Assembly: GCA_948144175.1 (NCBI GenBank)
Contig: CANXME010002586.1
Location: 1-64,000, forward strand
Reading direction: 5' to 3'
DNA from: Closterium sp. NIES-65
Lineage: Eukaryota > Streptophyta > Zygnematophyceae > Desmidiales > Closteriaceae
DNA: 64,000 nt
The notes below the pieces were generated by a model. That model saw only the letters and a program-made list of their open reading frames with translations, did not search any database and had not been told where the DNA came from. Positions within the stretch are counted from its first letter, which is position 1. The number at the start of each line of letters is the position of its first letter. Made by a program: the position numbers and the translations under genes. Of this stretch, positions 1 through 64,000 are shown piece by piece.

Positions 1-282
1 TCCTATGTGAAGTGGCGTCCCATCTACCATACGCGCGTCCTTGATGTTGACTGCCGAATCTGCTTCAAGATGGATACGACTGACTAATGAAGAAGAGACG
101 AACGAGTGGCTAGCTCCGCTATCTACAAGAATCTTAACAGGAACTCCACAAAGCTTCCCTAGAAGCACGACTGGTCGGTCAACAGTGTCTACCTCGTTCT
201 CCATAGATGACTGCTGCAAAGTCGTCTCCTCTACGTAGGTAGACGTGGCGGGTACGGAACCTCCACACCAGCTAGCAACCCG
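1..282 (-). CDS. Retrotransposon pol fragment: aspartic protease (partial, runs off left edge)
   Basis: The minus strand is open from 282 to the window edge and encodes a retropepsin-like active site: valine-aspartate-serine-glycine-alanine-serine (VDSGAS) followed by HSFV, preceded by a hydrophobic strand ending KILV. This is the DTG/DSG motif of the gypsy-type protease that processes the Gag-Pol polyprotein. It follows gag directly. The last stop of this frame (283-285) lies just past the gag stop (287-289), so gag and pol do not overlap and ordinary frameshifting could not join them. Reverse transcriptase and integrase would lie outside the window. Family call is from the motif plus the gag, primer site and LTR next to it. 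Confidence 0.75.
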
Positions 283-286
283 CTAT

Positions 287-1309
287 CTACTGGCGGTTCC
301 CGTTTCCCTGCTGTCGCTCCTTAAGCTGTGGGCAGTCTCGCTTCATGTGTCCCGGCTTTTTGCAGTAGTGACAGTTCCCCCTAAATCCCGTTTTCTGTGA
401 GCCGTCACTGTTAACTGAACCAATCTCCATGGGCGATGGTCCGTCCCTCAATCGAGCGTCGTTGATCGGTCTGTTGTATCCCCTATCGCAATCGTCACGA
501 CCCCGTCGGCTTCGTACTGCGTCGACGTGTTCTGCTGCTGCGACAACTGACTCGAAGGTGGACAACCCATGAATCGCTATAACTTCTGCTATGTCTGGCT
601 TCAACCCCTCGAGGTAGCGATCGCGCATCTCTGCTTCCGTGATATCATCTATCTCGTTGCAGATGCTCAAGAACCGTCGTGTGTACTCCTGGACGTTTCT
701 TATCTGTCGGAAATGACGCAGACGCTTCCTAGCAGCTTCGGAGGCGTTCACCAAATCGAACCTACTTTTCAGCACCGCTTCAAATCCTTCCCATGTGGTC
801 GGAACCGTGGTAACACCCAAAGCTAAACTCCCTATGCTCGAAGTTAAAGCTGCATGCCCCACGCCCTGTTGATGCCCGTCTATCTGAGCCCTACTTACAG
901 CAGTTTGCGTGAGTTGGCGCCACCACTCCAAGCCGGGCCCCTCAGCAACGTAACGGAGTACTCGATCTGCTGCTGCGCGTCCGCCTCTTGCACCCTGCTC
1001 GCGGCAAAGTAGTTGTTCAGCATGAAGAGCCACGTCCGCACGTTCGCGTCGCGTTGACTTGGGTCGAAAGACTCGGGTTTCTGCGGCTGTGAGTGCGCTT
1101 CGACGTTCCGGCAGCGCTTCCGCGCCAGTCGACGTGTTGGGCGCAAGAGTTGGTGCGCCATGACCATGGGGGTTAGAAGCCAATTCACGAAGCTGTTGCA
1201 TTTCAGCTCGTACCTGACGATTTTCCAACGTCAACTCTTGAAGTTGGCGCATGAGTTCGGCAGGTGTGTTGCCCATGTCGCGGGGGAGAGAGTGCATGGT
1301 TTTGTCCAT
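287..1309 (-). pseudogene. Retrotransposon gag with CCHC zinc knuckle, frame-shifted in the capsid region
   Basis: Minus-strand gag-like polyprotein gene. The first ATG after the primer-binding site is at 1309. Near the C-terminus is a CX2CX4HX4C zinc knuckle (CHYCKKPGHMKRDC), which binds genomic RNA. Upstream of it is a Retrotransposon_gag-type capsid stretch with WWRQL and RFLSICNEI-like segments. The frame from 1309 to 287 is open, but between about 1080 and 940 the gag-like sequence (FDPSQRD, TWLFMLNNYF) lies in another frame. Two compensating indels therefore garble about 45 residues. The copy is probably not functional as it stands. It ends at 287-289 and protease follows. Confidence 0.7.
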
Positions 1310-1408
1310 GTTCGCTCGACAACTCCAAGTCTGCAAGTCGGCATTGTGGGACGATGACGTCGTAGTCTCGTCGTCGACTGTCGCTCGTTGGAAGTCGCTC
1401 CACGCGAA

Positions 1409-1422
1409 GGCTCCTGATACCA
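1409..1422 (-). other. Retrotransposon primer-binding site (tRNA-Met type)
   Basis: On the minus strand the 14 bases TGGTATCAGGAGCC follow the LTR after two bases. They closely resemble the TGGTATCAGAGC primer site complementary to the 3' end of initiator tRNA-Met used by many plant LTR retrotransposons. One extra G separates it from the usual form. Position between LTR and gag is as expected. Confidence 0.7.
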
Positions 1423-1424
1423 AG

Positions 1425-1741
1425 TGCTAGGCCCGACGGCCTAAGTCCGCTAAAGAATTAGCGGGGTCGACTAAGTCGAGGATGAAACGCGGCGGAAGAC
1501 TTTGGCGAAAGAAGTATTGGCGAAATATGCGAAAGAGTTGAACGAGAATTGATTGATAATGGCAAGTACAAGCAAGGTTGATACAGCATGCAAGATCGAA
1601 TGTCGGAAAGTACTTCGTGGGACTAGGAATTGAAGGCAAGAAAGGTAGAGTGCCACGTGGCACTAGGGAAATCAAGGAAGATAAGGATAAGGGTGAGTTG
1701 GAAAGTACTGTTCGGAATGAACAGTAAACCCCCCCGTAACA
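1425..1741 (-). mobile_element. 5' long terminal repeat of a gypsy-like retrotransposon
   Basis: Inferred 317-bp LTR. On the minus strand it starts TGTTACGGGGGG at 1741 and ends AGCA at 1425, giving TG...CA ends, and the primer-binding site follows after two bases. The next five bases outside (1742-1746, ccaat) would be the target-site duplication. The partner LTR lies beyond the left edge, so the boundaries cannot be checked against a second copy. An 8-bp inverted repeat with a 5-base spacer (1706-1726, TACTGTTC/GAACAGTA) lies close to its outer end. Confidence 0.65.
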
Positions 1742-3200
1742 CCAATAGTATCACATTCAGTTTATTTTGTGCATCGATTAAATTCGGAGATTGAAAAGAA
1801 ATATATATAGAAAGTGAAACACTGCGCTTCGTCGCTTTGACCCGCACCTACCACACACCGACTGTGAAGCTCCTGAAGGAACGGGAAACAGTGTACTGCG
1901 TGGAGAATAGGCAATTTTTCAGATCTACTGATGTGGCGGATACTGTAGAGCATGGCACCCTGCTTATGGCAGCGTGTCACTATTGGAGGATAATTCAACT
2001 TACACTGAAGGGTCGCTCGTTTGTCGTCAGCCAAAGTGCATCTTCAATGCTGATGTGGGCTGACCCACTGGGGACGATCGATTTCATTGGCGCAGAAAAT
2101 GTTTTTGCTCCTGCCAGCGTGTCACTGCTGGATTTTGGCGCGGAACTGAGCGGTGTTTTTAGGTCGCTCAGTTTTCGTCAGCACAGTCCCAAGGCAGCTT
2201 CTTATCTCCTGCCAATTGCGATGGTTCCTTGGCATCGCTGTGGTGGAGAGATTCGCATCCAGTACAGTGTAGCACGCTGCTCCTGGCAAGCGTATTGGGT
2301 GGCTCGTTAATTTGTCGTCAGGGGGAAGTCCTATTCGATGTGCTGCTGATGTGGCAATTTCATCCGCTCCTTGCCCCTGCTACTGTAGCGTGTCACTGCT
2401 GGATAGATTTTGGCGCGCGCGAACTGAGCGATGCTTTTCGTTCGGGTCGCACAATTGTCGTCAGCTTGTTCCCAAGGCAGCTTCAGACGTTTTGTTAGGA
2501 GTTCCGTGAGGATGGTTCCTTGGCGAGATTGATTTATGACGTCAACAAGTCAGCTCCGCCTCCACTTTCCCGCATTTTCATCCGCGGCACACGCAAACCA
2601 TCATCCGTCAGGCAGCTCGTGCTTCGGATGAGTGGTTTGTGTATGTTTCGATGGCCAAGGAGGGCGGTCCAAAGTAAAAAAGTTTTTCTTGGAGGATCGC
2701 AACGGATGAAGAACGGAAACAAAATGCATGTCCACTACGAGCATATTAATTTAGCAAGTTTGGAAAAATGGATTCACATCCCATCCGATCTGCTTACCCC
2801 AAAAAAACATTTGTCAACAAGTGGTGGTGCACCACACCACAGTTGCTGCAACATGCCCCTTACTGTAGTTTTCTCGTTGATGGCATTCTTCTGCTTCATC
2901 GTCCCATTGAGCCAGGGAATATTACAGACACACAAAAACACCCGCGAACTGAAGCGGAGTATCGCCGCTAAGACAAACACCAGAACGCCCGCGAACTGAA
3001 GCGGCTCAAAGTACCGCCGCTAAGACAGAGGCCAAACCCTTACCGCGTTAGGCGTCCTGGCGTAGGTTTTTCATTTTCCAAAACATGGTTAGGCTCGTGA
3101 TTCATGAACAACTGCTTTTGTTGGCAATTACTATATAGCTCAATGACTTATCATTCTAAACTTTAGCTCACAGTTTTCAGTCATTTACTTTCAAAGGGAG
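1742..3200. repeat. Degenerate tandem blocks with no recognisable gene
   Basis: No protein family was recognised. From about 1960 to 2530 roughly four diverged blocks recur, each with a version of AGCGTGTCACTGCTGGA, then TTTGGCGCG..GAACTGAGCG, then GTCGTCAGC, then CCCAAGGCAGCTTC and GATGGTTCCTTGGC. At 2940-3030 a 48-base unit (CCGCGAACTGAAGCGG..CCGCTAAGAC) occurs twice. Short open frames here overlap on both strands and look like chance. Confidence 0.5.
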
Positions 3201-4518
3201 CTTCTGGAGTTCCACTCGACCTCGATTAACGACCCTGGAGATCGGCCGCCACCAACTTCCGCCCCAACGCCAACAATCACTCGCATCCATCCACGTCCCC
3301 GCCCCCCGCCCGGCCTACCTCACGATCTCCAGAGGTAAGCCTTGTTAAGGTTACCCTTTTTCTGCACTTGAGCCGCTGTTAATTCATTAGCCTTCGATTG
3401 TTATGTTACACTAGTCTTTTCACACCTGCACTGCTGTTTCCTTTTGAATGTTCATGTTCACCGGTTTTTTGACTTCGTTTTCTAGGATGTACTCTTTCCA
3501 GGATCAAGTAACTTGAAAACTCCTTCAAGATCACCATGGCCTACGACCAACGCTGCTGTACAACACTGTCTCCGCTGCTCCAAGTGCTCCACAAGAATTG
3601 TTCAACTCTGAAGATCCGCCACCGCCACCATCCGCCCTCAACGCCATCAACCTTCAACTCGCCTCCATCAACGAACGAACCCTCGCCCAGCCTACCGGGC
3701 GATCTTTAGAGGTACGAGTTGCTTCTTCGTTACACTCCTGTTTTTTCGCACCTGCTCTGCAATTTCCTTTCAATGTTCATGTCAAAAGGATTACTGACTT
3801 TTCTTGCTTGTACTTTTTGCAGATCAAGTAATTTGACATCTCATTCAAGATCATCATGGCCTACTCAAGGCCATGATGACAACGCTGTATCGACCTCAAT
3901 TAACGACCCTGGAGATCAAGTAATTTGACATCTCATTCAAGATCATCATGGCTGCTGTACAACGCTGTATCGACCTCAATTAACGACCCTGGAGATCGAC
4001 CGCCACCAACTTCCGCTCCCAACGCCAACCCTCACCCGCATCTATCCACGCCCCCCGCCCCCCGCCCGGCTTACCTCACGATCTCCAGAGGTAAGCCTTG
4101 TTGAATTTACCCTTTTTCTGCACTTCTGCCGTTGTTAGTTTTTGGGCCTTTGAATTGTTTCTAATCATTTTGTGTTTAAACCTCTGCAGGTCTTGATCCC
4201 TCATCAACAATCGCTTCAACAAACGCCACATCAGTTGCAACATGCCACACGCGGGCAACCCGCGATCTGCAATGCCGTGCACTCTACTCCAATGCCACAC
4301 CAGCTCCAATGGCTGTGCTGCAACGCTCTCGCGGGCAACCCGCGTTCTGCAATGCCGTGCACTCTACTCCAACACCACATCAACTCCAATGGCCATGCTT
4401 CAAGCTTCAACGACTCTAACTGGGAAGTACTGTTCTCCCCGTCCTTCTCGTTTTTCGTTTGTCGTTTTTTTTCATTGTTTCCATCCGCCGTTTCCATTCA
4501 CGTCGCATTCCACCGCCC

Positions 4519-4637
4519 CTCTGATTCGTGGCTGCGGCTTGTAGATGTATAGCTCCTCCTCGGGTTTGGGTAGAATAGCTCGGGTTGGGTAGATTAGTTT
4601 ACCTCCGCCCTCTGCAGGCCGCAGTCCGCCTATCATG
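4519..4637. repeat. Long imperfect hairpin module, copy 1
   Basis: Left arm near CTGATTCGTGGCTGCGGC pairs with the right arm CTGCAGGCCGCAGTCC..ATCATGG. The roughly 80-base loop contains GGGTTTGGGTAGAATAG. The same design recurs at 5064-5176. Confidence 0.45.
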
Positions 4638-5063
4638 GGTGTCGTTTCCCCGCCACGTTTGTTTTCAACGTCGGTTTTCACTCGTTTTCGTTTTCGCTTT
4701 TCGTTTTCGCATTCGTTTCCTGTTTTTTCTTTCTTTTGCTTGCAATCTTTTTGTGCCGATTACTGACTTCGTGCCTTGGTCTCTTTTCAGGAATATTGGG
4801 AGCTTGAATGTCCAGCGGGGCTGCAGCAGAGTTTCAAGGAAGTTTCAACCTGCTACTGGCGACCTGCTACGGCGGCCGTGCGACAACCTGCTTTTCGCGA
4901 GCTTCAAGGGAGCCGCGTTTCACTTTCAGCATCAACGAACTGGGAAGTCCCGTTCTTTGTTTCCCCTTCGTGTTTCGATTTTTGTTGCTCAGCTCGTCGA
5001 TTTCATCCATCATTTCGCCATCGTTTCGTTTTGCATCTCGTTTTTGTGAACTTCACCGTCCCT

Positions 5064-5176
5064 CTGATACGTATGGCTGTAGTCCAGCAAGATGATCCTC
5101 CGCGGGTTTGGGTCGGGTTTGGGTAGAATAGGACAGCTCTCCTCCCTCTAGTTGGCTGCAGCCCATACGTATCATG
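5064..5176. repeat. Long hairpin module, copy 2
   Basis: Left arm TGATACGTATGGCTGTAG is nearly the reverse complement of the right arm CTGCAGCCCATACGTATCA. The loop again contains GGGTTTGGGTAGAATAG, preceded by CGGGTTTGGGT. It is homologous to 4519-4637, but both arms have changed together, keeping the pairing. Confidence 0.5.
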
Positions 5177-5517
5177 GACGCTCATTTCACCATTCGTTTT
5201 TCTTCGTTTTCCTTTGTTTCTTATATGAGTTTGCTGTTTACTAACTTTGGCCTTTGCCTGTGCTCCCTCCCCCCGCTTTTCAGGAATACTGGGAGCAGGG
5301 CTTCACTCTTCAACGGATCAACCCTTGAAACAGCATCAGCTTTAACTCTTCACGGCAGCAGCAGTTTCTACGGTCATCACGACAGCAACACTTCATCACG
5401 GCAGCAGCAATTCGTAAGCTTTTCCACTTTCAGCTTTCTAATACGTTTTGTACAAGTTGCTGCTTGCAAGAAATATTCAAGTCACTGACTTTGTTTTTTT
5501 TTTTTTTTGCAGAAAGT

Positions 5518-5903
5518 GCACCTTGGAGCTTCGGATCTGCACCTCGGAGCTTTGGATCTGCACCTCGGAGCTTCGGATCTGCACCTCGGAGCTTCGGATC
5601 TGCACCTCGGAGCTTCGGATCTGCACCTCGGAGCTTCGGATCTGCACCTCGGAGCTTCGGATCTGCACCTCGGAGCTTCGGATCTGCACCTCGGAGCTTC
5701 GGATCTGCACCTCGGAGCTTCGGATCTGCACCTCGGAGCTCCGGATCTGTACCTTGGAGCTTCGGATCTGCACCTCGGAGCTTCGGATCTGCACCTCGGA
5801 GCTTCGGATCTGCACCTCGGAGCTTCGGATCTGCACCTCGGAGCTTCGGATCTGCACCTCGGAGCTTCGGATCTGCACCTCGGAGCTTCGGATCTGCACC
5901 GGC
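5518..5903. repeat. 21-bp minisatellite, about 18 copies
   Basis: Unit CACCTCGGAGCTTCGGATCTG, nearly perfect, with rare variants (CTTGG, TTTGG, CTCCGG). It begins directly after a T run and GCAG that look like a 3' splice site. Because 21 is divisible by 3, all frames stay open; the open frames are by-products of the repeat. Confidence 0.95.
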
Positions 5904-6115
5904 AGCAGCGGTCAACGTCTTCAACGGCAGCAGCGGTCAACGTCTTCAACGGCAGCAGCGGTCAACGTCTTCAACGGCAGCAGCGGCAGCAGCGGTCAAC
6001 GTTCTTCAACGGCAGCAGCGGTCAACGTCTTCAACCGCAGCAGCGGCAGCAGCGGTTTCAACGGTCTTCAACGGTAGCAGCGGTTTCAACGGTCTTCAAC
6101 GGCAGCAGATCACCC
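5904..6115. repeat. GGCAGCAGCGGTCAACGTCTTCAAC-type minisatellite
   Basis: Degenerate 24- to 36-bp units built from (GGCAGCAGC)n and GGTCAACGTCTTCAAC. It follows the 21-bp array without a gap. Confidence 0.9.
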
Positions 6116-6289
6116 CTTTAGCAGACGACCCCTTCACGAAGCAGATGTAGCAGCAGGTCAACACCGACGACGCAGCAGGACAACAGATGAAGCAGATGAA
6201 AACTCCTTCACGACGCAGCAGATGGAAACCCCTTCACGACGCAGCAGATCACCCCTTCAGCAAATAACCCCTTTAGCAGATGACCCCTT

Positions 6290-6490
6290 CACGAAGAAGT
6301 TGTAGCAGGGCAACACCGACGACGCAGCAGTTGTAGCAGGGCAACACCGACGACGCAGCAGTTGTAGCGGGACAACACCGACGACGCAACAGTTGTAGCG
6401 GGACAACACCGACGACGCAACAGTTGTAGCGGGACAACACCGACGACGCAGCAGTTGTAGCGGGACAACACCGACGACGCAGCGGATGTA
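6290..6490. repeat. 30-bp minisatellite, about 7 copies
   Basis: Unit GCAGTTGTAGCGGGACAACA followed by CCGACGACGC, with A/G variants. The flank 6110-6290 holds looser versions of the same words (GCAGATGACCCCTTCACGA), so this array appears to have grown out of the preceding one. Confidence 0.9.
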
Positions 6491-6984
6491 GCAGAGAGCA
6501 GCCGCACTGAATCAGCCTAACTGAAACAGCAGCACTGAATCAGCCGCAATTCTGTGAAAGGGGGGAGACGAGGGGTGGAAGCGGCAAAAACCTTGGCAGA
6601 ACGGTGGCGAGGGGTTGACTAGGATGGTGGGTGACATAGAGAGACAAGGCAACTGAGTGTGCATGCTCAGGCCAAGAGGCAGTGGCACACGTTGCCCGGG
6701 AATTTTCAAGGGAATCATGATGGAGTCTGGCCTTGACTTGCATGGTTCTGACTGCAGCAGAATCATGCTCGCAAGGTACCACACACTCCAGGCAGCGATT
6801 CTCTTGGGGTGACCCGGGAAACACGAGTTTTTCCTCACTCGCGTGGGTGAGGAGAACTTGGTGTCACGGACTTTTCCACACTGGCGTGGGTGTGGAGGGT
6901 CCTTTCCCCTTGGTGCCTTGAATCTTGTGCTACGCGCCGAACAGTCGTTTCTCAAAGCCGTAATGCTGAGGAGGGGGTGAAGGA
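6491..6984. other. Non-repetitive spacer with no gene recognised
   Basis: Between two minisatellite clusters. Short open frames occur on both strands. I see no family motif or convincing splice pattern. Confidence 0.3.
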
Positions 6985-7140
6985 GTGGGGAAGCTGCTAA
7001 GGGATGCTAGCAAGGCTGTTAAGGAAGTTGTGTGTTCAGAGGCTGCTAAGGAAGCTGCTAGGGAAGCTGCTAAGGGCTTCTAAGGAAGCTGTTAAGGAAA
7101 GTGCTAAGGGCTGCCAAGGGAAGCTTAAGGGGAGAAGGGG
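6985..7140. repeat. GCTGCTAAGGAA-type degenerate repeat
   Basis: About ten loose copies of a 12-base word (GCTGCTAAGGAA/GCTGCTAGGGAA) merging into the purine-rich arrays that follow. Confidence 0.75.
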
Positions 7141-8345
7141 TGAAGCAGCAGAGAAAGTGTTTAGCAGCAGAGAAGGGGTTTAGCAGCAGAGACAGGGGTG
7201 AAGCAGCAGAGAAAGTGTTTAGCAGCAGAGAATGTGTTTAGCAGCAGAGAATGTGTTTAGCAGCAAAGAAAGGGGTGAAGCAGCAGAAAAATGTGAAGCA
7301 ACAGATAAGGGATGGAGTAGCAGAGAAGGATGAAGTAGCAGAGAAGGATGAAGCAGCAGAGAAGGATGAAGCAGCAGAGAAGGATGAAGCAGCAGAGAAG
7401 GGGTATGAAGGAGAGAAGGGGTATGAAGGAGAGAAGGGGTATGAAGGAGAGAAGGGGTATGAAGGAGAGAGGGGTATGAAGGAGAGAAGGGGTATGAAGG
7501 AGATAAGGGGTATGAAGGAGAGAAGGGGTATGAGAAGAAGAGAAGTACAGAAGGGGTGTGAAGAAGAGAAGTACAGAAGGGGTGTGAAGAAGAGAAGTAC
7601 AGAAGGGGTGTGAAGAAGAGAAGTACAGAAGGGGTGTGAAGAAGAGAAGTACAGAAGGGGTGTGAAGAAGAGAAGCACAGAAGGGGTGTGAAGAAGAGAA
7701 GCACAGAAGGGGTGTGAACGAGAAGTACAGAAGGGGTGTGAAGGAGATAAGGGGTGTGAAGCAGAGGAGAGAAGGGGTGTGAAGAAGAGAAGTACAAAAG
7801 GGGGTGTGAAGCAGAGGAGAGAAGGAGAGAAGGGGTGTGAAGCAAAGGAGAGAAGGAGAGAAGGGTGTGAAGCAAAGGGGAGAAGCAGAGAAGGGGTGTG
7901 AAGCAAAGGAGAGAAGCAGAGAAGGGGTGTGAAGCAAAGGAGAGAAGCAGAGAAGGGGTGTGAAGCAAAGGAGAGAAGCAAAGAAGGGGTGTGAAGCAAA
8001 AGGAGAGAAGCAGAGAAGGGGTGTGAAGCAAAGGAGAGAAGCAGAGAAGGGGTGTGAAGCAAAGGAGAGAAGCAGAGAAGGGGTGTGAAGGAGAGAAGCA
8101 GAGAAGGGGTGTGAAGGAGAGAAGCAGAGAAGGGGTGTGAAGGAGAGAAGCAGAGAAGGGGTGTGAAGGAGAGAAGCAGAGAAGGGGTGTGAAGGAGAGA
8201 AGCAGAGAAGGGGTATGAAAGGAGAGAAGCAGAGAAGGGGTGTGAATGAGAGAAGCAGAGAAGGGGTGTGAAGGAGAAGCAGAGAAGGGGTGTGAATGAG
8301 AGAAGCAGAGAAGGGGTGTGAAGGAGAAGCAGAGAAGGGGTGTGT
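7140..8345. repeat. Purine-rich minisatellite cluster (AGCAGAGAAGGGGTGTGAAG family)
   Basis: Three sub-arrays succeed one another: GTTTAGCAGCAGAGAA (7150-7300), GAAGGAGAGAAGGGGTAT and GAAGAAGAGAAGTACAGAAG (7390-7780), then AGAGAAGCAGAGAAGGGGTG (7780-8345). The minus strand is pyrimidine-only over long stretches, which gives long artificial open frames. No gene is supported. Confidence 0.9.
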
Positions 8346-8954
8346 AGCTGCCTGTGACGCATATATGCCTTGCTATGTATAAGTGAATTATCAGTATCTG
8401 GATTTGCAATGTAACTTATTTTCTATGAAGATTCTGCAGCATTTACGGATGTTTGCATGCAAAATGCACATTCTGTGGGGTCTAGTAGCAGTGCAACAGG
8501 CTGCTAGCAGAACAGACATGAGAAAATCTCTTTTTGGATATGCTGGGTAAACCAGCCATTCAGTTATGCCACGAACTTGTATCGCGCTTTATTGCATCTC
8601 CTCGTCTCGTCTCATCCGCGTACAATTTGCACTCTCGATATCTTCCAGCAGTCTCATGCTAGTTCAGATCATTTTAGCACTTCGTTCAGCGGACATGGGC
8701 TTTCAGCTGTCTTGCGCGCCAAGCACGACTATAATACGCGAATCCGCGACGATTGAGACATAGAATAATTAGCCATGGACGCGCTTTACGATTCTGAATT
8801 CTTGCGTCGCCCTTGACGGTATTAGCGTATCATTGTACATTTGTACTTCATAGATATAGTTTTTTTTGGAGTTTCTTATTATCTTCCGTGGACATGGACT
8901 TTCGTAGATTTGCTTAGAGAAACTTCGATATCTTCCCTCAGGTCTTCCGCGGAC
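8346..8954 (+). promoter_or_regulatory. Upstream region of the RCC1 gene with two copies of its start region
   Basis: No coding sequence recognised. Phrases around the RCC1 start codon recur upstream: GGACATGGGCTTTCAGCTGTC near 8692 and GGACATGGACTTTCGTAGATT near 8891, compared with the real start GGACATGGACTTTCTGCGC at 8951. GATATCTTCC also occurs at 8637 and 8928. The start region, probably with promoter sequence, seems to have been tandemly duplicated. Confidence 0.4.
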
Positions 8955-11900
8955 ATGGACTTTCTGCGCTCGTCGTTGCGTCTTGCACGCCAAGCACGAG
9001 CTGCGCGAAAGCGCTTCGTCGTTCCCGCATCCGTGGCGGACGATTTCGCAGTATCATCGCCGAGACTGATAACCGCCGCGACTGATTTCGCAGTATCGGC
9101 GACATTGACGAATGCGGTTACCAGTCCCGCGGAAGTTGCTTCTCAAAGCACCCGCCACGCGGCAACTCACCGCGGGTCGAATCCGCATCAAGACTCGAAG
9201 CGGCGCGCATCGAGCAATGCGTCGCGGGAACAGCGGACGTCCGCGTTTGAGACGTCCCGAAGGAAGGTTTCGCTGTGGGGGAACGGGGATCACGGACGGC
9301 TGGGGCTGGGGAGCAAGCGGGGGAAGAGCGGAGAGTCGGAGAGCGGGGAGAATAAGAAAGGCGGAGGGGGGTGGGGGTGGGGGAAAGTCGGGAGCGAAAA
9401 TGGCGGAGCGGAAGCGGATAGGAATGAGGATGGGGGATCTGTGAACGTCCCACGAGTGTGTTCGGCATTGGAGGATAAGGACGTGTGCCAGGTGGCGTGC
9501 GGTGGTGCTCACACGCTCGTTCTGACAGGTACTGATGACGTGTCAGTTGCTGGTGCTGAATCAAGACGAGTTACTGCCGGCGTTCGGGTCAATGGCGTAT
9601 CTAGAAGGGTTGTAAGAATCGACTTGAATCTGAATATGTTCATGCGAATCTGCGTGCGAATCTGAATGCTCTTCCATGCACATGCATGATGCATCCATCA
9701 GCTGATGGTAGGGTGCTCATCCCGGGTTACAACGACCGACCAACGATGCATACTCTTACCCCATAGGGTGCGTCTGTGCAGCGGAGCGGATGGCAGGGTG
9801 TAGAGCATAGATTTCAGCGGCGATTATTGCATAACCATACCCCGTGCGTTTTGTGCACATGCATGATGCATGATGCATCCCCCCAGCGGATGGCAGGGTG
9901 TACAGCACGGGTCTCAACGACCAAGGGCAGCTGGGGTTGGGAGACTCAACCGCTCCACCATACGTCACTGTGAGTGCTTGCTGCCCTTGATCTGTTATTG
10001 AACGCATTTTCTGCCCTTCCACCTCCCTCGCTTACTGTTCAGCAATTCCAGTCTTCTTACTAACACGGACAGACATGGTCTGTTCCGCCTGCCTTGCCTT
10101 TCAATCCGTTCTTGTACTAACATTGACACGGCCCACTCAACCTATCGCATGGATGCAATGTCTGCAATGTCTTTACCCAACATTTACTTTCACCCGGTCC
10201 TGTTTCCTTCCTGCTTGTTTCCTGCAGTCACCCAAAGAGGTGGTCGGCTTTGATCGGCCTGTAGTGGCCATTGCAGCTGCTGCCTTCCACTCAGCAGCAA
10301 TAGATGGTAACTCAATCCACATTCTGATCTGATCCACCAAGCATCTATGGATAATGACGAGTTTTAAAATTTAACTACGTTTTGAGAGGTCTGGTCCATT
10401 TTCGTTTTAATCTGCATCCGTATTTTATCATCTATCCTCTTCTCCTCCCCTGTCTGTTTGTACTTCTCCCGTATCCTCACGTCCTGTCCATCAGAGGCCG
10501 GCCAAATGTATTTGTGGGGCGGCAATGCCACCCGCCAGCTTGGACTCGGCTCACGTGAGTTGTCCCCTCTGAACAGCACTCTTTCTCTTACCTGTTCTCC
10601 CTCGCTCCACTCCACCCCTATTGTTCTTCTCCGGTATTCCACCCATCTGTCTTTAGATCAATTCTGATGCCTCCACTCCCCTGCTCCCCAGAAGGTCCTT
10701 CGAAAGTGCACTTGCCCCGCGTACCAGAGGCGATGGTAGGAGTGTGCATCCAGCACGTTTTACTTCATTCATCCCTGCAACTTCTACCCAACCCCTACAT
10801 GCTTGCTCCCCTTCTCCCCAGGCGCTCCATCCAAGGTGTATTCACCCCGTGTGCCTGGGGCGCTAGTAGGTAGGAGTGTGCATCCCACACATTCTCCTCT
10901 ACCCATTCCTCCCACCCCCTCTAAACCCCTCCCTCTCCCCCCTCTTGCTGCGTGCTTGGTCCCCAGGCGCCCCATCCAAGGTGCATTCGCCGCGTGTCCC
11001 TGAGGCGCTGGTGGGAGTGAGCATCCAACACATGGCCCTGGGGGGTCAACACACCCTCGCTGTCACTGGTAGGCTCGTATGTACCCATGCTGCCATGCTC
11101 CCCGTCCCCCATGCTGCCATGCTCTTATGCTCCCATGCCCCCATACTCCAAGTCTTCCATGCTCTCGTGCTCCCACCCTGCCACCCTCGCAGCCGATGGT
11201 CAGCTGCTCTCGTGGGGAAAGGGCCTGCTGGGTCACGGCCCGCTGCCGCTCTTCTCCCGCCTCTCCAGGAAATCCAGGTGCGCAGCAATTCTCAAGGCTG
11301 GGGATTCCTGTTATTTTCTGTGCAACTAGTCCTCTTCCACAGCATCCATGCATTCTGCGTTCTAGTGTGCAAGTTGTGTGCACACTAGAACGCAGAATGA
11401 AGACAACTCTCGTTTAGCTTTTCTTGTTGTCTCTGCTGGTTCATTCCAAGCTGGTACTCACCTCTCCTTTCTTATCGCTCCTTCCCCCCTCCCCTCACCC
11501 TTCAACCGTCCTACGCAGTGAGTCCATCCCGCGGCTCGTGAAGGCCATGGCAAGCACCAAGGTATGCAATCTGTGAACACGAATGCAGTACAGCGTTGCG
11601 GTATAATGCCGTAGGATGGCGGAAACAGAGGGTGGCTGGTTATGGTGGGCGAAATAAACCGACGTGATGGACAGTAGCTATTTATTAGATTTCCATTCTC
11701 CCCCGATGTTTGTGTGTGCTTTGATCAGCACTTCTCCCTCTCCTGCATGTGCTTGCCATATTCGTTATCTTGTTCCCTATTTTGGCCTACACTTGCGAAA
11801 TTTTTCAACTGGTAATCGTATTGCATGTGATCTTGCTGCATGTGCTCCTATTTCGTCACCAGGTCGCTCACGTGGCAGCAGGCCTGATGCACTCGGCATG

Positions 11901-13885
11901 TGTTGATGGTGAGCCAGCATGTGTTGATGGTGAGCCAGCATGTGTTGATGGTGAGCCAGCATGTGTTGATGGTGAGCCAGCATGTGTTTGATGGTGAGCC
12001 AGCATGTGTTGATGGTGAGCCAGCATGTGTTGATGGTGAGCCAGCATGTGTTGATGGTGAGCCAGCATGTGTTGATGGTGAGCCAGCATGTGTTGATGGT
12101 GAGCCAGCATGTGTTGATGGTGAGCCAGCATGTGTTGATGGTGAGCCAGCATGTGTTGATGGTGAGCGAGCATATATTTCTGGGGACGCAGCATGTGTTG
12201 ATGGTGAGCCAGCATGTGTTGATGGTGAGCCAGCATGTGTTGACAGGATGTATTGCATACATGTGCCTTACTGCGCCTCCCTTCAAGTGTGTACATTCAT
12301 GTCACTGATTGTTTACTTCCCTGTGGATTCATCCACGTGTGTGTCTGCTTGTGCCTTCTCTGTGCATTTCTGGCAGACAGCGGCCGCCTGTACATGTTTG
12401 GGGGAAACAGATTCTCTCAGCTGGTGAGTCTGTGCGAGTGGGAATGTGAAAGCAAGCTAGTTCGTGTGTGAGTACGTACGTGTTCACGTGTGAATGCAAG
12501 TGTGTGGGCACATTGCATTCACCTGCACGTGTGCCCAGGAGCGCATCATACACGCTGCATGCCCACATCTGTGCCCTGCTAGGATGGGCAGCGCAAGGAC
12601 TTGGAGGAGCCCTGTGCACCTAAATTCAACCAATCTACCTGAAAATATCCAAACAGTGGCACGTTATTTGCTGCTGAATGCATGCATTTATGATGGCATG
12701 TGTCCGTGCATGCATGTGCATGCATGATGTCATGCGTGCATGATGGCAGGGCCTGGGGGATGAGAAGGATCGGGAGGAACCGGTGGAGCTGAGATCTCTG
12801 CAGCATGCTGTAACGGATGTGGCGTGTGGTGGTTACCACACCGCTGCTGTCACAGGTGCTGACATGGTGCTTTGTTCATCTGATTTCCATCTCGCATTCT
12901 TTATGCTCCTTTCGAACTCTCGTTCCTGACCTTCTGTGTCATCGTTTTCCTTACATGTCTACAGGGGCTGGGCACCTATTCACATGGGGGGCAAACGAGT
13001 ATGGCTGCCTTGGACACGGGTGTGTGCCAGGTTATCCTACGCTCCCATCTGTGTGACTAGAGCTCGTTGTCTTTTCCTTAGGATCAAAATTGATTTTTTT
13101 GTCGCGCTGGTGTTGTGCATCTTTTGAGAGCCATCTCGCCTCACCTTTCCTCACCTCTCTGCACCCCTCTCTCCTGTCCTCTCAATTCCTCCCCTCGCGT
13201 CTCGCTTCAAGCAGCCCTCGCCATGCACCCTCGTCAGCAGTCCCAGTGAGGGTGGCAGGCAGGTTGGCAGGCAAGCAGGTGCTTCAGGTGTCATGTGGAT
13301 GGAAGCACACCGCAGCTCTTGCCAGTAAGTGCACTGCTCGGTCTCACAAGTCACAGTACAAAAACAAACATAGGCTGTTGCTCTTTGCAGTTGTTGTGCA
13401 TGAAGCTGGTATGTCTGAACCTTGCGGCATGGCATTAGTCTTCATTGTTTCTCTCTTGCGCCGTGACGTGGTGTTCAAATCAGGTGGTGCTGACGAGGGT
13501 GAAGGGCAATCATTGCGGGCGGCAACAGTTGGCAAGCTGTACACATGGGGTTGGGGCGGTTCCCAAGGATCGCATGCTGTGGAGTCAAGGTCTACAGGAG
13601 GCCAATTGGTATGCGGTGGTAGGGGAATATTGGGGATGGTGCAATTTGTTCTGCAGATGTGGCCTTGTGCTCCTGTGCTTGACTTAACCTTTTCCCTCAA
13701 TAATTTTCTGTCGTGGATTTTTTCAGGGGCTTGGAAATGAGTTTGAGTTCTTTGAACCCATGCGGGTGTCATACGGAGCGTTTGAAAAAAACCCTCAACA
13801 AGGCAATAGCGTCTCAAATGTCCTTCAAGTATCATGTGGTTTCAACCACACTGCTGCCATCATATCTCAAATTCCTTGTATCTAG
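8955..13885 (+). CDS. RUG1: RCC1-repeat (beta-propeller) protein, RUG1-like
   Basis: Fourteen exons: 8955-9528, 9887-9969, 10228-10306, 10495-10554, 10967-11068, 11193-11277, 11519-11561, 11863-11908, 12377-12423, 12750-12855, 12965-13019, 13215-13324, 13484-13608, 13727-13885. They join in phase to 557 residues ending in TAG. The start at 8955 opens an Arg-rich, acid-poor leader (MDFLRSSLRLARQARAARKR) that could target an organelle. From residue 105 come seven-bladed-propeller motifs: WGNGDHGRLGLG, ACGGAHTLVLT, STGLNDQGQLGLGD, LWGGNATRQLGLGS, VACGGYHTAAV, TWGANEYGCLG, VSCGWKHTAAL, TWGWGGSQGS and VSCGFNHTAAI. From memory, order and wording best match the Arabidopsis At5g08710 (RUG1) type rather than UVR8. 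RCC1 folds serve as exchange factors, photoreceptors or organellar splicing factors, so the biochemical role is open. Residues 118-160 are a Gly/Glu/Lys-rich insert. Exon 8 ends in a donor that was amplified into a minisatellite. Echoes of exons 2, 5 and 10 lie in introns. Confidence 0.88.
9699..9812 (+). repeat. Two partial echoes of RCC1 exon 2
   Basis: 9699-9740 (catgatgcatccatcagctgatggtagggtg...) and 9790-9812 (cagcggagcggatggcagggtg) resemble the acceptor and first bases of exon 2 (CCCCAGCGGATGGCAGGGTG at 9881). Both lie in intron 1; neither reads through. Confidence 0.6.
10685..10885 (+). repeat. Two 5' echoes of RCC1 exon 5 with their acceptors
   Basis: 10685-10765 and 10815-10885 each hold a CCCCAG acceptor followed by a copy of the first 45-65 bases of exon 5 (real exon at 10967). 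They would encode GPSKVHLPRVPEAMVGV- and APSKVYSPRVPGALVG-like peptides against APSKVHSPRVPEALVGV in the real exon. Neither continues to the ALGGQHTLAVT motif or ends in a donor. Confidence 0.8.
11897..12241 (+). repeat. 21-bp minisatellite made of the exon 8 end and its 5' splice site, about 16 copies
   Basis: Unit GCATGTGTTGATGGTGAGCCA. The first copy is the last 12 coding bases of RCC1 exon 8 plus the donor G|GTGAGC, so every unit repeats a full-strength donor at the same reading phase. Read through, each unit adds ACVDGEP. An extra T in the fifth copy (11981-11991) creates an in-frame TGA. A divergent unit (GAGCATATATTTCTGGGGACG) lies near 12168-12189. Confidence 0.95.
12580..12625 (+). 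repeat. Weak 5' echo of RCC1 exon 10
   Basis: GCTAGGATGGGCAGCGCAAGGACTTGGAGGAGCC resembles the acceptor and start of exon 10 (GGCAGGGCCTGGGGGATGAGAAGGATCGGGAGGAACC at 12745), but has lost the frame. Strongly decayed. Confidence 0.4.
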
Positions 13886-14928
13886 TGATTTCCATAAATT
13901 GTTCACACCATGCGTTGCAAAGCCATAGCGCCCTTAGCGAATCTGTCAGACGCTATTCTCCTCCATCAACCAATCTTCGCCGTCGATTTTCACTGTGCCT
14001 GACGGCATCGGAGCCTGCATTGCAGAACTGTCAGTCGCCATTCTCCCAATCACCAATCACCTGTCAGCCCACCCCGTATCAACGTCTATTTCTCCGTCAA
14101 GACAAATTCTAGTTTCTCGTCTTGTCTGTAATCGTCATCTGATATCTCTGCTGTTCGCCTGGTCTACTGGTCCGCGAATGACCGTTTATCTGAGAACGCG
14201 CTTCGACTAGACAGTTAATAAGTTAATGTAGAGCGAAGCAAATTCATGAGGCCTTCGATAAGTCATTCGGATGCCCTACTAGATGGCGAATCGCAACAGC
14301 CCTTATGGGAGGGTCGGCATTCCGACAATGACGGGGCGCATGAGTTCCTGTAGTTCACGTCTAAGAGCTTGCGAGGCGCTCCTCTCGTCATGGCGGTATT
14401 AAAGTGGCCGCTCCGCATTCCTACATAGGTTGTGCCGACGATTGATGGAATGCTGAAAAGCTTGTTAGTGACTTTCATTTGAAATCCGACGAATTCAGCA
14501 CTGCATGTCACCCAATGCGCTTTTCGCCTCTAGAGGCGTCCGTAACCAAGTTGCTATCGCGTTCTTAGCTCTCAACGGTTTTCGAGTGAATATTCGTTAG
14601 TGCTCATTAGTAATACAAGTAGCCTCCGACGCGTACCTATCATGCTGGTATGCGTCTGTAGCCCAGCAGTCATTGCCTCGCAAGCAACCAGATACACACG
14701 CGTTAAACAACCTAAATGTCAAATACTTGTTAGCGACAGCAAGCGAGTATCCCCGTGTATCCCCGCTAGACACCAGATAGCTCAAATTCCGTGCTCCAGA
14801 GCCAAGCAGCACTTGCAGATCTGAGCTCAAATCGAGCTTATTCCTAACCTCCGTTCTCGCGGCCGGCAGCAGCAGCACTAGCTGCAGCACCACCACTAGC
14901 AGGAACAGCAGCAGCGGCAGCAGCGGGC
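13886..14928. other. Spacer between the RCC1 and MFS genes
   Basis: About 1 kb carrying the RCC1 3' end and the upstream region of the next gene. Short overlapping open frames on both strands; no motif recognised. A run of GCAGCAGCA-type trinucleotides at 14864-14928 precedes the ATG of the transporter. Confidence 0.35.
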
Positions 14929-17900
14929 ATGGAGGCATATTTCTGGGTGGTGTTCGCGGTGCTGGTGGTGCTGTGCCTGGCGCTCGAGTTCTCCCGCGGA
15001 TCCAAGGACCGCGCGCAGACCACCCCCGCGTTCGAATCCTTTAAGAACAACTACCTGCTCGTGTACTGCCTCATGATGGGTACGTGCCGAATAATGAGTC
15101 AGCTTGTAATGGGGATGAGTTCTCTCAGGGCTCCAAGGATCGCGCTCGGACCACCCCCGCGTTCGAGTCCTTCAAAAACAACTACCTTCTCGTCTATTGC
15201 CTCATGATGGGTATGTGATGGATGCTGAGTCACTATGACTATGACATGATATGATGTAATGGTTACACAGCATATCTCAATGCTACACCATATGTTACAT
15301 ATCACCTGACCATTACTGCAGCATTCCGTTCCCTGACTCCTGCTCTCGCCCCGCGCCCTTCATATCGCTCATGCGCTTCCCACCCTACTCACCCCTCCTC
15401 ATGCCACGTGGCAGCGGGCGATTGGCTGCAGGGGCCGTACGTGTACGCGCTGTACCAGCACTACGGGTACGACAAGGGCGACATCGGCCGCCTCTTCATC
15501 GCTGGATTCGGGTCCTCCATGGTCTTTGGCACCATCGTGGGGTCGCTGGCAGACCGCCAGTGAGTGCAGTGCCTCTATTGTTTCTTATCTCTCCCTCCAG
15601 TGCATGATGCTCACAACATACTCACTCCACCACTTCATCGCTGGCTTGGCTCCTCCATGGTCTTTGGCACCATCGTGAGCTCTCTGGCTGACCGACAGTG
15701 AGTGCCGTCCTTACCTCTTCTAATCTCTACCCACGATCCTTGACGCTTACACTGTGCCCACAGTGGGCTCTCTTCATCACTGGATTTGGTTCCTCCGTGG
15801 TCTTCAGCACAGTCGTGTGGTCGCCGGCTGACAGGCAGTGAGCATTCCTAATACAATGATGACAGGCTGGGAGGCTTTCATTGCTGGCTTCAGCTCCTCC
15901 ATGGTCTTTGGGACCATCGTGGGGTCTCTGGCTGACAGACAGACAGTGAGTGTGCTTGCTGTCTCTTAGCTCGCCTCACAATCCGTAACGCTTAAAGCTT
16001 GCCCGGGGTGGATTCTCGTCATTGCCGGCTTCGGCTCCTCCATGGTCCCCTGCATGGTCCCCTGCATGGTCTACTGCGTGACATACATCCTCAGCTGCCA
16101 CGCCAAGCACTTTCCCTCTTTCCTCTCCCCTCCACTTTCCTCCCTAACCCTTATACCCTGAACCCCAATCCCCCCCCCCCAGTGGGCGTCGCCTGGCCTG
16201 CGTGCTCTACTGCATTACATACATCCTGAGCTGTCTCACCAAGCACTTCCCGGCCTTCTCCATCCTCGTGCTGGGTCGTGTGCTGGGCGGCATAGCCACC
16301 TCGCTGCTCTTCTCCGCCTTTGAGTCCTGGCTCGTCGCTGAGCACTTTGCTCGGGGTTTTGAGCCGCCCTGGTTGTCGATCACATTCTCCAAAGCCATCT
16401 TCCTGGGAAATGGCCTCGTGGCGATACTTTCAGGTGAGACGTGTGTGCTCGTAATGAGACTGTCTGGTATCATGTTTGAGACACTGCAAGGCACTTCCTT
16501 TCTGAAGCTTTGAGCCGCCCAGGCGCTCCATCATCCCAGCCATCCCCTTTTTCCCTATCCCCCACACACCACAGCTCCCTTCGCTCCACCCAGCCATTCC
16601 AACACACACACACGCCCCACACACACCTCCTACAAACCTCTTCCTTCCCAACCCCACCGCAGGCCTGGTGGCCAACGTGCTGGTAACAGACCTCAACCTC
16701 GGCCCAGTAGCGCCCTTTGATGCCGCATCAGTGCTGCTAGCGGGGGGAATGGCGGTGATAGTGGGCACGTGGAGTGAGAACTATGGGGACTCTGATCAGT
16801 CGCACGGGCTGCTGCTGCAGTTCCAACTCGCCTACCATGCCATCGCCTCAGGTACCACCAGACAAGTCTTTTTGCCATATTGCTGCCACTGATCTACACC
16901 CTCGTTGCTTTGGGAGGGAGTCTGGTGTGGGCGTACACTGCCGTAGCTTCAGGTAGAAAGAGGTCGCATGTTGGCAGTTACCACCATATCTTCTCATCCT
17001 CCTAGTCGCATGTCTGCATGATGAGAAGATTGATCGCTCTGTTAGAGGCCATCCAGGCCCGGTTCGCCCTCCTTCCTTTTCCTCTGCACGCCATTGCTCT
17101 GCCATCCCTGTCTGTTTCTCTTTCCCCCCACATCCCCCTCATCCAGATGAGAAGATTGCCATTCTAGGAGCCATCCAGTCGCTCTTCGAGGCCAGCATGT
17201 ACACGTTCGTGTTCCTCTGGACGCCAGCGCTCGCCCCTTCACAGCAGGCCATACCGCACGGCTTCATCTTCTCGCTCTTCATGCTCGCATCCATGCTCGG
17301 CTCCTCCCTGGCCTCCCGCCTCATGGGCCGTGCGGGGCTGAAGGTCGAGGTCTACATGCAGGCTGTCTTTGCCATCTCCTCGCTCTCGCTGCTCCTTCCG
17401 TGCATCGTCAATGTGAGCGTCTCCTAGGCCCACACCCACGTCCCCGTCTTGTCCCTCTCTCTGCTCCTGCCCTGCATCCTCGCACGTGATTCGTTCATGT
17501 CTGTGTGGGTGTGTTCTGGCCGTCCCTCATGCGTATGCACGCCCAGTAGCTCCCTCATGCCATCGTCTTTGTTAGATTATACTACTCTTCTGTATCCTGC
17601 ATTGATCCTATAAACCCTAGGATAGAGATAGGCACCCAAACAATGTTTGGGTGCACAACTAGGGTTAACCCTAGGTGGGGGTTGGAACCCAACCTTGGCC
17701 CAATTATTGGACCCCAAGGTTGGGTTGGAGGATTATTGGCCCCCCCAATAATGTTGGCCCACTTTGACCAACATTATTGGGACCCCCCAATAATTCTCCA
17801 ACCCAACTTATTGGTGGGGGCCAATAATGTTGGCTAGGTACCAACCACCCCCCTTTCCTTAGCTCCAACTATGTAAGCCCTCATCATTCCTAATCAACTC

Positions 17901-20900
17901 ATCGGTTCAATTCTCACAGTCTTCACATTCTCTCCCTCCATCTCCCCTTCCCGTTCCCGCCCAGTGGTTCTTGGAGCCCCACCCCCCTCCAGGGGGTGGC
18001 ATCACAGCAGGAGGCCGCGTGCAGCTAGCGGGGCTCTGTGTGTTTGAGGCATGTGTGGGCGTGTCCTGGCCGTCGCTCATGCCCTCTTATCCACACACTC
18101 CCTCTCACTCCGCCTCTCCACCTCCCATTCCCCAGTGGGTCCTGGAGCCCCACCCTCCACCAGGGGGCGGCATCACACCGGGAGGCCGCGTGCAGCTGGC
18201 GGGGTTCTGTGTGTTTGAGGCGTGTGTGGGCGTGTTCTGGCCGTCGCTCATGCGCATGCGAGCACAGTACCTGCCAGAGGAGTCCCGATCCACCATCATG
18301 AACTTCTTCCGCGTCCCCCTCAACGTCTTCGTCTGCCTTGTTCTCTACCACGTAAGTTCTCTCACCACCACCATGTGCTGTACCACGGGGTTCCGTCAAG
18401 GCCAATCAGGCCAGCCACCTCATTCATCCGAAGGTCTGCAGTCGGTGCATGCGAGCACAGTGTGTGCATGCGAGCACAGTGTGTGCATGCGAGCACAGTG
18501 TGTGCATGCGAGCACAGTGTGTGCATGCGAGCACAGTGTGTGCATGCGAGCACAGTGTGTGCATGCGAGCACAGTGTGTGCATGCGAGCACAGTGTGTGC
18601 ATGCGAGCACAGTGTGTGCATGCGAGCACAGTGTGTGCATGCGAGCACAGTGTGTGCATGCGAGCACAGTGTGTGCATGCGAGCACAGTGTGTGCATGCG
18701 AGCACAGTGTGTGCATGCGAGCACAGTGTGTGCATGCGAGCACAGTGTGTGCATGCGAGCACAGTGTGTGCATGCGAGCACAGTGTGTGCATGCGAGCAC
18801 AGTGTGTGCATGCGAGCACAGTGTGTGCATGCGAGCACAGTGTGTGCATGCGAGCACAGTGTGTGCATGCGAGCACAGTGTGTGCATGCGAGCACAGTGT
18901 GTGCATGCGAGCACAGTGTGTGCATGCGAGCACAGTGTGTGCATGCGAGCACAGTGTGTGCATGCGAGCACAGTGTGTGCATGCGAGCACAGTGTGTGCA
19001 TGCGAGCACAGTGTGTGCATGCGAGCACAGTGTGTGCATGCGAGCACAGTGTGTGCATGCGAGCACAGTGTGTGCATGCGAGCACAGTGTGTGCATGCGA
19101 GCACAGTGTGTGCATGCGAGCACAGTGTGTGCATGCGAGCACAGTGTGTGCATGCGAGCACAGTGTGTGCATGCGAGCACAGTGTGTGCATGCGAGCACA
19201 GTGTGTGCATGCGAGCACAGTGTGTGCATGCGAGCACAGTGTGTGCATGCGAGCACAGTGTGTGCATGCGAGCACAGTGTGTGCATGCGAGCACAGTGTG
19301 TGCATGCGAGCACAGTGTGTGCATGCGAGCACAGTGTGTGCATGCGAGCACAGTGCGTGCCTGAGGAGTCCCCTCCACCATCATGAACTTCTTCCGCGTC
19401 CCGCTCAACGTGTTCGTCTGCCTTGTGCTCTACCACGTGGGTCTTCCCTTGCTCTCTAACACAGTGATGGGGGTGAAGGCGATGATGGGGGTGATGGGGG
19501 TGATGGGGGTGATGGGGGTGATGGGGGTGATGGGGGTGATGGGGGTGATGGGGGTGATGGGGGTGATGGGGGTGATGGGGGTGATGGGGGTGATGGGGGT
19601 GATGGGGGTGATGGGGGTGATGGGGGTGATGGGGGTGACGGGGGTGATGGGGGTGATGGGGGTGATGGGTGTGATGGGGGTGAAGGGGGATCCGATGTGC
19701 ATCACCCACTTCCTTCCTCACTCACTTCCCCACCTCACAACCCTCCTCCTTCCCTGTTACACCCACCCATGTGTCTCATGAGCATTCTCCTTGTTACTCC
19801 CCTTCCACCGTGTCTCCTTGTTACTCCCCTTCCACCGTGTTTCCTGCACTCCCCTCAATGCCGCCCAACTCTATCTAAACCCCCGCCAGGTGCAAGCCTT
19901 CCCAATGACGGCCATGTTGCTCATGGGGCGCTGCCGTCAATACTCTCCTTCTGTCTCGTTTCCCATTGCAATCCCCCTCGTTTCCTTCACTTCCCTGCCA
20001 GGTGCGAGCCTTCCCAATGACGGCCATGTTCCTCATGTGCTCGCTCTTCCTCGCCATCGCTGCTCTCCTGCAGCGCCGCCTGCTCCACCTCGCTCTCAGC
20101 GCCCTGCCCCAGGGTGAGTGCACACCACTCATACCTTTCTGTCTGGTTCAGTTGCTCTCATCCATCCACGCATGCTCTCATCGCACAACAACGCATGCAC
20201 TCGTACGCACATGCACAGTCAGCCATGTCTTTCATCCTCCCTGCGTGCTAATCCTCCCTGCGTGCTAATCCTCCCTGCGTGCGAATCCTCCCTGCGTGCT
20301 AATCCTCCCTGCGTGCTAATCCTCCCTGCGTGCTAATCCTCCCTGCGTGCTAATCCTCCCTGCGTGCGAATCCTCCCTGCGTGCTAATCCTCCCTGCGTG
20401 CTAATCCTCCCTGCGTGCGAATCCTCCCTGCGTGCTAATCCTCCCTGCGTGCGAATCCTCCCTGCGTGCTAATCCTCCCTGCGTGCTAATCCTCCCTGCG
20501 TGCGAATCCTCCCTGCGTGCTAATCCTCCCTGCGTGCGAATCCTCCCTGCGTGCTAATCCTCCCTGCGTGCGAATCCTCCCTGCGTGCTAATCCTCCCTG
20601 CGTGCTAATCCTCCCTGCGTGCGAATCCTCCCTGCGTGCTAATCCTCCCTGCGTGCGAATCCTCCCTGCGTGCGAATCCTCCCTGCGTGCGAATCCTCCC
20701 TGCGTGCGAATCCTCCCTGCGTGCTAATCCTCCCTGCGTGCGAATCCTCCCTGCGTGCGAATCCTCCCTGCGTGCTAATCCTCCCTGCGTGCGAATCCTC
20801 CCTGCGTGCCAATCCTCCCTGCGTGCGAATCCTCCCTGCGTGCTAATCCTCCCTGCGTGCTAATCCTCCCTGCGTGCTAATCCTCCCTGCGTGCTAATCC

Positions 20901-21426
20901 TCCCTGCGTGCTAATCCTCCCTGCGTGCTAATCCTCCCTGCGTGCGAATCCTCCCTGCGTGCTAATCCTCCCTGCGTGCGAATCCTCCCTGCGTGCGAAT
21001 CCTCCCTGCGTGCTAATCCTCCCTGCGTGCGAATCCTCCCTGCGTGCTAATCCTCCCTGCGTGCGAATCCTCCCTGCGTGCTAATCCTCCCTGCGTGCTA
21101 ATCCTCCCTGCGTGCTAATCCTCCCTGCGTGCTAATCCTCCCTGCGTGCTAATCCTCCCTGCGTGCTAATCCTCCCTGCGTGCTAATCCTCCCTGCGTGC
21201 TAATCCTCCCTGCGTGCTAATCCTCCCTGCGTGCTAATCCTCCCTGCGTGCTAATCCTCCCTGCAAGCTCCTCTTCCCCTCGTGCTCAACCTCCCTACGC
21301 TCTGCGTGTTCTTCCTCACTCCCCCCTATCCGCCCATCAGCCATAGCGAATCAGACCCCGAGTCCCATTGACTGGGAGCTCAAGGCACACAGCTCTGATG
21401 GGGAACCGCCTGGTCTGCTGCTGTGA
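14929..21426 (+). CDS. MOT2: Molybdate-anion transporter, MFSD5/MOT2 family
   Basis: Eight exons: 14929-15079, 15415-15559, 16183-16433, 16663-16851, 17147-17412, 18136-18351, 20002-20113, 21341-21426; 471 residues, close to the family norm of about 450. The protein is a 12-helix major facilitator. Landmarks shared with animal MFSD5 and algal MOT2 are LALEFSRG in helix 1, [19 protein letters not shown], the loop [37 protein letters not shown], and [20 protein letters not shown]2 in Chlamydomonas takes up molybdate for molybdenum cofactor; substrate here is by family only. It should sit in the plasma or an internal membrane. The short hydrophilic tail is encoded by exon 8. Introns carry echoes of exons 1, 2, 4, 5, 6 and 7, three minisatellites and a foldback element, stretching a 1.4-kb reading frame over 6.5 kb. 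Confidence 0.9.
15117..15210 (+). repeat. 3' echo of MFS exon 1 with its own donor
   Basis: Copy of the last 94 bases of exon 1 (from GAG TTC TC...) ending ATGATGG|GTATGT. Read in the parental frame it encodes [20 protein letters not shown] and beyond, with no stop. About ten codons differ synonymously and two change the residue (Arg/Gln each way). The copy has no matching acceptor in phase, so simple cassette use is not obvious. Confidence 0.9.
15640..16050 (+). repeat. Four 3' echoes of MFS exon 2
   Basis: Segments near 15641-15700, 15771-15840, 15880-15950 and 16016-16050 repeat the exon 2 end that encodes [22 protein letters not shown]. The first three retain a CAGTGAGTG or CAGTGAGCA donor; the fourth is truncated. 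They show graded decay away from the true exon (15415-15559). Confidence 0.85.
16920..17065 (+). repeat. Echoes of the MFS exon 4 end and exon 5 start
   Basis: 16932-16960 (gcgtacactgccgtagcttcaggtag) resembles the exon 4 end and donor (CTACCATGCCATCGCCTCAGGTAC). 17015-17065 (gcatgatgagaagattgatcgctctgttagaggccatccag) resembles the exon 5 start (ATGAGAAGATTGCCATTCTAGGAGCCATCCAG). Both lie in intron 4. Confidence 0.75.
17600..17850. mobile_element. Foldback (MITE-like) palindromic element in MFS intron 5
   Basis: A nest of inverted repeats: 17632-17654 (GCACCCAAACA/TGTTTGGGTGC, one-base centre), 17659-17674 (CTAGGGTTAACCCTAG, perfect) and a large imperfect hairpin with arms 17715-17756 and 17768-17811 that share TTGGGTTGGAG and CCAATAATGTTGG. 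Short further copies of CCAATAATGTTGG flank it. AT content and wording are unlike the surrounding intron, suggesting an inserted non-autonomous element. No transposase or clear target duplication is visible. Confidence 0.5.
17964..18095 (+). repeat. 5' echo of MFS exon 6 with acceptor
   Basis: Begins CCCGCCCAG|TGG and encodes [20 protein letters not shown], then [19 protein letters not shown] in frame, against [20 protein letters not shown] and [19 protein letters not shown] in the true exon (18136-18351). It breaks off before the [12 protein letters not shown] motif and has no donor. Confidence 0.9.
18447..19350 (+). repeat. 19-bp minisatellite, about 47 copies, derived from MFS exon 6
   Basis: Unit GCATGCGAGCACAGTGTGT, nearly perfect. 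The core GCATGCGAGCACAG is exactly the stretch of exon 6 at 18253-18266 that encodes MRAQ. The array ends in a 3' echo of exon 6, so it expanded inside a duplicated exon. Because 19 is not a multiple of 3, the very long open frames through it are artefacts. Confidence 0.95.
19346..19441 (+). repeat. 3' echo of MFS exon 6 with donor
   Basis: Follows the 19-bp array: GCACAGTGCGTGCCTGAGGAG, then CCACCATCATGAACTTCTTC and onwards, ending CTCTACCAC|GTGGGT. One base is lost relative to the exon (TCCCGATCCACC to TCCCCTCCACC), so the frame is broken. Confidence 0.88.
19466..19686. repeat. 9-bp minisatellite (GGTGATGGG), about 24 copies
   Basis: Nearly perfect GATGGGGGT repeats in MFS intron 6, starting soon after the donor of the exon 6 echo. 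Confidence 0.95.
19889..19930 (+). repeat. 5' echo of MFS exon 7
   Basis: CGCCAG|GTGCAAGCCTTCCCAATGACGGCCATGTTGCTCATGG repeats the acceptor and first 40 bases of exon 7 (20002 onward) with few changes (R to Q, F to L). It has no donor. Confidence 0.85.
20243..21264 (+). repeat. 17-bp minisatellite, about 60 copies, with a CTAAT/CGAAT dimorphism
   Basis: Unit TCCTCCCTGCGTGCTAA in MFS intron 7. Copies alternate irregularly between GCTAAT and GCGAAT (one GCCAAT). CTAAT fits the plant branch-point consensus and is followed by a pyrimidine run, so part of the array offers many potential branch sites before the true acceptor at 21340. Confidence 0.95.
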
Positions 21427-22210
21427 CTCTTCCAGCATTCCTAGGGAGATTGGATGACACGAGCTTCTGTGATAGAAAAGAGCCTTGCTTTCAATAGAGA
21501 CCTAATGCAGCGGCAGCTGCAGGTAAAATTGGTTCATGCTATGAGCTGAGTGGGCGTTGCTCTAACAAACACCGCACCACCCATTCGTGGTGATTCCTCA
21601 TCTCCTGTAACAGGCCGTATCGATGGAACAATGTTCGGGATAGGTGGAGTGGAGTAGAGAGCTGGCTGAAGAGCACATCTGTCCAGGCTTGCGGCACATC
21701 ATTCATTCACCATGCTTGCCCGAGTTGGAACCACCTGCTCGCTCGTCTACGGAACAGCTTCATGAAGAAACAGATTTTCATTGTTGGATTTAAATATGCT
21801 CTAAGCATGGCCCACAGCTACATCCTTATGACACAAGTGCTCTTGCACGCCCGGCCTGGCCTTGACTCCTCTCCAGCCCTAGTGCTGTAGGGATTCTTCT
21901 AACACCTCTACCCATGCTCCCGCCTCCCGAGATTGAACAAGTGTTTTGAGAACGTCTCTAAAAGCACTTGTTCAATCGCCCGGCCTGGCCTTCCCTGCTC
22001 TCCAGCCCTCGTGCTGGAGTTCTTCAACAGGCGTGCTGGCGGGATTCTTCTAACATCTCTACCCATGCTCCCGCCTCCCTCACCACCATCTCCTGCTGCC
22101 GCCCTGCTGCCCTGCTGCCCTGCTGCCCTCTTCCCAGAAATTCCCGCTTTCTGCCATCACAGGCAATATCAGCCCAATGCAGCAATCAGGCCCACATCCT
22201 CCTCTGTCAA
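21427..22210. other. Convergent intergenic region between the MFS and CMS1 genes
   Basis: Holds both 3' ends. 21931-21943 (GATTGAACAAGTG) and 21965-21977 (CACTTGTTCAATC) form a perfect 13-bp hairpin with a 21-base loop. The phrases CGCCCGGCCTGGCCTT and CTACCCATGCTCCCGCCTCC each occur twice (21848-21930 and 21978-22080), so about 130 bases flanking the hairpin are duplicated. No gene recognised. Confidence 0.5.
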
Positions 22211-23189
22211 TCACCACTGCGCTTTCCACCACCGCCCCGCCCCCTCCCCCCCCCTTCCCCCGCCGCCTCTTCCCCTTCCACCCCTTCCCCCGCCACCCCT
22301 TGCACCACTACCTCTTCCCCCAAAACCTCTCACCAAACCACCTCCCCCCACACCACCCCTTCTTCCGCCACCCCTCCCCCCACCACCACCCCTTCTGCCT
22401 CTCCCCCCTTCACGCCTCCCTTTCCCCTTGCGCTCATCTCCTGCCGGTCCCCTTGCCGCACCACCTGCCCCTTCCTCCACAGCTGCACTCATCTCAGCTC
22501 CAGCAGTTGCCTTTGAAGCTTTGCGCTTCTTCTGCTTCTTCTGCAACCCCTCTTCCCCTCCTGCTGTGTCTCCTGCATCCTCTGTTCCTCCTCCTCCTCC
22601 TCCTTCTCCTTCTTCCTCTCCTTCTTCCCGCCTTGCACCGGCTGCCGCCCGCTTCTTTCCCTTCATCTGCTCTCCAGGAAGCTTCTTCCCGCCGCCCGCT
22701 TTGGGCGGCGAAGTGTCACCGGTCCAATCATGGAGCGCCAGTACAGCAGATTCCGAGAGAACCGATTCGTGCAGATGCTTTAGATACAGCTCCCAGAACT
22801 CGACCCTGTGGGGAAGGAGGGGGGTGGAGAGGAGGAACGGGGGAGAGAGAGGGGGTGGGGGGAGGAAAGGGGGAGCCGGAGAGAACTGATTCGTGCAGAT
22901 GCGTCAGATACCACCCCCAGAACTCGACCCTGTATAGAGGGCGAGGGAAGGGAAAGGAAAGAGGGAAAAGTTAGACGAAGGGGTGAAGCAGAGAAGGGGT
23001 GAAGCAGAGAGGGAGGGGATCAGTAGCGCGAGGTGAGTTGTGAGTGGTGTGTCAAGACCAAAATCATGAGACGGATGTAGTAAAAGGTGCACAAGTCGGG
23101 ACCATTTACAGAGAAAGAAGAAGGGCAGGGGGAAGGAAAGGGCGGCTGGAGAATGGGGGGTATGGGGCTTGGGGCATGGGCAGGGGCAG

Positions 23190-23274
<85 letters not shown>

Positions 23275-26200
23275 GGGCATGTGGGAACGCGAGATAGGCT
23301 GGTAGGCTCACTGGACATGAGGCATGCAGAGGAGGGTGAAGGCCTTGGGCGATGGCAGCAGCAATCGAAATGAGGGATGGGGCATGGAGCATATGGCACA
23401 GAGAGTGAAGCTCACCGCACGTCAGGCATGGAGAGGAGGGTGAAGGCCTTGGGCGATGGTAGCATGTCCAGCACCACCACACGGACACAGGCAAGACGTA
23501 GGGCACCGCATGAGAGGAGCTTCAGCAGCCTGGTGGGTGCATTGGCGGGGAGGTGGGTGGGTGGTTAGAAGGGTGGGTGGGGCATGTGAGGGAAACAGGG
23601 GGGCAGAGTGGCGCTGGCAGCATGTCGAGCACCACCACTCGCAGGCAGGCGAGCCGAAGGGCACCGGAGGAAAGCAGTTTCAGCAGCCTGGATGGTGCAT
23701 CGGTGGGGAGGTGGGTGGGAGGGTGGGTGCGGGCATGTGAGGAAGGTAGTGGCTTCACCAGCCTGGTTGCAGCAGCCTGGTTGGGGACTGTGAAGAGCAG
23801 GGAGTTGGAGGTCGCAGCTTCACACTCGCCTGTTGGGCGTGCCAGCAGCTTCACACTCGCCTGTTGGGCGTGCCAGCAGCTTCACACTCGCCTGTTGGGC
23901 GTGCCAGCAGCTTCACACTCGCCTGTTGGGCGTGCCAACAGCTTCACACTCGCCTGTTGGGCGTGCCAGCAGCTTCACACTCGCCTGTTGGGCGTGCCAG
24001 CAGCTTCACACTCGCCTGTTGGGCGTGCCAGCAGCTTCACACTCGCCTGTTGGGCGTGCCAGCAGCTTCACACTCGCCTGTTGGGCGTGCCAGCAGCTTC
24101 ACACTCACCTGTTGGGCGTGCCAGCAGCTTCACTCTCGCCTGTTGGGCGTGCCAGCAGCTTCACACTCACCTGTTGGGCGTGCCAGCAGCTTCACTCTCG
24201 CCTGTTGGGCGTGCCAGCAGCTTCACACTCGCCTGTTGGGCGTGCCAGCAGCTTCACACTCGCCTGTTGGGCGTGCCAGCAGCTTCACACTCGCCTGTTG
24301 GGCGTGCCAGCAGCTTCACACTCGCCTGTTGGGCGTGCCAGCAGCTTCACACTCGCCTGTTGGGCGTGCCAGCAGCTTCACACTCGCCTGTTGGGCGTGC
24401 CAGCAGCTTCACACTCGCCTGTTGGGCGTGCCAACAGCTTCACACTCGCCTGTTGGGCGTGCCAGCAGCTTCACACTCGCCTGTTGGGCGTGCCAGCAGC
24501 TTCACACTCGCCTGTTGGGCGTGCCAGCAGCTTCACACTCGCCTGTTGGGCGTGCCAGCAGCTTCACACTCGCCTGTTGGGCGTGCCAGCAGCTTCACAC
24601 TTGCCTGTTGGGCGTGCCAGCAGCTTCACACTCGCCTGTTGGGCGTGCCAACAGCTTCACACTCGCCTGTTGGGCGTGCCAGCAGCTTCACACTCGCCTG
24701 TTGGGCGTGCCAGCAGCTTCACACTCGCCTGTTGGGCGTGCCAGCAGCTTCACACTCGCCTGTTGGGCGTGCCAGCAGCTTCACACTCGCCTGTTGGGCG
24801 TGCCAGCAGCTTCACACTCACCTGTTGGGCGTGCCAGCAGCTTCACTCTCGCCTGTTGGGCGTGCCAGCAGCTTCACACTCACCTGTTGGGCGTGCCAGC
24901 AGCTTCACTCTCGCCTGTTGGGCGTGCCAGCAGCTTCACACTCGCCTGTTGGGCGTGCCAGCAGCTTCACACTCGCCTGTTGGGCGTGCCAGCAGCTTCA
25001 CACTCGCCTGTTGGGCGTGCCAGCAGCTTCACACTCGCCTGTTGGGCGTGCCAGCAGCTTCACACTCGCCTGTTGGGCGTGCCAGCAGCTTCACACTCGC
25101 CTGTTGGGCGTGCCAGCAGCTTCACACTCGCCTGTTGGGCGTGCCAGCAGCCACCTGTGATGCACGGGTCCCTTCCCTTTAACATCTCCACCCGCTCCTC
25201 CACCTTGAGGTGCGTCTTGCTCACCGTGCATCACCCATAATTTACCATGCAAGCCTCTCAGCCCCAAAAGTTGTTGGGAGTGCCAGCGGCGAAGTGCACC
25301 TGGCCTTTCAGCAGCTCCACCTGCTCCTCCACCTTGAGGTGCTTCTTGTTCACCGAGCATCATCGTCTCTCGATATGAATCACCTCTCAACCGGGAATGG
25401 CTCACCTGTTGGGAGTACCAGCAGCGATGTGTGCTGGTCCCACGCCCTTCAAAGCATGCACTAGCCATGACCCTTGCACGCACCCGTTGGGAGTACCGGC
25501 TGCAATATGAACAGGCCCCTTCAACACCTCCACCTGCTCCTCCACCTTGAGGTGCTTCGCGAACAGCTTGGCCACGCGGCACCCTCGCCCCACGCCCTTG
25601 CTCTGCCCCACGCCCTTGCTCTGCCCCACGCCCTTACACGCACGCACGCAAGCTTCAGGCGCTCACCTGTTGGGAGTGCCAGCAGCAATATGAACAGGTC
25701 CCTGCAGCACCTCTTTTTGAGTCGACTCAAAAATATCTTCAGGCGCTCACCTGTTGGGAGTGCCAGCAGCAATATGAACAGGCCCCTGCAGCACCTCTAC
25801 TTGTTCCTCCACCTTGAGGTGTTTGGCGAACAGCTTGGCCACGCGGCACCCAGTCTTGACCGTGCAGCACGTCTCAACCCAGAATGACTCACCTGTTGGG
25901 GGTGCCAGCAGCGATGTGCACGGGCCCTTTCAGCATCTCAACTTGCTCCTCCACTTTCAGGTGTTTAGCGAACAGCTTCGCCACGCGGCACCCACGCCCC
26001 ACGCCCTTGCACGCCCTCAGCAGGTCCACACACCGCACTGCCGAAGCTGACACTATCAGCACCACCGGACTCCCCGCCTCCCACTCTGCGTCTCCCTCCT
26101 CTTCTTTCCCCCCCTGCTGCCCCTGCTGCCCCTGCTGCCCCTGCTGCTGATTCTGCCCCTTTGGCTTCCGCCCTTGCCCCTTCTTTTGATCCTTGTCTGT

Positions 26201-27603
26201 TTCTTGCTTGTCGCCAGGTGGCAGCAGCAGCGACCGCCACGTGGCGCCGAGACTGCGCTTCAGGTGGTCGGCAAGACTCGGCCCCACGTGGGCGGCGGCA
26301 GACTCGCTGCCGGCCTTACCTCCCCTCCCTGCTCCCCTGCCGCCCGCCCCTCTGCCGCCCGCTTGCCCGCCGCCCGGTCCCCTGCCGCCCGGTTGCGCAC
26401 CTGGCGCCTGGGTGGTGGTGCTGGGGGCGGGCTGCTGCGGCGAGGAGGGTGAGTGGATGTTGTAGATCGCAATGGACGAGGCTGGAGGGGACAGGGGAGA
26501 GGTGAGAGGAGACAGGGGGGGGGGGGAGGTGAGAGGGGCAAATGTGATTGAATGTGGCAGAACGAGTGGGGCGATGCCTCTCTGCTGCGGGAGGGTGCGT
26601 GGATGTTGTAGATCGCAATCGACGAGGCTGCGCGGGGACAGGGGAGGGGAAGGGCGAGGGAGAGGAAGAGGATTGGAAGAATGAAAATGTTGGCAAACTT
26701 TGACCCAAATCTTGTTGTCGTAACTCCTTGGGCAGACCCCTCGCAACGCAGCTGGAATCACTCGCTCGCGCGCCATCGGCGACAGACACCTCGGGCAATT
26801 CGCCACTACCTGTGCTTGAACAACTTCGACCCATGCGCTCTTAACCCCTCAACCCCGACTAACCCCGGCTAACCCCTGCGGCAGGCACATCGCAGCGCAC
26901 CTGGGATCACTCGTTCGCGCTCAACGGACGACATGCTTCTGCCGCAGTTCGCCACCACCTGCGCCTGAAACCACTCCGCCGCCGCCGCTGCTGCCGCCGT
27001 TCCCCCTCCACTACCGCTTCCGCGTTCTTTCCCCTGGGTGGCACTCCGCGCAGCGGCCGCCGCCGCTTCCGCGACCAGCTTGTGCGCCTTGATGCGCCTC
27101 TGGCTGGCGGCCTCCGCGTCTAGTTGCGGAAGCAGCTCGCGCGGGGAAAGCTCCGCGTCCGCTTCCGCGAACCCGTGGGCATCATTGTCGTCTTGCGGAA
27201 CTTCCCCCTCTTCCGCTTCCTCCTCTTCCGCATCTTCCCCCAATTCCGCATCTTCCGCCCCTGCTACCAATTTGTCCTCAGCTGCTGCGCTTGACATTTC
27301 CCCCTGTTGCTCCGCTTCCCCCTGTTCTCCCCCGTCCTCCTCCGCCTCATCCCGCTCATCCGTAAGCTTACCCTTCTCCCCCCCCTCTTCCTTATGCGCG
27401 CCCGCCTCACTCCCCTCACCCCTGGCCTTCCGCGCTCTCTTCTTCTTCCCTTCCCCGGCCGACGCCGCGCCTCCCGCCGTGCTTACCGCTGTCGCAACGG
27501 TGCCTATGTCCGCGCCGACACGTGGATCGCCTTCATTGGCTGGATCCGCTCTACGTTTCTTGCCGCTCGTCTTCTTCCCGTCCTTATCACCGTCCACCGT
27601 CAT
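22211..27603 (-). CDS. CMS1: CMS1/CMSS1-like ribosome biogenesis protein with RGG-rich tail
   Basis: Exons on the minus strand: 26901-27603, 25893-26481, 23416-23529, 22211-22805; 666 residues. CMS1 belongs to the U3-containing 90S pre-ribosome, and the fold resembles a degenerate DEAD-box helicase. Diagnostic blocks are SPVVLIVSASAVRCVDLLRA, CRVAKLFAKHLKVEEQVEML, VHIAAGTPNR then LLKLLSCGALRL, VRVVVLDMLPSPKAFTLLSM and VEFWELYLKHL. The N-terminus is a Lys-rich, then Glu/Asp-rich, nuclear-type disordered region. Exon 2 adds a Gly/Arg-rich linker. The C-terminal tail of about 150 residues is rich in RG and RGG runs, absent from animal and Arabidopsis CMS1 as I remember them, and would suit RNA or nucleolar binding. 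The exon 1 to 2 join (CCAG|GTGCGC to CTCCAG|CC) was chosen by phase and by analogy to homologues. Echoes of every exon lie in the introns, and one became a 43-copy minisatellite. Confidence 0.85.
22860..22935 (-). repeat. 5' echo of CMS1 exon 4
   Basis: Minus strand CTATACAG|GGTCGAGTTCTGG encodes VEFWGWYLTHLHESVL in frame against VEFWELYLKHLHESVL in the true exon, then diverges. It retains the acceptor only. Confidence 0.88.
23172..23278. repeat. GGGCAT hexanucleotide repeat
   Basis: About 17 copies of GGGCAT in CMS1 intron 3, next to an echo of exon 3. Confidence 0.95.
23300..23365 (-). repeat. 3' echo of CMS1 exon 3
   Basis: Minus strand CCATCGCCCAAGGCCTTCAC then CCTCCTCTGCATGCC, closely matching the exon 3 end (PSPKAFTLLSMP) but with the donor altered. 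Confidence 0.8.
23595..23705 (-). repeat. 5' echo of CMS1 exon 3
   Basis: Minus strand CATCCAG|GCTGCTGAAACTG encodes LLKLLSSGALRLACLRVVVL then DMLPAPL in frame, against LLKLLSCGALRLACVRVVVL DMLPSPK in the true exon. Most base differences are in third codon positions. It retains the acceptor only. Confidence 0.88.
23818..25150 (-). repeat. 31-bp minisatellite made of the CMS1 exon 2 end and donor, about 43 copies
   Basis: Minus-strand unit GCTGCTGGCACGCCCAACAG followed by GCGAGTGTGAA. The first part is the coding end of exon 2 (AAGTPN plus two bases of Arg); the second is a donor-like site. Most units carry GCGAGT, and four (near 24105, 24170, 24820, 24885) carry a canonical GTGAGT. The array lies in intron 2, beyond a series of larger exon 2 echoes. 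Confidence 0.95.
25135..25862 (-). repeat. Five to six 3' echoes of CMS1 exon 2 in tandem
   Basis: Copies near 25135-25215, 25265-25350, 25400-25445, 25485-25585, 25660-25713 and 25747-25862 each repeat the end of exon 2, covering AKHLKVEEQVE..GPVHIAAGTPNR to differing lengths, usually with the CAACAG|GTGAG donor. A 20-bp perfect palindrome (25714-25733) separates two of them. Confidence 0.88.
25714..25733. repeat. 20-bp perfect palindrome at an echo junction
   Basis: TTTTTGAGTCGACTCAAAAA lies exactly where one exon 2 echo breaks off and the next begins. Shorter or half copies occur at 48097-48112, 48165-48180, 50591-50602 and 55065-55077. Confidence 0.9.
26570..26645 (-). repeat. 5' echo of CMS1 exon 2
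   Basis: Minus strand GCGCAG|CCTCGTCGATTGCG encodes SSIAIYNIHAPS in frame against SSIAIYNIHSPS in the true exon, then diverges. Acceptor retained. Confidence 0.85.
26735..26835 (-). repeat. 3' echo of CMS1 exon 1
   Basis: Minus strand repeats the exon 1 end: VVQAQVVANC..LSPMARERVI against WFQAQVVANC..MSSVERERVI. It lacks the GT donor at the position used in exon 1 (CCAGCTGCG instead of CCAGGTGCG). Confidence 0.8.
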
Positions 27604-28113
27604 ATTGGAGGCACTCTATGAGATTTCTCAAAATTTCCTCCACGCTACGATTCCACTCTGGAGTCTAAACTTTGGCGACAGGCCACGCGCTGTGTGCTAA
27701 TGATGGGGCGAATTTGAAGGTCGCAGATTCTCTCGAGGTTGAGGGTTGGAGGTTGTGGGGTTTCTGGTGGTGAGGCGCGTGAAAGGCGTGGGCCTTCGAG
27801 GTGGTACCTCGTTACAAATTTCCTCGCTGTGCCTGTATACCAGCATAGCATTTTAGCACCGGCTTGCAAACACGTGTCAATTCAAGCATCCAAAATACTC
27901 AGTCAAGCAGTGCTAAGCTACTGAAACCGGCATTAAGACACTGTTGACTGGTCCCATTATTCAAAATACAATTCTTCAAAGCACAAATACTTTACAAGGT
28001 CCTTCCTACTCTGAATCTACACCTACAATATATAGAAAACATCACATACCAGATACAAACCATGCGTAAGATAAATGTAGATCAGGCTTCAGAATTTAAA
28101 ACGTTCTCTCTAA
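27604..28113. other. Spacer between the EFR3 3' end and CMS1 start
   Basis: Upstream region of CMS1 and 3' region of the EFR3-like gene. AT-richer than its flanks after 27830. No gene or clear motif seen. Confidence 0.4.
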
Positions 28114-31100
28114 TCAATCATCCAAAATCGCCAAAGCGGCATCTACACTTGACGCTTCACCACCTGTTACACCTGCCTGAGTTGTGTCGGCAACAATCTC
28201 TTGATCTTCTTGTAATGACTCCAATATCTGCTCCACACTTGGTACACTTGCACCTGCTTTATCATCCGCCAAAGCAGCACCGGCATTGTCCGAGCCTCGG
28301 TTGCTCCCATCGTTGCTGCCTTGGCCGGGCCTGGCCAGGTCCGGGACGGAGGAGGCTCGGAAGAGTTCCTCATCAGGAATGGCAGCCGGCAAGTCCTGGA
28401 GTGCATAGGAAAGGAGTGGGAAGGGGGGACGCACATAATGGGGAGGTTAGGAGAAAGGGTTGTTCATGTAAGGTCAGTGAGGTTGGAGGCCAAGAGAAGG
28501 GGGAAAGGGTTGAATGGCGGGGCACAGAGAGAAGACTCCAATTTTTTTCTTAAGCTTAAAGGCAAGTGACGGAAAGTGAGAGGTTACCTCAAAGGAGGGG
28601 AGGATGGGAGCAGCGGAGTCGGCAGCGACAGCAGCGAGCATGTCGGCTGCAGGTGTGAGGGCGAGAGAGTCTGATGGGTGGAACGGCGCCAGGAGTAATG
28701 CTGGCTCCACCGAGTGACCCGGGAACTGTAAGAAGGGTAGAGTTGCAAGGGAGAGAAAGGAAAGGCAGGTGTGAGGGCGAGTGAGTCTGACGGGTGGGGA
28801 AGGGTGCACGCAGCAACACCGGCTCCACTCAGTGCCCGGGGAACTCTAGGAAGGGTAGAGTAGCAGCAAGGGTGAGACAGAATACGGCAGGCGTGAGGTT
28901 GAGAGGGTCCAAGGGGGTGGGAGGCTGGCAGCAGAAATGCCAGCTCCACTGAGAGCTCTGGCCCCCTTTTGAGGACCGGTAGTAGTTGGGAGGGCAATTG
29001 GAGAGGGGACAGGGAAGGGGAGGGAATCAGCTATGCCTGATAGAAGTTTCAGGCTACCAGTAACTTTCAGGGCTTGACAACTTGTACTGCACCCTCAGTA
29101 CCCTCACAGTCTCACCCCCCAATACTCCTTCACATTCACATTCACGTACACACGCACCGCAGTCATGAATGCAGCAGCTGACACCTCCCCCAGCTGCAAC
29201 TATCATATGTCTGTAGCCAAAAGTGCACCCCAATGCTGCACCGCACTCAACACACTACTGCACCACACTCACCGCAGCTACAACTGCAGCAGCTATCTTC
29301 TCCCCCAGCTGCACCTGCACCTCCTCCTCTTTGCTGCTCGCCCCTGCCAGCTCAGCCGCCGCCCGCTCTGAGTCAGCAGGCGAGCCGAACGCACTCTGAG
29401 AGGTGGGCGGGCGGCGCTCTGAGAGCGTGCCGTCGGGATTGATGACGTGGAAGGGGTTGGCCTGGCGTGGGGGGCAGAGGGAGGGAGGGGGAGAGGTGGC
29501 GGAGAGGGAAGTGGGGGGAAAGTGGTGGCAGAGGGGAAAGAAGGGGGGGGAGTGGGGGTATTGGGAGACGGAAAGGGAGGGAGAGCATATGAGCGAGGGT
29601 ATGGGGTTATGCATGGCAGCAGGCAGAACAGTCGATGAGATGCCAAGCAGGCACGCACACACACATGCTAGAGCAGGTGCGCTAGGGAACTAAAAGCAGC
29701 AGAGAGGGAAGCACAGGAAGACAAGTCAGACGTGCAAGAGCAGCCACCCCCAGAGAAAACACCCACCAGAGCAGCCGACGAAGCCTCTTCAGACAGGACA
29801 AACGCCGCCACCTCCTCCATGCCCAGGCTGCCAGCCAGACCTGCAAGCATGGCAGTGGCTACAGTGAACACCGACCGCCGATCCACCGGCCCTATCGTCC
29901 ACTCCGCCTCTCCCCCACCCCCTCCCCCCTCTTCTTCTACTTCCGCCCCTGCACCCCCTCCCCCTCCCCCATCTGCCCCTTGTGCTGCAACGGAAGGCAG
30001 AGAGAGGGCCTTTCGGCGGAGGGAGAGAGCGAGCTGGAAGGACTGGAGGAGCGAGGAGGACAGGGATTGCGAGGAGGGGGAGGCGGGGGAAGAGGGAGGG
30101 GGAGGTGGGGCGGAGAGGCAGGGCAGGAGGGCGTGGAAGGTGGAGGAGAGGGCACAGAGGGACTTGGGGGCGGTGGAGGGCATGGCTGCTTGCAGCCAGA
30201 GCGCGGATAGTAGCAGAGGGAGTTGGGACGGCGAGGGGGACAGAGGGGGCCGTTTAATGTCCTCTATGGAGGCCAGTGGATGAGCAGCAGAAGCACTGGT
30301 GGTGACAGCACTGGCTGCAATAACGAGGCCGTAGCAGTCCCTGTCATTTGGTGGGAAGGCTGCAGGGCCCCGGAGAAGCAGCTGCAGCAGGTGGTGGGCA
30401 GCGTCTCTTGTCTCGGAGTGCGGGTGCAGGAAGGCACGGAGGATGCTGAGGAGCGCAGCATCCGGGAAGCTTCCCTGTTTCATAAGTAGTGGAATTTGAG
30501 GAGAAAACAAATGACAAGGGGATCAGGGCTTAGGAAAACCACAGGAGGAGCAATGCGAGCAGAACAACCTTCAGACAAGCACAATGACTCACCAAGGTTC
30601 CAGACCCCTTCCTGTTCCCCTCCTCCCCCTCATCCCCTTCCCCCCCCTCCTCCCCCTCGTTTCTCTCCACGGCCACAGCCACGGGCAGCACGACAACGGC
30701 GGCAGCAGCCTCTGCAGCAACGAGTGTGGCCCAGGAGCCCCAGGGGTCGGACGGCAGGGACTCGAGGAACACTGCCGTGTCGTCCAGCAGCAGCGCTGCT
30801 CGGTCCTTTGGACTGCCCGCCTGGTGTGAGGGTAGGGGAGAGGGGAGGGGGAGGGGGGAGGAATTCACACAGGTTGAGAGCGAGGAGGATGCATGCATGG
30901 GCCCAGGAGCCTCAGGGGTCGGACGGCAGAGACTCGAGGAACACTGCTGTGTCGTCCAGCAACAGCGCTGCTCGCTCCCTGGGACTGCCCGCCTGGTGGT
31001 TGGTTTGTGGGGAGGGAACAGGGAGACAGGGGAGTGAAAGGAGTGAAGGGGAGGGACGGCAGGGACTCGAGGAACACTGCAGTGTCGTCCAACAACAGCG

Positions 31101-34100
31101 CTGCTCGGTCCCTGGGACTGCCCGCCTGGTGGGGGGCGAAGGGGACGAGGCAGGGGTGCAGGGGGAGCAGGAGGGAAAGGGGGAGAGTGAGAGGGGCAGG
31201 TGAGCAGGGGGGAAGGGGGACATGGAGGCAGGGGGGCAAGTGGGGAGGAGGGCGGCGGAGAGTGAAGGGATTGAGAGATGTGAGAGAAAAAAAGAATCAC
31301 TAGGGATTGGCGAGTAAGGAGGGTGCACATACAGACAAACAAGCCTTACTCACATGCAACAATGTCACGAGCACCAGCAGCTTCAGCGCCTGCTCCTGCA
31401 GAGCAGGCTGCTCGCCTTGTCTCCGTCTGAACGACACGCCACCCCCCACCTGCCCCTCCCCTATGATATTATCGTCCATGCCGCCCCCCTGTTTCTCCTC
31501 CACTATACTGCGCTTCAGTATCCGCAATAAGTCGCCCACAGCCTGCACCTCACTCGCTGCCTCCGGCCCTCCTCTCATGCTCACCGCCCCTCCCGCTCCC
31601 CCTGCGCTAATCTCCCTTTTCTCCTCCCCAATCCCAGGCCCTCCCCCTGCGCCCTGTCCCCCGGTTTCCTTCCCCCCGTCCGCCCACTTCCCCCCGTCCG
31701 CCAGCAGCAGGTGCGCCATCTGCAGCCCCCCCGCGACAGCAAGGGCGTCGTGGCGCATGCGGGGGGAGCGCAGGGCGGGGGAGGAGTCCGCGTGGCGGAT
31801 CACTGCTGCTAGCAGCGCCAGAAGGAGCCGCCGCTCCTCCTTGGTGGGCGAAGGAGAGCGAGTGGCTGGGAAGCGGGAGTCGGGGAGGGAGTAAGGGAGA
31901 GAGACAGAAAGAAGAGAAGAAGGCTGAGTAGTGGACGGGGAAGTACAGGGGGAGGGCGCGGGGAGTCCCCAAAAAAAATTGCCAGGAACACATGCACCCA
32001 CCCAGGAAACGGAGAGTAGACATGTATCCTCTAACAACTGCCCTGAAACCCCTCCCCTTGTGTACGACCCAAAAATATGACAAGTCTCTATGGTGAATAC
32101 CTGCTAGTAACGCGACCACTCACCCAGGAACCGGAGAGCCAGACAGATATCCTCTAACATCTGCCCTGCAACCCCTCCCCTGCCTGCCGCCCCCGCCTCC
32201 GCCCCTGCCCCCGCTGCTGCTGCTGCTGCTGCGTCGCCTTGGCTAGCAGGCGCGGCCCAGTGGGAACCGTTGGAGAGGTAGAGCAGCAGATGCGCCAGCA
32301 CCTGCTGCGAGGAGAGGGACACCGCGGCTGCAAACATGTGCGCCAGCGCCCACACCGCCACCAGCGCCGCTACTTCTGGGTGCTGTAGCTCCTGCCTGGT
32401 GGGTGGGGGAAGGGATCGGGGGCAATGGGGAGTGAGTTAGAGTCCGAAGACTTGTATGAGGGGTGCAACCCAGTGGTTTTGAGGCGCCTCGAAGTCGGCC
32501 CAGTGGGAGCCGTTGGAGAGGTAGAGCAGCAGATGCGCCAGCACCTGCTGTGAGGAGAGAGGCACCGCGGCTGCAAACATGTGCGCGAGAGCCCATACCG
32601 CCACCAACGCTGCCACTTCTGGGTGCTGTAGCTCCTGCCTGGGAGGTGGGAGAAGGGATGGGGGGCAACGGGGGAATAGAAAAAGATTTCGTTTTAAAAC
32701 GAGAGCGTGAAGCTCAGAATAAAAGGGCGTGCGTGAGAGAGGTAGGAAGGCGAGGTGCTCTGAAATCAAGGAGTAAGGGATAGTACTGACTTGGAGGGCA
32801 GTGGAGTGACCAGCTTCCTCTCCTGATGCAGCCCCTCTTTCTCCTTGCCACCACCCCCTTGCTGTTGTTGCTGCTGCTGAAGAGTCAGCTTCTTGAGAGC
32901 CTCGTGCGTCCTCTCCCGCACCTTCTCCGCTGCTGCTGCCCCCTCGTCCCCGGCGCCTGCTGCGTGCGGCTTGTAGTTGTCCAGCACGGCCGCCAGCAGC
33001 TGCAGGGGCACGGGCGAAGAGGGAAAAGGGGGGGATGGGAATGAAGATTTGGGCCTGCCCTGTACCTGCATATGCTGCTGCGTGCAGCTTGTGGGGTTGG
33101 AGGAATGGCGGTCTGCCCTGGTCACGACACAGGACCGAAAGGAAGTTAAATGAGAGAGGGGGGGGGTAAAGGAGGGAGGCTGGTGGGAGGTTACTTGGTT
33201 AAGGCACGAAAACGATAGACGGGGATGGAAAGGAGTGGGAAGGAGTGAGAGGGACACGGACGAAGAAGGGGAAAGGGGGTGGTGGGAGGTTACCTGGTCA
33301 AGGCAGTCGCAGGGCTGGGAGAAGTAAGAGACGAAGAGGATCTGTATTGGTCGGGGGGGAAGAGGGGTGAGGGGAGAGGGGCGTCACGCAGCAAGGAATC
33401 AGGTGAGGCAACGCCGAGGGCATGACACGTTGCATGCCGTAATAAGCACGTGGCAAGCGGAGCATGACACGGGGTGAATCGCAGGAGGAACGCAATGCAG
33501 CTCAGCGGGTCTTTGTGCACAGTGTACTAACCACAGCGGCGATAGCTCTTAACGCGGACGACCTGGCGGCCCGGGAGTCTTCCTGCGAGCCGGCCTCGTG
33601 CGCCATGGCGACGAGCGTGGGGCACAGCTTCTGAATGGGCGCGGCGTACGCGGCGTCCGACTGGCAGTCCACGAAATCCGCGAGCAGGTCGCAGCCCAGC
33701 ACGCGCACGTCCACTCGCTTGCTCTGCAGCAGCTTCTGCACCACGCTCAGCACGCTCCACGCCAGCAGCGCGCTGTCGACGACGAAGAAAGAGCCAACAG
33801 GGGGGAGGTTTAGAGGCAGGGAGAAGGAGAGAGTTGGGAGACGGTGAGGAAACGTAGGAAATCAACGCCGGGATGCGAGTGACGTGAGGTTGTTTGCTGT
33901 GGGTTGGGGATGGGGGAAGTAATGGCAGAAGGCCAGGCCAGGGGGTGTCATTCGATGCAGAGAGGTGGTAAGTGAATATGCACTCACAGGGAGCTCTGAC
34001 ACGAGGAGAGCAGTTTCGAGTACGACCGAGCCACGGCGGGTAGCGAGTTGAACCGCTCGGCGCGCAGCTCTCGAATGGCTCGCTCCTCCAGCTTCGCCAC

Positions 34101-34479
34101 GATCTTCGGAATGCGGTCCGGGTTTCCCGCCGCGTAATCCGCGAGCTTTCCTATCTGCTTCTCGTCAACGTTTCCTTTCTGGTCGAAGACAAACGGAACA
34201 GCCGGGAGACGCGGAGAGGTGGAACTGGAATGCAGGATGAGACGCGAACAAGGGAGCAAGAGTTCTACAACGAAAGTGGTGCTTCTGTACCATTGAGGTT
34301 GGTCATCGCTAGAACTACATTCAGTGGGGTCTAAGACGTACATCTGACGCTGAGAAAATCGCGGCGAGGTACTGCTTGTAGCGCTTCATGGGTTTGCGAG
34401 AGCGCGAGCGCATCTGCGGACAGGGAAAGCAGAAGACGTCCGCGCACAGCGGCAATACTCGCCGCGAAAGGACCCCCAT
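28114..34479 (-). CDS. EFR3: EFR3-like armadillo-repeat protein (plasma-membrane PI4-kinase anchor)
   Basis: Twelve exons on the minus strand: 34342-34479, 33988-34178, 33532-33772, 33294-33341, 32791-32999, 32124-32395, 31354-31865, 30593-30820, 29767-30474, 29273-29461, 28588-28725, 28114-28395; 1051 residues, as in plant EFR3/SRL2 proteins (about 1000). The start MGVLSRRVLPLCADVFCFPC followed by RSRKPMKRYKQYL matches the family; the cysteines are candidate palmitoylation sites. Later landmarks are KIGKLADY-like KQIGKLADYAAGNPDRIPKI, the ARM helices, LLQSFQLALSLRRKALS, PVDRRSVFTVATAML, and SVEQILESL near the end. EFR3 recruits PI4-kinase III alpha to the plasma membrane to make PI4P. Exon 4 (48 bases) is short but in phase. 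Boundaries of exons 9 and 10 are less certain. Acidic and Gln-rich low-complexity stretches occur in exons 5, 7 and 8. Echoes accompany exons 6, 8 and 11. Confidence 0.85.
28785..28990 (-). repeat. Two 5' echoes of EFR3 exon 11
   Basis: Segments 28785-28845 and 28870-28985 repeat the start of exon 11 (FPGHSVEPALLLAPFHPSDS). The first has a stop (GGGCACTGAGTGGAG); the second begins PELSVELAFLLPASHPL. Both precede the real exon in transcription order. Confidence 0.75.
30905..31135 (-). repeat. Two 5' echoes of EFR3 exon 8
   Basis: 31053-31133 and 30906-30995 each begin with an ACCAG acceptor and encode AGSPRDRAALLLDDTAVFLE or AGSPRERAALLLDDTAVFLE in frame (true exon 30593-30820: AGSPKDRAALLLDDTAVFLE). 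Differences are mainly in third codon positions. They end at SLPS/SLPSDP without a donor. Confidence 0.9.
31990..32050 (-). repeat. 3' echo of EFR3 exon 6
   Basis: Repeats the exon 6 end (GQMLEDICLALRFLG then donor) as GQLLEDTCLLSVSWV-like sequence with one-base shifts. Donor GGTGAG is changed to GGTGGG. Confidence 0.75.
32494..32645 (-). repeat. 5' echo of EFR3 exon 6
   Basis: Starts CCCAG|GCAGGAGC and stays in frame for 46 codons, encoding QELQHPEVAALVAVWALAHM then FAAAVPLSSQQVLAHLLLYL and SNGSHWA. Against the true exon (32124-32395) about eight codons differ synonymously and one by residue (Pro/Ser). It then departs into unrelated sequence and has no donor. Confidence 0.92.
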
Positions 34480-35365
34480 CTTGCTTCGAGCCCTGAGCGA
34501 CGAATTACTTCGGAGTTTTTACTCAATCCTGAGCCTTTAACCTGAGCTGCAGATTGAGTTCTTGAAAGAGCCGGAATCGACGGTGGAAGTGTAAAAACCA
34601 ATCTTCACATAAATATTTGCCGAACGCTCTAGCAGTTTTCCGAACTAATTAGGTTGATGCCGTCGTAGCTTGCTTCTGTCTAGGCTGAAGACATAACACA
34701 AGAACTACGTTGAGAAGACTGGTGCGTGGAGGAGTGTCTTGTTCTTGGGAATGCAATTCATCAGGTACTTGTGGCATGAACGGAATCGTGCCCCTCAGGA
34801 ATATCCGTGGGTGCTTGCTTTGCGTGGTTGAGTTTGGTTTGTTCTGGTCAGGCTGGAGAAGTTTGGGTTGAAAGGAACGCGCCTTGGGAATGCCCATTCA
34901 CAGGTCCCACACGGTCAAACCAGCCACAGCTGGGTGTTTCCGTGCCATGCCAAGCGCGCGAGGGTAAGTGGGGAGGGGACGGAAAATGGTGGGCGGAGGG
35001 TGCAAGTCTCGAGGTCCGCCAACGCAGCGCTGCCACGTTTCCCACTGATGCTGGGTCCGCATACGGAGCGCAGGCCAGCTGCACCGCGAGATGGGACCGA
35101 GCCCCACCCAAGTGGTGGCGGAAATCCCTAACGGTTGATTCGTGAGCGATGCTACAGTACTTCAACATGTCACGCAATTTCACATTCACTGACTTTCAGT
35201 GAAAACATATCACTTCTAGTAGGTTCACATCCCCTGCATAACCATATGGTATTTCAAACCCTCTTATCCTCTTTGGAAGTCTCAAACCATAGCACTTTAA
35301 TTGGCAAACCACGTCTACAAATACATCACACCGTGCTGCAGCCATTTGAGAAAACAAAATCTAGA
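34480..35365. other. Spacer between the EFR3 start and LBD 3' end
   Basis: Upstream region of the EFR3-like gene. Open frames at 34807-35145 overlap on both strands and look fortuitous. No regulatory motif identified with confidence. Confidence 0.35.
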
Positions 35366-36799
35366 TCAAGAAGCCCCTCCTGTGGCTAAATTTGCTGCTG
35401 GAGATGGTTGTTGTGGAACTTCCACCTGCCCATTGACATCAACACCACCATTCCCTAACTGCATCTGCGCCTGTGACTGGGCTGCTGCCAATTGCTCCCT
35501 CAGAGCAACCACTTGTCGCTGCACATTACAGCAGTACACAGAATGAGTGTCAAAACATGGAGCAATCAGACATGCTAAGGCAATGCACACGTAAGCGAAA
35601 CACCAACCAGCACCATCTTTACTGTACCTGGAGCACGCAGAGAATGCCAACGCAGCCATAGACTGGATCCTGCACCCGGGCCTGTGCCTCATACTCTAGA
35701 CTCGCCACTGCATCCTCCCTCTGGTGTAGGGGCAGTTCCTGATGCATGGTGCAGTCACGGCCACAGGGCATGAACACAAGGGAGAAAAGAGCAATGGGAA
35801 ACTGCAAATCAGTTGTGTTGATAAGATGGGAAATTGGGCTTGGGTACAATGCGGCATGCCAAGTACAGAACATCCAACAGTCGGATAAGGAATTGTCAGG
35901 GGAATGATGAGAGTAGGGCGAGACAGGCCATGAGACCATTAGAGAAGGTGAGGGTATTCAGTTGGGCTCACCTGCAGCATCTTGGACACGTTACTGGCTC
36001 CGAACACCTTGTGCACGCGCGCAAACTTCTCAGGATCGTCACGGGGAAAGTAGGGCAGGAAGATGCACTCGCGCGTGCACTTCCGCCGCAGCGACTTGCA
36101 CGCCGCGCACGGCGGGTCGTGCATTGACCCTGCGACCCCTGGCGACGCTGCGACTCCTCCTGGCGACGGTCCTACTCCACCCGGCGACGCACCTACTCCG
36201 CCTGGCGACGCTGCGACGGCTCCGGGAGTACCCGTAGCGGGAGATGGGGAGGGACTGGGCGCAACAGTAAGCGGAGATGCCTGCACAACCGTGACCGCAG
36301 ACGCGTGCGCAGCAGCGGAGGCGGGGGAGGGGGAGTGCGGTTGGTGCGCGCGGACAGGGGTAGATTGAGACGCGTCGGCAAAATGCGCGCGGACAGGGGT
36401 AGAGGCAGCGGAGACAGGTTTGGAGCCGCCATGCGTTAGCTCCAGCGCGACTGACGGAGCGCTGGGGGGAGCCATGGCGGTAGTCAAGGGCGATCCACCG
36501 ATCCCGTTGTTTCCAGAAACCGGGCCGACTGCATGCGACGCGGTGACCGGCGTGTTGAATGGTTGATGAGGGGACGCGTACGGTTGCTGCGGGGAGGTGA
36601 ATTGCTGGGGTGCGCCGTACGCTTGCTGCGGAGAGGCGTACGCTTGTTGCGCGGAATACTGCGCCTGGGCTTGACCAGGGGAAGGAGACGGCGATGATTG
36701 CGGCGGTTGCTGCTCGTGGCCGTCTGTGGGAGTAGGGAAGCCGTTGTAGCCTTTGTGCCGCTTGCTGGGTGTGTGCACGTCGTCGCGCGTGGAGTCCAT
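35366..36799 (-). CDS. LBD: LOB-domain (LBD) transcription factor with long disordered N-terminus
   Basis: Exons on the minus strand: 35972-36799, 35628-35738, 35366-35518; 363 residues. The LOB domain starts near residue 229: zinc finger CX2CX6CX3C (CAACKSLRRKCTREC), then FLPYFPRDDPEKFARVHKVF, GASNVSKMLQ, ELPLHQREDAVASLEYEAQA and RVQDPVYGCVG. A leucine-spaced coiled coil (ILCVLQRQVVALREQLAAA) completes a class I LBD, which dimerises and binds GCGGC-type DNA in the nucleus. Introns fall after the GAS block and inside the coiled coil. Most land-plant LBDs begin within a few residues of the zinc finger, whereas here about 225 Pro/Ser/Gln/Ala-rich residues precede it, including AYASPQQ-type and ASPGGVG-type repeats. 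No echoes were found in this gene. Confidence 0.93.
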
Positions 36800-37954
36800 C
36801 GGTTTCAGGATCTCTAAGACGGCGTACGATGCGAATTCTGTAGACTAGGAAACGGCTGTCGGACAGGCCAAGTTATTCTGCTACTGTTGTTTAATACCGA
36901 TGTTGTTCAGGCCAACGATACGCACAGCAGGACAAGAGATCCTCTTTGTCTTGACTTCTGGAATATACAAAAAATCTGCTTAGGAAGGTTGTTTGCGAAA
37001 CAATGCCTGCTCGTAGACCCCGCTGAATCTTCCAAAAGAAAAGCTGACGAGCCGTGAGAAAAAAAGGTACAAGCGTCGAACGTTCCGTAGTACGAAATTC
37101 GGCTGGACTCGCAAAAAATAAAGGATGATCCGAGGTTTACACGTGCGACGCGAAGCGTGGGTGGGAGATTACGGAAGCAGCCGACCTCACTGACAAAGAG
37201 GACGGCACGGAGTACAAGGCTGGACTGAACTACCCTAGGGTGTCTTCTCAAAGGCACCATCAGCCTAGTGAGGCGGGTTTGCTGTGAGTTTTCCATGCGC
37301 AAGTTCCGCAGCCTTCGGCGGGGTTGATGGTGTTGAGGTGGCGGAGAATGAAGTGGAGCAGGGGGGGTGGAGCGAAGGGGAGCGGAGAAGATGGAAGTGG
37401 GGAGGGAGTACGAGGGGAGGGGGGAGCGAGACTAGAAAGAATGACGGGGAGGGGGGGTTCTGTTTGCAGCAGCTGTACGTGGATTTGTTGGAAGGAGAAC
37501 AAACGATTCGTGGGGAGAATGACTGGCGGAACTACAGGGGAACAAGAGGGTTTGCTATGCCAAACGGAGCGGCAATCGAGAAGAAATTGGGATCAGCAGG
37601 GGCAAAATGCGGAGCTTCGGGGAATTTCCAAGGACATAGTTGCGCGACACGCTGGATTGTGTTGCGGTGTTGCGGGGATGGTGCACGCACAAAGTGCCGC
37701 GTGAAGCGCCCATTGCCTCGGCGGGCCCGCCGCCGTGGCGAGCGGACTTCCGTGCCAAGACCAGCTTTCCGCCGTTCGATATTGGCCTCGACGGCACCGA
37801 TTGAAACATTTGTGAAAGTCAAGCCTCATTGGCTTGTGGTTGAGGAAAAAAAATCTCTAAGCTCTACAATCCAGTTCGATTGGTAAATCGACTACATACA
37901 TAGACATACATAGCTTCTCTCTGTAGGTGCTAGTATACAAAATTGAGAAGTGAC
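36800..37954. other. Spacer between the LBD start and pectin acetylesterase 3' end
   Basis: LBD upstream region and esterase 3' region. Overlapping open frames at 37284-37886 on both strands show no recognisable family. I see no repeat or RNA gene here. Confidence 0.35.
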
Positions 37955-40900
37955 CTAGTTTTCAGCAAACCACCTGGCCACTGCATCTCTTAGCACCAAG
38001 CCATTTGGGTTTGCTTCTGACCAATTGGAATATGCCAATGCGCAATGGCTTGTTCCATTAGATATCCACGAACGGAATGGGACGTTTCTTGCTGCCTTGA
38101 CTTGTAGGAGGGATGATATTGAGCTCCGAAACATGCTTCCATGAAGTGTGATGAACTTCAGGACGCTTGCTGGGCAAGACGAGAAGCCATTTGAGCTGAG
38201 GCATGTCGTTGCTGATTGTGTAAGAGCACCCCCATGGATTTTGCCACGGGCCAAGGACATGTATAGTGCGGTCAAATCAAACACGCTGTTGACAACAAGT
38301 GTGGGTTTCTTACTGTACTCCAGTGCAGTACGGGGCATGATGCACTTCCATGTGCCATTCCCCGTGTTGGCTGCAGTAGGGGGACAGGAAAACAATGAAC
38401 ACACTCGTATCAGCTTTATGTGTAGAACGAAACAAGAAAACGGAAAGTAGGAAAGGTGTGAAAGAAACAGGTTTATACATTAAGAAAGCATTCTCTGTAC
38501 CTTTTAGGCACTCAGTGTTGAGAGATCGATCGGACCAATGGGAGGCAATCATGCGCTGCATATAGGATCGGAATGTGAACTGCCCTGTGATGTCCGCCTC
38601 ATCTGAAGGCAGTGGGCGAGAGACAGATGAGTCATAAGAGGCGGGGCAAGGAGGTAATAGAAGGGTACACAGCCTCAATGGGCAAACCACCCTGCTATGT
38701 CACCCTTTGTATCAAACAGCAGCATAGGGATGAGAAGGGTAGCATGACAGGGAGGAAGGGCACGCTCGAAAGCAGCAGGGCAAAGCAACCACAAAAATGC
38801 CACAAAGACACCTCTAAGCAGCGAACCAACGGTGGCAACATCGAGGCAGCATACAAGACGGGGTCATACCCAGAAAGAAGGACGCATCAGTAGCGCACTT
38901 GACTTTAGCGGAGCGTGGCAGAAACGAGGCCATCCAGTCACACCCCACTGCGACAGCCTGCCCTCCCGCTGAACACCCGGCGATGAGAGCCGATGCTGCT
39001 GTTCCCATGCCCCTCCGCTGCTGCAGGTCAATCAGAGTGTTCTTGAGAATGTGGTGGCCTGAGAGGAAGACTCTCTTAGAGCCCTGCTGCATGCGTCCTT
39101 TGTACCCCATATAAGCGCCTCCGTCGCAGTACATGACAACTGCCATGTTCCAGTTGTGGAAAAAGGGGTTGTTGGCTGCGTTGCCGCTGAGTATGCCTGT
39201 GAAGCTCATGCGGTAACCAGCCATCTGACATGGTGGGAAGGAAAAAAGAGAGTGGGGAGATGAAGGTTAAAACACGAGGCGAAGAAAAGGTGCGTGGGAG
39301 TGGGAATGTGGAAGGGAATGTATGAGGCATGGGGCTGATGAAAGAAGCAGGAACACGAGCATGAGAACAAGCGCATGTGTACATGTAGGCACGTGGGCAC
39401 ACGGAGGCATATGGGAACGTGGGCATGTGAGAAGGAGTGGGCATACTAGGTGGGTGAGATTGGAGGGCGAGGAGGGCGAGGGCCAGTAGCGGGAGGACCC
39501 GCGGTAGGAGTCGGCTCGCAAGGCACAGTCGTTGAAGTTGAGGCACCACCCGCCACCCTGACATGGGAGATTGGGGAGTGGAGATAGAGATACGGGAGAT
39601 GGGGAGGGGGAGATGAGGAACGGGGAGATGAGACACGAGGCACAGTCGTTGAAGTTGAGACACCCACTCGCCGCCCTGACAGGGAGGGATTGAGGAGGGG
39701 GAGATGAGAAGCGGGAGATGGGAAGGGGGAGACGAGAAGCGGGAGATGGGAAGGGGGAGACGAGAAGCGGGAGATGGGAAGGGGGAGACGAGAAGCGGGA
39801 GATCGGAAGGGGGAGACGAGAAGCGGGAGATGGGAAGGGGGAGACGAGAAGCGGGAGATGGGAAGGGGGAGACGAGAAGCGGGAGATGGGGAGCGGAGAA
39901 ACAGTGACATTCAGATGGATGGAAGCAGGAGCAGGTAAGGCGTCCCACATGTAATCAGTCCCCGTACCCAGTCCCTGGCGAACAGTAGATAGCCCAACTT
40001 ACATGCAGGTAGACGAGCCATGAGTTGGAGCCATTGCCATAGCCCTGGCGGAAGTAGTAGGCTGGCGGGCTGCTCGCACACACTCGCACGCACACACACA
40101 CGCACACACGCACGCACACACGCACGCACACACACACGCACACACACACGCACACACACACGCACACACACACACACACACACGCACACACACACGCACA
40201 CACACACGCACACACACACGCACACACACACGCACACACACACGCACACACACACGCACACACGCACGCACACACGCACACACGCACGCACACACGCACA
40301 CACACACGCACACACACACGCACACACACACGCACACACACACGCACACACACACGCACACACACACGCACACACACACGCACACACACAATACACGCAA
40401 TACATGCAATACATGCAATACATGCAGAGCACACAATGGGCACAATAGCCACGCGAAGAGAGCACACACACACACACACACACACAGACAACCCTCCCCC
40501 TCCCATCATCCCCCCTCACACGCACAAAAGATATACACACACACGTACAATATGCATTGAAGGTTTTATTGACGTGTGAAGCCATACAAATGCCACGCGA
40601 GCACAACCCGTCAGAGACGTACCTGCCATCCAGGCAGAACGAATTATTGCCTGCCACGTGGAACAGCTGAATCTTGGGTCTGATTGGTGGAGCGCCTGAC
40701 GGCTTGCCTTTGCTGGGAGGTTTCGCTTCAGCAGGAGGTTTGGTATGCGCCGGCGGCTTCGTCTGATTGGCTGGCTTAGATTGGGTAGGAGGTTTGGTCT
40801 GTACTGGAGGTTTCGGAATGGTGGAAGGCTTGGGTTGGGTGGGCAGCCTGGTATGGGTGGGAGGCTTGGTAGTCTGGGACCCAGGTGTGGGTTTGGTTTG

Positions 40901-42187
40901 CGGGGGTTGTTTTGTATTTAGAGGTGGTTTGGTCCGGGGTGGTGGTTTGGTAGTGCCTGGTTTGGTAGCCGGCTGCTTGGCAGAGGGTTGCTTGCCCTGT
41001 GACGGCTTTTTGCCCTGTGAAGGCTGTTTGCTCTGCGACGGCTGTTTGCTCTGCGACGGCTGTTTGCTCTGCGACGGCTGTTTGCTCTGCGACGGCTGTT
41101 TGCTCTGCGACGGCTGTTTGCTCTGCGACGGCTGTTTGCTCTGCGACGGCTGTTTGCTCTGCGACGGCTGTTTGCTCTGTGACGGAATCTTCATAGGCGA
41201 GGGGGATCTGGTTGCCTTGTGTCGCGACGCTGACGTGGCTCCTCCAGGTTCATTCGCCTGCGAGCCGGGTTCGCTCTGCGCGGGTGTTCCGCCCTGCGCG
41301 GGTGTTCCGCCTTGCGCGGGTGTTCCGCCTTGCGCCGGCGGCTTCGTTCCCGCGGACGGTGCTCCCTTGCTCCACCTCTTGCTGCCCGATGGACTTGCCG
41401 CGGACGCGTTTGACTTGCCAGCGACCGGAACCTTTGGTGATGCAGAGGGAAGCTTCCCGCGGCTGCCATTCTTCGCGGGCAGCTTGTCAGAAGGCTTGGT
41501 CGAATTACTACTACTCGGGTCGGGCATTCTAGAACTTAAATTAGAGCTTGCATTACGGCTAGTAGCGGCGGGCTTGGTCGTATTGCGAGCCGGCACGAGA
41601 AGAGAAACCACCGCGTCTTTTTCTTGCTTCCCTGCCGCTGCACTCCCCTTGCTGTCTCCTGTCTGCGCCGCTGATGCCGAACCTCCTTTACTCCCTTCTT
41701 TACTCGAAGTCTTTCTCGCCGGTTTTTTCTTCGCTGCTTGTGCAGCTGTCGCATTCGCCCTCGCTTCACCTGTCGGCTGCCGAGTACTAGCCCCACTATT
41801 CCTACCAGTGTCGCGAGTAATTTTTTCACCCCTCTGCAAAAGGTCACGAGCGAAAGAGAGAGAGACGCGGTAGAGGCTCGGGTCAGTTCGCCGTTCCTCA
41901 ACTGCCACCTCGTCTCCGTAATTCCCCTCCGTCGATTCCAATCTCCATGGCCAATGCTGTCCACGTGGCGGCGACAGTGATCCGTTGGTGAGAGGACTTG
42001 AAATCCTGTACTTTGGCAGGTCCGTGTGAAGGGAGGCATGGGCGTGTGGCAGAACGGGTGTTCCCAGAAGTGTTAGGAGGAGGGGGAAGAGGAGGACGCG
42101 GCGGAAGGCCGAGGAATAGGATCGCTGTTTTGAGATACGATTGGAGGAAGTGCAGTAATTCCGCGGGCCAGAATCTTGGCCGTCCAT
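37955..42187 (-). CDS. PAE: Pectin acetylesterase (Notum/CE13 family) with extensin-like N-terminal region
   Basis: Exons on the minus strand: 40623-42187, 40003-40069, 39447-39557, 38870-39224, 38501-38602, 37955-38370; 871 residues. The catalytic half (from about residue 505) shows FCLDGR, YYFRQGYGNGSNSWLVYLH, GGGWCLNFNDC, MSFTGILSGNAANNPFFHNW, the nucleophile GCSAGG (Ser near 666), KCATDASFF (Asp near 694) and GTSHCA (His near 842), with paired cysteines. The enzyme removes acetyl groups from pectin in the wall or secretory path. The start at 42187 gives a hydrophobic segment at 29-47, a signal peptide or membrane anchor. Residues 50-500 are Ser/Pro/Lys/Thr-rich with about nine PSQSKQ hexapeptides (near 332-390), three PAQGGT units and many (K/T)PP motifs. 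Plant PAEs are usually about 400 residues, so this basic stalk doubles the protein. Exon 3 has one echo (39630-39685). Confidence 0.9.
39630..39685 (-). repeat. 5' echo of PAE exon 3
   Basis: Minus strand CTGTCAG|GGCGGCGAGTGGGTGTCTCAACTTCAACGACTGTGCCTCGTG repeats the exon 3 start (GGTGGCGGGTGGTGCCTCAACTTC..) with a one-base shift that breaks GGGWC. Acceptor retained. Confidence 0.85.
39696..39895. repeat. 28-bp minisatellite, about 7 copies
   Basis: Unit AGAAGCGGGAGATGGGAAGG followed by GGGAGACG, in PAE intron 2 immediately upstream of the exon 3 echo in transcription order. Confidence 0.95.
40079..40470. repeat. (CA)n-type array with CACACACG units
   Basis: About 310 bases of alternating CA/CG-containing dinucleotides at the 3' end of PAE intron 1, followed by ATACATGCA units (40388-40425). 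It abuts the acceptor of exon 2 (40070). Confidence 0.95.
41017..41190 (-). repeat. 18-bp coding repeat (PSQSKQ), about 9 copies
   Basis: In-frame repeat of CCGTCGCAGAGCAAACAG within PAE exon 1. The 18-bp period preserves frame, and copies are almost identical, suggesting recent expansion. Confidence 0.95.
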
Positions 42188-43766
42188 GACGCGGTCAGTG
42201 AATGCTCGTATCAAGGTCTCTCTCTATGTCTATTTCTCTGTCTCCTTCAGTAGTCCACTGCATTCCAGTGTATGTTTTCTCCCTTTCTGGCTACTCTACC
42301 ATCTGCGCTTTGCTTGACAAATGTTGCCCACTCGTGGCGCCTTGCTTTCCATCTAAGGGAAGCCTGGCACTACGCGTTCTATGGGAAACCGACACGATAA
42401 AAAAGGAAACGTATTGCCGAGATTGAGGCGCGGAAGTGTGGGGTGCACAAAAGATTCAGAAAAGTGCACGTGACCCCGACGGAGCAGCACCTACTGATGA
42501 ATGGAATGGAGGAGAGGTGAGATGAGATCAAGAGGAAGCCAGATCTGTGAAATGCGATGAGGGGTTGACTTTGCCTTGTTGGAGCAGTCAAGGATGCGTG
42601 GTGTGGTGTGCCGAAATGTTGAAATGTTGGGCACAATTTCGATGAGATGCGATCCGGCCGTTCACGCGGCTCGACGTTTTTATTCATTTGGATGGGAAGC
42701 ACCGCACCATACGAAACGCACGGGATGTCCGAGATGGCGCGAGAACGGTTACCCCTCAAGGACAGAACAATTGTGCCTGTTTACACCAAACCCTGAGTAG
42801 CTTGTCTAATGGTTTATGTTACACTTGAACCCTTCAAGAAAACATCGCATGCTGAGTCGGTATCGAGGATGATTTGTTACCGCGTCGCAGGTGGAAGACT
42901 TTCCCAGGTTATGTGGAAGCCTGCACGGAGAGGGTTGCATGAGCGACAGTGTCATGTGATTGGGGTTGTTGGATGAGCGATGCTGTCTCTCAGGTGATTG
43001 GTCTGGGAGTGGTCGCTCAAGACGGGCCAGCTTGCCCCAGACTCTCGCCACAAGCACCCGCTTGTTCCAGTCGCTCTGCGAAAGTGGAAGATTTGCAGCC
43101 TGATAAATTGCAGTGGTAACCTCCGACTTCGCATATTTCCGAACCTGCACTTCCCGCCGGGACGTGCTTTTGGAACTTCCCATACCCCGAATCCTTCGCT
43201 TTCGGGGGTGACGACGACAGAGCAGATTGACGCAGCAACCTAAGATACCTGTGTGCGACGCTCTAGCGACGCAAATGGGAGATGTGACCCAGCCGGACCA
43301 AGGAGGCACCGCGCCTTGAGGCTCGGCGAAAGCGGTTTTGACGTGATAGGGGCGGGTCAAACTTTGCACGTTTTCGCAGAAAACCCTACCCAACCATCTC
43401 GTGTTTAAAAACGACCGCTCTGAATCAAGCCTCAACCTTTTTGAACCGCAATGGGACGTACTTTTTTGACCCGCCCTTAACCCAAGGCTCGCACGAACCA
43501 CTTCCAGCTTGGCGAAACACCGAAGACCGTACCTACCGCCTAGGTAGCGCGCGCAACATCTTCCCTCAAGCTTGGCCCCCCAGTTTGGTTTTGCTGATTG
43601 AGCTCAGGGAATATTTCTGGTTATCAGCACTTCACAGACGCAGGCCATTCTTCAAGCAAGCATTTTGGTTTCTCAGTTCAGTTACGAAGGTCTCAATTCC
43701 TGCTAGTTTTATTATAGGTAACGGACTGAGTTGAGGCATTGCGTCGGTGATTTCGGACTTTAAAAA
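42188..43766. promoter_or_regulatory. Divergent intergenic region (PAE and small membrane protein)
   Basis: The two flanking genes are transcribed away from this 1.6-kb stretch, so it should hold both promoters. A minus-strand open frame (ATG at 43183, stop at 42806, 125 codons; residues begin MGSSKSTSRREVQVRKYAKS) is not matched to any family I know and may be chance. No TATA box is claimed. Confidence 0.4.
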
Positions 43767-45417
43767 ATGGCGAGATTCGCTCGGCTGACTATCCTTCTGT
43801 CCTTGGTCTGCCTAGTTCTGTCGTCTACCCGATGCCAAGCGCAAGATCCAGCGGCGAATGAGGACTACCCGCCAGAGCCGCAAAACGCGGGATTCGCCGG
43901 CGAGGGAGAGGGGGACTACCCAGCAAACGTGCCTGCAGACGGCGAGCAGGGCGTGCCCCAAGACCCCTTCAACCAGGACATTCCGCCTGAAGACATTCCC
44001 GCCGACCAGCCGCCAGCTGACGAAGCGCCGGTCGATGAGCCGCCGGCGGATGAGCCTCCTAAGACGGACGAGCAGATCGCGCAGGACATGGAGAACATGC
44101 CGGCCGGCACCGTTGTCGGCGGCGATGCTACCGAGCCGTCAGGTCTGACGCCCACAGAACAGGCGGGAACAGTGGAGGGCGACTTTTATTCCAAGTACGA
44201 CTTCCAAGGGACGTACACGAAGATGCAGAGCGACGGGATTGGTCCCGAAGGCATCATCGGCATTGTTCTCGGTGAGCCCTCACAACCCGTAGCGAGCCGC
44301 TTTCGAGTTTGACGCACAGCTCAGGATGCACTCGGTGAGTGATTATAGTCTGTTGCGAACATCTTTGAACTCGTTTGATTCGGACCCTTCACATCGCCAC
44401 CACGCCAGTCGCCTGGCTATCGGCCAGTTCGCATCAGCCATCGCTGCTCTTTACGTGATTATCAGATACTCATCCAACCAAAGTACATCGTTCGCTGTGA
44501 AATTTGTTATCCGAAGTACAAACGTCGCACTGTCATACAATCGTCATCCCGGTCGTGCGCGATGTAACCAGCTTTTTCTTGGGAGAAAGTGGAGGGACAG
44601 TGAACAATAAGGAGTAAGAGAGGGTGGGGTGAGACGATAAAGGATGTTAAAGATCATTGTTGATTGACTCCCGCGCTGCGTGCTCCCCTTGCCCTTTTCC
44701 AGGAGTGACTTTCGGCATGGCGTTCTGCCTCTTGTGCGTCTGCATCTGCTGGATCCGACAGCGCAATATCCACCGCGCCAAATTCGGCTACACCGGGTAC
44801 GTCCTGTAAATCCTTGTGAACGAGTGAAGAGCAGGGTGCAAACGTAGGTTGTATGTCAAATAATACTAGTGTCCGCAGTACACTGCGTATTGTCCAGCCC
44901 AGAGAACGAATCATCTCGTGGACTTTCCGTTTAGGGTAGCATCTGAGGGCATGGCATGTCACCACTGACCCGTTCGCATGACACCACTAACCATTTCGCA
45001 TGACACCACTGACGCCACATGACTGGAGCTTTGGGTATGTGGGCTAGGCGCTTTGAAGGTGGAGCGCTAGCACTCTGTGCCTGGAATCAACAGTACGCTG
45101 TAACCGGATCGACGATTACAGAATGGAGTGGTTAGGTTGCGGATCTAGGGGACGCATGGCAGAAGCGAGTGTCTGGGAGGCGGAAATGAGTGGTCAGATT
45201 GCGGTACTCAGTAGACAGAAGCAGCCTCGAGAGGATGCAATACGAATGGGCAGATTGTGACAGTTTGACATAGTTTTGTGTGCATGAGAGTGAGAAGTCT
45301 GCGAGCTGTCTTTGCAGTAGCTTGTTGAATTAACTCTTTTCTCCTTGCCTGTGCCTTCCTACCATGGCTTACCTCTCTTGCAGGGCTGATGCTCCTGGTG
45401 GGCAGATTGAAATGTAA
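43767..45417 (+). CDS. Small secreted/single-pass membrane protein with acidic Pro-rich ectodomain
   Basis: Exons 43767-44271, 44703-44796, 45384-45417; 210 residues. Start MARFARLTILLSLVCLVLSS, then TRCQAQ, is a clear signal peptide (cleavage near residue 25). Residues 30-130 are acidic and Pro-rich with repeated PPADE/PPEDIPAD motifs. A conserved-looking block DGIGPEGIIGIVLGGVTFGM runs into one transmembrane helix (about 162-187, Cys-rich), followed by a short basic tail (WIRQRNIHRAKFGYTG) ending GGQIEM. Type I topology is expected, in the plasma membrane or secretory system. Similar small plant proteins exist, but I cannot name one. No exon echoes. Confidence 0.75.
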
Positions 45418-45488
45418 AGGGTTTACCCCCTTCCTTTTAGACGTGAATCACTCTTAGCCTTAGGAACAGCAGCTGCTTTTCCCAGTTC

Positions 45489-45494
45489 AATAAA
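45489..45494 (+). terminator. Poly(A) signal AATAAA
   Basis: Canonical hexamer downstream of the TAA at 45417, properly placed for the small membrane protein transcript. Confidence 0.5.
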
Positions 45495-45739
45495 GTGGGA
45501 TACAAACTAATACGATAGTACTTGCCAATCAGTGGCTAGAATGCACAATGGTCTGTCCAGCTGCAATACCTTGCTGTGAACTCAGCCAGTTTTGCTACCT
45601 TGTTGCTTGTCTACTCATTGTGGGGATAGTCATGGGAACCAGCCTGCCTTTCTTAGGGCTATTATTTGAAGATATGTCCACCAGAATCCTGATTGCACAC
45701 CACATCCACAAACCCAGACACGCTGACCCTCCTGCTATC

Positions 45740-46060
45740 TAAAGAGAAGAATTCTAAAACTTGAAATTGGTCCCAATTTACAGAGCACATACGCTCTGTG
45801 TTGACAATCTGCATCTTTTCCAAACATAGGGCAAGCTTCGTTGTCATTGCATCCATATCCACTGCCTGCAAACCTGCAAACCGCACTGCACACTCCCCAA
45901 CAGGACATCCTGTCCTGAATAAACCCCGGGAACAGTGCTTTAGGCCTTGGAATTGGACACGATCTTCCCAAGGGTCATGAGCTCCGTAAAGACAATGCGC
46001 ATCTTCTTGAGCAAGAGGCTTGGTGATCATCTCATCCATGCCCACTCCCTACACACATCT
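45740..46060 (-). repeat. Two tail echoes of ETR1 exon 6 beyond the stop codon
   Basis: Minus strand 45955-46050 reads GMDEMITKPLAQEDAHCLYG-like or, one base over, KMRIVFTELMTLGKIVSNSK-like sequence, close to the receptor end. Minus strand 45745-45880 is older (MDAMTTKLALCLEKMQIVNT). Decay increases with distance from the gene. Confidence 0.8.
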
Positions 46061-46091
46061 GAACCGCACTGCACACCCCTGCACCAGAATC

Positions 46092-53143
<7,052 letters not shown>

Positions 53144-54014
53144 GGCTCTTTATTGCGCAATGCGAGATTGGGAAAGAGTCAGTGCGGTGGTTACGGAGGG
53201 ACGGAACCAGGTAGGAGTACAAAGTTACGCAGAGTAAACGGTTACGCTCCTAACTGTTTGTCGGGTCCTAAGGGAACGAACGAAACGGCGTTATACGCGA
53301 GCTAGGGTTCACGCTGTTCCATAGCTGTCTCCCAGAAGCTTCATCCTATCATTCAATGATATGCATTGTTAGAGACAGACAACGAGAAAATTACTAGTTT
53401 CGACGTCACAAATGATTCACGAGGAAATCGACTGGGCGTCAGGAGACGGCAGTTACCACCACACCAGGACACGGTTAATAAGAGATGACGACGGGGGATA
53501 GGAGAGAGAAGATTAGATAACGAGCAATTAGATGGGCAAGGAGAAACGACCGACTCAACGCACCACAAAGGCAATGGAAGAATGAACAAGTCGGGTGGTT
53601 GACCTAATTTACGCGTGGCGCTGTCAGATGTACCGTGCCTGCTGCAAGGTGATGCTGTAGGAGATAACGTGTGCACACACCTTACTTTCTCCTCGGTGAC
53701 AACGGTTAAGATACGATGTTGTGAGTTACAGGGCGGTGCATTTCCGCTTTGGCGGGGAAGTGGAATGGGAGGAAAGGCGGCAACGCAAAAATGCAATCAC
53801 GATTTGCGAGAGTATTTCGCACAGACGAGTTTGTCGCCAACACCCTCCTCGATATTTCACCAACCATCGTCACTCCCAACACTGCAAAATCGCCTGCCAT
53901 TCAATTTGCCCCCATTTCCTGTCGCACCAGTCGCATCGCATGCCCTGAAGATTCTGGCGCTTTTGCAACATCTGCGCTCCTTTCTCTCAGTGAAGTGCGA
54001 TAGGAAGCTTGGTT
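53144..54014. promoter_or_regulatory. Divergent promoter region of ETR1 and the ABC ATPase
   Basis: Two start codons face away from each other across 871 bases. Short open frames within show no family. The region should hold both promoters and 5' leaders; no specific element is claimed. Confidence 0.45.
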
Positions 54015-56007
54015 ATGGCTAATCTGGGCGCTCGAAACGTCACGGCTCTTTTCTCGAGGGCTGCTGTTACACCATGTCGAGCTCTTGCGCCGCTTTGCGC
54101 CAGAAGTCGGATGCGATCTAGGCGACGTTCGCTCCCGTTTCGCGATTCGTCGTGGGGCAGAACTCTCAGATGGTAATCCCATTGTCACACAGTCGTCAGC
54201 GTGTTTTCCAAGTTTCAGTCTTTCAGTCGTTCCTTAATCGTCTTGCGATCCGTGCGATCTGCTTGGCTGTCGCAGAGCAGCACTTTGGCGAGCGATGTGG
54301 CAGAGCGAGACGGTGCGAGCGACGACGGCGCAAGCAAGCAGGTCGCAGAATCGCGGTCTTTGGACCTGCAAGGGATTGGGATGAGATTCGGCAACCGAGT
54401 AATTCTGGATGACGTGTCACTCCACGTTAACCCGCAAGAAATCGTAACTACCTCTTTTCCTGCCGTTCCGTCCCTTGGGGTTTCCTTCCGCCCCTCTTAT
54501 CCCCCTCACACATGTTACCTCGTGAGGGTTCCACGTTAACATATGCTTCTGCTACCGTTATCCCCTCTTGCCGCGAATCCTCTCCAATCGCTCCTCTCTT
54601 CCCATCACAGCCATCACCATCCCAACCACCCCCCTCTCTCGTCCCCCGCCGCTACAGGTGGGTCTGCTGGGGCCCAACGGCGCGGGCAAGAGCACCACCT
54701 TCAGCGTCGCCGTCCCATTTGTCACCCATCCCAAATGGCACCATTACCATGCCAACAACCCCCCTCCCCTCTCCTATTTATTTCCCCTACAGGTGGGTCT
54801 GCTGGGTCCCAACGGCGCGGGCAAGAGCACCACCTTCAGCATCGCGGTCGGCCGCGAGACCCCGACAGCTGGCGCCGTGCGATTGGGCGGCGCTGACGTC
54901 ACGGGGCTGCCGCTCGAGCGGCGGGCGCGGATGGGCGTGGCGTTTCTGGCTCAGGAGGCGAGCATCTTTCGGGGGCTCAGCGTGGCGGATAACATACGGC
55001 TCGTGCTGGAGGAGGGACCCCTACCATATCACCTGCATGACGCCCGGATAGAGGTGCGCATGTGCTTTTGAGTTGACCCAGCAGTCAGCTTGTTCCTGGC
55101 GCAGCAGGCGAGCATCTTCCACGGGCTCAGCGTGGCCGATAACATTCGGCTTGTTCTCGAGGAAGGGCCGCTGCCCCACCACCTCCATGACGCCCAGATT
55201 GAGGTGCGCACGTGCTTGCATGCATGGATTTGTGGATGCATGCTCATGCTGTGCCCATGGCGTGGCCATGCCATGCCATGCCCACTGTGGCCTGTGGCAT
55301 GTTCTCTGCATTCACTCTCCCCCCCGCTGCCCTCATCTCACCTCTCGTCCCTCAATCCCTCTCAACTTCTCCCCACCCTCCCCTCGCCCTCGCAGGAGCT
55401 GCTACGCAAGTTTGACCTGGTCCACGTGGCACACACTATGGGCCGCCACCTGTCCGGTGGAGAGAGGCGAAGAGCGGTACGTGCATCCGAATGTCATGTT
55501 GCATGTGCATGTATTCGTGCACCCGCATGCACGCTTACATGTGTCTTGGTTTGCCCATGCTGAAAGAGACACTGACAGGCCTGCACTCATGTGGCGCAGC
55601 AGCTCTGCACACCACGCCATGCTGCTCCCCATCCTCTCCCTCCCCATTCCCTATCCTCCCCTCCCCCAACCTGCACTGGCCAACAGGAGGTTGCTCGAGC
55701 CCTGGCAGTAAAGGACAGCGAATGCAACCCGCCGCGGTTACTAATGGTGGACGAGCCGTTCGCAGGCGTGGACCCCATAGGCGTGCAGCTGATGCAGAGC
55801 ATGCTGTGTGCGCTGAGGGAGCAGGACGCCATGGCCATTCTCATCACGGATCACAACGTGGCGGAGACACTGGGGGTGTGTGACCGCGCATATGTGATGC
55901 ATGAAGGGAGGGTGGTGGCGTGTGGCACGCCCGAGCAAGTGTTGGAGGACCCACTGGTGCAGAGGTTCTATCTGGGGTCGGCATTTGCTCGACAGGCAGT
56001 ATTGTGA
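54015..56007 (+). CDS. LptB-like ABC transporter ATPase with transit-peptide-like leader
   Basis: Exons 54015-54172, 54227-54443, 54793-55053, 55396-55476, 55687-56007; 345 residues. Residues 1-75 are Arg/Ser/Ala-rich with no acids at the start ([20 protein letters not shown]), typical of an organelle transit peptide. The ATPase body follows LptB closely: [20 protein letters not shown], Walker [14 protein letters not shown]-loop [20 protein letters not shown], signature LSGGERRRA, Walker [18 protein letters not shown]-switch [20 protein letters not shown], and the C-terminal [21 protein letters not shown]. LptB powers lipopolysaccharide export in Gram-negative bacteria. Here introns and leader argue for a nuclear gene whose product works in an organelle, probably the plastid; substrate unknown. 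It could belong to another plastid half-ABC group. Exons 3 and 5 have echoes. Confidence 0.85.
54655..54725 (+). repeat. 5' echo of ABC exon 3 (Walker A)
   Basis: GCTACAG|GTGGGTCTGCTGGGG encodes [20 protein letters not shown] against [20 protein letters not shown] in the true exon (54793). It breaks off after TCCCATTT|GTCACC. Confidence 0.92.
55078..55203 (+). repeat. 3' echo of ABC exon 3
   Basis: Repeats the second half of exon 3: [20 protein letters not shown] then [17 protein letters not shown] with donor GAG|GTGCGC. Against the exon I count about 14 synonymous and 4 replacement codon differences over 38 codons. A half palindrome (55065-55077) lies at the junction. Confidence 0.92.
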
Positions 56008-56147
56008 TGTCAGATATGTGTGAACGTGCGTATGTGATGCATGAAGGCAGGGTGGTGGCGTGTGGCACGCCGGAGGAGGTGTTGGAGGACCCACTGGTGC
56101 AGAGGTTTTATCTGGGACTGGCATTTAGGCGGCAGGCAGCACTGTGA
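56008..56147 (+). repeat. Tail echo of ABC exon 5 directly after the stop codon
   Basis: Repeats the last 44 codons with its own stop: [20 protein letters not shown] then [20 protein letters not shown], in a different frame from the gene end. Nine or so of its differences from the parent are synonymous. Confidence 0.92.
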
Positions 56148-56383
56148 TGGTAGTGATTTGCACAGTAGCCCCACCATAAGTTACTAACAACATTGTAATA
56201 AGTTTCAGTCACTGGAGTGGAGTGAAAGACACGAAAACCTTGTTGCACTTACCCAATGCTTCAACTTGGCATGCAATCGTCCCTGATAAGTCAAGCATCA
56301 CACATCAACCCTTGCAGTGCAGAGTATCCCTTAGTATAGTGGTTGTAAGGTAACATTAAGTATCAGGTGTGTTGCATTGATGT

Positions 56384-59300
56384 TCAGAAAGCACCCCACC
56401 CGCGCTGAGAAAAGTGTCCCCCTGCGCCTGCCATGGGTGTGTTGTCTGCAGACGATGCATCCTCCTCCCCCACATGCTCATCAAATCGCGACGCCGACAC
56501 ACCGCTGCCCCGCCCACTTCCATATGCAGAATCAAACCCCGCTGCAGAATCAAATCCTGCAGCGCCGCCCGAAGCCACCTCACCGTAATCGTCTGGGCGG
56601 CCAAACCCCAGCCCTGACTGCTCAGAAGCTGAGTCTTCTGGATGCGCATGCGAGTCAAACTCACTGGAGGCTCGGAAGTTGGAGTCATACTGGCTGGGGG
56701 CTCGGAAGCCCGAGCCTGTGGCATCGAAATGATGGTCGAATCCCGAGGCAAAGTCCTGGGCGGCGAAGGCTGAGGGCTGGAAATCCATGGACTGTGATTG
56801 GTGAATGGAGAGGAATGGGATGGGATGCAGGAGACAAGAAGGGCAAGCGAAAAAAAAAAAAAAAAAACTTCGGGAACGGTACCCAGTGTATTTATAACTC
56901 GGAACAGAGGAGGAGGCATAGAAAGGGGTTGAGAGGGACAGGTGAGAGGAGAGGGGTGAAGCAGTGGCAGTGGTAAGGGCAGGGAAGAGAGGAGGGGGGT
57001 AAAGCAGTGGCAGCAGCATGATGGGAGGAGGAGCGCTGACCTGGGAGACAGAGGGCGAGTCCACCCCTGAGGCTGTGAAGCCAAACCGGTTGTCCCACGC
57101 CGATGGGCTGAGAGCACCGAGGGGTAAGAGCAGGTGACGGCACAGGACATGGGGAGGAGGGTAAGCGAGACCGATGGGATTGATGGGAATGTTGGGCACA
57201 GAACGAAAGGGAGGATACGATTCAGATACGAGGATGTCAGCGGCCTGAAATGAAGGCAACGACTGATGTTTTCCAGAATACTGCAGAGAGGCATAGGGAT
57301 AAACTTTTTTATAAATTACAAGTGAAAAAGACTCACCCTTGAGGCGTCTCAGGCTCCTCCTCCTCAACATGCCCCCCCTCCTCCTCCTCCTCGCCCATCC
57401 CCCCCCGCCCCCTCCCACTACCTCTAGACCACCCACCCAGCTGCCCAACCCCCCCACCCTCCTCCCTTCCTTCCTCCTCCTCTTCCTCCTCTCCCTCCCC
57501 TTCTTCCCCATCCTCCCGCGCCCTCCTCTCCTCCTCCTCCTCCAATAGGGCCCAAGCCGACACAGCACCGCCAGCAGCACCACCAGCGGCGGCATCAGAA
57601 CCAAGGGTAGCAGCAGGAGCGGCAGCAGCACCCGGGGCAAGGGATGGGGCGGAGGGGGTGACGGGGCCGAGAGGGATGAGAGGCGCCGGCTCGTCATCGT
57701 CTCCCCCTAACAGGTCGTCTGTGCGCGATCGCACCACTGAGAAGCCTGTGAAGGGGGGGGTGGGGGCAGCAGCAGGGGCAAAGGGCAGGGGGCAGGGGGC
57801 AGGGGACGGGGTGGAGGGGTCGATGGGGCTGAGGGGGATGAGGGGCGCCAGCTCATCATCTTCTCCCCCCAGCAGGTCGTCTGTGCGCGATCGCACCACT
57901 GAGAAGCCTGTGAAGGGGGACGGGGAGATGTAGGGTTGGAGAGGGAAGACAGGCAGGTGTTGGTACGTCCAGGCGAGGCGAGCACCAGAAGCGGGTGCAG
58001 GGGAGGCAGAATGGAGAGGGGGTGAGAGAGATGGGGGCAGTGGATTTAGGGTAAATGAGCACGCAGTGCAGAAGAGAGAGGGGGCAGGTAGGCATATGAC
58101 AAACGCACCACCTTCTGGTCCACCACCATTTTACTCGGTGCTCTGACCTCATAGTGGTGCAGAAACCTGCAACACCCCCTCGCACACCTCCACCCATGCT
58201 CACCTTGGTCCATGAACTCGTCCCAGTCATCATCACACCTCACCCCACCTCACTTCACCGCTCATCACCCGGCATGGCCTCACCTTGGTCCATGAACTCG
58301 TCCCAGTCATCATCACAGTCCGCCATGTTCTCCTGTAGGGCCACTCGCCACGCTGCATGCATGCATACGACCATAGCAGCATGCATGCATGCACATGCAT
58401 TCATGCATACAAGTATAGCAGCGTGTGCAGAGCAGCATGCATGCATCCGTGCACATGCAGTGAATGCATGGAGGGCAGAACAAGAATCATGCCAAGCAGA
58501 ACATGCATGCAGAGGTCGATAGATGAGTTGAACGACGGCTCAACAAGCGCTGTCAATATGGACGAACCAGAAAGGAAAAAAAGAGAGCAAGAACCACAAT
58601 TCAGCAAGTGTGCGTGTCAGCACGAGCAACCCACCATCAGGCCCAGAGGCAGCGCCGAGCAGCGGGCGCACTTTGAGCCCCAGGTCCTTGGCCTGCCTGT
58701 TCATGGCCCTCCGTGCGTCCTCCAGGTCCATGCCCAGCTTGTCCGCGCGGCCCTGGCATGAGGCAGGAGGGGAGTCAGGAGGCTCAGGAGGGTCAGGGAG
58801 GAGATGAGCGATGAGAGGAGTGGAGCGGAGAGGTGCCGGCTGCAGCGCGCAAGGATGCACATGCAGCAAGAATTGCAGGACCCAGCTGGCAGTGAGCAAT
58901 GCACGCACCTGCAGCAGGTCGGAGGCGTCAGCAGTGGTGGTGGCATGGAATCGCGACACCACCTCCATCAGCGCCGCCTTGCGCTCCTGGTGAGGTGGGA
59001 TGGCAGCACGTGGGGTGGCACGTGAGGAGGCGGTGGGTTGACACAAGGAGTGGCACGTGCGAAGATTTCTTGGCATGGAGGCACATGGCATGGTGGAGAA
59101 GAGATATGGATGATGAGAGGCACCAACCCAAGCAGCAGCAGGCAGAAGCAACATCGAGCCACCCACCTGCAATTCCTTGAGCACGCTGTCCTCGTAGGCC
59201 AATCGCGACTTGACACCTGGCATGGACGCCTTGAAGCGCTCGTCGTAGCGCTTGCAGAGCATGTCGTACTGCCATGCCCATGCCATGCCACACCGCACCG

Positions 59301-62300
59301 CACCACGCCACACCACATCACACCACGGGTGCATTGGAGGTGATGGAGAGGGTTAGGGGAATCAAGACAAAGGACACATGTTGATAGGAAGGCTTGAGCT
59401 GAGGCGTCACACGTTAAAGCAATGTCAACACTGAAACCATTAGAGGTGTCTCATTGTTCGATCAAAGCATTCGCAATGCGTTTGCGTGGCACTCACATGT
59501 CTCTTCTCCGCTGCGACTTGCTCCGTGACATCGTTCAAGCGGTTGTCACAGCGGCTCTTGAACATGATCTGCCCCGCACAGGGTAGCGCGCGACACACGC
59601 ATGCACAAACGCAGGGGGGGAATTGGACAGGCACACAGGAGCAGGGATTAAATAAAATGGACGGCTAGAGATGAGACATGTGTGCATGCAACCTGACAAG
59701 AAGACTGGTGACTGCCATTCTAGGACATGCAGAGCAATGGGATTGATGAAAGGACGAGCTGCATTGCATCTTATGAAGCGAGAGCAAATGGCATAATATG
59801 GTCGAATGGAATGGAGTGGCATGGAATGGCTAGAGCGGGCTGACGATCTCCTGCATCTTGACACGGTAGAAGTCAATCTTGCGCCTGTAGTCCGCTATCT
59901 GTAGCTCCGTCTCCCACACCTGCCCGTGCCAGCATGCGCACACCAGAAGGGGGGGGGGGAGGACATTCATGCACACACGGGGGCAGTCAAACAGACACGG
60001 GGACAGTCATGCACACAATCAACAGTGTTGGAAGAGTGAGCAAGAGAGTGTGAACGAGAGAGTGAGCAAGAGGGAGTGAGCGCGAGGGAGGCAGTGGGGC
60101 GGGGAGAAGAGGGTTGGACGGGCTGAGGGGCTGAGGCAGCAGCAACCAGCAAGCAAAGGAGTTCACAGAACCTCACAACACCAAGTTAATGTGTTCCTCC
60201 CCGTCAACCCCGCCCCATCCCCCTCACTCCCCCCTGCTTACCTTCTTCCCAATAAGGACATCTTACTGACCTTCTTCCCAATCTCCTCCGCCTCCTTGTG
60301 CTTGCTCTCAAGCTTCTCCCTTTCCTCCGCGTCCAGCTGAGCCACCTTCTCCGCCTCCAGGTCGGGCGCCTGGGAGCGGTACACGGGCCGGGATGCATCC
60401 ACGTCTCCTGCTTCTGCTGGCACTGGCATCTGCCCCACGCCCGTCAGCTGATGTGGGTGTGCGTGGGATTGTGGGGTGGGGTTATGCAGGTGGGGTGCAG
60501 TGGGTATGGAGTGCATTGTGAAGAGTTCTGTTCTCGCTTTCCTCTGGCACCGGCATCTGCCCCACGCCGTCAGCTGATGGGTGTGCGTGGGGTTGCGTGG
60601 TGGGCCACGGGCATGGGTTAGGTTGCTTGGGAGATGAAACATTTTAGGTTCTGATATCACAAGCTAAGGTTAAAACAAACAAACAAAAAGATATCCAGAT
60701 TTAGGAGAGAGGGAAATGAAGCAGATCAGGATGCACAGAGGGGGTGGGAAGGGGCGAGGGATGGGAGGGAGGACGCGAGGGAGGGAAGGAGGGTGGGATG
60801 GGACCGTTATGGAGGAGAAGAAGAAAGCGAAAGGCATGATATGGGCATAAGAAAAGGATTGGAAGGGGATTATTGACGCACCACTACTGTTGGTCGCTGT
60901 TGCTGCTGCTGCTGCTGCTCGGGTGTGCCACTCACTGCAGGCACGATACGGGAGGTGGTTGAAAGGATGATTCGCAGGGGGAACCGCGGATGAGGCAAGC
61001 AATGCACAAGAGCGCACCCAAAACCTACAGTGATCCAAACAGTGTCAAGGCACTACTACGACTAGCTGTCCTATGCTGATCCAAAATAGCATACACTCGT
61101 ATGGAGCATTGCACGAACATGTTCAGGCCTACAAGCACACGCGCACAGCAAGGCCTCACAGTATTCCATGCATGCCCCTTGCCCCCCCCCCCCCCCCCCC
61201 CAACGCACCTGGCTGGTGTCTCCAAGCAGTAACTGCTGGTGCACCAGCCCCACCTGCTGCACCAGCCCCACCTGCTGCACCCCCTCCTCCCTCCCCTCCC
61301 GGCCCAGCAGCAGCAGCAGCAGCAGTAGGGCCGGCTGCGCTGGCTGACACAGCGGCTGAAGCTGCAGCAGGCGCAGAAGAAGCAGCAGCGGGGGGTGGCA
61401 CCTGCTCGTCCAAGTGAATGCCCTGGGGCAGGGTGGGCGGCAGCTGTCGGCCCGCCTTCACATGGTTGATGAGGTACAGAGCGGTGCAGAGCTCTCGCAG
61501 GGTGAGCATGCCGTCCTTGTCCTGGTCTGCCATGTCCCACACCCGCTTCAGCACGTCTGGGAGGCGGGTGGGAAGAGGGAGGAGGAGAGGGGAGCGGAAC
61601 GGCAGAGTGATGGAGTCAGATGCCAAAGGGGAAGAGGTGACAGGGAGACAAGGGAAACAACGAGGAGTGGAGACAAGATAAGGAGCAAAATGGGAGGGGC
61701 GGAGGCAGTGGGTGGCAGAGGTAAGGGGGTAGTGGGGTGGGAAAGAGCCGGCCGGGAGGAGAGCTCACCGATAGGGACCTTGTAGCTCATCAGCAGCTTC
61801 CTCGCCTGCTCTCCTGTGATCTTCCCATCTCTATCCGTGTCCACCGCACTGAACACCTGTGCACAGCGCTGCACCTCTGCGACTGTGAGTCGGGGCCATG
61901 GCTGAGGGTCACCTGGAACCATCACATAACCCCCTCCTGTTGCCCCCCCTGCTGCTGCTGCTGCTCCCCCTGCTGTTGCTGCTGCCATCCCAGCAGCGAC
62001 AACAGCACCAGGAGCAGCAGCCGCAGGCACGATGGCTTGGCTTGGAACGAACTGCCCTGTTCCTGCCGCTCCTCCTACTGCAGCTGGGGCTGGGGCTGTG
62101 CCTGGGGGTTGCTTGGGCACCATGGCGTTAGAAACACCTCCTATAAGGAAAGCATTCAGGGACGCCTTTGCAATGTCGTCCGCTGTCCGTTTCACCTTTC
62201 CTCCTGCTCCCTCTGCCGTTACTGCTGCTCCTGGTGCGCCTGTGCTCACTCCACCTGCTCCTTTCTTGTCTGCATTCTGGACTGCTGCTGCTGCCTGCAT

Positions 62301-62557
62301 ACCAGGATCTGCAGCTCCTGAACTTGCTGCTGTGGGTTCAGAAGCAGCAGGCGCGGCAGGAGCAGCAGCCGGAGCAGGGGCGGGAGGAGGCTGCGCAATA
62401 GAGGACATGCTTTGGTCGGCAGCAGAGAGGCCGGCAGTGGTAGGTGCAGAAGGGGCAGCAGGGGCGGACGCGGCGGCAGCAGGTGCAGGTCCTTGGGATG
62501 GCATCCCCTCCCCTGCCGACTGCTGCTGTGGTGGTGGGAACGCCTGTTGTTGCTGTA

Positions 62558-62588
<31 letters not shown>

Positions 62589-63359
62589 CGACTGCTGTTG
62601 TTGTTGCTGCTGCAACTGCTGCTGCTGTTGCTGCAACTGATCCTGTTGCTGCTTAGCAGCCATCTGCTGCTGCAGCTGAATGGTCCCCATCTGCGCTTGC
62701 TGCTGCTGCTGCTGCAACGACTCCGGTACCTCCCGCCTCACAGGCGCACTAGTAGGCTGCACGGACTTGGACTTAACATCAAACGAACCAAACTCAGCGA
62801 AAACGTCTGACAGAGCGCCAGGCTGCTTCGGCTTCAATCCCGCTGCTGCTGCTGCGGCTGTCAATCCTCCCGAGCCTAGTCCTGCGCTGGAGGAGCCTAC
62901 GCTGAGGCCAGAAGGGAAGGAGGAGAGAGGCTGTGGGGCAGAAACGGCGCCTGGTCCCATCCCGGGACGAGTGGGAGTAGGCGACGGGCGTCGGGGTAGC
63001 TGGGGTGCTGCTGCTGCTCCTGCAGCAGATGGTGCAGCAACAGCAGGAGCAGCGGCAGCAACAGGTGCTGCAGCAGCGGCAACACCAGACGGAGCAGGAA
63101 CAGGGCCTCGAGCAGCAGGGAGGGCAGAAGCACCACCCGCAGGAGCAGCAGTGGCGGGGGATGGAGCAGTGGCAGGAGAAGGAGCTCCCGCGATGCGAGG
63201 AGGAGGGATCTGCGAGGCGGCAGGGCCGTTGAGCGCGGCGCGCACGAGGTCGGGGGTGAGGTCGCGGCCCGACTGCGCTACAGTGACAAGGCGCAGCGCG
63301 TTGAAGAACTCGGGGCGCGTGAGCGAGCCAGCCTGACGCACGTCCGAGTACTGCCACAC
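56384..63359 (-). CDS. EH1: EH/Pan1 (EPS15-like) protein of the TPLATE endocytic complex (5' end missing)
   Basis: Thirteen visible exons on the minus strand: 61769-63359, 61209-61556, 60882-60934, 60271-60447, 59845-59919, 59497-59568, 59167-59268, 58909-58986, 58635-58752, 58284-58352, 57337-57745, 57041-57107, 56384-56791; 1188 residues. The first exon starts inside EH domain 1 (VWQYSDVRQAGSLTRPEFFN, NGPAASQIPPPRI), so at least one exon lies past the right edge. A long Ala/Pro/Gln-rich linker with poly-Gln (62540-62720) leads to EH domain 2 with two EF-hand loops (DTDRDGKITGEQ, DQDKDGMLTLRE). Next come coiled-coil exons with KSRCDNRLNDVTEQVAAEKR, matching plant AtEH/Pan1, then DDDWDEFMDQ, an acidic tail and a Phe/Asp-rich end (FASGFDHHFDA). 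EH domains bind NPF motifs; TPLATE drives clathrin endocytosis at the plasma membrane. Echoes accompany at least four exons. Confidence 0.9.
57766..57915 (-). repeat. 5' echo of EH/Pan1 exon 11
   Basis: Minus strand TTCACAG|GCTTCTCAGTGG encodes FSVVRSRTDDLLGGEDDELA then PLIPLSP in frame, against FSVVRSRTDDLLGGDDDEPA PLIPLGP in the true exon (57337-57745). It then becomes Pro-rich and ends without donor. Confidence 0.92.
58195..58242 (-). repeat. 3' echo of EH/Pan1 exon 10
   Basis: Minus strand repeats TGTGATGATGACTGGGACGA to CCAAG|GTGAG (DDDWDEFMDQ plus donor) downstream of the true exon (58284-58352). Confidence 0.88.
58370..58460. repeat. GCATGCAT-rich simple repeat
   Basis: Several copies of GCATGCATGCA and CATGCATAC just upstream of the exon 10 acceptor; alternating purine-pyrimidine sequence. 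Confidence 0.8.
60545..60590 (-). repeat. 5' echo of EH/Pan1 exon 4
   Basis: Minus strand CAG|CTGACGGCGTGGGGCAGATGCCGGTGCCAGAGGAAAGCGAG repeats the exon 4 start (CTGACGGGCGTGGGGCAGATGCCAGTGCCAGCAGAAGC) with one base lost. Confidence 0.82.
62540..62720 (-). repeat. Poly-glutamine-coding CAG/CAA tract
   Basis: In-frame run of CAG and CAA codons within EH/Pan1 exon 1 of the visible set, encoding long Gln stretches broken by Leu and Ser. Confidence 0.95.
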
Positions 63360-64000
63360 CTGCAGGGATTGTGAGACAGACAGGGGGGTAGTGAGTGGCA
63401 AGGGTGGTGAGCCATGTTCAGATTCGGGTGAGGGAGCTCGCCTGACGCACGTCCAAGTACTGCACCTGTAGAGGGGCGGTTGCGGTTACAAACAAGGGGT
63501 TGCGTTAAGAGTGGTAGATTGCAGACAGGGAGTGGTGGTGAGGGTGGCAGATGACAGACCAGGGGGTAGTGTTAAGGGAGGTAGGGTGGAGAATGGACTC
63601 TGAGTCACGTTCAGATTCGGGTGAACGCGCCAGCCTGACGCAAACCCGAGTATTGTCACAGTTGCATAGGCGCGACGGTACGGATAGACGAGAGAGTACG
63701 ATGGCAGCGGGAACGGGTGTCGTGGTGAATGACAAGACGTGAGAAGTGGTGGATGGCGGATGAAGGAGTGGGGTAGAGACAGGGATGCATGACAAAGAAT
63801 GGCTGATATGAGCCCTCGAGAAGGACCGTTTGCATGCTCGCACGCTATCGCAAGCGACGCGACGCTGTCGCACACGATACGAGACTACCGCACACGAAAG
63901 AGATGTTATTTGGACGAATGGGAACAGGACGAGGGCACCGCCAGAGGTTGTGCCACGGTGATGCCGTTTTTTCAGAGTTAATGCCGTAAAGTATTCGCTG
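63360..64000 (-). other. Intron of EH/Pan1 with two exon echoes, reaching the window edge
   Basis: Upstream of the first visible exon. Minus-strand echoes near 63440-63475 (CTACAG|GTGCAGTACTTGGACGTGCGTCAGG) and 63625-63660 (CAATACTCGGGTTTGCGTCAGGCTGGC) resemble the exon start (GTGTGGCAGTACTCGGACGTGCGTCAGGCTGGC). No exon for the N-terminal half of EH domain 1 is visible, so it lies beyond 64000. Confidence 0.65.

Follow-up and report, generated by a model that had tools for sequence, protein, structure and literature searches.

Partial exon copies beside their parent exons in a Closterium locus, possible relics of exchange between long-diverged gene versions

How do fragments of exons come to lie in the introns beside them, mostly with one of the exon's own splice sites, in gene after gene of Closterium sp. 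NIES-65? We addressed this question in one window of this one species, the window being the whole stretch of 64,000 nt that was analyzed. Spliced gene models were built with our own protein-to-DNA aligner, with Closterium proteins or hand drafts as the reference. Coverage of the reference was complete for ETR1 (P0003, residues 1-779 of 779), for EFR3 (P0122, residues 1-1028 of 1028), and for the RCC1 and MFS genes, which share the single reference P0159 (residues 1-801 of 801); it reached residues 1-656 of 664 for CMS1 and residues 17-270 of a 270-residue hand draft for the LptB-like gene. The EH model is rough (residues 46-860 of 1060 of the Gb_ protein P0124), the PAE model is partial and comes from our own draft, and LBD was modelled alongside. 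The names LptB, CMS1, EFR3, PAE, LBD, and EH are putative ones that agree with the sequence-only reading and are partly backed by precomputed Pfam labels. The genes that bear copies are as follows.

9217..13608, + strand: RCC1-repeat gene, 13 CDS exons in the aligned part
14929..20112, + strand: MFS gene, molybdate-anion transporter (PF05631), 7 CDS exons in the aligned part
22235..27603, - strand: CMS1-like gene, 4 CDS exons in the aligned part
28114..34479, - strand: EFR3 gene, 14 CDS exons
37958..40705, - strand: PAE gene, partial model from own draft, 7 exons
46092..53143, - strand: ETR1 ethylene-receptor gene, 6 CDS exons
54345..56007, + strand: LptB-like ABC ATPase gene, 4 CDS exons, start provisional
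56390..63362, - strand: EH/Pan1-like gene, rough model, copies at two exon ends

According to the sequence-only reading, most spliced genes here carry partial copies of their own exons, more than thirty in all and at an unusual density, and our counts bear this out. Exon ends of seven genes (RCC1, MFS, CMS1, EFR3, ETR1, LptB, and EH) were compared with the adjoining intron or a 1.2-kb flank, and a match was called significant when its score exceeded that of every one of 60 dinucleotide shuffles and reached z>6. A significant partial copy was found at 34 of the 124 testable ends (2 further ends were too short), some of these being weak or adjacent to minisatellites (RCC1 exon 8, EFR3 exons 4 and 5, MFS exon 5). 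A stricter search with whole exons returned 37 copies in six genes (RCC1, MFS, CMS1, EFR3, ETR1, and LptB), each lying outside the gene's own CDS and homologous to an exon of the same gene. PAE yielded one copy at a lowered threshold (score 53, against a maximum of 28 in 200 plain shuffles), and the search of LBD, described earlier as free of copies, found none. Copies are thus present in 8 of the 9 genes examined, a high density, with EH counted on two ends of its rough model. The copies from the whole-exon search and the one in PAE are listed below.

10822-10892, + strand: RCC1 exon 5, acceptor copy
15117..15210, + strand: MFS exon 1, donor copy (N2 S11)
15627..15936, + strand: MFS exon 2 3' end, three serial copies (15627, 15770, 15877), the latter two ending 5 nt short
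16061..16115, + strand: MFS exon 3, copy of the 5' part, beginning 14 nt into the exon
17502..17554, + strand: MFS exon 6, internal copy with an in-frame stop
17965..18082, + strand: MFS exon 6, acceptor copy
19337..19436, + strand: MFS exon 6, donor copy, past a 19-bp minisatellite
19890..19925, + strand: MFS exon 7, acceptor copy
26582..26627, - strand: CMS1 exon 2, acceptor copy
25132..25852, - strand: CMS1 exon 2, four serial donor copies (25751, 25486, 25272, 25132), GT lost in 25272
23610..23687, - strand: CMS1 exon 3, acceptor copy (N3 S12)
23320..23360, - strand: CMS1 exon 3, copy of the 3' part, 8 nt short of the donor
22879..22929, - strand: CMS1 exon 4, acceptor copy
32496..32638, - strand: EFR3 exon 6, acceptor copy (N1 S9)
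32002..32058, - strand: EFR3 exon 6, donor copy
30900..31125, - strand: EFR3 exon 9, two acceptor copies
28765..28843, - strand: EFR3 exon 13, acceptor copy (N3 S12) with an in-frame stop
39638-39675, - strand: PAE exon 3, acceptor copy
52418..52486, - strand: ETR1 exon 1, donor copy (N3 S1)
50279..50528, - strand: ETR1 exon 3, two near-identical donor copies
47990..48540, - strand: ETR1 exon 3, three more donor copies (48465, 48275, 47990)
47308..47414, - strand: ETR1 exon 4, donor copy
47800..47856, - strand: ETR1 exon 4, acceptor copy
46424..46653, - strand: ETR1 exon 6, two acceptor copies (46424: N1 S5; 46575: N1 S11)
45940..46042, - strand: ETR1 3' CDS end with the stop codon, copy in the 3' flank
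54658..54714, + strand: LptB exon 2, acceptor copy
55092..55203, + strand: LptB exon 2, donor copy (N4 S17), a tract that differs between haplotypes
56017..56147, + strand: LptB CDS end with the stop codon, copy in the 3' flank

The placement of the copies follows the ends of exons. Thirty-two of the 37 extend to an exon end or to no more than 4 nt from it, at 16 donors, 14 acceptors, and the 2 stop codons of ETR1 and LptB, and the remaining five lie more than 4 nt from any end, two of them 5 nt short. The splice dinucleotide was kept in 29 of the 30 junction copies (15 of 16 donors, with 14 GT, 1 GC, and 1 CT, and 14 of 14 acceptors), as was the stop codon in 2 of 2. The earlier description, in which every copy spans an exon–intron junction and keeps one splice site, therefore applies to 29 of the 30 junction copies and fails for the two on stop codons and the five that lie farther from an end. 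As had also been described, donor copies lie downstream of the parent exon and acceptor copies upstream, on the intron side, and they sometimes stand in series (MFS exon 2, CMS1 exon 2, ETR1 exon 3). The working exon is intact beside its copy, which sits in the intron or the 3' flank, and by our reasoning the mRNA could not stay intact under any other arrangement.

Could the copies be a product of assembly? The region is minisatellite rich, near-duplicate contigs occur in the assembly (874,075,685 bases), and the region itself is present there twice more, in contigs C1910 and C2031. C1910 matches the window at 99.6% identity over 10-46266, where the contig runs out, and all 24 copies in this part are letter-identical, though a contig so nearly identical may lack independence. 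C2031 matches in blocks at 91-100%, mostly 97-99%, and represents a second, diverged haplotype; every one of the 37 copies aligns in it over more than 90% of its length, with ambiguous placement for the ETR1 repeats. Their alignment in a diverged contig contradicts an assembly artefact, and since read errors would by our reasoning give no synonymous bias, we give this account next to no chance. The same comparison speaks to the earlier proposal of an active duplication process: present activity finds no support, because all 37 copies are common to both haplotypes and no indel of at least 30 nt occurs within the aligned blocks of the window and C2031 (differences between blocks, mostly minisatellites, lie outside this count).

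The concentration at exon edges is partly, indeed in large measure, an effect of visibility. Among 65 pairs of repeats that are not minisatellites, 39 have one copy in CDS (30 distinct exon ends plus one copy from an exon interior), 16 touch another copy, 8 are intergenic, and 2 are stand-alone pairs confined to introns. Random placement would give CDS overlap in 42%, which may be set beside the observed 30 exon ends and 2 stand-alone intronic pairs, a strong excess. The intron flank is significantly similar in only 7 of 32 copies, which means that equally old duplicates confined to introns would mostly escape notice, and after a rough correction for this the exon-end excess has a P of 0.012. 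Offsets fall between 105 and 190 nt in 27 of the 39 CDS-involving pairs. Five loci chosen regardless of genes (47.5 kb) held 9 direct pairs, 7 of them with offsets of 136-185 nt, so this spacing is not confined to the window. These gene-blind pairs, in loci without gene models, displayed no clear third-position pattern or three-base rhythm.

The differences between exon and copy are mainly silent. In the 37 copies of six genes (PAE, LBD, and EH excluded) we counted 112 nonsynonymous (N) and 242 synonymous (S) differences, where random change would give an N/S of 2.61. Differences at codon positions 1, 2, and 3 numbered 68, 48, and 241; fourfold sites differed in 174 of 562 cases (31%) and positions 1 and 2 together in 6%. 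The ratio of positions 1 and 2 to fourfold sites is 0.19 between exon and copy; comparing the CDS of one haplotype with that of the other gives 0.20, a value resting on small counts (16/7056 and 24/2112), and by this ratio the exon–copy divergence matches the signature of functional alleles. In places the changes form runs of codons altered only at the third base with the protein unchanged (CMS1 25486-25608, LptB 55092-55203). N per codon is flat across terciles of S (S 0.12, 0.22, and 0.40; N 0.13, 0.13, and 0.10; Spearman -0.16, P 0.36), and the third of the copies with the lowest S has N34 and S30, an N/S of 1.1. In the seven copies with a significant flank, introns differ at 20% (80/399), S sites at 31%, and N sites at 4.5%, that is, 19 N changes in ~425 sites where a neutral copy would give at least ~42. 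Groups of several copies share differences at N6:S58, with a less extreme N24:S32 among the private ones.

Simpler sources of this silent excess fit poorly. Mutational decay of GC is set aside by a GC3 that is nearly the same in exon and copy (0.80 and 0.78) and by an excess of third-position over first- and second-position changes that is present within CpG as well as elsewhere. If exon and copy exchanged sequence by gene conversion, this would, by reasoning only, erase S at least as fast as N. Synonymous evolution of the exon alone is disfavored by the ETR1 exon-3 copies, which have few differences in common, yet across all groups the shared differences are themselves mostly silent. A palindrome was found at three sites and does not account for the set of copies.

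In their present state the copies do not look like maintained coding sequence. A stop or alignment gap occurs in 13 of the 37, the others being open over short lengths, and the 5 stops against 112 N changes (4.5%) are close to the neutral 3.7%. Orthologues (2 to 8 per gene, some weak) could be consulted for 96 amino-acid changes, of which 60 fall at residues invariant among them and 13 match an orthologue. SNPs between haplotypes are N20:S11 in copies and N19:S40 in CDS (P 0.004) when three SNP-rich copies are omitted (CMS1 25272, ETR1 50424, LptB 55092), and N34:S29 when these are included (P 0.018 vs CDS). Copies vary more between haplotypes than introns do (61/2824 vs 87/14951, partly clustered; 47/2418 vs 84/14656 once the ambiguous ETR1 repeats are dropped). 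A splice site at the inner edge is mostly missing: AG precedes just 2 of the 18 donor or stop copies and GT follows 0 of the 14 acceptor copies. LptB shows one likely conversion tract, and conversion from exon to copy may act as well.

Silent-rich divergence in copies that also carry stops, altered conserved residues, and variation that is N-rich today suggests that most of the divergence is older than the present arrangement; until they came to adjoin, exon and copy likely evolved apart, each as part of a functional version. We therefore favor, at a probability of roughly 0.45, the reading that the copies are relics of recombination between diverged, functional versions of the same gene. In a long first phase each of the two would have been coding within its own version of the gene, as might happen in distinct lineages of the C. 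psl complex, for which hybrid genomes and the meeting of diverged lineages are described (PMC10407611). Strand exchange would lose homology at exon edges, because exons still align between versions and introns mostly do not, and its end would be sealed after a slip backward, which leaves an overlap of, in most cases, some 110-185 nt; a slip in the forward direction would remove coding sequence and hence be lost. Splicing would skip the relic, since the intact exon still has a site of its own, and in a shorter second phase the copy would sit in the intron, probably decaying as intron sequence. We infer exchange of this kind in NIES-65 from these patterns. A 1055-nt ETR1 exon, searched for a diverged source, matched the window and C2031 (100%) and otherwise gave three 62-nt matches at 81%; this search of the assembly thus turned up no diverged ETR1 version, which counts against exchange. 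The mutual divergence of the ETR1 exon-3 copies also counts against it in that it would call for several source versions, and the EFR3 exon-9 copies keep, by eye, residues of NIES-65 and NIES-54 where NIES-68 differs, which names no source.

The plainest competitor is that small tandem duplications arise genome-wide and decay neutrally, those at exon ends surviving because an intact end remains and staying visible for longer. The sequence-only reading had seen that tandem duplication across junctions fits the geometry, and it does; the copies at stop codons, the spacing shared with the gene-blind loci, the seven similar flanks, minisatellites that in some cases resemble exon ends, and the large part of the exon-end bias explained by visibility all point the same way, as does the N/S of the low-S copies. 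What this account leaves unexplained is the mainly synonymous divergence. A neutral copy should by our reasoning have an N per site not much below half its S per site, the observed value is about 0.16-0.19, and N is also far under half of the flank divergence, so neutral in-place decay of all copies is disfavored. Partial exon-end duplication as such stands, and a third of the copies fit plain duplication with neutral decay; as an explanation of the whole set we consider the latter rather unlikely.

Low N/S might instead mean that the copies are alternative exon ends, translated now or for a long time under purifying selection. The retention of 29 of 30 splice dinucleotides and both stop codons agrees with this, and by eye the deposited Closterium models P0001, P0004, P0121, and P0161 include copies as exons; a Naga37s-1 gene model treats the repeat of the EFR3 exon-6 acceptor copy as an exon, and in P0121 the EFR3 exon-6 repeat continues past the copy as far as a donor at some distance, so that a second splice site may lie farther off. 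The gene models of the PMC10407611 strains are, however, predictions (Augustus and PASA with RNA-seq hints). Continuing constraint is disfavored by stops at neutral frequency, altered conserved residues, missing inner splice sites, and N-rich SNPs, and we regard this account as improbable. Splicing-coupled DNA repair, raised earlier as a process whose by-products are tolerated, would copy exon ends together with their splice sites, and in many copies the similarity does stop 5-15 nt beyond the splice site. It is left unsupported because two copies span stop codons and the gene-blind loci hold duplicates of like spacing; five copies stop at a distance of over 4 nt from any exon end, and the synonymous bias is not predicted by it, all of which makes it very improbable.

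Recombination between diverged gene versions thus remains our preferred origin, though a mixture of origins is likely, since the low-S third is compatible with plain tandem duplication. We tentatively extend this origin to the idea that introns of this alga may be stratified archives, in which each recombination between lineages left an exon end, either the displaced or the incoming one, and its splice site as a datable fossil; if so, past hybridizations could be read exon by exon. If only tandem duplication were at work, the density of copies would still recommend the locus as a strong natural system in which to study how introns grow. Under either reading gene models can mistake relics for exons, and where they have done so, as in the four models above, the predicted proteins would be inflated.

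A non-exhaustive literature search returned no description of such exon-end relics, and known systems resemble them in part. Mutually exclusive exons are likewise duplicated, coding-like exon sequence within an intron, but the Closterium copies lack another splice site at their inner edge and 13 of 37 carry a stop or gap. Break repair can give small, direct, nearby tandem duplications, which are alike in these respects and would not alone explain the mainly synonymous divergence. The hybrid-genome account of the C. psl complex, in the portion of PMC10407611 considered here, makes no mention of exon-edge relics and does not describe NIES-65 as a hybrid. The gain of an intron through tandem duplication in potato RdRp (PMC4974935) also involves a short direct duplication of exon sequence with splice signals; there the duplication creates a new intron, whereas all 30 junction copies in Closterium repeat the donor or acceptor of an intron already in the model and lie inside that intron. 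Also similar are the decaying (pseudogenic) exons that Morais and Harrison (2009, PMC2718932) describe in 0.4-1.0% of mammalian genes. These are duplicated exon sequences in the gene milieu, many of them disabled, with Ka/Ks <1 peaking at 0.25-0.75, a value for which those authors, too, mention an initial period as coding sequence. The corresponding N/S relative to neutral in Closterium is ~0.18, below that peak though obtained by a different method. In Closterium, unlike in the mammalian genes, such sequences occur in 8 of the 9 neighboring genes examined; they are fragments of exons with a single splice site, and some of them stand in series.

Between the window and C2031, the contig that carries a second, diverged haplotype of this region, introns differ by 0.58% substitutions, whereas fourfold sites of the coding sequence differ at 24 of 2112 positions (1.1%), about twice the intron rate. 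The haplotypes also differ within the LptB donor copy (55092-55203), where the window has an S-rich tract and the tract of C2031 is closer to the exon, a difference that suggests, from sequence comparison, recent gene conversion at this copy.

Several other features lie within introns or near the start of the window:

287-1426, minus strand, open frame in which a gag-like region and a zinc knuckle of the CCHC type are present
18445-19360, MFS intron 6, minisatellite with a 19-bp unit
23814-25151, CMS1 intron 2, minisatellite with a 31-bp unit
25715-25732, 48096-48113 and 48164-48181, matches to the palindrome TTTTGAGTCGACTCAAAA

Both minisatellites are similar to exon ends. A near copy of the end of CMS1 exon 2, carrying a GC donor, lies within the 31-bp unit; the 19-bp unit is similar to MFS exon 6 sequence. 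The near-perfect palindrome is present in two introns with many exon copies, its three matches comparing with 0.02 expected. The open frame is probably a retrotransposon remnant. By eye, four deposited Closterium models (P0121, P0123, P0157 and P0159) join neighbouring genes of the window, the fusions being LBD+EFR3+CMS1 and RCC1+MFS.

About 350 nt of MFS intron 5 (17570-17918) are missing from C2031. This segment has GTCTT repeated at both flanks and contains an inverted repeat (17703-17828), and in its sequence it resembles a small transposon insertion with a target-site duplication.
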